This document shows, piece by piece, positions 1 to 64,000 of a stretch of 64,000 nt of DNA. The position numbers and the translations under genes are program-made. The notes beneath the pieces are model-generated. The model worked only from the letters and a program-made list of their open reading frames with translations, was not told the origin of the DNA and searched no databases. Position 1 is the first letter of the stretch, and every line of letters begins with the position of its first letter. This stretch comes from Mycoemilia scoparia (taxonomy: Eukaryota > Kickxellomycota > Kickxellomycetes > Kickxellales > Kickxellaceae): assembly GCA_027575805.1 (NCBI GenBank), contig JANBPU010000028.1:1-64000 (forward strand), read 5' to 3'.

Positions 1-209
1 CAAAGACCTGAAAAGGAGTTCGAATTTAAAATTTGTGTCTAAATTGGAAAAGAGGTTTAGGTTCTCCTCAACGCTAGTTGTTGGAACATGCTAGGTTTTT
101 AAGGGTTTGTTGCGAAATGATTACAGCCAAAATCGAACAGAACAAAGATCAGATCAATGCCAGAACAGTGATCAGTATCCAACCCAGAAACCACCAAAAT
201 CATGTTGGG

Positions 210-400
210 ACCTAGTCTACCTGGATGCGCCCAGGAGTTATGAACATATCCAATTTCTGAGATTAAATGACGGCTAATTATATCAATTATAAAACCAATA
301 TACTTATATTAATGAGAGCTAGCCTACCCACATATGCCCAGGGGTTGTGACCATCTATGTAATCTGTGGTTAAGCGATGTCTAATTATATTTATAAACCA
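210..400 (+). repeat. Diverged tandem repeat, two units of about 85 bp
   Basis: Two adjacent units (about 210-297 and 316-400) share the same order of landmarks: a CTAGYCTACC start, ATGCGCCCAGG / ATGCCCAGGGG, a GTTATGA / GTTGTGA step, a GGCTAATTATAT / GTCTAATTATAT block and an end close to ATAAACCA. The units have diverged but are clearly related. No coding potential is seen. It could be part of a larger repeat whose left end lies outside the window. Confidence 0.5.
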
Positions 401-544
401 TGTTTAACTTTTCACATCCGATCACTACTATGACAAAATTCTAGCAATAATGACATGTAATATTACAATCACCAATTAATTTATTCTGACAAAACAAAAC
501 CCAACCCAAACGCATCTTAATCAAGCACACATCCTTATAGTGAG

Positions 545-676
545 ATTTTGCTAGTGTTAAATGTATGGTAGGCAGAAGTAGGTCCTCAGACCTTGGCCTA
601 ACCACAAGCTCTTTGGTACGCAACTCTTGAGGCCCCACCATTTTTGTCTAAGGGCACATGAAATCCGACCATATAT
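545..676 (+). repeat. Family D dispersed repeat, copy D1
   Basis: This stretch aligns with 4151-4292 from GATTTTGCTAGTG to GACCACATA-like ends. Shared blocks include GCAACTC..GAGG..CC, TCATTTTT / CCATTTTT followed by RCCTAARG, and TTTGACCACATA / TCCGACCATATA. An internal inverted pair (GTCCTCAGACC near 580 and AACTCTTGAGGCCCC near 622) suggests a foldback element. It has no ORF of its own. Confidence 0.5.
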
Positions 677-689
677 AAACCCAAACGAG

Positions 690-1181
690 TCAAACATAAA
701 AAACAATCTGAATGGCTTTATCTGATACCCTATTGACTTCGAAATCACTAATATCAGGCGGAACATGGTGTGGGCAAACTCTAGTTATACAACCGCTATC
801 CTTTTCGACTCTATAGTAAATGTAATCCAAGCCGCCAAAGCTTTTCGACGGAGCAATAAAGTTCACTAGCTTGCGCCTTTTAGCCAGTTGCTTCCTGAAT
901 TCATTGTAAAACAATGGATCGAAATTTCCCGACAAGTTGGTTCCTGATCCGGTCCGACCACTCTTTCTGGAAAGCTCATTTAGTGACGAATATGATGTTG
1001 TGTTTCTGACCGGGAAGCCAAATGGATTGCCCATTGGTACATTGAATTTTATAGTAAGAGGGAAACACATACAAGAGAAAGTCATTGTCATCATCAAGCT
1101 GATTCTATGCAATTTTTCTAGGGGGTCTGGAAAGTATTTATATATATATATATTGGTGTGGTTCTTATTCAAAAACTTCAT
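690..1181 (-). CDS. Doubtful hypothetical ORF, 163 codons or shorter
   Basis: The minus strand is open for 163 codons. A more natural start may be one of the internal Met codons near 1095. The middle part (Ser/Arg/Gly-rich, then a Lys/Arg-rich block followed by a Phe-Gly-Gly-Leu-Asp-Tyr stretch) looks more protein-like than the AT-rich surroundings. No family is recognised and no introns could be placed. A (TA) tract lies at the far 5' end. It may be a small gene, a degenerate exon or chance; the opposite strand is also open here for about 104 codons, which weakens the case. Confidence 0.25.
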   Translation of the reverse strand: MKFLNKNHTNIYIYKYFPDPLEKLHRISLMMTMTFSCMCFPLTIKFNVPMGNPFGFPVRNTTSYSSLNELSRKSGRTGSGTNLSGNFDPLFYNEFRKQLAKRRKLVNFIAPSKSFGGLDYIYYRVEKDSGCITRVCPHHVPPDISDFEVNRVSDKAIQIVFYV

Positions 1182-1908
1182 AGAGTATGATTCATGGAAT
1201 ATTGAAAAAATACGTGCCTTGAGAAGGAATGTATATCAAATGCTTGTTTAATAAATTATTTCTTGGTATGGGCATCAATGAAGCTGCGTTCAAAATACAG
1301 TGCCTGTGTGTCTATTTGGCTACTTTATCATATATCACATGTTCACAGAGCGGATATTACAAGAGTCCGGAATTGGTTATAGAATTCAATGAGGTTAGCA
1401 GCCCATCTATTGCATTTCATAGTAAATAATAGTTAATGCTTATAAACATCACCTTTTATATCGCATTTATAAATTACAGATTGAACATACAAGTTTCAAA
1501 GCTGATAAACTTCACACAACAAAATAACTCGAATCAACCAATACAACATTGCATTAAAGGCACTTTTCTGATTGGCTAATCTATCTCTAGAAATGGAGAG
1601 GCAGTTATATATACACATACTATTCCTGCTTTTGACCAAATGCCATGGATAACAAAATACACCATTTGTGCTTGGATCTGGGTACAACAAAGACTGAGAT
1701 AGATAATCGCATTCAAGCATGTAACAAACAGCAGATATGGTGCCTATTAGCCGCATGGCAACACTCTTTTAGCCACAATCCTTCTTTAACCCAAGCTCAT
1801 GTAATACTAAATCCATCAATGTAATGGTAAGCCTACCAAACAACAGTAGCTCTAAAAATTAAAACATCTCTAGAGTCTTGGTATTTAAAAGCCTCAGCAT
1901 GTTCTATG

Positions 1909-2017
1909 ATATGGGTGGTTATTTTTGAAGTCGGCCGACCATTTGGCTGTGATTGCTGCCCCTATAATCGTTGGTCAACAAAGGGAGATGGTGCCTTTCA
2001 AAAACCGTGATCCATAT
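1909..2017 (+). mobile_element. Family A MITE-like element, copy A1
   Basis: It starts ATATGGGTGGTTATTTTTGAAG, and ends with CTTTCAAAAACCGTGATCCATAT, which is its approximate inverse complement. The centre carries the family core CCATTTGGCTGTGATTG followed by CCCCTATAATC. The GGGTGA part of the left end has decayed. Confidence 0.65.
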
Positions 2018-2092
2018 GAGAGAAATCAATCACTATGACTTTCTTTATTAGAAACGATGATGGTACATACACACACACACACTTCTATCCAG

Positions 2093-2166
2093 ATGGTTAG
2101 GCATTTTATTACTTCTAGGGAGGCAGCTTCTATGCCACATAGTACACACACTTTTATGTCTAAAAT
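2093..2166 (+). repeat. Family C dispersed repeat, copy C1
   Basis: The core GCATTTTATTACTTCTAGGG, then AGGCAGCT..TATGCCACATA and a CACACTTTTATGTCTA end, matches copies at 4661-4737 (inverted) and 38149-38228. It is the most diverged of the three copies. Confidence 0.55.
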
Positions 2167-2423
2167 CTAAACCAATCATAAAATACCCATAGTACTAATG
2201 TTTGTGCTATACCATTAGCATCTTCTAATGAACTCAAGTTTCTGGGTGATCCTAGTTGCAATACACTCTCATTTCCGATTTTGTCAAGACATATACATAT
2301 ACACAGCATCATCCAGGTCTCAAGAGCGCTTTTTAAAGAGTAAGCTCAAAAGCAAAAGCAGTAGCATCATTATTGTTATTTTTATAATACCATCAGTAAT
2401 AGATCAGTACATCGGAGACAACG

Positions 2424-4095
2424 ATGCTGGGGATTAAACAAACTAAAGAATTGATTGCGGGAGTTCTGAGAAGCCAGATTACCCATCGTTGCTATTCTAT
2501 CGAAACGGGAAAATCATTATCTTCAACACCATCTTCTTTATATTCAGGAGCTGCTGTGGTATTTGACATTGATGGTGTTTTAATAAGAGTAAGTTGGGGG
2601 TCTTTATATTAAACTAATTTGAAGCCCACAGGTAAATACGTAATAATAATAATAAAAACAAAAATAATCTAAACGCCAAATTCCATATTGTGGCATATGA
2701 TTTAGGGTAAAAATGCGATTCCGCAAGCAGTCAAAGCACTACGTATCTTGGATGGCGAAAACAAGTTAAACAAAAAGATACCCTTTGTGACATTGACTAA
2801 TGGTGGTGGTGTCACTGAAGCAGAGAAAGCAGCTGCGGTTAGCAAGATTATTGATTATCCGGTAAATATATCCAGCAAGCCTAATTTATTTACTACTAGC
2901 ATTATGTAATCATTAGTAAATGTCCAAATAAAATTCTTTTGTTTTAACACTGACAAAAATATATATCCATGTATGTGTAGATCAAGCCAGAGCAAGTTAT
3001 TCTGTCACATACTCCGATGAAAGCGCTGGTTCCCAAATATAAGGACAAGCTAGTATTGATAGCTGGAGGCAAACACCGAAACTGCATGCGAATTGCCAAG
3101 GCTTATGGATTTAATAAAGTTTGTTTGCCCAATGATGTATTTAATTGGAATAATTCAGTGTGGCCTTATAAGGACGGGCTTGACAAGGACGATCTTCCTG
3201 TCGACCCGAACGATGGCTCTATGTCTGATTTTAATAAAGAAAAGATCCACGCTGTCATGGTATTCCACGATCCACGGGATTGTAAGTATAGTAATATTAG
3301 TTTAAATTCAAAATAGGTTTGTGTAATTGTAATAATGCTAACCGAGAAAAGCTTTTGTAAATTGTTTCTAGATGGTAGAGATCTTCAAATTATCTATGAT
3401 GTTCTTAAATCCAAGGACGGTGTCATTGGTAATGGATACGAAAATTCCGGAAAACAGAGTGTGCCGCTATATTTTTCCAACTCTGATCTTGTGAGTATCC
3501 ATTTCCTCCAAACCAATAATTGTATTTATCAAAAAGAAAGTTAATCTAACCAATGTTTGGGGGCGTTGTGGTATTTATTATAGATTTGGAGTACAGACTT
3601 TGTATCACCAAGATTTGGTCAGGGAGCATTCCGTGCATGCTTAGAAACCCTTTGGGATGTAAGGATATCAAGGCACTAAACACACACACACATATATATA
3701 TATATTCTACTGATCATTCTAGAAAGCATTTTAACATGATGATCGCTAATACACACTGGCTACAATAGAAAACTAACGGCGATGGAGGAAATAAGCTAGA
3801 AAGGATATTATATGGAAAACCATTCAAAGTTCAGTATGAATACACCGAAAATTGCATCAACTCGATATTTAATGACAATGGGAATGGTCGCAATGTCTAT
3901 GCAATCGGCGATAACCCACTTTCTGACATCGATGGTGCCCACAACTATGGATGGAAGAGTGTTCTCGTTAGAACTGGTGTTTACAGCGATCAAACTAAAC
4001 ACAAGTATCTTAATTCCAATCCGACAGCCATTGTTGATGATGTTGAACAGGCTGTTCAATGGATCGTTGATCAAGAGGTATCTCGCGTAGATTAA
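2424..4095 (+). CDS. CECR5/HDHD5-like HAD-superfamily hydrolase, paralogue 1
   Basis: Six exons are inferred: 2424-2588, 2706-2861, 2981-3281, 3372-3490, 3584-3658 and 3769-4095. All junctions are GT-AG and in phase, giving about 380 residues. Class IIA HAD motifs are present: motif I FDIDGVLI with Asp48/Asp50, motif II in LTNGGGV, a cap region after HTPMKALVP, and motif IV GDNPLSDIDGAHNYGW. The fold matches the CECR5/HDHD5 family (yeast YKR070W), whose substrate is poorly defined and which is often mitochondrial. The N-terminus is rich in Arg, Ser and Thr and could be a weak presequence. The gene is paralogous to 22822-24895 and shares five intron positions with it; it lacks one intron the other copy has. 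The spacers on both sides are repeat-rich. The family call is firm, the substrate unknown. Confidence 0.88.
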
Positions 4096-4150
4096 ATTGG
4101 ATTTTGTTTAATTTAAAGATCTGAAGATTTGTGTCTGTGTGTACATGGGA

Positions 4151-4292
4151 AGATTTGACTAGTGATCGAGTCTATGATAGTATACAGAAATGAGCCCTCG
4201 GATTTTAGCTCAATCATCGGCTGTTTTATATGCAACTCCCGAGGATCCGTCATTTTTACCTAAAGCCCTGTGAACTTTGACCACATACACGT
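4151..4292 (+). repeat. Family D dispersed repeat, copy D2
   Basis: This is the second copy of the repeat seen at 545-676, lying just 3' of HAD gene 1. It begins GATTTGACTAGTG and contains GCAACTCCCGAGGATCCGTC, then a TTTTTACCTAAAGCCC block and TTTGACCACATAC. An internal inverted pair (GAGCCCTCGGAT and AACTCCCGAGGATC) supports a foldback structure. Confidence 0.5.
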
Positions 4293-4530
4293 TTAGATAG
4301 CGGATACAGCCTGAAGATTTTGCTAGACTTAAAAGATTTTATTTAATAGATAGATATAGATATAGAAATATTGGACTTGTTCTATTTTCGCCTTAGGTCC
4401 ATCTTATTATTTGCAAAAATAAGAATGAAGCCGATTAATAACAGGGTTTTTTAGAACACATCTTTATTTTTAGGCTTGCAACTGATTGTTGTGTGGGGGT
4501 TATTTGCGCACCAAATCCTTGATCATATAA

Positions 4531-4650
4531 CAGTGTCTCCTATACAAGGATACTAGGATGCACCCTCGTATACCATCCAATCATCGCTGAAACTATAGCT
4601 AAAACATGTGAGTTATGGGCTGGCTTGTAAACAATGTGTGAGGGTATCTG
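4531..4650 (-). mobile_element. Family B MITE-like element, copy B1
   Basis: It reads GTGTCTCCTATACAAGGATA at the left and carries the core CCAATCATCGCTGA..CT..TAGCTAAAACATGTG, then GGGCTGGCTTG. This matches the reverse complement of 25648-25784 over most of its length. It has no ORF. The ends are only approximate. Confidence 0.55.
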
Positions 4651-4660
4651 TCTGTTTCCT

Positions 4661-4737
4661 CCTTTGGTAAACACAAATTTTAGTGTATGTGGTATACAGC
4701 TACGTCCTTAAGAGTAATAAAATGCTTAATCATCAGG
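4661..4737 (-). repeat. Family C dispersed repeat, copy C2
   Basis: The reverse complement reads TGATGATTAAGCATTTTATT, then ACTC..AGGACGTAGCTGTAT, ACCACATACACTAAAATTTG and TGTTTACCAAA. It is nearly collinear with the copy at 38149-38228. Confidence 0.65.
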
Positions 4738-4771
4738 TATCTGTCTGCTTCCTTTTTGTGGAGAACTTGCC

Positions 4772-4860
4772 ATTTGGGTAATAATTATTGAAAGGTGAAT
4801 GATTATACGGGCAATCGCAGCCAAATGAGTGACTAGCCCTTCATAAATAATCGCCCATAC
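4772..4860 (-). mobile_element. Family A MITE-like element, copy A2
   Basis: The left end is ATTTGGGTAATAATTATTGA followed by AAGGTGAATG. The right end is CCCTTCATAAATAATCGCCC followed by ATAC. The core is inverted relative to copy A1 (GATTATACGGGCAATCGCAG, then CCAAATGAGTG). At about 89 bp it is a short member of the family. Confidence 0.7.
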
Positions 4861-5182
4861 ATCAAGATTAAAATAAATTTAAAAGGGGAGAATAGAACAC
4901 AATAGAAGCAGCACGGCTGAAAATTAATCCAGATACTGGCAAGGGTTTAGGGATGATTTATAGTCAATCACCACAATAGTGCCACGTCTTCCCATAACCA
5001 TTGGTTGGTGCTTATCTGTTTACTTGATTAGGATAGGGGCAATGTTGTCCATTATTAGAAGCTTTCATCATCAAAGTCTGGTCTACCTTTTTAGTTTTCC
5101 AACCAACAACTATATCCTCCCTTAAATTGTACTATTTCTCTGACAACCTGTTTGACTATTGAGTCTTTTATTTTAGTAAAGG

Positions 5183-7941
5183 ATGTCTTCTTCTAATGTT
5201 GAACCCAAAGAAGAGCGCGAGCTTCTTCCCACCACTGTTGTGCCTCGTCACTATGATCTGTCCCTAACCCCTGACTTGGTTAAGCATACTTACCACGGCC
5301 ATGTCTCAATAGAGTAAGTGTGCATTACTGTCTGAAAGTTGCAGATATATAAGTGCTTTGAGCTTTGTGCCTAACAATCACCATGCCATGTGCTTCTTAA
5401 CTCCATAGTCTCGATGTGACTGAATCAACATCACAAATCATTCTTCATGCTACGTACCTGGAGATCGAAAAGGCCACATTTAGCTCCGACTCCCTAGACG
5501 GCGCTCTCCCAGCAACAAAGTTCGATTTCAACAAGGAGAATGAGACTTTGACACTCGGCTTTGACCAAGAAATCAAGGCTGGAACAAAGGGCAAATTGTC
5601 TCTTTCCTTTACAGGTATCTTGAACAACGAAATGGCTGGATTCTACCGCTCCTCCTACAAGGATGCTGAAGGAAACACAAAGTATCTTGGCACTACCCAG
5701 TTCGAACCAACCAGTGCTCGCAGAGCCTTCCCATGCTTTGACGAACCCAAGCTCAAGGCAACATTCGGTGTCACCCTTGTTGTCCCAGAAAATCTAACTG
5801 CCCTGTCTAACATGGATGAAAAGGAAACTACAAAGGAAGAGAACGGACTCAAGCGTGTGGTCTTCAACGATACTCCTCTGATGTCAACTTACCTTTTGGC
5901 ATTCGTTGTCGGTGAATTCGAATACGTCGAGGCCTTCACTTCTGGAGAGTTTAACGAGAAGCCGATTAGATGCCGTGTATACACTCTTCCTGGCGAAAAG
6001 GAAAAGGGTACATTTGCTCTCGATGTAGCTACTAAAGCGCTTGAATTCTTTGCTGACAAGTTCGGAATTGCTTATCCTCTACCAAAGCTTGATCAAATCG
6101 CCATTCCTGATTTCGAAGCTGGTGCTATGGAGAACTGGGGTCTGGTTACTTATAGAACTGTTGCTCTTCTTATTAACCCCAAGGAGTCCCGTATCAAGTC
6201 GAGACAGCGGGTCGCTTATGTTGTGTGCCACGAATTGGCCCACCAGTGGTTTGGAAATCTAGTTACTATGGAATGGTGGAGTGAATTGTGGCTCAACGAA
6301 GGCTTTGCTACTTGGGTTGGTACCTTGGCTGTCGACTACATTTATCCTGAATGGAACTCTTGGACTACCTTCATTGTCGATGACTTTGATAGAGCTCTCC
6401 AGTTGGACTCCAAGCGTTCTTCCCATCCTATTCAGGTTCCTGTCCCTCGCTCATCACAGATCACTCAGATTTTTGATGCCATCTCATATTCTAAGGGTGC
6501 TAGCACCATTCGCATGCTTAGCTCATTCATTGGCCTAGACACTTTCCTCAAGGGTATTCGCCAGTATCTGAAGAAGCACAAGTATAATAACGCTTCCACT
6601 GATGATCTCTGGTCTGCTCTTAGCGATGCTTCTGGTCAGGATGTTAGCAAGTTCATGAACTTGTGGACTAAGCAGGTCGGCTATCCTGTTTTGACTGTTA
6701 CTGAGGAAGAGAATGACACCATCCGAATCAGACAGAACCGTTTTATCTCCTCTGGCGATGTTAATGAAGAAGAGGACAAGAACTTGTGGTGGGTTCCTCT
6801 TAACATTCTTACATCCGCAGACGATGCCAGTCAAAGCTCTTCTGCTGTTACAACTGTCCTTACCCAAAGAGAAACTACTATATCTCTTCCACCCGGCACT
6901 CTCAAAAATGGTTGGTACAAACTCAACAGGGGCACTGTTGGCATCTTCCGTGTCAAATATCCCGAAGAAACTATCAAGAGACTTGCAGGCGTTATTGAAT
7001 CAGGAACCTTGTCGACTCCTGATCGCATTGGAATTATTTCTGATCTTGGTGCTCTTGCAATCAGCGGTATGAGTAAAACTTCTAATATGCTTACCTTATT
7101 CAAGTCCAGTGTCAACGAGGAAGATGACGATGTCTGGGAAGCTATGCACGGTAACCTCTTCCTTCTTAGCATTGCTTGGTTAGATCAATCTGAAGATATT
7201 CGTGAAAAACTCAAGACATTCAGACGCAACTTGTTTAGCCCACTTGCCAAGAAGCTTGGTTTTGTAGTCAAGAGGGGCGAAGATAATATGGTTACAAGAC
7301 TCCGTGCTCGCGCTTTGACATCCGCTGGTAATGCTGGTGATACTGAAGTTATTGCCAAGGCTCAGGAATGGCTCAATGCCATCGCAGCTGATCCAAATAC
7401 ATCTGCTGTGCCTGCTGATCTTATTGAAACCATGTTTGTCGTTGCTGTTGGTCAGGGCGGTAAAGAGGAATATGAAGCTGCTAAACAATACTACCTTGAT
7501 GAAAGCAATCCAATTGACCAGAGACTTGTTGCTCTCCAGGCTATCGGTTCAACCAATATCCCTGAACTTATGGACGATGCTCTTGAATTTGCCTTGTCTG
7601 ACAAGGTGCGTGGCCAGGATGTTCATACTTGCCTGCTAAGACTTTCGCTTACACCAGTTGGACGTGAAAAGGTCTGGCAATGGTACAAAGCCAATTATGA
7701 GCAGTTTGTCAAGCGTTATGGCGATTCTATGAGCTATTTGGGTATCCTTGTCCGTTTGGCTGCTTCTCGCTTCTCATCAGAAGAAAAGGCAAGAGAGGTT
7801 GAGGAATTCTTTGTTGGTAAGGATGTTAGTCGATTTGATAGAGCTCTCAGTCAGTGCTTGGAATCTATTCGTACAAGTGCTGGATGGGTTAGTCGTGATG
7901 CTCAAGATGTTAAGGAGTGGCTTGATGTCAATGTTCAATAG
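5183..7941 (+). CDS. M1-family zinc aminopeptidase (puromycin-sensitive type)
   Basis: Two exons, 5183-5313 and 5409-7941 (intron donor GTAAGT, acceptor CATAG), join in phase to give 887 residues, the usual length for cytosolic M1 aminopeptidases such as yeast Aap1 and Ape2. The exopeptidase motif GAMEN is at residues 282-286. The zinc site HELAHQWFG starts at His318, with ligands His318, His322 and Glu341 (in LNEGFATW) and catalytic Glu319. The C-terminal half is the ERAP1-like helical domain. There is no signal peptide or anchor, so a cytosolic enzyme trimming N-terminal residues from peptides is expected. Codons look strongly biased (AAG, GCT, GGT, CTT), which suggests high expression. AATAAA at 8003-8008 is a candidate poly(A) signal. 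The gene is tail-to-tail with the TRAPPC8 gene, with about 108 bp between stops. Confidence 0.95.
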
Positions 7942-8049
7942 TGCCAGTTTCAGTAATTTTTATTTTGTTTTATTTTTTTCAGTCATTTCATATTCTTCTC
8001 AAAATAAATTACTAGTTTAATTTTGAAACAAGTTATAATGTTGAAGCTG

Positions 8050-11000
8050 CTATCTTTGTTTTGCTGAAATGATATATGGCATCATTGGATATTCTACACC
8101 AAAGGCTTGTGAACTTTTATCAACATATGTGGCACCCAATTTAACAGATAATGTTGCCAACTTGTTTGCCGTTTGATCATCTGTCTTGATATGGTAATGG
8201 TCAGGTGAGCGAATACGAGAATAGCTTAGACGCCAACTATTCAAATCCAAAGTTCCCAACGAATATACAATTGCCTTCAAGCCAATTGATTCAGATTCAT
8301 TTGGCAAAATTGTACCATGGAATACGGTTTGGCCAACCCAGCTCCAGTTATTATACGAGTCCACATGTCTATATTGGTTGTCCTCTTCTTCTACTGTTGA
8401 TCCGAGACCTGAAGGGGATATGAGCTCAACAGTCCATGAGTATGCGGCTTTCCAAGAGTGATTAGCAATATTCATTGTTACGTTCAACTGCTGGCCCTCT
8501 ACAGCATCACTATAGCCACTGGCAGGATGAAGAGTGATTTGGATTGGACAATCACTTTGGGATGCACGGGTTTTTGATATGGCCTTTACATTCGAAATCA
8601 TGGCCCTTTGTTCCTGAACAGTTTCAGCCATCAAAACTCGAGGCATAGATGCAGATGCCTTTGGAGGAATTAGTGCTGGACTAAAGTAATCTTTTGGTGT
8701 TCCCAGATCAATGCCAGTAATAGAGTGGTGTCCACATGCTCTTTGTCCGTCTGACCCTTGATAACTACCACCACCACTACTCCACATCAGAATAAAGTCT
8801 ATGGATCTTGATTCGTATAGTGGGAATGTTTGTTGGTATTTTGAAATTGGTATGAATGGGAATACTTTGGACACAAAATTCTTTTTCCAGCCTATACGGG
8901 TTTTGAGTAAATATGACTGGAGCAAGCTTTCAACAGTTTTGATTTCTTTATTTTGGAATGGTATATTAGTATAGCAGAGTCTAATATCTGGTGGGCCATA
9001 ATTATCATCGTCGTTGTTGTCGTCGGCGTTCTGCTGGTTGGTGTTGTATATTAATTTCCGCAATGAATTGGTAAAGTAATCTTCTGGAGATTCCCCTTCA
9101 TGATCAGAATGCGCATCTTCAACTTTGTAGTAGAGATATATGGTTTTCCCTGGTATCATTGAAATTGAGCTCATCAATGCACTACCTCCATTATTTTTTG
9201 GCAGCATGCTAATCAATTTAAACATGCGGCTAACAGATGTGACTTGAACCAAGTTAAATTCTTGCTGTGAATCAAGATTTTCTACCTCAATGCCAAGAAT
9301 TTTGTGATTAGAGTTACTCTGGCTTGGCCTTACAAATGCATTGATCCTTAATGACGGTGTAATCAGACATGAGTAGACAAGCTTCAGTGTCCTCATTTCG
9401 ATGCTTTCAGGCAAATAATCATCTGCACGGCCGTGGGTTGAGCATCCAAAAAAGAGTTCAAAATCATGAGATCCAACCCTGTCTCCCCTGATCCAGAAGC
9501 TCAACGTAGTCGATTTTCCTGGCTCCAAACAGCCACCTTCTTTTTTGCTTTCATCGTAGCCCGGAAGGAATATTCTTTGTGGTGCTATAGTGTTGACCAC
9601 ATTTGGCACATTACAGAAAATAGACGTTCCACCATCAGATCCCTTGACTTCAGAATATATTGACGAATCATCTTTATCTCCGCAACATTGATTCGGAAAA
9701 TGGAAAAATGATGGATGTGAAGTCCAAACATAGAGTTGTCGAATTGCTTCTGTGCCAATGTTTTTCAAGTCAAGTGTAAATTTTCTGACCTCCCCGCTTT
9801 TCATGTTTTCTGGGACACCAGCAAAGCCAATTGTGAAATTTGGATACTGTTGCAAAACATTAAGCGTTGATGGTTTTCCTGGACTACGTGCCCTGTTTAT
9901 ACGGTTCAATTTGGTGTCATTGAGGGGTGCTCCTTTATGATACAGCGAATAAAAGCACGGAACTGTGCCTGAAAGCAAAAACTTTATTCCCTCAATTGAT
10001 ATTGATCCAGGGGTTTCAGCAACATCAATAGTAAAGCTCACCTCCTGGGATCTCTTGGGTCCAATTATAATTGACCCAATAGTCGAAATTTTGAGATTTT
10101 TGAAGCTTTCTGTACCACAATCAATAGTTATATTAGATAAGGAAACTTCTATCTGTAATGGATTTTCGAGAAGTACTGTGGCAATCAATCTCTCTCCTAT
10201 TGCACAAGCTGTTGCAGTGGTATTGTTGGGATCCTTGCTCACAACAAGACTTGGTTTCTGATGGTCAAAAGTCCAATTCATTGGCGATTCATCGCCATTT
10301 TGACCTAGCGATGTTGTGATTCTAAATTGGCTCTGCTCAACGATTAGAACAGGTGGATTGAGCAACACGGGTTCTGTTGTTGATATGAAAGCAGTGCTAT
10401 TCTTTTCACCATCACCCAAACTAGAACTGTCTGACTGTTGGTAGTTGTTTGTGTAGAGATCCAAAAACCGTTGGTAGTGATATTGCTGTACAGACGCTTC
10501 AATAGTATCATCTTTAAGCAAATTGAGTAGACAAGGTAAATGTGTTTCCAAGATTTTAGCTGTAGACGTTGTTGTTAGTGTTGTCGCTTGCACCAGACAG
10601 TGGTTTAGGTAAGAGATAATTGAATTCCAGTTTGGCGGTAACTCTTTTTGTGGTTCTAAATGCTCAGGATGCGGCTTTGAATTTATATCATAGAAAAGGG
10701 TATTTGTGCTTCTAGTTTGGTTATTTTCCTTTTGGCCAGGCCAACTGGTGGCGGCAGTCACAGGTGAGGTTAGAATATCAAGGGCCAGCCGATAGCATCT
10801 ATATGCATATGCTGATCTCTGTGCCTTTGTATAATATTGAGCAGCAATTATGAGGTCAAAAATGCACCTCCGAATCTTTGGTCCGTGATAGTGGATCAAG
10901 AATGAAAGTGCTGCCTGTTCAGATAACATAGCTGTGGGAAGACTAAGCTGCTGGGAAGAAAACCTGGAAAAAGCCTTGGGTAATATGGAAAACAGCTTTG

Positions 11001-12645
11001 CTGAATGAAGTAGCGCCGTGTAAAAAATGACTGTTCTCACAGCATACTTCAGGCAGGGTTTATTGGTTTTGTTCAGATAGCACGAAATGGCATCATTAAA
11101 CAACGAGTCAAAATCAGGGTTGCTGCTTGAAACAGACACTTCAGTTAACACCTTACACATTCCAGCCATTTCAATTGCTCCTGCATAACACTTCCATGCC
11201 TTGTCGCTCTCATAATCTCTGCGTGCAGCATGGTATACCGTGAATGCAAATTTAAAGTCCCGAAGCATGAAAGCATAGTCACCCAGCTTACGAAGTTTGG
11301 CTTCTGGAGAGGAATACGTATAAAATATCTCGCCATCTGTTCCGGTCTTTTGAGAAGAGACAATATTGCTAGTAGAAAAATACTTTCTTCCAACAGAAAA
11401 CAGTCTGCCGGTTATAGCACGTCGTTGGTTTTCTGTTTCCTTTGAAAGTACCTGTAATTGAATTTCCATGTGTGGTAGAATTCTCTTTGATGCTATAGCC
11501 TTAATAGCCTCACGTAGGATCTTTATATCTTCGTGAGTCAGTGTCTTTCCATATCCTTCTCCTTCTCCTTGTTTATTTTTGGGTGACCCACTCCCACTCT
11601 CATAACCAAATACAGAAAAGTGATTAGACCAAATATCCGGGACCTTGTTTGTACTAGATGATGTTACATCACCACCATCAGCATTCCTTCGTTCTCGACC
11701 CAGATCTAGGATGGTTACATTGTTTCCGAGCTGCTGTTTAACACCAGAAAATAGAGATTCAAGCGTTTGCTCCGACATTTCGCTCAAGCGTCCATCATGG
11801 AGCAATACATTGTGTACTAGCAAAGGATTCGAATAGCTCCCACCCGCTAAAGACTGAATATGGAATGAGCTTCTCAGAGTTGAAAATGTGTCAAGAATGC
11901 TTTTGTTACTTGTAGATGTCACAACAAGGCATGCTACCGGGTGGTTAAAGCCTTCGTGTTCAGAAAAATTGGTGCTGTTGTTGATCCATGCTTGTCGAAA
12001 CTTGTAATACCATGGCGTAAGCTTTTCTGGATCTAAAAGAAAAGCGTGATATAAACTTATATCATTATACTGGACCAATTCCTAAAATGGTCACACATGT
12101 ATCTTCTTATTTTCACATAAAGAATAGATTTAACATACTGGTTTTTAGAATCTCTGGGTCAAATTCGTTGTCATTATCATTATTATTACTCAGAGCTTTG
12201 AATATATCATCGGCATCGACATTTTCTACCAAATCTAGCCACTTGCTCATAGCTCCATCGGTAAGCTCGGGTTGTGGCAAAGCAAAACTGTCGGAAAATC
12301 TGATGTCAATAGCATCAAGGTAATGAGATGAAGCTTTATCTCTATGTAGAGTAGCTACATTTAAGAATTTACATATGACCCATGGTTAGACAAGATAGTC
12401 ATTGTTGTTATTATTGTTATTATTATTATTGGTATTGAAATGAAAACAGTCTAGTCATTTGTAGTGTCATAGTTTGAACTTTGATAATTACCTTTTATGG
12501 GGATATCTCTGCCAAAAGGCTGAAGAAGCTCAGCAAAAGAACTAAAGTTATTCTGGTTCAAGAATTGGTCAACATCATCGGACGAAATTACAAGTACTTG
12601 GGGGCTCAGGGCTCTAAATACAAAGTTTCTGCCAGATATTCCCAT
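8050..12645 (-). CDS. TRAPP complex subunit, TRAPPC8/Trs85 family
   Basis: Three exons are inferred on the minus strand: 12645-12492, 12354-12139 and about 12081-8050, for about 1,465 residues. Exon 1 carries the family N-terminus (a SPQVLVISSDD block, then SSFAELLQPFGRDIP). Exon 3 opens with YNDISLYHAFLLDPEKLTPW and the NHPVACLVVTSTS block that matches TRAPPC8. The long C-terminal half is made of beta-rich segments as in TRAPPC8. TRAPPC8/Trs85 defines the TRAPPIII complex, which activates Rab1/Ypt1 in autophagy and ER-Golgi traffic. The exon 1-2 junction is clean. The exon 2-3 junction is not: the obvious GTATGTT donor and TTTTAG acceptor are out of phase (see findings). No other gene overlaps it. 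Confidence 0.85.
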
Positions 12646-13496
12646 TGAAAAATGCTGGCAGGCTCTAATATTGGAATGCAGGTAAATATATATAAAGTGA
12701 AATGTAAAGAATGTAATAGAGAGGCCTCAAGTGATAGTGTTTTCTTTTGAATAATGTAACTTTGCTATGCTACACATTAGTCAGGCTGCCAAGGCGTGAT
12801 CTAATAATCATTTATATTTTGGGATTTATGTGTTGTTTATCAATCACTCATATGGGCGATTGTTTTTGAAGGGTGACCATTTTCTAATAAGCTGTGATTA
12901 CGACTATAATCTTTGGCCACCAAAAGATACCCTTCAAAAACCATGATACATATGGCCGAAGTCATAGTAAAAAGGCAACAGAATAGTATCCTCAAACAGG
13001 ATTATCTTTTTTGCTATTGGATCCATTGAGACAGCTCTTTAAAGAAAACGGTTATACTATGCTAATTAACACACATACACACACTGAATGAGCTCCTGGC
13101 ATATATAAGTTGATGCTGTATGCTAACTTTAACACTACTATATATGATCAATAGGTAGCATTGATTGTATGCGATGCATCCTATTTATAATAGTACCAAG
13201 CGATCATCTTTTCAGATTGGTAGATAATTATTTTACTCTTCGAATAAACGTTCCATAGCTTGCCTCTTTAGAAAGGTCATTCTCTGATGCCTTCGCCTTA
13301 CCGATTAGGCACAACATGTTAAAACAAAGCTCATACAAATCATCATTATTACATCAATAAGTGTGTATTGTTATGAATGCAAATAGAAAACAAATGTGCA
13401 AATCTATGAATGCGTACTTATGAACAGGTAGGTTGGTCTATACTTATATATATACTTAATAACAACAGCGCAATAGGCTGACCCTATTTTTACTCT
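12646..13496. other. Intergenic region between TRAPPC8 and transporter genes
   Basis: This 850-bp spacer lies upstream of TRAPPC8 and downstream of the MFS gene, both on the minus strand. It holds one family A element (about 12850-12954) and short AC-rich and TA-rich runs near 13070 and 13447. No ORF or RNA gene was recognised. Confidence 0.6.
12850..12954 (+). mobile_element. Family A MITE-like element, copy A3
   Basis: The left end TATGGGCGATTGTTTTTGAA followed by GGGTGACC pairs with the right end ACCCTTCAAAAACCATGATA followed by CATATG. The core GCTGTGATTACGACTATAAT followed by CTTTGGCCACC is a diverged form of the family core. Confidence 0.7.
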
Positions 13497-14912
13497 TCAA
13501 ATTTTAACAAAAATCTTTCGGGTAACAGAGACCCGAAGACACACCTGGAGTATGGTACAAGAAAGCATGAATACCCCAGAAAAGACGATTGTGGGAACAA
13601 AGTTCGTACCATGTCCAACATTGTCGAGAATGGCACCCATAGCTGGAGCACCAACAATTGAGCCACAGAAGTTGGCAACGTAGAGCAACCCGATAATATT
13701 TGCGATACGATGAACACCAAATAGATCAGCCATGATAACGGGAAGAAGGCTGATAAAGCCACCACAGAATACACCATAAATAATCGTCATGGCAATCATG
13801 GTACCAGTGGCATGGAATGGAAGCCACAAAATAAGAATGCTCAGAGCTGCCATCAGTGTACACACAATGAGAGTATTGATGCGCCCCACCCTGTCAGCGA
13901 CAAAACCAGTTCCAATACGCCCAATAGTCGAGGCTGCGTTGATGGCAATGATCAAGTTTGTTCCGAAGCTTTCAGACTTGCCATCTTTGACCATAGCAAA
14001 TGTAGGAAGATAGAAGAAGGGAGCGAAGTAGGCGCAAGTACCACAAACAGCAGAAGCAAACACAAACATGAAACGAATGTCTTTGAGAACCTCAAAGTCG
14101 ATGATAGTTTCTCTCTTCTTTGGCGGGTAGAAGGGTCTCATGAACCAGGATGCACAGCTGTTAATTACAAATATCAGGATTCCAGAAATGCGCAATGCCC
14201 AGCCGAAGCCGAGCTTCTGGATCATGGCGTGGGTTACAGGGGTTACCCAAACGCCACCAAGACCACTACCGGCGACAGCCAAGCCAATTGCCAAACCTCT
14301 TTTCTTTGTAAACCATTGTGAAGGAAGAGAGCAAGGCGGAATGAAGCAGCATGATCCCCCAATTCCAAACATCAGTCCTTGGGTCAGGACAAGGCCCCAC
14401 AAGACCTTGATAAATGAAGCAGCAATGAGAGAAATGGCCATGATAACACCGCCGATGAATGTGACCAGACGACTATCCATACGCTCACAAAGAATCCCAA
14501 CTAGAATGCCAAAGAGATTCATACACGCAAACTGCAGAGTCCCTATCCATGCAATATTGGACATGGGCTCATCGGGGAAGAGCTCGACGTGATAATCTTT
14601 TTGGTATTCACCAAATGCGTTGGCCACACCGAGCGAAAACATCATCATGGCAAAGCCAGAGAAAACTACCAGCCAGCCGTACCCACCATCTGGTGGCGTT
14701 TTCTGGCTAGCATCACCGCCACCACCTGCTTCTTTTTCGGCATCGAAGTTGCTGTTCTGAATATCGGGGTGGAGACTGCTAGCTTGCGAATCAATGGCCT
14801 CGTCGATTTTGTAGTTCAGAGTCCCTTTCTTGGTTGTGTCCGCATAGTAGTCGTTGTCGTTCAAATCCTGAACCGATTGAGTCCTTGTTTCTGGAAGGTC
14901 GTGGATTGACAT
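13497..14912 (-). CDS. MFS transporter of the monocarboxylate (MCT/Mch) type
   Basis: A single-exon ORF of 471 residues with an intact start and stop. After a soluble acidic N-terminus of about 75 residues comes the MCT signature PPDGGYGWLVVFSGF at the start of TM1. The hydrophobic pattern fits twelve membrane helices with a central cytoplasmic loop (FYPPKKRETIIDFEVLKD). A loop between TM8 and TM9 carries GTGFVADRVGRIN, the repeat of the MFS loop motif. Fungal relatives are Mch-type and riboflavin-type carriers; the substrate cannot be read from sequence. The C-terminus is short. Location in the plasma or vacuolar membrane is inferred from the family. Confidence 0.9.
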   Translation of the reverse strand: MSIHDLPETRTQSVQDLNDNDYYADTTKKGTLNYKIDEAIDSQASSLHPDIQNSNFDAEKEAGGGGDASQKTPPDGGYGWLVVFSGFAMMMFSLGVANAFGEYQKDYHVELFPDEPMSNIAWIGTLQFACMNLFGILVGILCERMDSRLVTFIGGVIMAISLIAASFIKVLWGLVLTQGLMFGIGGSCCFIPPCSLPSQWFTKKRGLAIGLAVAGSGLGGVWVTPVTHAMIQKLGFGWALRISGILIFVINSCASWFMRPFYPPKKRETIIDFEVLKDIRFMFVFASAVCGTCAYFAPFFYLPTFAMVKDGKSESFGTNLIIAINAASTIGRIGTGFVADRVGRINTLIVCTLMAALSILILWLPFHATGTMIAMTIIYGVFCGGFISLLPVIMADLFGVHRIANIIGLLYVANFCGSIVGAPAMGAILDNVGHGTNFVPTIVFSGVFMLSCTILQVCLRVSVTRKIFVKI

Positions 14913-16747
14913 TTCTTTTAGAGATGGGATATTTAACTATTATGCACTCGCCTCAAGTAGTAGTAGTAGTAGTGGTAGTAGTATTTACAATATATATATA
15001 TATGTATGCGCTTGCCTTTTTACGCAAAATTAAAGGGCAAAGGATAGGTAAAATGACGGGCAAAATGTATTTATATGATGAAAAGTACAGTTGGGATATT
15101 GATAAGCCGTGGAATATGCTCTAGTCTGTAGCTTCTGGAATGCCTAAAGGTTATAAAATTAAAGAATATCGCTCCACTTCAACCAACAAACTTGACGCCA
15201 TGTGTCCCTTTAAATATGTAAATACAAACGGCCTTGTACCATTGGAGTTCTCAGAGGATACCCGTCCAAGAAAATCTTTTTCAGCGCATTTGTGTTGACT
15301 AATACGTCGCTCAACATGATCCCCAGACCATTCTGCCCAGTGCAACAACGAGCTAATGAACCTAAGGAGATTTTCAAGAGAAAGGCCTGTGTTAGCGACC
15401 GATAGTTCTTTGTACAATGTCCCGAACTTTGCCCGTCCATACGATGGAATGCAGGATCGTGTGTGTCTCTTCAAAAATGGTTATTAAGGTCGGTCAACAA
15501 AACCGATATCGGGGCCGAATCACATTGGTTGAATCACATTATATCCCCAAGGTCAAAGCGATTCGGCTATTGTTTCTCCAGGGTCTTATAAACATGCGCC
15601 CACTGTGTGTATGTATCGCAGAAAGAATGTACAGGTTCCGGCCCATCATTGGTCAGCATAACCGAGATGAAGGACAATCGCTGCGTTGATACACAAGCAT
15701 TTCTTTGATTTGGCACTACGCACATCCACACTTTTCAAAACAGAGAGACTGAGGCCACATCATCTTCATCCGAGGTAGATTGGATTTGCTCTCTTACCCC
15801 AAAAGCCAAATGATGTTTACCAGCTTTCGTTATTTGGTTCGTGAGAATTTGCGCGCCTAAATGTTGCTCTTTATTTACGTTTATGTCAGGGATGAAGCCA
15901 CATTTATAAAATGACTATTAAAGCGAGTCACGCTTATTTTTACCAGCTCAGAACAGATAGGAAAAATTGTAAAAATTACTATACCTGCCACTAGTTCCCA
16001 CAAACCATCAAGCCTGACAAAAATACGGATTTTAAGTCCATATGCAGACAGCAATTCTTACAGCAACAAACAGGGATAGAGGAGATGGTGATGCCGCTGC
16101 TGTACCTGGAATTCGATGGACAATAGAAACACAGTTTGCAAGTCTCTGAGAGATAATGGTTCATTATACGTGTATGCAGGGCTCACAGGGAAGCTGTCAT
16201 GCAGGCATGTGAGTCAATAATGGAATATTTTTGCCAAGTCTATTCGCTATCGAAGTCCGAAATGGCATTATTCATTGATGTGATTGTCTAGGCATGGATG
16301 TGTGGGCGTGGTTAGGCTGTGTTAAATTGGCACAGGTATTTCGGGTTTGGGGTTTAGATTAGTAATTCCAATATACTTTGGCTTGATGTATATATTGGAA
16401 AATTTGCTACAAAGAGTCACAAGTTGATTGAGGCGAGAAAACGCATGAAGTCATTTAAATAGGGGGCTCTGATATATTACTTTTGATAGAATATTGAGAG
16501 CTATGATGTAGTCAGGAAAAGCAGAATGAGAGAAAATTTATCTATTTAATTAACTTGGCAAACGCCCCTGGCTCTTCTTCATGCACTAAACTCACACACA
16601 CACACACACGACTGTCTGGGACACAATAATGTCCAAAGGATAATACATGTGTAGTACGGCTGAATCATATACCACCATTCCGTATGTCTCATGCGTACAC
16701 CCTCTTCCTCCACACATCTCATAAACAACAATCACGAGCACAGAATT
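14913..16747. other. Intergenic region with one doubtful ORF
   Basis: This is 1.8 kb of spacer between the MFS start and the 3' end of the Cid1-like gene. Near the MFS start there is a (GTA) tract (about 14957-14980) and a (TA) tract (about 14990-15003). A GC-richer stretch at 15150-15690 is open in more than one frame. A (CA) tract lies near 16592-16608. No RNA gene was recognised. Confidence 0.55.
15151..15474 (-). CDS. Doubtful hypothetical ORF or gene relic, 107 codons
   Basis: The stretch has less simple sequence than its surroundings and encodes a plausible mixed-composition peptide. A second minus-strand frame (15210-15440) and the plus strand (15417-15689) are also open. Overlapping openness in several frames suggests composition or a decayed element rather than a single gene. 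No family is recognised and no splice partners were found. Confidence 0.2.
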   Translation of the reverse strand: MKRHTRSCIPSYGRAKFGTLYKELSVANTGLSLENLLRFISSLLHWAEWSGDHVERRISQHKCAEKDFLGRVSSENSNGTRPFVFTYLKGHMASSLLVEVERYSLIL

Positions 16748-19167
16748 CTACTTGCATGGAGCAATACTTTTGGCAGATTTCGATAGCTCGCACAAGATAG
16801 AGTAAAAAGCCCAATCCATGTGCTTGTAGTTGCATTCTTCTATATCAGAACCCCGCCATTCTTCCATAAACCCGTCCCAGTCATTGTGCAACAGATGCGT
16901 GTAGGCTTTGAAAAATTCACTTCGGTAACCAAAAGCCACGCTCGATAGGATCCTGGCACAATTTATATGGGTTTCTATCGGATCTTCAACAACAAATGGT
17001 GGCTGGAGGTGTTGGTTGGCTAGGGCTTCACCATGTATGGGGTTAAAAATGCTGCTATTAAACATCGCGGTGGTGTGTTCACGGGATGCGCTGGTGGTGC
17101 CTAGCCTCACGGATATGACATCTTTGAAAGGCTTGTACGTGGTGCTGTAATGGTAGAAAAAGTCTATCAAGAGTTCCCGGACACCCATTTTGCAAGGCGA
17201 GGCCCAGCCGTTGTTCTTACTATCGCCATTGCCTGTTGAGTTTATCTGGCTGGTTTTCTTGACACTGCAGTGTTTGGATTTGCCCGCATGGGCTGTTGAT
17301 GCTTGTGGTTTAGCGGGATAATACATGTACACCTCGCTTTCATCAATTATTCTAGACTGAAGCTCTCTCCCGCAATTCAGACAGACTCTTAACGTTGATG
17401 ACGCCTTTTCATCTTTCAATGGTTCTCTCTCATCCTTGTCTGCGGACTTTGATGGTGGACGTTTATTACCATTTCCGCCAGGCTTTTTTAGACAGCAAAT
17501 TTGTTGGATGGGTGGAACAACACCCAGCTCTATAAGCCTTGCCAATGCCATCATTGTCAAGGCAAAAGTATTAAGTAGCGCGGATGAGGCGTCAGCAAGG
17601 TTTCTCCTTTTTTGCCATTTCTTTAGAATTATCAGGAATGGTTTAACCCGGTCATCAATAACAACATAATTTGAAATCAGTCGAGTTTTGTGAACACCAA
17701 GAACGGAGTTAAGGCAAATATCGCCACTAATTTGACTAGATTATTCAAGACTATATGTGTCAGTATAGTAAAGGTAGACCAGGCACGTATGTGATTTTAA
17801 AACATCCCATATATATATCATATAGATTATGATGTGTGACTTACTGTGCTTTATGTTCAAATTTAAGAACTGGTATACGAGCGCTGGTTATTGGCAATAA
17901 TTTGGAGAATTTCTCTAATAACAACAATAGTAATAAACAATTTTAGTGGGATTAAAAAACCACTTGTTATTATAAAATACTTCCTCATAATAATAGCAGT
18001 GAATTTAATTTTTTTGATATACTAACCTTTTTTAAGTTTAGTTTTTAGTTGGCCGACAAAATTATTTAGAGGAAATTTCTTTACGCGGCTATACTTTGGT
18101 TGTATTAGTAAACTAATGTCAACGTCGCTATACTTGGTGGCTAGCCCAGTGGCAACAGATCTATGGGGTGTTTTTTTGTATTTAAGCATGGTGTTAGTAT
18201 CTTTTCTTCTAATAACTACTGCTAGTGGTAAAGTAACCCAAATTGATTTTAAAATTTTCTTTTTCAACTTACCCAAATGCTTGCCCAGAAACACGGAAAT
18301 TTGGTTTACCAATTTTTTTGGCAACGTTTGTTATTACTTTTAGTATATTTTTAGATTTTTTGTCTAAGTCACTCGAGTCAATCTATAACACATAACCAGA
18401 GCGAAGAGTGTTTTTGATCAATCTCTGTTTGACTGTTTCGATTTAAATACACCATTATAATTAATTTAGCATACCTGAGATTCTTTGTCAATTTGTTGTT
18501 GGATATAATCAATATCAAAAGTCTTTTTATGATGCTTTTTATAATTGTTAATATCCTCTGTTGTTGTTGTTGCTGTTGCTGCTGTTGTTTGTGGTGAGTA
18601 TAAAAATGGCAGGATTCCATCTTTAAGCTTATTGAGATCAAATTCATTATTGGTATAACTGATAAGAAATCGATCCTTGCTTCGGTGTTTCTTGAGATTT
18701 TTGGGTGTTTTGGGTTTACCGTTGCATGATCCTTCACAATCAGCCTTGTTTGATATTATCTGATGGTCCTGCTCATATTTGATATTAAACCACGGACGAA
18801 ATATAGGCAATTTAATCCAATCCTTTACCGACAGCGTGGCTCCATTTAATAAATTCTGCTTATATTTGATAGGAATTGTTGTATTTGGGACTTCATCAAG
18901 AATCGTGTCGATATTATGCCACTCTGTATTTTGGAATTTTTGTGGCTGTAAAGATATCGCCGTCCCTTCTTTTCCTCCTTTTTTTATTATTATTTTTGGA
19001 GTCGGCGTTGAACTCTTTTGCTTTATAACATCAATTATACTAGATATGATTGTAGAATTTTCAAAGAATGCGTTATTTATATATTTCGAATTCTCTAAAA
19101 GCCCTTTATAAGATAAAAATCGGGACCGATGAACCTTTCGAATGGGTAACATTGAGTGCAACAACAA
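16748..19167 (-). CDS. Cid1-family noncanonical poly(A)/poly(U) polymerase
   Basis: Five exons are inferred: 19167-18475, 18382-18273, 18160-18027, 17914-17845 and 17735-16748. They join in phase to about 664 residues. The nucleotidyltransferase motif FGSVATGLATKYSDVDISL is rebuilt only by splicing: Phe-Gly comes from exon 2, and the rest from exon 3, with intron branch site TACTAAC. Catalytic Asp are D280 and D282. The third acidic residue is D341 in SGDICLNSVLG. Next come the central-domain block DDRVKPFLIILKKWQKRRN and, near the C-terminus, the PAP-associated block (MGVRELLIDFFYHY, FVVEDPIETHINCARI). The enzyme would add nucleotides to RNA 3' ends; A or U preference is not clear. The exon 1 N-terminus (Arg/Lys/Ser-rich) could target mitochondria. 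One alternative start is the second Met, five codons on. The exon 5 acceptor has a rival 9 bp downstream that is also in frame. Confidence 0.85.
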
Positions 19168-19537
19168 ATCATAAAAAAGCTTAGCTTAGCTTAGCTTCTT
19201 TAGAATTTCAAACAAGTCCTGATCCTCTTTTTCTCTTTCTCTCTCTGGAAAAAGAAAGGCTGTTCTTAATACTCTGCTTCTTTTAAAAAAAGGAAGAGAC
19301 GGAGCTTGTTTTATTATGGGAAATAGCACACCAAAATCCAGATCAAGATCAAGAAAGGTTTTTTAAAGCAATAATAGCCCCATAATCCGTTGCCAATAAT
19401 TCAGATAATTCTACAAAAAAACGTCTTTGTTGTCAATAGTCATATAATCGTATTCAAAAAAACGTTTACATCTCTCCTTTCCTCTATCTATCACTCTCAC
19501 TCTTTTTTCTTTACCCAATTTAAATTTGCATTACATA
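19168..19537. promoter_or_regulatory. Divergent promoter between Cid1-like gene and RPC53
   Basis: About 370 bp separates two divergent start codons. It contains four tandem AGCTT-type pentamers (about 19179-19198), pyrimidine runs (TTTTTCTCTTTCTCTCTCTGG near 19227-19247, and 19472-19512) just upstream of the RPC53 start, and A/T runs. No TATA box is obvious. A shared bidirectional promoter is inferred from the geometry only. Confidence 0.5.
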
Positions 19538-20996
19538 ATGTCAGAAGATAATAAACCAACTCTACCTGGTCGTGGTCGCCGGGGAAGGCCAATAGCAAAG
19601 CCAAGCCTTAGGGGGGCTAGAACAAGAAGAAATCTTGTCTCAGAAGAAGCCATAGAACAAAGAGCACCCCGCACTCCTAGTGCAACAAGTACAGATGGTG
19701 ACAATAGCGTTAGTAGTGGTAGTAGCTTAGCGACTGGAAGATTGGCATCTTTACGTGGTGGAAGAGGTGGAGCAGCAACATCAGCAGCAGCCTCTAAGGT
19801 AAACACATTAATAGATACACTAACTTATTGCAAAACTGTAAACGCCCTCCCTCCTTTAAACTAAAACACACGTCCATATTTATTTGTTGTTACAACTACA
19901 ATTATTGTATTTATAGATGAGATTTATGCCAGTAGTTCCACAAAGAAGAGTCAAAAAAGAAGAATCATCATTATTGAAAAATAAGGAAGAAAAGAATGAA
20001 GCCGATGGCAAATCTCGTCACCATGGCGGCAGTTACGAAAGAGGTGGGCGAGGAGGCAGAGGAAGGGGTGGAGATCGAGGTCGTGGAGGTAATAGGGGTC
20101 GTGGCCGTGACCAGCCTCGATGGATCCAGCATGCAACTGGACCGTTTGCAATGGGTCCATCATCTCTTGGTCGGCGATCCGCACCAACAAGTGGCGGTGG
20201 AGGTGCTGTGGGTGGTTTCTTTGAATCTGGAGGAATTGGTAGTAGTAGCGACACAACGCCTATGGCTGGTGATGAGGGTGGCCCTGGTTCAGCTTCTGGT
20301 ATCAAAAAGACAGAGGCCGAAGATGGCTTTGCACCTATCAGCATAACATCAGAAAATAAGGAAGCTGAAGTTGTACATGCCATGAAGAGACTTGAGATTG
20401 ACTATGTTGGTTCTGTATTTAATGCCAAAGACGAAGAGGAAGAAGAAGAAGAAGAGGACTTTGAGGACGAGGTTATGATATTCCAACTTCCCGGAAATTT
20501 CCCAAAATTCACAAATCCCTTTGAAGACCTCGATGACGATGTGGTGGTGAAGGAGGACAAAAAGCCATCTATTTTGCCAGTAAAGATTGAAGATAGCGAC
20601 AATGAAAGTGGAGTTCCTGAAACACCTACTAAAATTTCCGAAAAGGAAAATGTAAAGACTGAATCATCTGATAAGTCTGCCACTCCACAGAAGAAGGATG
20701 TCAAACCCAAAATTACAACCAACGAAGGTGTTAAGCAGAAAGAGAAAGAGAAAGAACAAGAACAAAGCACAGAAACTCGTGGTCCAGAAGGACGTATTGG
20801 AACATTACAAATATACGAGTCTGGAAAAGTGAAGATGAAGATCGGCGATATTCTCTATGATATCTCGACAGGTTCGGACTGCCAGTTTGTCCAGAAACTT
20901 TGTGCGCTTGACATGGAGTGTCGACAGGCGTTTATTCTTGGCAACATTAAAAAAAGACTTGTGTGTACTCCTGATCTAGAAAGTATGCTTCAATAG
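19538..20996 (+). CDS. RPC53: RNA polymerase III subunit RPC4/Rpc53 (POLR3D-like)
   Basis: Two exons, 19538-19798 and 19917-20996, join in phase to 446 residues. The start MSEDNKP was chosen over an in-frame Met four codons upstream because it begins the family-like N-terminus. Directly after the intron is the block FMPVVPQRRVKKEE, matching the conserved FTPN-type segment of RPC4. The C-terminal RPC4 domain is clear: GRIGTLQIYESGKVKMKIGD, CQFVQKLCALD and LVCTPDLESML at the end. Between them lie an Arg-Gly-rich region (about residues 120-150), an acidic run and Lys/Glu-rich disorder. RPC4 pairs with RPC5/Rpc37 in the TFIIF-like subcomplex for initiation, termination and reinitiation on tRNA and 5S genes. 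AATAAA at 21111-21116 is a candidate poly(A) signal. Confidence 0.93.
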
Positions 20997-22821
20997 TCAT
21001 ATACACACACATACACAAATGAATTCAATTTTCTATAATGAATTGGTATTCTGGTCTGGGAATTAGAGTTGTTTTAAAATTTATATATATATATATGCAT
21101 GCTTTCTTCTAATAAAAATATCTTGTTTCAAGGTTTTTTGACAGTCAGCCAGTACAATATTCTTTATGATTAGGCTATATATGTGAGATTAGACTCATTT
21201 GAAAAAGTACCAGAGTCGTTCCCGTGATGCAAGCCAATAGCCAGCGGGGAACTGAATTACCATAGCAAATCATCAAATGTGTATTAATTATACAGGAAGG
21301 AGCTTTACACGTTGAATATTGTAGTAGTATACCATGAAGCCGGGAAGAGAGCTAGTGATAGCAGTAGCAGTAATGGGTATGGTAAGCAAAAAATCATCAA
21401 AAATATGTGTGTATAATTACATTTGAAGAACAGGTCAAGCACCTATATACCATCACCAAAGATCTTCTTAAATTATCAGAGTCGAGTAAGAGACTCGATA
21501 GTAGTATCAAATATGGCGCAATTGCTAAAACATAGTTTCTATCTTATTTTCAAACTACTGGCTATTTAAATAACATGGCTTAGGTATCTCCCAAAAATTA
21601 CAGTAAGAATTGAAAATTATATTCAGGTATAGACAAGTGTACTAAAAATTATAAGCGTGAAAATTATTCATTATGACTATTATTTTTCTTGACTGATAAT
21701 TTGAAATAAGGAAAATGAAAGGAAAAAATAATTCGTGTAAAAATAATAAAATTAGAGTTGGGGAAAGGTCTAGATACCCAAACTCTAAAAAACATGGTTT
21801 TCAAAAGAAATCAAAATCTCAACTCCTAAATACAAAATCTATAGTTTTTTAGAAGAAAGTTTGCTCTCTACAGACACACACAGACCATTCAATACCATTC
21901 GAGTGGTTTTTCTCTGTAAACTTGAATATATATACAAAGAAAAAGAAATTTATAATTACAAAGGGCAGAATAAAGAATATCAAATCTTTTGATATGATCG
22001 GCAGCTTAAACAAGCAATTTTAGTATGCTTGGGGCGCAATGTAGAATCATTCTAAAGCAATTCGCCCATACACATGCACGTGTAAAATTATATTGGCCGT
22101 GGGTATTTGCTTACAACGACAATAACATCAATTCTAAAGATACCCCCCAACATTTTGGTAAATTCAATAAACTCGACTCTTGGTGCCACAATAATCATAA
22201 TGTTATTTCTAATATCAAGCCATTAATCAAAATGGCTATTATAAGGTTCACACACACACACATACATACTTCCCTGTAAATACAAGCTATGATTAGTTTG
22301 ATTTCTTTTGGGGCCAAGAGATTACCTGTTCATTTCCTTTGGTCTCAATCATGTTCTATAAATGTTGTTATTAGAATTTGGTTTTGATAGATAGAAATAG
22401 AAATAGAAATAGAGAGAGAGTGACTGCTTAAATTCGTGTGTTTAAATGATTTTATGTGTGAGAAAATGATGTTCCCCCTCCCTAACACTATTACCTTTGC
22501 ACACATTTTGTAGATATGTGTGTGTGTGTGTGTGTGTGTGTGTTCTACGAATAGACAGAGAAAAATCTAAACTATCCAAACAATATACTATTACAACCAT
22601 ACAACTCTAAAAATATATGAGGCTCTTGAATTAGATGACGACCATACAAACCCAAGAATATTTTTGCGTGTTTGTCTATAAATACAAGAGCAAATTCCGG
22701 TTCCACTCCATTCTAAACTTATAACAATTACATTTATTCTACATTTTATTTAACAAACATTTATTAATTTACACTTATTTTTGTACATTACATTTTTAAA
22801 ACACACACATATACCTAAAAA
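20997..22821. other. Intergenic region, AT-rich
   Basis: This spacer of 1.8 kb between RPC53 and HAD gene 2 has no recognised gene. It holds the RPC53 3' UTR, a (TA) tract near 21083-21096, a tetra/hexanucleotide purine run (GATAGATAGAAATAGAAATA, near 22387) and a (GT) tract at about 22517-22541. The last 150 bp are AT-rich and should include the HAD gene 2 promoter. No family A-D element was seen. Confidence 0.6.
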
Positions 22822-24895
22822 ATGATTGACAAGACACAGACCAAGGAAATGATTGCTAAGCTCCTTAAGAGACGCAGTCTTTTCACTATTACACCCCCTC
22901 CAATGCTTATTCAGCAGGAGCCACCTAAGCCTTTGTACACCAAGGGTGCCATTGTATTTGATATCGATGGTGTTTTGCTCAAGGTATGCATATCACACTG
23001 ATACTATAAATGTTGTAACTTGTATGTAATTTGCAAAAAAGTTAGAGTAAATACTAAATCAATATTGTTGTTGTTGTTGTTGCTGCTTCTTTTTCTCAAT
23101 TATTATAATAAATATATATGAATAAATGAATGAATAGGGAAAGACTGCCATTCCTGAGGCCATTGATACCCTAAAGGTTCTTGGTGGACAAAACGAGATG
23201 GGCAAGAGAATCCCATTCTTGCTTTTGACTAATGGCGGCGGTGTTAGTGAAGAAGAAAAGGCAAAGGAACTTAGCAAGACCCTTGATTTCCCTGTAAGTA
23301 TGCTGACTAACCTCTTCTCCAAATTCAAAAGCTATACACAATGCAATTTCCTGAAATTAAAAAACTATAAATAGCATGAAATCTAATTCATTTATTCTAT
23401 TTTTTGATTGTCGATTGATTGGTTGCAACCTGATAGATTATGCCTGAACAAGTTATTCTTTCACATACCCCAATGAAGGCACTTGTTCCTGAATACAAGG
23501 ACAAGCTTATCATGGTTGTTGGTGGAAAGAACCGCAGCTGCGTTCGTATTGCCAAAATGTACGGCTTTACCAAGGTTTGCACTCCAAACGATGTGTACAA
23601 CTGGAATAAGGCTGTTTGGCCTTTTATGGATGCTCCTCCTCAGGAAGAACTTCCCAGTGATGTAAGTACATTGCTAATACTGCTATTTTTACATTACTGT
23701 ATTAGCTCTCTAAACAGGGCTATTCTGACTCCACTACCTTGCCAACATACAAACTAACACCATATCCTCTTTGTTTGTTTTTGATGAACATTGTAGCCTG
23801 AGGATGAAGCCAATGCTGACTATAGCAAGGAAAAGATCCATGCCGTTATGATTTTCCATGACCCCCGTGATTGTAAGTATCATATCTAACTCCTACTCTC
23901 CTGGCTCCATACATACACACAAACATATGTGTTTACGCATCATCATTATAAGACCAAGTTAATAACCACCGCATCAAAATGAATGTGTAAATTTATAGAT
24001 GGCCGTGATCTCCAGATTGTCTATGATGTCCTAAAGTCCAAGGACGGTATTCTTGGAAACGGATACATGGATTCTGGCGAGCAGAGCGTCCCACTCTATT
24101 GTTCGAATGCCGATCTTGTAAGTACTCATTCCTCTAACAACGCTAGTAGTAACAGCAATAATAATAATAATAATAATAATGGCATATCTAATTTTTATTC
24201 CTAATCTTACAATTCTTTAATAATAATGATGCAATGGCGGCAATGTAGATCTGGAGCAATGACTTTGTTTCGCCCAGATTCGGTCAAGGTGCATTCCACG
24301 TTTGTCTCCACGGTATTTGGGATGTAAGTAATCTCTTTTATATATACAAATACTTGATTCCGCATATCTGTGCAGAACAGCAAAGAGCATTTCGTCATGC
24401 ATTTTGGTCACAATTCCAAAGCCACATATATATATATATATATCAAACAATTAAAAAGAATTGCATTGAATTGTTTCTAACAATAATACACGTATTTTTA
24501 TTTTATTTTATTTCTTTCTGTTATAGAAAACCTCTGGTAACGACCAAGACAAGCTTGAGAAGAGACTCTTTGGTAAACCCTTCCAGGTCCAATATGAGTT
24601 TGCTGAAAAGTGCCTAGACAAGCTTATTAGCAGCCAAGCCGGGGATTCCGAAGCTTCGACTTCTGCTGCTGATACTGATGGCGTCAAGCGCAATGTTTAT
24701 GCAATCGGTGACAACCCCCTTTCCGATATTGATGGTGCTCATAACTATGGATGGAACAGTGTTCTGGTTAGAACCGGTGTTTATACCGAGGCCACCAAGC
24801 ACAAGTATGCTGATTCTAAGCCTACCCAGATTGTAGATAATGTGGGCGATGCTATCAAGTGGATTCTTGAGAACGAGGCTGCTCGTGAGGACTAA
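22822..24895 (+). CDS. CECR5/HDHD5-like HAD-superfamily hydrolase, paralogue 2
   Basis: Seven exons are inferred: 22822-22983, 23138-23293, 23437-23661, 23797-23872, 23999-24117, 24249-24323 and 24527-24895. All are GT-AG and in phase, for 393 residues. Motif I is FDIDGVLLK (Asp47/Asp49), motif II LTNGGGVSEEEK, and motif IV GDNPLSDIDGAHNYGW. The N-termini of both paralogues share QTKExIAxxL. Exon 2 (156 nt), the 119-nt exon and the 75-nt exon have identical lengths in the two genes, so the duplication is older than neither gene's introns. This copy has one extra intron (after a PSD codon near 23661) and a Ser/Ala-rich insert in the last exon. Codons are more biased than in paralogue 1, which suggests higher expression. 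The substrate is unknown. Confidence 0.92.
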
Positions 24896-25399
24896 TAAAA
24901 TCAACCAGCCAATCTTTGGCTATTGATATCGAAAAGTGGCTGTGCGTGAAGGTATTGTGATATTTGGAATGTGATATCATTGCAATCAGCACAGAGATAG
25001 TTCCCGACCCTTGCACGCTGGACGTGTGGGTTATCATTGTGTAGAATTGCAGTTTCTGTGGTGGTGGAGGCATTTTAACTCGCAAAACACTCTGCCCATA
25101 GTGGATTTTGGTCTATCAGCCAGAGTATTTAAGATTGGCTATTTTATTATTTTTATTAGTGGTCTTGGTTTGGATGCTGCAGCCCATTGATTGTCTTAAT
25201 CACTTTACCAATAAACAACACATTCATACCATTGCAATTCCTGGATACCCTTATAGAAATTGTGTTTGGACATCTGCAGTTTTTCTGAATACTTTTTTTG
25301 TCTCTGTCGATAGGGGTTATTATCAAGTAATTGCCAATAGACATACACACAATCATTCAAAGTTACTTTGAAGCGAATCTAGTCAAAACTTGGTGAATG

Positions 25400-25530
25400 A
25401 TATGGGTGATAATTTTTAAAGGGTGTGGTGTGACTTTTGGTGGTAGCCAGCGATTATAGGGATAGTCCTAGCCAAATGAGCGATCACCATTTGTTAGCAA
25501 ATAGCCACCTTTCAAAACAACTACTCATAT
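25400..25530 (-). mobile_element. Family A MITE-like element, copy A4a
   Basis: The left end ATATGGGTGATAATTTTTAA followed by AGGGTG pairs with a right end CCTTTCAAAACAACTACTCA followed by TAT. The core is inverted (CGATTATAGGGATAGTCCTA, then GCCAAATGAGCG). At about 131 bp it is longer than most copies. Its right end merges with the left end of copy A4b. Confidence 0.65.
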
Positions 25531-25619
25531 GAGTAGTTATTTTTGAAGGGCTATAGAGTCGCTCATTTGGCTGGGATTTCCCCTATAAATATTCACCCTT
25601 CAAAAATTATGATCCATAT
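25526..25619 (+). mobile_element. Family A MITE-like element, copy A4b
   Basis: It runs from CATATGAGTAGTTATTTTTG through GCTCATTTGGCTGGGATTTC and CCCTATAAAT to ACCCTTCAAAAATTATGATC followed by CATAT. It is in the opposite orientation to A4a and shares the CATATG junction with it, so the two form one inverted composite of about 220 bp. Confidence 0.7.
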
Positions 25620-25647
25620 CTAGATTAAAAATCGCAAGGCGATAAAT

Positions 25648-25784
25648 GACTAGTTCTCCACCAAAAGGGTACTAGGATATTCCCTGCAAATCGGCCCATA
25701 GCCCATATGTTTTAGCTAGAGCATCAGTGATGATTGGCCAGCCTCCAAGGGAATGTTCTAGTGCCCTTTTAGAGGAGACTACTC
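25648..25784 (+). mobile_element. Family B MITE-like element, copy B2
   Basis: The left end ACTAGTTCTCCACCAAAAGG followed by GTACTAGGATATTCCCTG pairs with the right end GGGAATGTTCTAGTGCCCTT followed by TTAGAGGAGACT. The core is GTTTTAGCTAGAGCATCAGT followed by GATGATTGGCCAG. The terminal inverted repeats of about 35 bp make it the clearest member of family B. Confidence 0.7.
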
Positions 25785-27217
25785 AGCCAAATTAAGCACC
25801 ACATGGGATACACGCACTAGGATCCTCGGAATCCCGTCATTTGCACATGGATAAGGTGTACACACATGCACCACAGCAACCAAATTAGATGGGGTTTTTC
25901 CTAGAAAACACGCAGGCATTGGGGTGGCGCTGGAAATCCATATAAAAGGATTGTTTTTTTTAATGAACCAATTGGGATACTCGTTTGTTTGGTTTTTACC
26001 AATACTTGGACAACGCACTGTGACTTGGCAGACACAACACACACATACACATAAAAACACTAACAAGAAGCTGTTAAACAGGCCTACAGTAGTTTTTGAC
26101 TGAATAAAGTCTGCTGCTAGGTTATGTTTTTCTTTGGCTGGCTGACTGACTGGCCGTGTGTGTGTGTGGAATGAGACAGGCAAATGGGAAGACAAGCAGT
26201 AAGAGAGGAAACCCTTTCACGGCTTGAAAACAAGAGAAGGGTCTTCTCAACACTTATTATAATTGCAATAGCATCTTTTTCATTTCCCTTTACTACTATT
26301 TGAAATACTTTTATCGTTACTTTATTGTTATTTGTTTGGTTTCGTACAAGAAGAAAGCTTGTGTATATATGAGTTTATGAGAATAAGAGCCACTCTAACG
26401 AATAACCACCAAGGCAACAGCAACACAGCAGCTGTGTAAACTCAACTCCAAGTTCTCGCTCGCTCTGTCTGTGCTTTTCAAAGACCACTACACAGAATAT
26501 ATTAAATTCTTTGGTCTTTATCCGCGTGGCAAAGCTGACAGTCGGCTTGGGCTTTTGTGCGGCTTACATTTATCAGACTTACAACACGCATAGTCGAGAT
26601 CACCTTTGTAACCACCCGTTGCTAAAAGCAAGCAATAATAGTAGCACTTCCTTTGTGCCAATCTTTTGCGTTCACCACAAGACAAAAGGTAAGCTCTAGC
26701 TCACTTTTCTCAAAAACAATGCCTTTAAACAGAAGCATGTGGTGCATTTAGCATTTTCTCGCAATTTCGCTCTACCTCACTCTTTCCTCAACCTCTTATC
26801 CCATTGATATTTAATCCATGTGGCAAGTGTAGCAGCAGCTCCTGCTGGTTGGATCGTTCAAGAAATTTTCCCATTTTCTCCTTCTCTCCTTATTCATCCA
26901 TTCATCCATACAGTTGATTGTTTTTTGATATAACATGATAATATTGCTGCAACTTTCTTTCTCACCTGACACATATTCGCAAATTAGAATTCACTGCATA
27001 GCTTTTCTCATTTCCATACCAGACCAAAGGGTCGCAGCAGAAACACAGCATATTCGGCTATTAACTTTTTAGGGTCACTAACGGCATATTTAAATTTATT
27101 TATCATAGCATAGCAGGAATATACATATACAGGAGTCTAGAGTTGTCAGACATTCTTTTCTTATTATCCAACTAAAAGCTCTACATAGTAATAGTAATAG
27201 TAGCAGCAGCAATAGCG

Positions 27218-29596
27218 ATGGGTAAATCAAAGAATAAAAGCAAAAGGGACAGCAGCTCCATGAAAAAATACCTGCCTTCGGTATTTTCGGCTCCAAAGTC
27301 TGCTACACCAGCTCAAAATGAACCTCAAGATGTCACCACCACCACCACCAACAACAACAACAACGATAAGGACAAAAGCTCGGAATCCAATATGTTAGAA
27401 CCATCAGTATTGTCAAGTGCTTTCGGCAATGTCATGAATACCGAGTCTCAATCTCCAGTGGTACAAGAACCACCTGTAGATAAACAAGAAGAAACTCCTA
27501 ACACCGAAATCACAGATTCCAAAACCTCACCACCATCTTATACCGAACGTCTAACCAGTTTAAACAGCAATAAGGGCACATCACCACCTTCCAATACCAA
27601 CAACAACAACAACAACAACAACAGCGGCAGTATAAGGAATGGAACCACGCCATCCCTACAACCTTCCAAGGAAGATTTGATCCGCCATCGTCTACTTCCT
27701 GGTATAGCCTCACTCATAATGCCCCACTGCTGTTTATACATCCTAACTGCCGTCGAAGGCAACTGGTCCCAAACCGAATACGGCCCCATCAGTCCACGCA
27801 TAACCAAGCCTGTAGGCTACGTTATCGGCAACGCCATCCCGCTGGCTCTCGAATTTGCCAGCGCACTCTTCTATACATTCCGCACGATTCCAGCTCTTGA
27901 AAAATGGGTCTCCCAAAGCACCATAGTCCTTACCCACATATTTATTAACCTTGTTGTGGGCAGTGTGACGCTGGGCATAGCAATTGCCTATAACCGCGAT
28001 CCTGGATTCAACAACTACTATGTCACCCCTGAGTTCATTTGTATGTACACCGGATCCGCCCTCGCTTACCTCCAATCCTTCCTGTTGGCTGTCGACTACC
28101 TGACCACGTCGAAATACAATTCCCGGGGAAGTGGGCTTTCTCCAAGCATGCAGGCTGCCGGCGGTATTGCCGCACTGGTGAATATTTGGGCCGGGTTTGG
28201 TGGACTGATTTACTCAAACGTCGAAGATAAACGGGTGTTCCATGCTTTCAATTCATGCTTTGAGAGCTGGAACCTCTTGACCGGAACTGGCATATCAAAT
28301 ACACCGATCAGAACGGATAGCAGCAAGGTGTTCAATCTGTTCTGGCTGCCTTTTGGGTATTTGATAATATTCGGGTATGCCACGACCATTGTGTATGGAA
28401 CTATCGGATATTTCGATGGCCCGTTTGTTAGAAGAAGATTGGAGGCCAGGAAACAGATGAGATTGTACTTAAGGTCTATTCGGAATTCGGCTGCTACCAC
28501 TATTGCTATCACCACCGGTAGTAGTAGTAGTATTTCCGGAGCTGCTGTTGGTGGGAAGGACTTTATTAGAAAGTGTGGTGGAGATAATATTAGTAGTAGT
28601 GGTAGTACTGGCTCTAATACTCCATATGATACAGCCCAACCCAACTACAACAACTCCAATAACCAAACTAAAGACTGTAGCGATAATAATACCACCGCCA
28701 TCACTGCTGTAGCTTATTCCAAACCAGATACAGATTACCAAATAACCAAGCAACACCGTCGGTTTTACCTTTTGCTGTTCGGCATATTCTTGCTCGTTAA
28801 AGTAACTAGCTGGCTATTGGGTTCTCTGATTTTCCATTTCACTGAGGACAATTGGTCATATTGGGAATCCATGTATTTCACATTCCTTGCTATTCTGGGA
28901 ATTGGACTCTCGGGAAGATCGCCAAGTTCGCCTAGTGGCCAAGTACTTTATATGTGCTACACATATTGTGACCTGATTTTGACATTCATATTTGTTGCGA
29001 TTATGGCCAATCTGGCTTGGAATCTGATATCCTGGTTTGAAGGGTTCAAATCTGTTGGGGCTTTCTTCCTTAGACATGGGCCAAAGAAGTTTAGACCAAA
29101 ACCTGTGGATGCTGATGGTGTGGAACTGGATGATGTATCTACCAATGAACATGTCGATGATGATGATAATGACGACGACCACGGCAAAGAGGAGGAGGAG
29201 AGAGTATCTGCTACTGCAACCGAAGGAAGAGGTGGTGAAGGAAGCAAAGGAGTCACGATTAGACAGAGCAATTCATCGTCACCTACTACTTCAAACGCAA
29301 CAGCCACCACCCCTACCAAAGATCCAACAACCAATGGGGAGCTATACAATCCCAGTACTTCGGTGTTTACTCAAGGATATCCACAAACTATGGACCGCTC
29401 ATTTATTAAAGCCACATCTAAAAGCCTTAATGAAACGTTGGGACTGGCTAATAGAATATACCACACTCTTAACGAACAAAAAGATGGCAACAATAATGAT
29501 AGCAATAATGATAGCCAGGCTTTACGTGAACAACTGGCGTTGCTCGTAGGCCGTTTAGAAAGTACCATAGATGATATAGATTCCTCATTGCTTTAA
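27218..29596 (+). CDS. Two-pore potassium channel of TOK1 type, divergent filters
   Basis: A single-exon ORF of 792 residues. A disordered Asn/Thr/Ser-rich N-terminus of about 145 residues, including an Asn run, is followed by hydrophobic segments that fit an eight-helix, two-pore TOK layout. Pore 1 lies around residues 347-370, with the filter position reading LLTGTGISNTP (T355-G-T-G-I359). Pore 2 lies around 545-575, reading FLAILGIGLSGRSP (L560-G-I-G-L-S565), followed by a hydrophobic TM8. TOK channels usually have TIGxGD-like filters; here GxG is kept but the following Asp is missing in both. A soluble, Gly/Ser-rich loop of about 90 residues separates the pores. The C-terminus is acidic and disordered and ends in a leucine-rich helix. 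K+ conduction is inferred, not shown. The family assignment is likely but the filter change leaves the selectivity open. Confidence 0.7.
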   Translation: MGKSKNKSKRDSSSMKKYLPSVFSAPKSATPAQNEPQDVTTTTTNNNNNDKDKSSESNMLEPSVLSSAFGNVMNTESQSPVVQEPPVDKQEETPNTEITDSKTSPPSYTERLTSLNSNKGTSPPSNTNNNNNNNNSGSIRNGTTPSLQPSKEDLIRHRLLPGIASLIMPHCCLYILTAVEGNWSQTEYGPISPRITKPVGYVIGNAIPLALEFASALFYTFRTIPALEKWVSQSTIVLTHIFINLVVGSVTLGIAIAYNRDPGFNNYYVTPEFICMYTGSALAYLQSFLLAVDYLTTSKYNSRGSGLSPSMQAAGGIAALVNIWAGFGGLIYSNVEDKRVFHAFNSCFESWNLLTGTGISNTPIRTDSSKVFNLFWLPFGYLIIFGYATTIVYGTIGYFDGPFVRRRLEARKQMRLYLRSIRNSAATTIAITTGSSSSISGAAVGGKDFIRKCGGDNISSSGSTGSNTPYDTAQPNYNNSNNQTKDCSDNNTTAITAVAYSKPDTDYQITKQHRRFYLLLFGIFLLVKVTSWLLGSLIFHFTEDNWSYWESMYFTFLAILGIGLSGRSPSSPSGQVLYMCYTYCDLILTFIFVAIMANLAWNLISWFEGFKSVGAFFLRHGPKKFRPKPVDADGVELDDVSTNEHVDDDDNDDDHGKEEEERVSATATEGRGGEGSKGVTIRQSNSSSPTTSNATATTPTKDPTTNGELYNPSTSVFTQGYPQTMDRSFIKATSKSLNETLGLANRIYHTLNEQKDGNNNDSNNDSQALREQLALLVGRLESTIDDIDSSLL

Positions 29597-30414
29597 TAAT
29601 GATACAACAACATGATTTTTTATTTGAAATTTGATTTTACTTTTTTTTCTCTATTTATTTTTTTGTCCTGAATTGAATTGAATTGATAATGATAATAGCA
29701 ACGACCAACATACCACTGTTTTTCATGTCTGGATAATGTTTTTTTGGAAATATTATTAGTTGTATCCTGAATATCAATGTTCTTTTATTGAAAAGCAGAT
29801 CATGAATTGACATTCCCTGTTTATCTATCATCGCTATTGCTTCTAACAGTTGAGAATTCCAACCAAACATTCGGGGTTGTTGGGCTGGCTCATAGCTTTT
29901 GATCTGCGCGGTTAATTTATCAGCAATTGTCCTGATTCGACGCACCTTTTTGGATTCATGGAGAGCGGAGGATTAGCAATAATCATTTTCCAATGTATGA
30001 AGAATGGATGCTGCTGTGGTTGTACTTGCTTGTGCTGCTATATTGAGCCCAAACAAAAAACAAGTTGATTGTGCGTACTGTATCCTGTGTAGGGGGTTAA
30101 TTAGATTCCACAAAGAAAAAGGGGGGAGGAAGAGGGAAAACGAAAGTGTGCCAAAGAACGCAACAAGGGTCTTCCAGTCGGTCTATCTATCTCCGCAACA
30201 GATCAACCTCAACCACCACTCAACAACATCCATAGAAACGCATTCTTTATCTTTTAGCATATCCGTGTCTCTTGTCCTTTTCTTTACTTCTCGTCTTTTT
30301 TCTTTCACCTGTTTGCTTGTCTGACATAATCATATCATCTTTTGTTGTATAGTATTTTTTTAAAGCTCCTAGACAAGTTATATACAGAACGTACATAGAT
30401 AGCGATAGCACAAT
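29597..30414. other. Intergenic region between channel and HEM12-like gene
   Basis: About 820 bp between two plus-strand genes. The first 150 bp are T-rich 3' flank. Small ORFs on both strands (29655-29945 and 30004-30324) have no recognisable family. A pyrimidine-rich stretch at about 30240-30320 precedes the uroporphyrinogen decarboxylase start, as is common in fungal promoters. Confidence 0.55.
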
Positions 30415-31788
30415 ATGCCGCATTCGGTTGAATTTCCAGAACTTGTCAATGACCTTTACCTCCGAGCAGCACGTGGCGAAAAGGTTGAACGTACGCCTGT
30501 ATGGTGCATGAGACAGGCAGGTCGCTATCTTCCTGGTAAGTCTAAAAATGAATGAATAAAGCTATCAAAACAAGCACATTATATGAATTGCTGCTTATAT
30601 AAATAATCATGCAGATATGATAAAAGAAATTTTCATGCTACTACTACTACTATCATCCTGACTGCTATTTGAAATAGCTATTAGCATATATATACACACC
30701 AATGACAAAAGACCAGTACTAATACAAAACCCTTTACTTGAATTCAAAAACCAACTATAGAATTCAGAGCAATGCGCGCCGAACATAATTTTTTCAAAGT
30801 ATGCAGATCGCCTGAACTAGCAACCGAAGTGACAGTACAACCCATCGACCGCTACGAGGGACTTCTTGACGCCGCCATTATATTTTCCGATATCCTTGTA
30901 ATTCCCCAGGCAATGGGTATGGATATAGAAATGGTGCCAGGCAAGGGCCCCGTATTTGGACACCCACTACGCACCCCATCCGACATAGAGGCCTTCTTGG
31001 TCGACACCAAGCCCGGATTCTCGATCGATGTAGAGCTCAAATACGTATACGATGCAATTACAATGGCCAGGCACAGACTAGCAGGCCGTGTCCCACTATT
31101 CGGCTTCATCGGCGCTCCCTGGACTTTACTTGCCTACATGATCGAAGGAAGTGGCAGCAAGACATTTTCTCAAGCTAAAAGGTGGCTATGGAAATATCCA
31201 AAACAAACTCACCAGCTTTTGGAAAGGATCACAAATCTTTCGATCCGGTTTTTAATTGGCCAGGTCAATGCAGGGGCCCAGATGTTGCAGGTATTTGATT
31301 CCTGGGCGGGCGAGCTTGGTCCTCAAGATTTCAGCACCTTTGCGTTGCCGTATTTAAAGAAGATTGCAGAGGAACTCAAAGCACATTGCCCGGATGTTCC
31401 GTTGACTGTGTTTGCTAAGGGTGCTCATTATGCACTGGAAGAGCTGGCGGTTCTTCCGTTTGATGTTATTTCGTTGGACTGGACTATCGATCCGGTGGAG
31501 GCTAGAAAGCGGGTTCAGAAGGCCAGAGAGGGCGTGGAGTATAATGCTGCTGGAAGGAGAAGACCAGTGGTTTTGCAAGGAAATTTGGATCCTACTATCT
31601 TGTTTGCTGATCCAGAGATCATTAGGCTGCGTACAAAGGAAATGATTGAAAAGTTTGGATCGACTGGTCATATTGCCAATCTGGGACATGGTATGATGCC
31701 TGACCATGATCCTGAACACCTGAGGGTGTTTTTGGAAAGCGTCAAAGATGAAAGCACCAAGCTTTGTTGTTCCAAAAACAACAAATAA
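30415..31788 (+). CDS. HEM12: Uroporphyrinogen decarboxylase (heme biosynthesis)
   Basis: Two exons, 30415-30535 and 30761-31788, join in phase to 382 residues. The intron splits the signature [11 protein letters not shown] exactly at the Glu codon. Other family blocks are [13 protein letters not shown] (with the catalytic Asp region), [29 protein letters not shown] and [15 protein letters not shown] at the C-terminus. The enzyme removes four carboxyl groups from uroporphyrinogen III to make coproporphyrinogen III in the cytosol. The length is slightly above the usual 350-365 because of a short hydrophilic tail. The sequence looks intact. Confidence 0.96.
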
Positions 31789-33146
31789 TCAACACAATGG
31801 CGAGATTTTGATCTCTTCTTGTTTTTTCTTCCCTCCCTCCTTCCTTACTTCCTTTCTTTCTTTCTACATGTCTGTAGTGTATTACGGTATTGTGTATTTG
31901 GTCTTAAATTGCCCAGCTTTTCATGTGCTTTTTACTAGAAAATTTCGATCACACATACGTACTCATACAGAAACCATTTCCCTTATTCATTTTCTCGTTT
32001 TTTCTTTCTACTAATATACTTTGTAAAGATTATCTGGTAGAATCTCATCATCTACTAAAATAGCAGTACCACATATAATAATCATTCACGAATACTGGCC
32101 TAAAAGGCATGACAGCTTATGAACCAGTATTTCAGAGAGGGCGGCTGCTTGAGTGAAGGCGCAATTTGGTGATTCCATTTTGATGGAGAGCCTGTTATGT
32201 CGACATAGTCCTGACCAAGAGCTAATGATTGCTTCATGCATTTGAGATTCTTTGATATGTTTGGCTGGTAACAGTAGTACAAATATCTAAGAATGTTATG
32301 TACACTTTGTGAAAATTAACCCCCCTATAGTCTGTGGCTAGTCATGGTTTTGAGGAGAGGGGGCAAAAGTTCACCAACGATGACGACGATGCTTGCCTGG
32401 CGGATATGTGTGCATGCGTGTGTTTGTGTTTGGATACAAAGTTTCCTGACCAACAGGGTTTCTACGCAGCCAATGAGAGCTCAGGTAGCCATTATTGGGA
32501 CCTTGTTGTGTTTTCATTGTGCAGAGAGAGAGAAGGTCCGCAAAGGTGCTTTGGCTGTGCGTATGCCCCGGTTATTGTGTGTATAGTATGTGCTCGAGTG
32601 AGCCTTTGGCGTGGGCTGCTGACTGTCATGTCCTTCTTCGTCTGGCTGTCTTTCTCTATTTTGTACTTCTTTTCTCCTATAACCTCAATTAACACAAACT
32701 ATTTTGTGTCTATATTTTTCTTTCCAAAGACACGAGCACCAGTGTGCTTCCCACTTAACATATACTCGACATTTGAAACTTCGCACGCCGAGCCATACGC
32801 ATTTTGACAGAAACACTGTCGCTGCAGCAGCTCATTGGGCCCTTTGTGTTTCTCTTTGGCACTGCGATAACTGTTTTACTCAAAGACAACATTGCGTTTG
32901 TACATTTGCCCATTTCTAGTTTCTGACGGTTCGCATAGCTCGCATTCTATATACTCTTACATAACTACAAACTATCCTGAGCTGTTTGCCCGATCGCCAT
33001 ACCAAGCGTCACACATTCACATCAGCAATTCCGCAAGCCTTCTCAATCGCCGCCCTCTTTTTATTCTCAGGTATATTTGATTGTAAATATTCACCAGCTC
33101 TTTTCCTATTATACGCGCATATACAGACCCCCTAGCATACACGAAA
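31789..33146. other. Intergenic region upstream of ATG4 gene
   Basis: This 1.36-kb spacer has the heme-gene 3' flank, with a CT-rich run (CCTCCCTCCTTCCTTACTTC, near 31833), and the ATG4 promoter side. A plus-strand ORF at 32334-32807 is rich in Cys, Phe and Ser and has no family resemblance; it was not accepted. No family A-D element was seen. Confidence 0.55.
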
Positions 33147-35849
33147 ATGGGTGTCAAATTGAAGAGGCGTTCCAACAACTCTGACTCATCCGCCGCTTCC
33201 ACAAACAGCTCGGCTGGGAATTCCAACAATGCTAATAATAGCAGCAACAGTACTTCTGCATTTCGCCTACATCAACCACTTTTGCCCAATTCAACTAGTC
33301 TTGCTGGAAATGCCACCACCACCGATGCTTCTGCGGTCTCAAAGCTCGAGTCGATGACCATAGCCAGTAATAACAACACTTTGCAATCCCCTTCTACTAC
33401 AAGCAGTACGAGCAACAGCAACAACAATAATAACAACAGTAATAATACTAATAATGGTATGGTAGCGACTATAATAACTGACTCCCCAATATTTGGTTGC
33501 GATAATATCAATTAATACCAGATTCTTCGATAATACATACTAACCAACATACACTTTGCTTTGTTTGTCTATATAGCCGATTTCTATAAGGCCAGTAACA
33601 ACAGCGACGCGGCTACCGAAATAAGCAACCTTCGCTTCAAGGTAGTCAATACGTTGCGCCAATGGTACATGAATACCACTCATAGTATGAACCAGCTGCT
33701 TACTGGAAGACTGCTGAAATCGCCATCTGGTCAGCTTTGGCTGTTGGGTGTTGAGTATTCTAGAAAGCCTCTCGATGCCACCAGTGATTCGGGTGTGGTC
33801 AGTGGCAGTAGCAATGCCAATAGCAACAGGCTTTCGGAATCTCCTCCAGCCATCATCTCTATTAACAAGGATGTCAATACAGGAGGAATTAGACAGGCAG
33901 ATGGCTTGCCTCTTGAAAGCAATAGTGCGGCCCCACAGGTGGACCAAAATGGCGGGACAGTGATGACCAAGCTGTCATCTTCATACCCAGAATCATTTTT
34001 GCGGGACTTTCAGTCGTTGGTATGGTGCACATATCGGGCACGCTACCCACCAATATCTCCAACAGCATTTACCACTGATGCTGGGTGGGGCTGCATGTTG
34101 CGAGCTGGCCAGTCCTTGTTGGGCCAGGCACTTTTGATGCACAATTTTGGCCGCTGCTGGCGCATTGACAAGGCTGATGAGTCTCAACGCAAAACATATA
34201 CCAAGATACTTGAACAATTTGTAGATGATGCGGACCCGCTAAGTAGTTTCTCGATTCATCATATGGCCTCACTAGGAAGACAGTATGGAAAGGACATTGG
34301 CGAATGGTTTGGACCAAATGCAACAGCCCAGATAATCAAGCAACTCGCAACCAAATCAAACCAAGATTTCCATATATACACTACCATGGACTCGACCGTC
34401 TATGTTATGGATATACTCGAGTCTAGTGAGGTCTTTGATATTGTTGATCCAGCGACAATAAATGATCAGGATTCGGTTTCTAAAAAGCAACAGGCCCACA
34501 AATCTGCTACATCATTGACAATGAGCGGTTCACGCCAACCACAGTCTGCCGCCAACATGTCGTCGACCAACAGCAGCCCACTAAAGTCCAAATCTAAAAC
34601 ACTCAACACATCAGCCTTTACATCCTGTGCAATACAGCCCACACTGATTTTAGCATCAACACGACTTGGAATAGACCACGTCAACCCAATATACTACCCG
34701 TTCATCCAAGCATGCCTTACATTTTCACAAAGTGTTGGAATTGCTGGAGGAAAGCCATCATCTGCATTGTACTTTGTTGGATACGAGGATAATGACCTAA
34801 TATACCTAGACCCGCACTATACACGCCCAGCAATTCCACTCAAACCAAAGGGAGCATTTGAGACAAAAGATTTTGGCACTTATCATTGTGATACACCACG
34901 GAAAATATCAATATCAAGAATAGACCCATGTATGGTATTTGGCTTCTACTGTCGCGACTCGGCATCGCTTCTTGATCTATGCCAGAAATTTGATGTGCTT
35001 GCCCAGAATGGTATTCAGTGTGGATTTACAATGAATTGGTCACACTCACCAGCCAATGTAGATGACCTTGACGTGCTTGATGATGTGGACATGTCATGCA
35101 ATTCTGATGACATGGATAGTCTCGAAACAACAACATCATCTGATAAGGTAATATCTGAGTCCGAGTCATGTGAAGCAATTGATTATCCAAGTATTTCAGC
35201 ATCAGGACAACGACTCAAGGACAAAGCGAGGGTTGCTGAAAATGATCAAAGCGGCAGTGCTAGCAACTTTAAGAATAAATATGATGAAGATGATGTAATT
35301 TTAGAAGCCAAAAATGTCGAAATAATAATACCACCAGAACAAACCTTTGGGAATACTGATCCTGCTACATCGACGCCTAACAGGAATGCTATGGACCTTC
35401 CTGAATCGCCGGTCAATTGCACACCATCCAAGACCAGAAAGTCGCCATATCGGAGAACAGACTACTCCCCACTAACAAAAAAGAATCAAGGTACACCCAC
35501 TACGCCAGCAGGGAATAGTAACCACAAGTCCCCAACATTCTTGCGAAGGAAAAGTACTACACAGAATCTCAACCAGGATTTTGTAGAAATTACATGCATA
35601 GATTCCCAGATTAGCTCCAATGTTCCGGTTCCCCATCATCACCCACTTTATCAGCAACAGAACCAGACACCTTCAAAACGACCTCAACAGCGGCGCCCAT
35701 CCCTTTCGACCCCAACATTGTCAAGAACAAAGATGATGGTATCAACACCAGCATCAGCAAGACAGGCCCAAAAGAATCATTCTTCATCACAGCCTCCTAA
35801 AAGCCCAACCAGTCCTCTGCGGGAATCAGAAGAGTGGGTAAATGTATAA
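33147..35849 (+). CDS. ATG4: Atg4-family autophagy cysteine protease, long form
   Basis: Two exons, 33147-33456 and 33577-35849, join in phase (Ala104 codon split) to 860 residues, about twice the usual Atg4 length. The first 100 residues are Ser/Asn-rich and disordered. The peptidase domain has catalytic Cys276 in DAGWGCMLRAGQ and the Asp515/His517 pair in IYLDPHYTRPA; VNPIYYPFIQACLTFSQSVG precedes it. A variable insert of about 100 residues lies between 375 and 455. After about residue 620 the chain is disordered and Ser/Pro/Thr-rich, ending EEWVNV, which fits the LC3/Atg8-interacting pattern (aromatic-x-x-Val after acidic residues). Atg4 cleaves Atg8 C-terminally and later removes its lipid. 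The donor choice at 33456 rests on phase and on the family N-terminus ADFYKASNN. Confidence 0.92.
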
Positions 35850-36929
35850 GTTTTTTCCATCCACTTGTTCACAACGATAAAAGAGTTCCAACAACAACTC
35901 CCATTTGTAATTGTTACGGACCGCACAGCAAACTATCATCACACTTTATGCCACAACATACCCACAAGCACGCAAACCCACATATACACACAAATACCCA
36001 TATTAACAGATAATATTAGCAGTACTACTTGCTTGAGACACATTCGTATTACTATTACTACCAATTGTTAGTATTTTTATATTATTACCCATTACCATTA
36101 TCACTATTACTATCATTATTATCTATCTAATTTTTTTTCTGTAATTTATAAAAAAATTCACATCTTTATCAAATCTATATAACACGTAACTAAGTGAAAT
36201 ATTATTAAACAGTCTTTTTATTCAGACAGTAAAGATATATTTTTGTAAATTTTTATGTATTTTGGTTACTTTATATATGCGTGTACTTTATTAGGTAGAG
36301 AAAATTAACGAAAAAGGTGAGACAGAAATAGTAGTCACAAAAAAGACTTTGGGTAGGCACTGCTAAACTATAAACTTAAAAGCCATAGAGAGCATCAAAA
36401 ACCTCTTTATAATGTATTGCTAGATTATAACCCAATCTTAACTTTCTTTCTCTTTATGGAATATTAGCACTTAATACTATATTCCTCATATGGGTAATAA
36501 TTTTTGAAGGGTAATGATTATAGGCGTAATAACAGCCAAATGGATGTCCCAGTTTTACTAGTAAACACTCGCCCTTCAAAAATAATCTTCCATGTCATTA
36601 AGATTTGTATTGAATAAATTAATAAATATATATTCAAGAAGAAACTGAATAAGCTTGACAAGGAGAGAGTGGTTCAAGGTAAATGAGAATGTATAATGTT
36701 TTATGTCTTCAAACACTTTTAACTATAACTTTATTTGAATAAATAAAGATATGGTTTTAAAAAGGTAAAAAGGATAAAAGGTTCTTCTCAAAAAAAATAA
36801 TGAAGATGTTAAAAAGATAGAAAAAAAAGGAATCCTAATTCTTGATTCTGTTTGATTCAGTGTCATCTTGGACTATTCTCAATGGGCCATGTTGGCTATG
36901 GCTTTTACTTTTTTTAAAAGGAGACTCTG
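35850..36929. other. Intergenic region downstream of ATG4
   Basis: About 1.1 kb between the ATG4 stop and the 3' end of the orphan minus-strand gene. It is AT-rich, with (ATT)-like runs near 36050-36125 and a family A element (36487-36594). No gene was recognised. Confidence 0.6.
36487..36594 (-). mobile_element. Family A MITE-like element, copy A5
   Basis: The left end CATATGGGTAATAATTTTTG followed by AAGGGTAATG pairs with the right end CGCCCTTCAAAAATAATCTT followed by CCATG. The core is inverted (GATTATAGGCGTAATAACAG, then CCAAATGGATG) and followed by TTTTACTAGTAAA. Confidence 0.75.
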
Positions 36930-37517
36930 CTACCTGTCTTTAAGCTCCTTTGTCTCTTCATATTTGGACAACTCCAATTTGAACCACTCGTAATTCTCTA
37001 TACAGGAATAACAGAAGCAGAACTTATCCCAATCTTCGGAAGTTGGCTTAGGAGGCACTGTAACATTATGATCAGTGCCTATCACCTGAGTCTTTTCAGA
37101 AGTTTCTGCCTCATCTTCAATTGATTCATCGGAAGCAGCTATCTCTTTTTGCCTTTTGACCTTCAAACTATAATAAAACCCTATAGCTCGAGCAATGCAA
37201 GTACAAACTACTCTATTGCTGCTGACTTTTCTTTTTCCAAGATATTCAAGCATATGGCGAATGGAGTCATCAATACTCTTTTCAGAGTAATCAAAAAGTT
37301 CCCAAAATCCATCAATAGACAGTTCATAAGCATAATACATGGCACTAAGCATGATTAGGTTCTTTTCATTAATGTCTGCATTCTGGTAGCGTTCTGAAAT
37401 TCTGGTGATGCCAGTTGAGAAAAGCTTAAAAGTAAGCTTCTCAAGTTCTTTCTCGCCTTGGGCGTTAGGGTTGGGGTGAGAGTAACTATCCATGAAGTAG
37501 TAAGCGAGTGTGAACAA
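36930..37517 (-). CDS. Orphan hypothetical protein, 195 residues
   Basis: A single-exon ORF with an intact stop. Translation may start at the first Met (37517) or at MDSYSHPNP eight codons on. The composition is that of a real soluble protein: a helical N-terminal half (EKELEKLTFKLFSTGI, then NLIMLSAMYYAYELSIDGFW), an acidic central linker, and a C-terminal WDKFCFCYSCIENYEWF block with clustered aromatic and Cys residues. No family is recognised. It is bracketed by family A elements, A5 about 335 bp past its 3' end and A6 about 125 bp upstream. No introns were needed, but an upstream exon cannot be ruled out. Confidence 0.55.
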   Translation of the reverse strand: MFTLAYYFMDSYSHPNPNAQGEKELEKLTFKLFSTGITRISERYQNADINEKNLIMLSAMYYAYELSIDGFWELFDYSEKSIDDSIRHMLEYLGKRKVSSNRVVCTCIARAIGFYYSLKVKRQKEIAASDESIEDEAETSEKTQVIGTDHNVTVPPKPTSEDWDKFCFCYSCIENYEWFKLELSKYEETKELKDR

Positions 37518-37642
37518 GATGAATGCAGGCAGGTAGAAAGGGATAAAAAGAAGATAAAGTAACTTTCAAGTATGAGGGTATGGAAATGTGCGATATTTAT
37601 ACATTTTCAGAATAGCATTTAGAGACACAGGTGAGAGAACTC

Positions 37643-37764
37643 TACATGGACAATAGTCTTTGAAGGGTGAATTTTGGTGAACAATGATTATAAGGGCAAT
37701 CACAGCCAAATGAATGTCCAGTTTTACTAGTAAACTTTCACCCATCAAAAATAATCGCCCATAT
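37643..37764 (-). mobile_element. Family A MITE-like element, copy A6
   Basis: The left end ACATGGACAATAGTCTTTGA followed by AGGGTGAA pairs with the right end TTTCACCCATCAAAAATAAT followed by CGCCCATAT. The core is inverted (GATTATAAGGGCAATCACAG, then CCAAATGAATG), followed by TTTTACTAGTAAA. It sits in the likely promoter of the orphan gene. Confidence 0.75.
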
Positions 37765-37980
37765 GATATGATTGGCCAAACATTTTTTATGGAAATTATT
37801 TTACAATTTTTATAACTAAAGTAAATGATGCAATAGAGCGCTTTGAATCTACTCGAATTCTTTTAGTTTATTATCAAACATTTATGAAATTTTTTCCTTG
37901 AATCATAAATAAAGAACATGGTTATTGTTCAAAAAAATTATTTGTAACCATGTGCCATTATGTAATGTAAATTTTACAAT

Positions 37981-38094
37981 TAGGAGATAATTTTTGAAGG
38001 GTGAATGTTTACTAATAAAACCAAAAAGCCATTTGACTGTGATTGCCCCTATAATCATTCACCCTTCAAAAATTATTACTCCCACTTTCAATTT
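37981..38094 (+). mobile_element. Family A MITE-like element, copy A7
   Basis: It runs from GAGATAATTTTTGAAGGGTG followed by AATGTTTAC, through the core GCCATTTGACTGTGATTGCC followed by CCTATAATC, to ATTCACCCTTCAAAAATTAT followed by TACTCC. The inverted ends match over about 28 bp, so this is among the best-preserved copies. Confidence 0.8.
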
Positions 38095-38148
38095 TTATTT
38101 TGACAAGATTCGACTAGTGATTAAGTGTTAAATAAAAAGTAAAGGTTT

Positions 38149-38228
38149 TTTGAGGTGATGATTAAGCATTTTATTACTCCTATGGAGGTAGCTGTATGCC
38201 ACATACACTAAAATTTGTGTTTACCAAA
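38149..38228 (+). repeat. Family C dispersed repeat, copy C3
   Basis: It contains TGATGATTAAGCATTTTATT, then ACTCCTATGGAGGTAGCTGT, ATGCCACATACACTAAAATT and TGTGTTTACCAAAA. It is collinear with the inverse of copy C2 and, more weakly, with C1. A 15-bp direct repeat (GTAAAGGTTTTTTGA) flanks it at about 38140 and 38236. Confidence 0.65.
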
Positions 38229-38346
38229 AAAAGTAAAGGTAAAGGTTTTTTGAGAGTATCAAATGTATGTATAAAGCACCCATACTACAATGATTAATAA
38301 TGTTTTGAGTCTATCAATCAACTTATAGGATTGGTTTATTGCATAC

Positions 38347-38371
38347 TATATATATATATATATATATATAT
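38347..38371. repeat. (TA) microsatellite in a promoter
   Basis: An uninterrupted run of about 12 TA units ends 25 bp before the start codon of the F-box gene. Its position means that length changes would alter the 5' leader or core promoter. Confidence 0.85.
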
Positions 38372-38396
38372 TCATAATCCAACAATTAATATTCAA

Positions 38397-40214
38397 ATGA
38401 TTCTGCAAGATATTGATAGAAAACTTCCACCTCATATCAAGTGGGAAATATGTTATCATATCGACAATGAATATGTGGGCGAAACGTTTAACGAATTAAA
38501 GCTGGCTTCTAGAGAATGGCATCAGATTGTAAACGAGTATATATATGAGTCCTGGCAATATGCGTATGACTCCATGGATAATTACAGTAAGTTAAACTAA
38601 CATAAAAGCTTAATAAACAAATATATTTATTCCTTGATCAAAATTAGACTATTAATCTACATATTTATATTATAACTTTATTATTATAATAACAACGACG
38701 ATATTGATGATATAGAGGCCGGACATAACTACTTTTCTTATATTTACTTGAATGACGATGAAGAAATACCACCACAAGAGTTTTTTGACATAAAGTGCCC
38801 CAACCTAAAGAAGCTGCGAGTGCGAAACAATGAGAAGCTTTTCAAACAAAAACTGGCCAAGTTTACTAAATTCAATCATACTATTACTGAATTTTCAATC
38901 GAGGATTTTGTGGCTGAACCTGACTATCGGCTTATGGAATTATCAACACTGACTGATATATTGACCCCGCTTTATCAGAGACTAACTGTGCTTGAATTGG
39001 AGTGTTTTATACATTTACCCTCAATTTCGTCCTTGCTGGAGATGCTTCCAAGACTCAAAACTCTGATGCTTGATTATTGTGCCTTTAAAGATATTTCCGA
39101 TATGTTTGTTTCCAAAGACCACCAATTCGAATTGCCTAACAGAACTTTTGATTTGTTAACATTACCCAGCATTATTAACAGCAATCCTCATCAAAAAGTC
39201 TTTTATGGTTTGACAGAACTTGTTCTTGCCAAGTGGTATGGCCCCAAACATCAAGCTAGAGAAATCAGAAACGAAAAACTAGTGTTCAATGCCAGTATAT
39301 TCCCAAATCTGAACAAAATAAGACTGCTAAGGTATTGTAACAATCACCCCAGTCCGAACTTCACAGGAATTGAGCTTGATCATGTCCACCAAAATTCGCT
39401 ATTCAGATCAGTGATCCATCGGTCAATGTCAGAAATCCAGCTAGATGACATTTCACCAGAGCTTTTTGGCCATATCTGCGATAGTTGTCCAAACCTTGAG
39501 GATCTTGAGATTAGAACGATCGAGAACCCAGACGAACCGCTAAATGCAATAAAAATATCCAAAACAATTGCAGATGGACTTTCAAAACTCAAATCACTAT
39601 ATATCGGAGGATGGAAATCAGCCAGTATCAATGGGTCCCTTGTTACTAGTGATATGGTGCTTTATTCGGAAGCTCTTGGTTTTGCATCAGCACCAAGGAA
39701 CCCAATTAGATTACAACCAGCTCACCAGAGATTTGATCAACCCAACAACAACAACAATGGTGATAATAATGGACATAATCATTTACTAAAATTCTCAACG
39801 CCATTGTCGTTTGTCTGTGCAAATTCACTTAAAAAACTTTATCTTCATCCAACCAACGACGATGATACTGATGGGGTGACACCAAATGCCTTATTATCCA
39901 TCGCACAATTCAGTAACTTAGAATTCCTGGACATTACAATTTGCAGTCTTGATGGCATTGATGAAGCACTTAAATGTAAACTAGCAAAAGCGAGCGGTGA
40001 CTCCATTAATCACAAGCCATTTGGCAAGGTGGTATACTTACATTTGGTTTCAAGAACAGTACGATTTGAAATTGACAAATTTGGTGAATTTATAAATCTG
40101 TTCCCATCTCTTCGGATGATACATTATTATCTGTATAATGATGTTGATGAGGATGCGTTTAACTTTGTGGAAAAACTTGAGCAACGTTTTCCAAATATAG
40201 TTTTTTCTACCTAA
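38397..40214 (+). CDS. F-box protein with leucine-rich-type C-terminus
   Basis: Two exons are inferred, 38397-38586 and 38716-40214, joining in phase to about 562 residues. Exon 1 carries an F-box-like helix set (KLPPHIKWEICYHIDNEYVG, then LASREWHQIVNEYIYESW). Exon 2 is a long region of Leu/Ile-rich repeats with asparagines (CPNLKKLRVRN, CPNLEDLEIRTIE, FSNLEFLDITICSLDGIDE), like the irregular repeats of fungal F-box proteins. An Asn-rich insert lies near 39740. Such proteins usually bring substrates to SCF ubiquitin ligases; the target here is unknown. The junction rests on a GTAAGT donor and a GATATAG acceptor; an upstream acceptor cannot be excluded. Confidence 0.75.
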
Positions 40215-40293
40215 ACTAGAAGCATAATTTATGGTAGTAGTATTAGAGGTATCTATTGTTATTGTTATTGTTATTATTATTATTATTATTATT

Positions 40294-40325
<32 letters not shown>

Positions 40326-40903
40326 TATGACAATGCGTGTCTTTTAGATTAGTTGATTTTTATGCTACATTAGAGCTAATGTAATTAACTTTATTTTTAA
40401 ATCTCTTTGATAACATTCATTGTATTTCAAGTACTACATCGTGTTTGGATCTATCTACCCTACTACAAATGCAAGCATAAAATACCAATTATTACTTATC
40501 ACTTAAATGATATTGTAATATTGATTGGGAAAAGTACAACCTGGAGGGAGAGGTTAAAAAGATCCCTAAGCTACACTTTTACCTACATGAGTGTGAGGTT
40601 TTAAAAACTATTTATTTTTACAAATTAATTTGGTATATAAATCAATTTTGGAGTCACAAACACATTAGGCAACTTCAGAATTCCAGTTGAAGCTTGATCA
40701 TGTATCAAAATCAGATCAGTCAATCAATCACCAAAATATTTTTTTTCAATGCAAGTTTAAGGCCCAATGCATTGTAAAATAGTTTGTTGCCCATAACATT
40801 ATTGGGTCTACTAACACCACATCACAGATATTTTCTTACCTATTCGAATTTCAAACTTTATCCTTACATTCATACCAATAGACACATAAAGATACATAGA
40901 AAC
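40215..40903. other. Intergenic region with trinucleotide tract
   Basis: About 690 bp between the F-box gene and UTP14. A compound (TTA)/(ATC) tract occupies roughly 40257-40325. The remainder is AT-rich promoter DNA. An upstream in-frame Met for UTP14 exists at 40784, but the peptide it would add is unlike the family. Confidence 0.6.
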
Positions 40904-43900
40904 ATGCCTCGGGGTAAAAAATCAGCAGACAGTAGACCCACATATAGCAAAGCACAGGCCTATTCCGGTGCTGCTACCACAACAAAAGGAAAGAAAGGAA
41001 GACAAAGTAAAGGCAAAGGAAAAAAGAGCGACCAGTTTTATAATTTATATGAGATAGAACAAAATGATAGCGACGATGATAATAGGGCTGGCGAAGGAGG
41101 AGAAGTTGGCGGACTTTCGGAATATCAAGTTGACCATATCGATTCAGAAGATGACGAAGAGATTGATAGTGATGATGCATTTGATGTAAGCGATGATGAG
41201 CAGTTTGCTAATTTGGACTTCTCTAAAAACAAAAATAAGAACCAAAAGGGTAGTTCAAAAAAATTAAATAAATCAGATGATGACGATGAGGATGATTCTG
41301 AGAACATCGAAGATGAGGAAGAAGAGAATTTGGAGGGAATGGTTGATATTTCGGAAATGCTTACAGATATCAATGAAGAAAAGATAACAAAGGTCGGTGA
41401 GGATAAAAAGCAAACCATTGGGTTTAAGGATCTTGCCAACATTGATGATAATGACGACGACGACGACTCAGACAATTATCAGGAAGAATCTTCTGGTACT
41501 GATGGCGATATGGGTTCTGATAAAGATGATAGTAGCAAATATGGTGAATCCGATTCTGAAATGGATGAGATCGAAGATGATGGAGATAATGACAATTCAG
41601 ACGACGATGAAAAGGTCGAAAAGCTTGGTTCCTTCATATCTTCACTGGGTACCAAGCGCAAAAAGTACCTTGATGAAACAAACGAACTTGTAGCAGAATC
41701 AGAATTCAATCTCAAACAAAGATCCAGGACATCAAACAAAGTAATGAAACTAAGTCTTGGCGACCTCATGGGTTCACTTGAGGATGGCAATGAAGTCGAT
41801 ACTGGTGCTGGAAGGCAGAACCTTTTGGCTGCCAAGAAGGCCGTTGATTCGATCCAAAATTCACTGCTAGCCGGCTCAAACAAAAAATCCTCGTCAGTTG
41901 TTCAAGCTCCATTACCAAAACGTCTCCAAGACCAATTAGAGCGTCAAGAAGCATACACCCAAACCAAAGCCAGTGTCAGCGAATGGGAGCCCATTGTATA
42001 CAAGAACCGCGAAGCTGCCCACTTGTCTTTTGAAACCGAAGATCAGATCGTTGAACCAGAAACCATAACAAAAGAAGCACTAATTGATGAATTCCAAAAA
42101 CCATCAAATGCCAACGACTTTGAACAGCAAATCCAAGGGATTCTCAAGGAAAGTGGAATGACCAGCGAAGCCAACCTCAACCAATACGAAGAGCTTGAAC
42201 TCAAAAAGCTATCTCCAGAAGAAGCCCGTGAACGCAGAAAAGAACTCCAAGTCATGAGAGAGTCGATGTTCCGCCAAGAACGCAAATCCAAAAGAATGAA
42301 GAAAATCAAGAGCAAGGCCTACAGACGTATTCTCAAGAAACAAAAGCTCAAGCAGCAGGAGGAGCATTTTAACCAGATGTTGGATGATGGTACTTTAGAT
42401 GAGGAGGAATTGAAGGAGCAACAGCTTAAGATTGCCAGAAAGAGAGCTGAAGAACGTATGACCTTGAGACACAAGAATACGGGTAAATGGGCTAAGCAAA
42501 TGATCAAATATGGTAAAAATGACCCTGATGCACAGAAGGCTCTTCAGGAACAGCTTGACCAACACAATGAAGCTATGCTTAAGCGTAAAATTCATGATCT
42601 CGATTCAGACGAGGAGTTGTCCGATCTGGAAAATCAGGATGCTAGTCGAGTGCATCATAGAGGTGCCAGTGGGGATTCTTCGGAGGATGAGCGTGAAAAG
42701 GCTATTCGTGAAATCAATGACATCAACAATAGTGATGGTGAGCAGGATGCTGCATCATACGAAGGAAAGGGAAAGGGGCTATTTGCTATGAAGTTTATGC
42801 AGAACGCCATGAAAGCCCAGAAAGAGCAACGACTCCAGGAAGCTGAAGAGCTCAAACTTCAACTTGCCGAAGAAGCAGAGGACCAAGCAGATGAGGACAT
42901 TGATACCGGTAAGCCCAAAAAGAACAAGAACAAGGCAAATAATTCGACAACTGTTAGCGGCAATCCAGGTCGAATGGTCTTCAACAGTGCAGGAAAATCG
43001 CAAGTATCAAGTACTACCGTTGATGCCAACAACAAAAAGATAAGGCTTAATGAAGCTGGAAAACTCGAAAATTCAGTTGGGAAGAAGGGTCATACTGTTA
43101 AACTTACTGGCAACATTGAAACCAAGCCAGGATATAATAAACCTTCTTCAAAGAAAGGACAAAACTCAAAGCAAACTCAAGATGATAATGGTGACGGTGA
43201 TAGTACCAACAACCCATGGCTAGATAGCAAGGCTGCTAAAAAATTGGCCAAAATTGACAGGCCTCAAAAACCACAGAAGCAGTCAGAAAATGGAAATAAA
43301 GCTAGTGGGAAGGGTGGCAAAGTTATCCTTGATACTAACAAAACACTACTTGACATCAACAATAATGATGCCCCTACACAAGATGAAGATGTAGTAGCAA
43401 TGTACAATGAAGAGTCTGCCATATCAAATGCAGTATCCAAGAACAAATCCAAAACCACATCATCCGTAGTAATGGCCCAACGGGACCTAGTAGAACGAGC
43501 ATTTGCCAATGACGATGTAGTTGAAAAGGAATTCGAACAAGAACGAGCACAACTGATTGAAGACCAAACTCCAAAAGACGAAGACCTAACTCTTCCAGGC
43601 TGGGGATCATGGGGAGGAGCTGGAATCCAAAAACCCAAAAACAAAATCATCCGCAAAGCACCAACAGTCAGCAAAAAACTGGCAACGGCTCGAAAAGAAT
43701 TCCAAAAATACAATAGCAATGTAATTGTCAATGAAAAGACATTGAAGGCAAATACTAAATATCAGGTTGAGAATATTCCTCATCCATTTGGAAATGCCCA
43801 GGAATATGAATATTCGATGCAGGTCCCAATTGGAAAAGAATGGAATACTACAGGGTCGTTTAATAGATTGATTAAACCCAGAGTTATTACAAAAATGGGT

Positions 43901-43945
43901 AAAATTATTAAACCTATTTCAGCGCCTTTCAAAAAGGACCAATAA
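40904..43945 (+). CDS. UTP14: Utp14, small-subunit processome component
   Basis: A single-exon ORF. The start MPRGKKSAD at 40904 gives 1,013 residues and was preferred over the Met at 40784 because the intervening peptide looks like translated leader. Long acidic Asp/Glu/Ser tracts fill the first third. Family blocks follow: PLPKRLQDQLERQEAYTQTK, then VSEWEPIVYKNREAAHLSF, a basic RMKKIKSKAYRRILKKQK block, ERMTLRHKNTGKWAKQM, NPWLDS, LPGWGSWGGAGI and a C-terminal QVPIGKEWNTTGSFNRLIKP. Utp14 is a nucleolar factor that activates the Dhr1 helicase to release U3 snoRNA during 18S rRNA maturation. The order and spacing of blocks match the family. Confidence 0.95.
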   Translation: MPRGKKSADSRPTYSKAQAYSGAATTTKGKKGRQSKGKGKKSDQFYNLYEIEQNDSDDDNRAGEGGEVGGLSEYQVDHIDSEDDEEIDSDDAFDVSDDEQFANLDFSKNKNKNQKGSSKKLNKSDDDDEDDSENIEDEEEENLEGMVDISEMLTDINEEKITKVGEDKKQTIGFKDLANIDDNDDDDDSDNYQEESSGTDGDMGSDKDDSSKYGESDSEMDEIEDDGDNDNSDDDEKVEKLGSFISSLGTKRKKYLDETNELVAESEFNLKQRSRTSNKVMKLSLGDLMGSLEDGNEVDTGAGRQNLLAAKKAVDSIQNSLLAGSNKKSSSVVQAPLPKRLQDQLERQEAYTQTKASVSEWEPIVYKNREAAHLSFETEDQIVEPETITKEALIDEFQKPSNANDFEQQIQGILKESGMTSEANLNQYEELELKKLSPEEARERRKELQVMRESMFRQERKSKRMKKIKSKAYRRILKKQKLKQQEEHFNQMLDDGTLDEEELKEQQLKIARKRAEERMTLRHKNTGKWAKQMIKYGKNDPDAQKALQEQLDQHNEAMLKRKIHDLDSDEELSDLENQDASRVHHRGASGDSSEDEREKAIREINDINNSDGEQDAASYEGKGKGLFAMKFMQNAMKAQKEQRLQEAEELKLQLAEEAEDQADEDIDTGKPKKNKNKANNSTTVSGNPGRMVFNSAGKSQVSSTTVDANNKKIRLNEAGKLENSVGKKGHTVKLTGNIETKPGYNKPSSKKGQNSKQTQDDNGDGDSTNNPWLDSKAAKKLAKIDRPQKPQKQSENGNKASGKGGKVILDTNKTLLDINNNDAPTQDEDVVAMYNEESAISNAVSKNKSKTTSSVVMAQRDLVERAFANDDVVEKEFEQERAQLIEDQTPKDEDLTLPGWGSWGGAGIQKPKNKIIRKAPTVSKKLATARKEFQKYNSNVIVNEKTLKANTKYQVENIPHPFGNAQEYEYSMQVPIGKEWNTTGSFNRLIKPRVITKMGKIIKPISAPFKKDQ

Positions 43946-44068
43946 TATTGATGATGATGATAGAGATATATGTGGTGTGTGTTGGAGGGAGAATTATATA
44001 GGAATTTAAGGTTTATTTTTGAAAATGTTTAATCTTTTGTTATTTTGTTTTAATATATATATATATAT

Positions 44069-44208
44069 ATATGGGTAGTTATTTTTGAAGGGCTAAATGC
44101 AGATGGTGCATGATGATGCATTGGTCAATGATAATATAAGCTAGCCAGCATGCAAGCTGAAACTGGCCTACTAGTAAAACTTATTCCTTCAAAAATAATC
44201 ACTCATAT
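44069..44208 (+). mobile_element. Family A-related element, copy A8 (diverged centre)
   Basis: The ends are clear family A ends: ATATGGGTAGTTATTTTTGA followed by AGGGC at the left, TTCCTTCAAAAATAATCACT followed by CATAT at the right. The centre is different from other copies (TGATGATGCATTGGTCAATG and neighbours) except for CTACTAGTAAAAC. It may be a variant subfamily or an element with an internal replacement. Confidence 0.6.
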
Positions 44209-44305
44209 GGGTAGCTATTTATGAAGTGTGAATTTTTACTAGTAAAATTGAACATTCATTTGGTTGGGATTACCATCCTTCATAATTTATCGCCCTCCAA
44301 AATGT
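44204..44305 (+). mobile_element. Family A MITE-like element, copy A9
   Basis: It starts CATATGGGTAGCTATTTATG followed by AAGTGTGAA, has TTTTACTAGTAAAATTG, TTCATTTGGTTGGGATTACC, and ends CCTTCATAATTTATCGCCC. Its left end overlaps the right end of A8, so the two are joined through one shared terminus. Confidence 0.65.
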
Positions 44306-46730
44306 ATGGCTGTTCATTAGCCAAATTTGTTGAAGGCATTATATTAGAGATAAAGAATTTAGTATACTTTGTGTATGTGTGAGTACATGTCCATTCTGTT
44401 GGCTAGATGACAGAGAAAACAGATCACCAAGTTAAATAGACAAATACAAATACAAATCAAATTAAACTAAAATAAACCAAAATGAAAGTTACTGTAAGAG
44501 TTGTTAGTAGTAGTAGTAGTGTTACAAGGGAGAAAGAAACAAAGAAAGAAAGTAATGCGGAAACCATTTGTAGTTTATGCAAAACTAGTTATGAGTCAGT
44601 AGTTAGGAGGATCTCATACCTCCTTTTTATGCATGCACATACATACCTGAATGAATGAATGAATCAAAGGATGATGTTGATGTTGATGTTGCTGTGGGTC
44701 TGGTTTGGTTTGGTTTGGGGGGAGAGATGATATGAAAAATAGGATGACAAAATTGTGCATTTAAATACAACTTTTTTGTGTTCCCTTTGTTTGGGATATT
44801 GTTATAGAAAGAGTGGGTGGAGGGGAAGGGCAGGAAAAAGAATAGGAAAAAAAGTTACGGAAAATGGATTTTGAGTTTTTATTTAGAAAATTAGCGATAG
44901 GTTTATTTTTTTTGGTGTCAGAGACAAGTATGGCTTTTGCATTATCATCATCATCATCATCAACAATAACAACAACAGAATATAGCGGTGTGGCTGAATT
45001 GGGTTGGGTTGGGTTGACCAGATGTTATACTAATCCGTATATCATTATAACAAAGTTAAAAGAATGAAGCGACATAAATTGCCATTAATACATACATTAA
45101 AGACTACCACCAATGTGTAATGTTTCGGTCACTTATTTTATTGGGCAATAAAGATCGACAACCACACACAAACAGCTGTAGATGTTGTTTTTGGCAGTGA
45201 TGCAGAAACTACTAGGAGCGTCACACGCCCACATATATATTTGAGCGATTGCTTAAAATTGCCTTTGCTTTTGTAGTAAGTTGCTGTGGTGAGCAAAGAA
45301 AGAGAGAAGGCGTGCGTATGTATGTGTGTGTGTGTGTTGAAAGAAATTCCCGATCTGAAAGAAGCCTTACATCACTACTACTCTCTTTGACCTTAGGAAA
45401 GAGAGGAGAGATGGGGGGTTTTCATGAATTTTTCTAAACATAGAAAAAATGCCATCCATTAAATCCAAGACAAGGAGAGTAATGGCTGTGTGTGTGTGTG
45501 TGTTTGCATGAAAAAAAGATTTTTGCAGTATACTTAATGAAATAATACTATAGTAGCAGTGCTAATGTGTTAACAGCTTTGGTCATAATTGCAGTAATAA
45601 TGATTGGAGAAAAGCTTTGTATGTAGGTGCTGATATGGACACCCAAGCTAGCGATACTAAAGAGACAGCCTACGGGTGTCTGTGTGTGTATGTGTGCTTG
45701 TTTGAAAAACCCAACACTGATAAATAGGAACGATTGAGTCCTGCTGCTGTTTTTCTTCACATCTCCTTGATAAAGCAAAGCAAAGCAAAGTAAAGATAGA
45801 TATAGGAAGAGATGTAAAAATGCAAGAATAGATGTAGCTGCATAAATTAAAAATATCAGAGAGCACTGATAGATATGGTCGTCGTATATGGTGGGTGGCA
45901 GCCTCAGAAGTAATAATAAAAGACCGAAAGATAAAAGACACCAAATTGTGATTCTTCAAGACAAAAGCCACATTCCGAATGGCAATGATAAAGACTATGA
46001 TGGCGATACTGGTAGTCCAAGTCGTGTGAGTGCGAAGGAATTAATGAGACAATGAGTTTTGGTTTTCAAATATCCGTGTGGGCGTAGTTCACATGACAAG
46101 CTTATTTGCTTGCTTTCGGCATTAAATCCGAATAGCAACACATTGTATTTTTGTTTTTATAGGAGAGAAAGAGTAAGGGTGAGAAGGGAGGAGACTCCGG
46201 GGGTATGTGCCGGTTTGTCATATGAGCAGCAGCACCAGCAGTGGAATGTAAGGATGTATATGCAAGAGCGTTGTTGTTGTTGCTGCTGCTGCTGCTGATA
46301 TTATATTGGAATTGAAAGCGTCATGATTGTTGCTTGCTGGTTAATAATGATTTAATATGTGGGTTAGGCGGAGATTATTTGTAAAAGAGGAAAGGAATTT
46401 AAGGGGGCAGGAAATACTTGGAGGGGTAAAAAGGGCATTCTAATTCATAAATCTTTGATGATGGCCGTGTGGGGTTTGTGTGGCCTCGGCTTTAAAAGTA
46501 ATGCTTTTTTAAGACTAATCTCTAATGTGTGATCCTGCTACTACTACTGCTGCTGCTGCTGACGATGATAACAACAGCAGCAGCAGGACTACAAATATAG
46601 ACCTGATTAATATTATAATTTATATTATAAATTAGTTTGTTGATTATGACATTAGGAAATCGTTTATCCATATTTCAAAAAACACTGCGCTTAAAATACT
46701 ATTTAATTAAAGAGAGGAATGGAATGAGAA

Positions 46731-49205
46731 TTAACATAGCAAAAAATTAATAGAATTCCTAGAATCCGTAGGCGTTGTGGTGGTGGTATTACCAGTGGTG
46801 GTGGTGGTGGTGGGATCCGTGGAGGCTTTTGGCAATGGGGGTGGGGCGGCAATGTTGGTGGTATCAGAATATGCTGGTGGTAGTGATTTTTTGTCTGCCA
46901 ATTGGTAGTAATAGCCAGTATGATTGGTATTATTGCCAGCAGGGCTAATAGCAACAGGGGCAGAGGCAGGAGGAGAAAAAGAGCTTTGGTATTGGTCTTT
47001 GGCAGTGCGACTATTGTGCAGCGTAGTGGTATGTAATGCCGAGAGATGATGATGTTGCTGTTGCTGCTGCTGGTGGTGGTCGGATGTTATATCTTGTTGT
47101 GGTCGATTTTGGCCGCTGCTAGTGTTGCCTTTGATGCTTCTTCTCGAAAACTCCATCATTGCTGTGGCTGCAGCTTCAGCTGTTGCAACAGCATCTGTGG
47201 TGGTCTTTTTTGCCGAATCACCACCACCGCCGCCGCCAATATTAACAGCCGAGATGCTGCGTTGTTGTGGGTGAGTGGAGTTAGAGGGCGATGATGTTGA
47301 ATCAATGATGCTGAGATTTTGCAGCTGATGGATTTTAACATCATCAACACTGCCGCCATTTTCAATTTTTGCACAAGGACTCTTCTGTGCTTCAACAACA
47401 CTGGGGCCATCATTATTGCCATCGCCATTACTATTAGTATCGAGTTGCGATGGAGTAGCTGCTACCACTACTGTCTGCTGCTGTAACTGAGATAATCGAT
47501 GGTTCCTTCTTCTGGCCAAGTTTTGTTGGTGGGTGTGACTATTATGGTGGCTGTAGTGTTTCCGTCTCGAAGGCTTTTCAAGTCTTAGTTTTTCCTCCTG
47601 GTACTCTTTCTTGAGCCTCAGTTTGACCTCAGGGCTCTCATTCTTCCACATTTCTGAAATCATTTTGGAGATTTGCGTTTGTGAGAGTTTGGGGTTGTCC
47701 TTTCTGAGCTCGGCCATTTTTTGTTTTCGGTAGCGAATGAACGTGTTTGTGGGTCTGGATGCGGCTGCTGCTGCAGCGGCCGCAACAACTGCTGCTGCAA
47801 AGGCATTTGTTGTTGTTGCTGCTGCTGCTGCTGCTGTGCCAAGTGAAGAAGAACCTGATGCTGCTGTTGAAAGTCCTCCCCCTTGATGGCTGGTATAGCA
47901 ATGCTGATGATGCTGTGGAATATTGCCTGCCAATGAATTGACGCAAAGCCCCCCGCCGCCACCACCACTGATCTCGTTATTATACCCTTCACAACCCGGC
48001 TGTTGTCCATTCATTTGCATTTGTTGCTGCTGTAGTTTGAGTTGCTGGAAATGACGTCGTTTGAGTTTCCGCAATGATGATGGATCAAGCCCTTCGTTTC
48101 TGCGCTTTTCCTCGAATCGGGCCTTTTCTTCCATTTGCCTTTGGCGATAATACTCTTTGGTCTCGGCCGTCTCATTCTTCCATAGCCTGGCAACCATTCG
48201 TGAGATTTCCGACTGGTTGACGTTGGGCATAGTCGAGGATATTTCGCGGGCTTTGTCTCTGCGATATAACATAAAACTATTTGGTGGTCTGGATTGGGTT
48301 GTGACCAGGGGTGGTATTTGTGGACTCAGCAAAGCCGCTGTCGTCGTTGCGATGTCTTGTGGCGGCAAAGATAATGTTGCTGAAGTTGTCGTAACAGAGA
48401 TGGTGGTCGGTGCTGATGCTGATGCTGATGCCGATGCTCCGGATGCAGCTAGTGCAGAAGAATTCGTTGCTGTTGTTGGCGATGAGGAAGGCAGGAACAT
48501 CTGCTGCTGGTCATGACCATGTGCATTGTTGCCGCCACCAACAATGTGCAGATACCTATTATTGCCATTGCCGTCACCATTGTCTTTTGTGTTTAATGGA
48601 AGGTGTGGTGGCGATGACAGTGCTAGTGGTCCACAACCAACAGCACCTCTTTTCTTTAAACCGAAGGATGAAACTCCAGAGGAAGAAGAAAGCGAGGTAG
48701 TGCAAATCTGGGTGTTGGTGGCGGTGGTGCTGCTGCTGCTGCGTCCAAGCAGAGCTATGGCGGGAGAAGGCGAAGGAGAAGGCGAGGACAAGCTTATCGA
48801 ACCATCTTCAGTGTCGCTTAGGACAGGCGAAGAGGCAGAGATGCTGCTGGCGGTAGTATCAGCAGTGCTGCTATCCCTGCCGCCACGATGATAATTGTGA
48901 TGATGATGATGATGAGAGCCATAATGGTGGCCACCATAAACATTGCCACCGCTGGCTATCGTAGCCGAAGAAGAGGCGCCGCTAGAGGTCATAATTTCCC
49001 CCATGATAAGTGACGGGGCACCGGGGATGTCCATTGACAGGGCACCACCAGTAGAACCAGTCCCAGCACCATTGCTTCCAGGGCTGCTGCTGCCGCTGCT
49101 AACTTGTTCACCACCACCAATATGGTGATGGTGCTGAGGATGTCGAGGGAGAGGGGGATGATTACTGGTAGCGGTAGGTTCACACATGATCGAATTGAGC
49201 GACAT
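46731..49205 (-). CDS. Double MATA-type HMG-box transcription factor
   Basis: A single-exon ORF. The start MSLNSIMCEP at 49205 gives 824 residues; an in-frame Met lies 11 codons upstream at 49238. Two HMG boxes are visible: residues about 306-368 (RPPNSFMLYRRDKAREISST, then NQSEISRMVARLWKNE) and about 484-545 (RPTNTFIRYRKQKMAELRKD, then SQTQISKMISEMWKNE). Both look like the MATA-HMG class, which in fungi covers mating and developmental regulators. The rest is low-complexity Ser/Ala/Thr/Gly with Gln, His and Asn runs. It is likely a nuclear DNA-binding protein. The target is unknown, and it need not be a sex-locus gene: the usual flanking markers of mucoralean sex loci were not recognised. The upstream flank is the 13-kb desert. 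Confidence 0.85.
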   Translation of the reverse strand: MSLNSIMCEPTATSNHPPLPRHPQHHHHIGGGEQVSSGSSSPGSNGAGTGSTGGALSMDIPGAPSLIMGEIMTSSGASSSATIASGGNVYGGHHYGSHHHHHHNYHRGGRDSSTADTTASSISASSPVLSDTEDGSISLSSPSPSPSPAIALLGRSSSSTTATNTQICTTSLSSSSGVSSFGLKKRGAVGCGPLALSSPPHLPLNTKDNGDGNGNNRYLHIVGGGNNAHGHDQQQMFLPSSSPTTATNSSALAASGASASASASAPTTISVTTTSATLSLPPQDIATTTAALLSPQIPPLVTTQSRPPNSFMLYRRDKAREISSTMPNVNQSEISRMVARLWKNETAETKEYYRQRQMEEKARFEEKRRNEGLDPSSLRKLKRRHFQQLKLQQQQMQMNGQQPGCEGYNNEISGGGGGGLCVNSLAGNIPQHHQHCYTSHQGGGLSTAASGSSSLGTAAAAAATTTNAFAAAVVAAAAAAAASRPTNTFIRYRKQKMAELRKDNPKLSQTQISKMISEMWKNESPEVKLRLKKEYQEEKLRLEKPSRRKHYSHHNSHTHQQNLARRRNHRLSQLQQQTVVVAATPSQLDTNSNGDGNNDGPSVVEAQKSPCAKIENGGSVDDVKIHQLQNLSIIDSTSSPSNSTHPQQRSISAVNIGGGGGGDSAKKTTTDAVATAEAAATAMMEFSRRSIKGNTSSGQNRPQQDITSDHHQQQQQQHHHLSALHTTTLHNSRTAKDQYQSSFSPPASAPVAISPAGNNTNHTGYYYQLADKKSLPPAYSDTTNIAAPPPLPKASTDPTTTTTTGNTTTTTPTDSRNSINFLLC

Positions 49206-49376
49206 TTTGCAAATAATGGAGAGAATAGTAGTAGTCAATCGACGGTATATACTAGTAGTAGCAGTATAGATGTAACAATAAAGTTTATTGAAGATAATCT
49301 TTAATCTTTATAACACAGTATGTATAGACAGAGAGATCGAGATGAAGAATCAAGAGTCTCTAATAGAGTGAAGAGC

Positions 49377-49378
<2 letters not shown>

Positions 49379-49424
<46 letters not shown>
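49379..49424. repeat. (GA) microsatellite, 23 units
   Basis: An uninterrupted GA run about 175 bp upstream of the HMG start. Long GA/CT runs are common in fungal promoters and 5' leaders and can exclude nucleosomes. On the HMG gene's own strand it reads as CT. Confidence 0.85.
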
Positions 49425-49428
<4 letters not shown>

Positions 49429-49903
49429 GATGGTAGTGAGAGATAAGAGATAGATAAGATGAAACGCGATAGGAGTTTGGAGTTATCAACAGGAAGCACA
49501 GAATTGTAGCTGCGAGTTAATTGATGAATGAATGGATAAGAGATAACAGAAATATGGCTGTATAAATAAATGATGGCGTGTTTAAATGGCTGAAATGTTT
49601 AGGCCTGAAGACACTTTGGAGTTAATGTTAATTAGGAGTTTATTTGCCAATATATTGGGCTGTTCCTACTGTTGATGTGGGATGGTTGTGGTGGTTGTGA
49701 TGATAAAGCGTCAACAGAAAACAGATGAGTAAATTAAAAAAAGAGAAATTTGTGGGGGTGGAAGAGGATGGGTATTTATAGAAAAAGGTCATACGCACAC
49801 ACTTTCTCTCAAAAGAGAAGGGTGGGTGAAGCAGAAGGTCTAAGAATCGGACAGGCATAGAATATGGCCAACAGGAAATTGGATGAATAACTGGGTTAGT
49901 GGA

Positions 49904-49906
<3 letters not shown>

Positions 49907-49936
<30 letters not shown>
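49907..49936. repeat. (CAG) microsatellite, 10 units
   Basis: A pure CAG run followed by CAACAACAG. On the minus strand it reads as CTG/TTG. No ORF of convincing length surrounds it, so it does not look like a polyglutamine exon. Confidence 0.8.
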
Positions 49937-49945
<9 letters not shown>

Positions 49946-50184
49946 ATACAGTAGCAGTATTATGAAAAAAGAAGACTGATTGAGTCAGTGGGGTTGTCAA
50001 AAAGGGGGGGGGTGCAAAACAATAGGTTGGCAATAATAATGATGATTATGATGGATGGACAAAGTAAGCGTACGAGCAAAAGCGTGCGTGTGTGCAAGAG
50101 GGTAAAAAAGGTGGATAAAATGAAGGGGGTGGTGCGTTGTTTGTGTGTACAGGTCGGCCTAAAACCACCGAGCGAGAGTTGTAC

Positions 50185-50214
50185 ACATACATACATACAT
50201 ACATACATACATAC
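50185..50214. repeat. (CATA) tetranucleotide tract
   Basis: About seven CATA units followed by CGCACATATG steps. It lies in the desert, about 1 kb upstream of the HMG start. Confidence 0.8.
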
Positions 50215-52805
50215 GCACATATGTACGCACATATACCAAAGATAGAAGGAAACCAACCTACTCTTTCTTTCTCTCTCACTCTCTCACACTGCGTGTGTGT
50301 GTCTATCTCTCTCTTACATACACAGACAGATATAAAGAGAAAATAAAGGGGAAAGATTTAGGTAGCTGAGAGAACATTGGTTAGGTTAATCCTTCCCCCC
50401 TTGAATTTCTATGTGATGTATAGTTCAGCTAATATTGCCGATGACATTTCTTTTGGTAGTTTATGATTTAAGCTCAGAAAATCCTTATCCAACCACTATG
50501 ATATTATTTCATTTTGATATTTGTAATTGCATTCAGAATTTGATATCTTGAGATATCGATTGAGGAATACACACACTCAATAGCATAGACTCTCTCATAC
50601 GCTGGAGTGGGGTAATAAGCTCATGATTATTCAAGATTTGTATTCCTGGATATGCTCATTACTATGAAAAGGGACTACAAAAGCAATACCACTAATGCTG
50701 CATTGTGCATGATTAAGGGATAGAAGGGACTAGAGAGAGGGAACCATTATTCTATGTATCTATAGTTGTAAGATTAAGTACGCAACAAGAAAAGAGTTGT
50801 AGTGTTTTTTTTTTCATATATGTCTTTATGAAAAGATATTCTGCAAAAACATACAGCCACTTTACAATGATGATAGATGATAAGAGAGGAGGGGATGTTC
50901 ACTATTATTGTTAGTAGCGTTACTATTGAATTTATGGAGAAAATTCTCGGAATGGAGAAGGAAAAAAATACATAATAAAAGGATCTGTGTCTATCTATAT
51001 CTTCATTCATTATTGAATGTTCATTGATCATTCATCATAATGGATTATATTATTATTATTATTATTATTATTATTAGCATCATCATCATCATCATCGGCA
51101 GAACTATTTTGGACAGTACTATAACAACAGCAGCAACAGCTACAACTACTACTGCTAAAATAAAATCTTTTATTAGTCTACTACAGCCACAAAAAATTCT
51201 ACTGTTGCTGATGCCTATATCGATCCAGCACGGATAGAAGTAAGCTTGTCGAGGCTGCATATCCAACTACATACACGCACCCAGTCATCATCGCTGTCAA
51301 GCTAATATGCGTATATGTATATAAAAGTGCGTTACTAGCAAAAATACCACATGGTAAGAGAATGCTGGATTTAGCCATTTATTTTGCAACAGACAAAAAG
51401 CCATTCATACATGCATATTGCGCTGTTGCTTTGGCTTGTATTGTGTTCATCGGGGGGAAAGATACAAAAGAGGAGTTGTGAGAGCAGCAGCAGCAGAATT
51501 AGTAGTAATAATGGCAAAATATAACCTGTTGCTCGAATGAAATTAATTCGATGCGACAATGGCGCCAACAAAGCAGGTGAACAGCTTTGGTATAGCCAAT
51601 ACGAATAAAGGAAAAGAAGGCATGTTGGGTTTATGTATGTAATGTAGGTTGTGCGGGATAGCTTTGCAATTATTGTGGCCACCACTGCCGAGGACACAAT
51701 TCTATTAAAAAGCCCATTTCATTTTGTCTTCATTTGGATGCGTTGTTTGGTTGACATCATTGTGCGACTAGGAGATGGGGGCGGGCCCCTTTAGAAACAA
51801 CAGCATTTGTAATGTTGCCAGTCTTGCTTGCTGTAAAATAAAGATCCGAAGGCTGGTGTATAGCGCTGTGCTGCCCAAAGCGTATGGATGAATGAATAGG
51901 TGCGATTTATGTGGCCGTGTATACGTGCTTGCTTTATATCTCAATGCAGAGCTGCAACATCAGACAAGCGTATCGACGACGGCATATGTTTCTTTTTGTT
52001 TAGAAGATATGCATTGTTGTGTATCGCCACTGTTACCACAGCCATCGCTTTTCTTGCATCTAAATAGAAAAAATCCTCGATGTGTATGAAATGTATAGGA
52101 GAGATTTCATTGATGACTCTTATCTTCCGCACACACACACACACACACACACACAGGTTCAAAATTAACTATTCATTCAAATACCATCTGACAATAAGTG
52201 GGATTTTTCTCCTTTGGCCCACATCTACTAATACTGTGCACACCCACTCATACTACATCCGGCCATTGGAACAGTCGTTATTTTGCTTATCTCTCAAGGA
52301 AGGGGCAGGGCAGCAAATAAGAAGGCGATACTGGTGCTGATGCTGTTGCAGGATTTGAAGTGACATAATACTTTTTGGCAACATCAGGCTTGATTGTGCC
52401 ATGAAACGATAAAGGACTTTGTAACAGGATATGCATTCCCCAAGTCCGCCCACGGCCACAATCATAAAATAATGAATACATAGTTATGTTGGCCATTTAT
52501 TCCATTGTTGATATAACAACTACACTCATGGCTAGTGATTTATTCCGTGGATGAATAGAAAAGGTGGTGGCGTAATAGTGACGAAGCGGGTTGCAGCAAT
52601 CACTACAGCGCCGGCGGAGACAATAGTTATTAGGACTATGTCTATGGTTGTTTTTCTTCAGGGACTCTTAAATCCATGGTATAAACATTGTCCAAAGAAC
52701 CATCAGCACTAACGATGAATGTCATATTAGAGATTCGATAGCACATGATGAAGAGACCTGAATGTATGGAAAGAGCCGGGCCAAAATGATGAAAGATGAA
52801 AGGAG

Positions 52806-52902
52806 ATATGAGGGTAGTAGTTATTTTCAAAGGGCCAGTCACCCATCTGGCTGCGATTGTCCCTATAATAATCATCCACCCTTCAAAAATCATTACCCAC
52901 AC
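52806..52902 (+). mobile_element. Family A MITE-like element, copy A10
   Basis: The left end ATATGAGGGTAGTAGTTATT followed by TTCAAAGGGCC pairs with the right end CACCCTTCAAAAATCATTAC followed by CCACAC. The core CATCTGGCTGCGATTGTCCC followed by TATAATAATC matches other copies. It is one of two family A copies in the desert. Confidence 0.7.
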
Positions 52903-55900
52903 GATAGACGATGTTTGGCAACAATAAAATAATGTTAGGCCACGTGTGGTTGCTCAGGCAGCCAATCAGCTATGAATACAATGAAAGGACATGAATATTT
53001 TGGTATTCGATTGCCGCAATCCCATGCCTCAATGGATTTCTGCTTCCAATGACAATACCATTACGACCTCACACAGACGGTAAAAATTGAGAGAAAAGAG
53101 AAACTCCCAAGAGACAGTAGAGAGAGGGTGTGTGTGTGTCTGTGGTATCTGTGTGGCTCTTTATTGCTGCTGTTACTACTGTTGTTGTAATGTTGGGTGG
53201 TATTTGCGAGAATCTCCTACCATCAGCTGACAACCATGATGATTACAATAATAATACATTTCCACATTGGATGGATGGATGGCTGGGGTTCATTTACTTA
53301 TTTATTCATTAAAAAAATGTTGAACTTTGCCATCTCCCAATCTTCCATTCTGCAACAACAATAATGTAAAATCAGCCGATGAAAAGGTTTTCTCTCCACC
53401 AGTTGGGTGTTTAGCTTCATTCTCGAATGGCAATTTGGTATACACGAATATACACTTTGTTCATGCGTGGCGGCATTCCTACTTGCTTGTATTAAATCGG
53501 CTGTATATATTTGATATTCTATGTATTATTTGCTGAATTCGTTTTATATCTATGTTCAGTTCCTACTGGCGCTGCTGCCCCGATGCCTTTGAGCAAAAAC
53601 AATAATTGCTGATATTGCTGCTAGACCATCATTATCATCACTATCAGTGCCATGAATGCCGAGCTGTTTTAACAATGCCATAAGATGCCTGCCAAGAGCC
53701 ATGACATTATTTGTATATATGCCTCATGGTATCCTTCCAAAGGCCATGGTTATACAGTAATGTGAGACTGTAGGCTGGCAATAACAGATACTGCTGCTTA
53801 ATAGCTCATGCTGTCTCTATATGTACATACGTGGTCAATGCAGCACAATTTCAAATCGGAGAGTATATGATGGGTGTTAGTAGGGTTAGCTATATGTATG
53901 TGTATGAATGGATTGTCAATGTATTAAACCCAGGCTACATATGAGATGCCAGCGTGTATTTCTGGCTACCACCACTGCTACTACTATTGAAGCGCTTGGA
54001 TTCTTCCATAGTACATATGCACTATTGGGTGGGTGTTTGGAATGGCTTTACACACTAAGACCATTCCTGAACTGCGTCCACATATCTATTATACAGCGTA
54101 AAAGCACGCCATTATGATATATTATAATGTGTAAAAACTTGGCAAATGTGGTTGGTTGGTTGGCTGGCTGTAAATTCTCATTGTGATAAGGCAATGGGGG
54201 AAAGGGTGGTCAAGGGATGTTATACTGACTCCTACAAATACTACAACACCTCATATGAATCATCATTATTGAATTAGAATGAATAAAGAGATGCAGTAGT
54301 GGTGGCATTATTCTCGCTACGACATTTGCTATTATTGCCAAGTGGCTGAGAGAATCTATTGAAAGGATAGATTAACCGCCGCCACCACCACCAGCAGCAG
54401 CTCCTTCTTTGGTTTGATTTGAAAAGGATGAGGAGGCTTCAGAGTATCTTGGGTTCTCAATTTCTTTATCCAATCGAGCATCTCTGTGTTGTCAAGAGAT
54501 GTGTATATGAAAAAGAAGCTACTGGAGAGATGTGTTTAAGAATGTCAATTGTTTTTGCCACGATTGCTACTGCTGCTGGTGCTGGTGCTGTTTCTGCATG
54601 GTGCTGCCGTATTAGTAGTTGCAACAGCTTTGTAGGCTAATTGTTCCTTCCAATCCAGTTTTAAGGTTACACATACTAGGAAACCACATGCACACTGACA
54701 TCTGCCTGTCGTTCCTTTTTCCTAACACTGCCACCACATGCAAGCATCTTTTGTTTGATATTGTTGTAGATAGTATTGCAGTGTTCTCTAAAGCCCTGTT
54801 TCCAACTGCCACTCCCGCCCCACCATACTGATGTTACAAAAAGATATATTTAAAACATTGGCCAGAAAGAAAAATGAGGGTGGGAGATCTCACAGTGGTA
54901 AGGTTGTTGTTGCGGGTATTTTATAGTGTATTACCTAAACCAGAAGACAAAGCACATGTTGTCAACACACGCACATATACATTTGTGCTTTTCAGTGTTT
55001 GTGGGTTCTGGGTGGGTTTAAATTATAATTTGCCCATGTCAACACTACAGTAGAGCTTGGAGGTTATAAATTGTCCTAGATATGATCTATGTATGTTTAT
55101 ATAGGAATGTCAAAAATTTTATCCTCACTGTCTGATCTTTCGGTCTTTTATTCACCGATGGTGGGATGAAAGATTCAGAACCCTCCCTTCTATGCTTCCA
55201 CTCTGGTTATTTATAGCAACAACACAATACACTAGCCAGGGAGAGAGAACGCGTGTGTGTGTGTGTGTGTGTGTGTGGGATCTCTCTTGAATCAAAAAAT
55301 GTTTTATCTTCATAGCCGTGTCATACTAGAAAGATATAAACATCGGGTAAATAGATCAATGAATTAACGTGCCCAACACAGATCCCTTTAGCCATATTGT
55401 TATCTGGTGTTGGTAATTACGAGGAGATACTGGAGCCAATTATTTACACACATGCCCGTAATATTCAAATGTTTCTGTTGGTGCTATTGAGTTTGATGCC
55501 ATAAATGCCCATGCCACAATATAACAATAAAGCCACAGCAGACCATCATCTGGCAATGGTGGTTGAACTTAAGAAAAGGTTTGTTAGGTTGGTACTGAAA
55601 AGTTAGTATGCACTGGTGTCTGTATGTTGTCACAGATTTTATTTGCTCTCTCTTAGTTGTATGTGTATCTGGTTCCTATTGTTTGTCGGGTAATAGCCAG
55701 ATGCAAATGACCCCTCGTTTTCATTTCTATCTGCTCGCCCTCACATTATTTGCTTCTTGAAACACACACACACTTTTTTGCCCAGGAATAATATAAATGC
55801 CAGTGTGTTGCATGTATGTAGATACAGGATATAAAGCACATCCATACTCACAAAAAGAAGAGACAGCGTTAGTCACATACACTACGGCACATGTAGAATG

Positions 55901-57123
55901 CCGTTTTGAACAATGCTTGCTGCCTTCTAGCACTAATACCACTACCATTCCTACAAACGCAATTAGATGTCTTTGGCAGTTGATTGTGTGGTGCCAGTAG
56001 TCAGTACAACATATATTAAATAACGGGTTATTCTTTTTTCTTGTCCATTGAGCAATAGCAACCCGTGTTTTTATGCATAGGCATTTGTTTAACGCAAGCA
56101 ATTCCTCCCCTCCTATGTGTCTGTGTTTGTCTGTAAGAAAATTTAGGCCGAAAAAACCCACCACACAAAGAAATTATGACGTAGAGCGCTGGTTGTAGTT
56201 TAATTATTTGCACTCGGTCCTTTAGCCAATAATGTCATTATCCATTGTTGCATTGTATTGTATGTTGTGACTTTTGTTTGTGATCCTGATAACATTCTTA
56301 CTATCATAATAATCAGCATATTGGCCCTTATCCACCACACACCGACAAGGATATGAATAAAGATTATAGTTTGACCGAAAAGCAATAGTATTAGTATTAG
56401 TAGTATCATCAGCAGTGGTAGAGTGATATTGTTAGCAAGAGCTTGTTGTATATGATATTGAACATGACCACCAATAGCAAAGCTTGACCGTGGGAATTTA
56501 ATCCCATTGGTAATGCCGGCCTTTCAGAGCTTACAAAAACAAGTATATACACATCCTAGTTGCAACCATATGCACTTAGTATAACGATAGAGCAAGTAAC
56601 AGCCAGCAACCCTTTCGCCTTATTTGGTTAGAATTGATATTTTCCCTTTGTTGAATGCTGCTGCATCTCTAAGCAAACATCAATAGCAAAACCAGCAAAA
56701 AGAGAGTGTCCGTAGATAATAACTTTTGCTAGCCAGTGACTGGTCATCATCGTAGGTATTTGCATAGCTGCACTCGTGTATACAGTCATCCAGACACTGA
56801 GTCATCCAGTTGATCAGACCACAGTGGTTACAAAGCCGCCTTAATAGTTTAGAAAATGAAAAAGCTTCGATTAGAATCATCTAATAAGCTCGCTCACTCA
56901 CTTACTCACTCACATCGTATTGTGCTTACAAATCCGAATACACTGGTACTGAGTATTATAAGTTAATGTTGTTGTAAAAGCAATTATAGTTACGATAATA
57001 GGGCTGAGTATATGAATACCAAAAAGATGTGCAGTTGGTATTGGTCAATGGTCTGGAGACATCACCACAAACAATACCACCACAAATAACAACGGCAGTG
57101 AAAGCACTAGTTGCAGATGTGCC

Positions 57124-57271
57124 AAGTTCTTCGCCAAAAGGGACCAGGCAGATTACCCCCATACATTCCCTGCAAATCAGCCCGTAGCCCAGACATTTTA
57201 GCTGGAGTATCGGTGATGATTGGCTAGCATCCAAGGGAATATCTTAGTACTGCCCTTTTAGAGAAGTCTGG
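57124..57271 (+). mobile_element. Family B MITE-like element, copy B3
   Basis: The left part AAGTTCTTCGCCAAAAGGGA, then CATTCCCTGCAAATCAGCCC, matches copy B2. The core ACATTTTAGCTGGAGTATCG is followed by GTGATGATTGGCTAGCATCC. The right end AAGGGAATATCTTAGTACTG followed by CCCTTTTAGAGAAGTCTGG is the inverse of the left. It is the only family B copy in the desert. Confidence 0.65.
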
Positions 57272-58159
57272 CATACACATCGTAGACTTCTTTAGGTTCA
57301 AAGCATATCCACACACACACTCTGCTGTATATTCGGAGAAAGCCTTTGTACATGAATGCGCAAATCCATCCTTTGTGGGCATCAATGCCAGCAAATACTT
57401 ATGTGGTTGCATGTTTTGGTAAGCGCAATGGTCGCAGACAGTGCCGAGATTATATCCATCATCAGTGTTGGTACTATTGAAGGGCAGCGAACACATGTGC
57501 TCGCATATTTCATGATTTACACTATACGGCATTGCCCTCAAGTTTTGGACATGAATATGTGTTTTTCCAATACTTTTGATTCTTGGAATAGATAGTTTGA
57601 TATCCATGGGTATTGTTGTGTTAGATGTGTCCTTTCTCTCTCTCGCACCCCCATTTTTTGGACCACAGACAGACAGACAGACAGACAGAGAGAGATATAT
57701 ATATATATTATTGTAGTCAATACCAAAAAAGGTTAACAGTCAGATTCTTTTCCATATTGGATTTTTTTGCATAAAATATCAAGCAACAATGAAATAATAT
57801 CAGAACCTCACTACTCTTTTACCATAGCTAGCTGCCATCTCAGTGAGAAAATAAGTGTTTGTTCATTGATAATAAAAGGGTTCTTTTCTTTTGATTGTGC
57901 AGGAAAAAGAAAGACTTGGTGATGATCAAATTGTGTACATATCTCAATGACAAAGACAAAAACGCATACCCACATACACAAGCGACGTACAACAAGTTTA
58001 AAGTAATTGTTGCTTATGTCGCTGTGACCAAGTTTCACCGTCTATTTACCCATATTTGGGCACTTTGTTTCCAGAATAAGCCAACTCCTGACTAAAAAGG
58101 AGTTGGTTAAAAAGTCCCACTGTTTTTACCACGACTGTGGATATGACAATGCTTTGCAT

Positions 58160-58180
58160 AGCTAAGCTAAGCTAAGCTAA
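58160..58180. repeat. Short tandem GCTAA pentamer array
   Basis: Four units of AGCTA/GCTAA. The inverse motif AGCTT/GCTTA occurs four times at about 19179-19198. It is too short and too rare to be telomeric. Confidence 0.5.
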
Positions 58181-58944
58181 TAGACTAATGCCCAGTAACT
58201 GGAGCCTCTTTTTGAAATAGTAGTAGTAGTAATAGCAATAATGATAACAGAGTCAGCCATATGTGCAAAAGTATTCAAGCCTATTCCGATACCACCATTT
58301 GCTATTGCTGTTTTTGACATTAAAAGCATTTTATGTGGTCGTAAAAATTAGTTTCAAACTTGATTGTTAGCGAGTTCCCACGAGGTCATATACCATGCCA
58401 AGATATCGCACAAAAACCAGCCAAAACTAGTTGAGCTGTTAAAAGTGCCAAATATTCCCACTTTTATCTTACACAATAGATATACTATATCTATATTTAT
58501 ATACAAAGCCGTGAGATCCTTGGAATGTTTGTTGCCTAATTTATGTGCTTGGATGTAAAAGGCGCATGGCTTTAGCAGCACAGCTCCACCTGGTTGATTA
58601 TGCTATCTCGGGATGAAGATAATACCGAATTTGTTTCTCCAAATAGAAATATACTAGTAATTATTAATGGTAGTAGTAGTAGTAGTATTAGTATTAGTAG
58701 TATTAGTAGTCAGTAGCATGTATTAACCACACATCCCAACAATGTAGATTCGATAATCCACTACTACTTTTACTATTATTCAGTATTGTCACAATCCCTA
58801 ATTGCGAGATATATGTAAATCCACTATTGAAGGCTAATGCCACACTCTCCTCTTTCCCCTTCTCCTTAAACAACGATCCCACTGTTAAATACTCCAGATT
58901 GCGTATATTTTTAACCCCAGTACTACAGCGTAAAATACTTACCC

Positions 58945-58984
<40 letters not shown>

Positions 58985-60820
58985 AGCATTGGTGCTTTTA
59001 ATGGATTCTGGAAGTACCTATTATATGGAACTATTGTGTACATGACTATTACTCTTTCTCAACGGGAAAAGAAATTACCAAATGGAGTTCTTTTTGATTG
59101 TTTACTAACCTGACATTAATGTGGTTGTTAACTATTTGCTCTTTACAATCAAAGACTTACAATAATAATAATAACAACAACAACAACAACAACAGCAGCA
59201 GCATCAGCAGCAATGGGCACACAAACACATGTATCTGCATTACTCTCTCTTACTAGGATTCCCTGGATATGTAGTAGACTTTATATATTAGGAACCCACT
59301 TGCTGCCTATATATAATGGCTCTTTATTAATAAACAACAAGATTAGATGGTTGCTGTAGTCGATAATGTGTCCCCAGTACTGATAATACTAATAATATGC
59401 CTGATAAGCACACATATAATCAGTGTAGGTAAAGGTATGTAGGTAAATCTTGGTGGATGCATGATTGAATAAAATAAACAATTTGCAAATGCAAGGCAGG
59501 TTGAGGTATGGATATGTGTCTAGAGAAAGGAGTACCACAGACATTAATATTGTTTTTTTATATGATCTTTTCTATGCGTCTGTTGTCAACTTTTCCGCAT
59601 ATCTGTGGATATGCGTATATGTATTGATATGGTATGTTGTAGATCTTTTACAATAGATTTATTCTATAAGTATATATTGTTGTTTTGGTACAATTACTTC
59701 GATCTAAAAAATGAAACTAATGCCCCTCCCCTAATATGAATTTTGAATCCATCAGCACATCCACCAGAAGGACCAATAAATATTGATGATAAAAGTGGTG
59801 GTGGTAGTTAGTAGTGGTGACTGCTAACATCCGACCACACTATTCATAATTTGATAATCACGATCTTTTGTTTTTGATTGTCTGCTGAATGAGTCAGCTG
59901 ACACATACACGCACATGCCTAAACTTAGACCAAGTCAGCAGGGCTTGTGAGCTTATTTCCAAATTTTGAACATCGCATGATAGTAAAAAGCTCGGCTTAA
60001 GATTTGAACATGGACGAATAAGGGAATTGGATGTCGTCATTACCTGAGCCTATTATTTTTATCTTAATCAATCTGTCTCATCATCATCATCATCATTAGG
60101 ACGACATTTTCCTATGTTTGAAAATGATTATCACGCACCCACGTTTTCTTGATGAATTAAAGTTAGAAGCAACACTAGTGATGGTCATTGTTGTGGATTA
60201 ATGAGATTTTTCTTTCAATGATAAAGCAAAAAATGGAATTAACACACACACACACACACACAAATATATGTTCTTTATCAAAATAATCAATAGCCAATTC
60301 TGTTTCGGTATTCCAGCCTGGTTTGTTGTTATGACAAGCATTTCCAACCTTTGGCCTTGCTGAATAAATATGTATATTAAATAGGCGTATAGCGGGTATT
60401 ATTCCTGAGACATTTGCATATTAGGGAATAGAATAAAAGGTAGGGGGTACACTACAAACAATAGTGTATGTGTGTGCTATGTAACATGAAAAAATGCACC
60501 TTGATTCAGTCGGACAGAGGAACTGCATAGCTTGTTGTTTCAAACATGCCCATCCATTTTCTCTAGTCAATTACAATGCCACCATTGCTATGTGTGCTTT
60601 CTATAGATAGTATATCAGGAAAATCTACCAGTATACTATATAAATGCAGTTCGGTAAATCGACTGCTGTTTCAATTGTTTAATTCTTCACAATACATGTA
60701 TGTGATTCTAACCTTACATAAAGGAGCTGTTAGTCCACAATAGTATCTGTTTTTTCTCTGTACACTGGTGCCGAGTATATATAGAAGGTGGTCGGATGTT
60801 ATGGTGAGTCTCACCAACTA

Positions 60821-60857
<37 letters not shown>
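60821..60857. repeat. (CTA) microsatellite, 12 units
   Basis: An uninterrupted ACT/CTA run, the longest trinucleotide tract in the desert. It sits inside a plus-strand ORF (60788-60991) that it largely creates. Confidence 0.8.
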
Positions 60858-62362
60858 TTTCGCTATATTATTTTCTTGGGCTCTCAAAAGCCCCATTGTT
60901 AATTCTTTCTTTTTGCTTTGTCATTGTCGTTGTCAAGCCTGGTGAAACACTGTCGATAGTCGTCACTGCCGCTGTCATTATAATTAATTAACTATGGTTT
61001 CTTTTCTAACATGTAGTCGGGTGAGTAATCCGAACTCATTTCTAAGTGAACCAAAGCTGGCTAATAATGGTAGATCAGAAGCAGTATAAAAATATACATC
61101 GAGTAAGCAGAATACGCCTGGTAATACTGACCGGATATTATCCAAACATGCATGTGTATTGTAACTAAATGGCAACCCTTTCTAAATTTTCTTCTAACAT
61201 AGATGCTCCTACTGTTATCTGCTATGCAGAGAACGGATAATACCGGGTGATGAGATCTCCTCTCGTCCTGCAATTACCCCCCAATGTATTGCATTGGCTT
61301 GGCACCACCACATGTTGTGTGTTGTGCTAAAAGTAGTTATAGTTGTATTAACAGCAGGATTCAAGGAATTGACAAAAACAGCCAATAGAAAAATTTAGAA
61401 TGTATTTATTCTATTGGTTAGATCGGACTTTAAGAACTAACCAACTGCTGGCAAATACGGAGACAGAAAGGCAGAGGATAGGAAAGACCGAAATACAGGC
61501 AGTCTGCAAAGAGGGATCGTTGGTGGTTATGTATCGTTAGTGTTGTGGTAAAGTCTTTTATTCTTTCATCAGTGCAAAAGATAAGGTATATGCATATGTC
61601 CCCTTTCTGTACGTACTGTGCTCATATGCCAACCAATTGATGAATGGATGTATCCCTTTTATTCCTTAGTTTGGATATTGGCAAGGGTAAGGATTTAAAT
61701 GTGTGGTTGTGCGTGGGACTGATTGGATTCTTAGCACAACTGGGCTGCTACTGACATTAGATCCAAAGAAATGTATGTCATGGCTGAGGATACGCCATCT
61801 AATTTCTCGGCCTAATAAATACCACAATCTAATTATAATCGAAAAAATGACTGCTTTTTATTTTATCCACTTCAGATTGTACTGCTAACATCGAAGAGGT
61901 ATTTCAACAATGGTCACATGAAGCTTGGAACAGACTTACATGGCAAAGCGTTTGTAAATGGCCATCTGTGGTCAGAAGATAAGATTATTGTTATTATTAT
62001 TATTACTACTACTACTATCATCATCGCTTTTTAAATTCGGTCTTTATAAAGATCGAGAAAGAGGGGGCCATCAAAACCCCTTAAAAGTATGCTTTATCAC
62101 TCGTGATCTCATCGCCATATTTATTTGGTTGCGATTACAATGTCATTTATACTGACACACGTGTCATGAATACGTACATAAATTTACACCTCAAATGTTT
62201 ATATTTTTGCGTCCCTCTCTATCACAAGACCCTTTTGTGGTTGTGGTAGTCACATAAAGCCATTGTGTTAATAGGATGAATCTTGTCGGGGTCTCCAACA
62301 ACAAGGACTAGACATACATGGGATGTTATTAGAGTCGAAACCCTGCCAATTAAATTAATTTA

Positions 62363-62456
62363 ACGGGAAATTGTTTTTGAAGGGTTAGTCACTCACTTGG
62401 CTGATATTGCCCCTATAATCATTGGCCACCAAACTTACCCTTCATAAATTATCACA
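62363..62456 (+). mobile_element. Family A MITE-like element, copy A11
   Basis: It runs from ACGGGAAATTGTTTTTGAAG followed by GGTTAGTC, through CACTTGGCTGATATTGCCCC followed by TATAATCATTGG, to CTTACCCTTCATAAATTATC followed by AC. It lies about 155 bp past the stop codon of the ATPase-like gene. Confidence 0.7.
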
Positions 62457-62612
62457 AATATTGATTGATTTTGGTTTACTCCAGTTTTGAAAAAGGGCTC
62501 TGCCAATTTCATAAAATTTAATACGCACAGAAATAATTAAAATTATATTAAATGTCTAATATCAATAAAATTAGTGTTAATAATGTACAGAGTAGAGGTA
62601 AACTAAGGGTTA

Positions 62613-64000
62613 TTAATGACTACGAGATAACGATGATAAAAGCGGATCAGCTTCATTAGAATACTTTATAGTAGTAGACTGGGTACAATAAGGATGGCTA
62701 TAGCTGGACGTTGATGGTAGTATGCCAAAATTATTGCTTTGTTGGCTATTACCCAGTTGTCGGGAATTGCTACTACCATCAATACTACTATTAGTGATAT
62801 CCACTACTGGATGGTTTAATGGACCAATACTTTGGCCCTCACTACTATCCCCACCACCATACCCATCAAATATAACTCGATCGTGTGACTTTGAAAACAT
62901 TCGGTTCCAAAACTTAATACCACTTCCTTTGAGAACATTATTTTGATCAGTCCCAGAGTTAATATTATCGGCACTTCTTGATGCTCTATAAGCACCACTG
63001 CTCCCACGTCCTGAATAATGGTGATGATAGTCATAGTCATGGTGGTGGAATCTAGTATTGTGAGTTAGTTTAACACCTCTCATTTTCCTAGCCTTCCAAA
63101 CCGCCTTCAAATACTCAACTCCCACCAAACACAACGACAACACAATATCAATAGGAAACACCAACAAACTCAGAGCTGCAGAACTTAGCCATTGGGTTGG
63201 AGTTAGTCGAGTTATACCAAACATTGTTGAGCCAAACATTATGACCAAGACTTGGGCGGTTATTATGAGGCCTGATACGAGATATACTTTGCGGTTCACT
63301 TGGGTTCCTGACGAATTTATGGTAGTAGTGGATCTGGTGAACGGAATTATTACAAGTGATCTGAATGCGTCTTTTAGGACTTTTTTGGGATTTAGTGCTG
63401 AGTTGGTGATGGGCTTGTATAGTTCTTCTAGTATTTCGGGAGTATCGCCTCCACCTAAGAGACTGCTACTACTGTTAAAGTTGATTATCATACTATTTCG
63501 ACCATTTTTGTTTTTACTACTAGTTATTGTAGAGGAAGAAGGAGCAGCAGCAGCAGCAGCAGACGACGACGACGACTCTCTTGTGAGATTATTTGGAAGG
63601 GCATGGGTATGACAGCAAAATTGGTAAAACAGCTGAAGGAATATCAAGAGATTGAACACATAAGTCTGAACCACCATTGTCGTATTAGCCGTAGTGGTGT
63701 TAGTTTCCAGTGGACCAATAAATGTCTCGGGAAATAGCCTGATTGTAAGAATTAGAAGGAATTGTAATATACCATGACCAAAGATCTTGAATAGCAAGAG
63801 AGAATCCAAAAGGGGGCCTTTTCTTGGAACAGGAAGGAATCTTGTAATAGTGCCTGAAAAAGAAGATCCATTTCGTGCCAGCGGTGGTCTTGTTTGCTTT
63901 TGTGATAAAGAGTTGTTGCTGGTATTGGGTAAGAGTCTGGTGGATGCCAGAGTGTCGGTAATAAAGTAGATCCATAAAAATTCAACTGGGCCAAGAATCC
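62613..64000 (-). CDS. P-type Ca2+-ATPase-like protein, C-terminal part, divergent
   Basis: The reading frame runs from the window end to the stop at 62613 without interruption, about 461 residues, and continues outside the window. It aligns with the M6-M10 part of plasma-membrane/vacuolar (PMCA/Pmc1-type) Ca2+-ATPases. M6 reads GPVEFLWIYFITDTLAS, a later helix VVQTYVFNLLIFLQLF, and the last pair VYLVSGLIITAQVLVIMFGS then TRLTPTQWLSSAALSLLVF. Compared with the family's LWVNLxxD and QLFNExN motifs, the Asn of M6 is Tyr here and the FNExN block is replaced. There is a 25-residue Ser/Asn-rich insert after M6, a Ser/Ala-rich insert after M8, and a long disordered His/Ser-rich tail. No intron was needed. 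It may be a divergent pump or one that no longer transports Ca2+. Confidence 0.75.
   Translation of the reverse strand, partial: ILGPVEFLWIYFITDTLASTRLLPNTSNNSLSQKQTRPPLARNGSSFSGTITRFLPVPRKGPLLDSLLLFKIFGHGILQFLLILTIRLFPETFIGPLETNTTTANTTMVVQTYVFNLLIFLQLFYQFCCHTHALPNNLTRESSSSSAAAAAAPSSSTITSSKNKNGRNSMIINFNSSSSLLGGGDTPEILEELYKPITNSALNPKKVLKDAFRSLVIIPFTRSTTTINSSGTQVNRKVYLVSGLIITAQVLVIMFGSTMFGITRLTPTQWLSSAALSLLVFPIDIVLSLCLVGVEYLKAVWKARKMRGVKLTHNTRFHHHDYDYHHHYSGRGSSGAYRASRSADNINSGTDQNNVLKGSGIKFWNRMFSKSHDRVIFDGYGGGDSSEGQSIGPLNHPVVDITNSSIDGSSNSRQLGNSQQSNNFGILPSTSSYSHPYCTQSTTIKYSNEADPLLSSLSRSH

Follow-up and report, generated by a model that had tools for sequence, protein, structure and literature searches.

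The window that we analysed, a stretch of 64,000 nt from contig JANBPU010000028.1 of the soil fungus Mycoemilia scoparia (Kickxellales; genome of 21.16 Mb in 466 contigs), contains 12 copies of a short inverted-repeat element. The window also includes a UROD gene, whose product has 100% identity over 337 aa with a protein from M. scoparia. We propose, with a probability of about 0.88, that these stretches are MITEs which insert at A|NN|T targets and are moved in trans by a predicted DDD/E transposase, encoded by long elements whose ends they share; these comprise a lineage found on contig C351 and a younger family found on contig C226 and at many contig ends. The evidence for this proposal consists of the copies and their ends, a 2-bp duplication, a target preference, ends and subterminal sequence shared with a long element, one empty site of that long element and a predicted protein fold.

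Twelve copies of a short inverted-repeat element in the window

The initial annotation had reported at least 13 copies of this element, but both BLAST and a profile HMM gave 12, which is also the length of its own coordinate list. When the listed stretches were compared with the window by BLAST, all 12 copies fell into 10 clusters, two of which are abutting pairs, and one stray 19-bp match was seen besides these at 18095 (E 0.005). A profile HMM trained solely on copies outside the window recovered the identical 12 copies, each with an E value of 6.4e-6 or better. No 13th copy was recovered by this profile in the window, as the next new place had E = 1 and the best match in the reversed window had E = 1.7. 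The 12 window copies are real and lie far above chance.

These copies are 83-134 bp long and carry inverted ends of ~24 bp, with an end consensus like TGGG..ATTATTTTTGAAGGGTGA (the ends are also given as TGGG..GAAGGGTGA), and both orientations are present, as had been described. TA stands on both sides of 5 of the 12: copy 1 (1912..2014, plus), copy 3 (12853..12950, plus), copy 4 (25403..25527, minus), copy 5 (25530..25616, plus) and copy 9 (44072..44205, minus). Copy 4 abuts copy 5 and copy 9 abuts copy 10 (44208..44306, plus), placing four copies in two pairs with one TA common to each pair, on the right of copies 4 and 9, respectively. The flanking dinucleotides are unmatched at copy 2 (4775..4857, minus; TT and TA), copy 6 (36491..36592, minus; TA and TG), copy 7 (37647..37761, minus; CA and TA), copy 8 (37981..38082, plus; AT and CA) and copy 12 (62364..62458, plus; AA and TA). 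By eye, copy 7 has a left arm of the C351 type; it is located ~80 bp past the upstream end of a minus-strand ORF (36930-37565).

The ends had been called near-identical but are better described as alike, and the copies at 44208 (right end decayed), 52814 (copy 11, 52814..52899, plus; left end decayed) and 62364 each have a decayed or poorly matching end. The common core ascribed to all copies holds for 11 of the 12, and is exact in copy 8, whereas copy 9 (E = 6.4e-6) is coreless and was assigned by eye to a second subfamily, whose ends are the same. A grouping by eye places L060, L010, L120 and L004 in this second subfamily as well.

The earlier statement that all copies lie outside coding sequence agrees with our data: all 12 lie clear of the 17 coding intervals that we chose from 24 ORFs (two gene boundaries set by eye; 44% of the window covered), intervals which are no gene annotation and leave a location in introns or UTRs possible. 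The chance that 12 random placements would all miss these intervals is 0.0007-0.001.

The element is dispersed through the genome and duplicates two base pairs

A genome-wide search showed that the element is dispersed beyond the window locus. The 16-base core was matched with up to two mismatches 1512 times (741 + 771), compared to 4 times (3 + 1) for a reversed-pattern control, and the 25-base end was matched at the same stringency 523 times, compared to 0 for the control. As the core is found within two mismatches in 5 of the 12 window copies, the 1512 matches scale to ~3,600 copies, while extrapolation from the density in the window gives ~3,970. The genome therefore holds roughly 3,600-4,000 copies, which at ~100 bp per copy amounts arithmetically to ~2% of its length.

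Searching for target-site duplications, as the initial annotation had suggested, gave a duplication of 2 bp, usually TA, in a sample of 152 two-ended copies that were chosen by a conserved core or end, and that are thus a non-random set biased to conserved copies (of 100 listed core places, 30 + 61 (in 60 stretches) were taken and 9 left out). The ends were located by a matrix starting at the T of TGGG, so that the flanks were unseen by it. Agreement between left and right flanks was clear solely at a shift of 2 (130 compared to 116 expected, and 125 compared to 102; z of 6.2 and 7.9), and all other single cells in this comparison had a z of 2.5 at most. The flanks were TA on both sides in 97 of the 152 copies, matched non-TA dinucleotides in 17 (compared to a mean of 1.7 and at most 9 across 20,000 permutations) and unmatched in 38, the last of which may reflect decay or recombination. 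The base before the duplication was A in 143/152 copies and the base after it was T in 140/152. The preferred target is A|NN|T, of which NN is duplicated; this dinucleotide is mostly TA, and AA, TT, TC, AC and others are tolerated. Two copies that are 100% identical (L087 and L124) have a TA duplication in one and an AA duplication in the other, so that this AA is not the product of decay.

Long elements share the ends of the short copies

A full-length transposon with the same termini, which the initial annotation had proposed looking for, is present on the minus strand of contig C351 (L149), and a younger one begins on C226. The C351 element, the one complete long copy found, is 2,191 bp long and has the same ends as the MITEs; its first 26 bp and inverted last 26 bp agree at 24 positions, TA stands on both sides, and its single long ORF starts at an ATG and encodes 529 aa (P0121). 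Both flanks, of 77 and 115 bp, have 97.4% identity to a mariner copy, L081, in which their homologues meet with one base between them, forming a paralogous empty site that differs by one substitution in the duplicated dinucleotide. An empty site was seen for the long element only. The mariner in L081 (about 1310-2635) is open over 402 aa, carries ends of its own and has a MITE copy on either side, the two MITEs being less than 2 kb from each other.

Relatives of the C351 element were found on C415 (82-89%) and C117 (83-93%), both with stops, on C456 (44-45%; stops in one of two pieces), on C226 (39-45%; open up to the contig end) and as fragments on C4 and C75. The left end is present in the C117 copy, of which the first 308 bp are at 92% identity. 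One region of C456 (L150, G000:C456:23200-25900) holds two adjoining transposase remnants, the first 72% like C226 and the second 44% like C351, with a MITE near.

The younger family was recognised by a 77-bp terminus present with 97-100% identity at at least 29 places, a lower bound as 40 of 357 candidates were scored; two further scans scored 7,997 candidates each, and their counts are likewise lower bounds. Among 18 loci of this family that were fetched, 17 end 69-74 bp inside the element at a contig end, and the C226 locus alone continues into the ORF, where the transposase gene is cut by the contig end. Contig breaks inside the family, together with its near-identity, fit an assembler collapsing recent copies, and we infer recent or continuing activity of this family. 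Two further loci touch it. At L156 (G000:C411:1-300), the first 77 bp of the contig are identical to internal sequence of the younger long element, and the outer end is a MITE right arm plus core instead of the usual end, which makes it a recombinant end or an assembly join. L157 (G000:C159:23650-24164) is an older member of the younger long family, with 94% identity over 229 bp, and is truncated by sequence in which we saw by eye a resemblance to the terminus of a Tc1/mariner locus (L071).

To relate the short copies to the long elements, we used 139 oriented MITE copies, the 152 pairs minus 13 in which the core matched poorly. In the C351 element, bases 25-48, which lie outside its inverted repeat, matched at at least 20 of 24 positions in 56 of the 139 copies and at at least 22 of 24 in 39, with shuffled queries reaching 16 at most; at least 25 of the last 28 bp of this element were matched in 27 copies. 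The left arm of the C226 element fits less well (at least 20 of 24 positions in 7/139). Since this subterminal match extends beyond the terminal repeat, many MITEs look like deletion-type derivatives of the C351 lineage. By eye, the common MITE core was not found in the C351 element.

Short non-coding length, inverted ends, duplications, a high dispersed copy number and a long coding partner identify the stretches as MITEs. The dispersal of the copies, their 2-bp duplications and the C351 element with the same termini support the earlier proposal that their movement depended on a transposase encoded at another place in the genome. As non-autonomous cut-and-paste DNA transposons, the MITEs would be acted on in trans by the transposase of the C351 lineage and the younger C226 family, which would bind the inverted ends, excise the element and join it to an A|NN|T target with a 2-bp stagger, so that NN is duplicated. 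The 529-aa enzyme is the probable agent of this mobilisation. Counting against this reading are the 38 copies with unmatched flanks, the finding of a single complete long copy whose close relatives on C415 and C117 carry stops, the truncated transposase gene of the younger family, the common core missing from the C351 element, the selected nature of the sample, and the Foldseek result and structure model of P0121 described below.

The 529-aa protein is a predicted DDD/E transposase

P0121 and its few relatives have invariant D-D-D motifs in common, from which D267-D349-D390 is the candidate catalytic triad of P0121. The predicted catalytic domain of one relative has an integrase/Mos1 fold; in Foldseek, no match was found at E <= 0.001, and the best rows include RNase H1 and endonuclease V beside Mos1. 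For P0121 itself, the structure model obtained was poor (pLDDT 55). These models suggest that P0121 is a DDD/E enzyme with a predicted RNase H-like core. Its sequence matches no family in the libraries searched, including Pfam, in which neither the ORF nor its six relatives had a family match.

Relation to known transposon groups

The transposon has the plan of a standard cut-and-paste DDE system. Stowaway- and Tourist-like elements are MITEs of cut-and-paste DNA transposons, and the copies described here resemble them in being short and non-coding, with inverted ends, target duplications, thousands of copies and a long element with the same ends; the difference is a partner transposase outside every family in the libraries searched.

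Among the alternatives, the likeliest is the PHIS type, in which the copies would be ISL2EU- or PHISTA-like MITEs with 2-bp duplications within A..T. In the available text of the sources, ISL2EU makes AT duplications at A|AT|T (PMC4482050) and PHISTA of rust fungi makes TA duplications (PMC12730594), so that both targets, as described there, resemble A|NN|T; the 2-bp duplication is common to both and the preceding A and following T are ISL2EU-like, with a dinucleotide in our copies that is TA-rich instead of AT and tolerates AA, TT, TC, AC and others. However, no match to DDE_Tnp_4 (PF13359) was found anywhere in the genome, no Pfam DDE family was assigned to the ORF or its six relatives, and the long element has a single long ORF, in which THAP, YqaJ and Myb/SANT had no Pfam match. 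We therefore regard membership in this group as improbable.

Appreciably less probable is that the copies are Tc1/mariner (Stowaway-like) MITEs moved by the ordinary mariner transposases of the genome. TA is the commonest duplicated dinucleotide, 13 DDE_3 places above the cut-off are present in the genome, the predicted fold is close to that of Mos1, and a D-D-D candidate triad and 2-bp duplication are seen in both systems. However, insertion of Tc1/mariner elements is strictly at TA in the available text of PMC5481204, whereas our sample includes the matched non-TA duplications and the identical copies with TA and AA described above. MITE ends do occur near 5 of 15 DDE_3 places (2.0-3.5 kb around each), but as opposite-facing pairs ~90-140 bp apart, which marks them as MITEs and not as mariner ends, and the mariner L081 has different terminal sequence of its own. 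The long-element ORF had no Tc1/mariner Pfam match, and hhalign gave it a probability of 0.1-0.2% against the genome's own Tc1/mariner copies. As the target is not strictly TA and no sequence relation was detected, we regard a Tc1/mariner identity as very unlikely.

The least likely reading takes the repeats as non-mobile units with a structural or regulatory role (recombination sites, RNA genes or SINE-like units), dispersed and kept for a function. It would account for the conserved core and for the location of all 12 window copies outside the coding intervals used. Against it, the 2-bp duplications agree between the two flanks of each copy, identical copies stand in unrelated surroundings, a long coding element shares the ends and has an empty site, and comparison of the window with Rfam at gathering thresholds gave no match. 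A functional role could add to the mobility of the MITEs without replacing it.

Residues around the candidate triad were also compared with other groups. In the available text of PMC12730594, CMCT elements (EnSpm, Plavaka, ESTA) have C(2)C and H(3-4)H between the second D and the last catalytic residue, and CA..TG ends in most. P0121 and its element depart from this pattern: by eye no CxxC lies between D349 and D390, and the ends are TG..CA. The hAT/MuDR/P/Kolobok/Dada group is described in the available text of PMC10045372 as having C/DxxH between the second D and the last catalytic residue; C350-G-P-H353 is present in P0121 and P0125, and in P0122, P0123, P0124, P0126 and P0127 the C at its start gives way to A, S or G. 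The 2-bp duplications lie outside the lengths of hAT (5-8) and MuDR (4-10) as given in the available text of sources that include PMC4482050 and PMC12730594. In the available text of PMC10664404, pithoviruses have very dense short palindromic repeats, M1/M2, one of ~140 bp, of which abutting copies share a dinucleotide as they do here, but these are located in a virus and the authors report no clear autonomous partner; we claim no relation between M1/M2 and the MITEs.

It is conceivable, at somewhat less than even odds, that the 529-aa transposase is the founding member of a new superfamily of eukaryotic cut-and-paste transposons, characterised by DD40D, a single long ORF, ends with TGGG and a relaxed 2-bp duplication at A|NN|T. 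On this reading, which is relative to the libraries searched, the superfamily would occur in Kickxellomycotina and, as a distant form, in an oxymonad protist, and the MITE burst occupying the genome fraction estimated above would probably still be running. In the freely available literature searched (titles and abstract openings), neither this element nor any transposon of Mycoemilia was described.

The MITE system brings together short copies in their thousands, a long one whose ORF is intact and a younger near-identical family in one host, which belongs to an early-diverging fungal lineage, and copies of the younger family account for many breaks in its assembly. A TA-preferring transposase that also uses AA, TT, TC and AC would make the choice of dinucleotide in integration with a 2-bp stagger testable.
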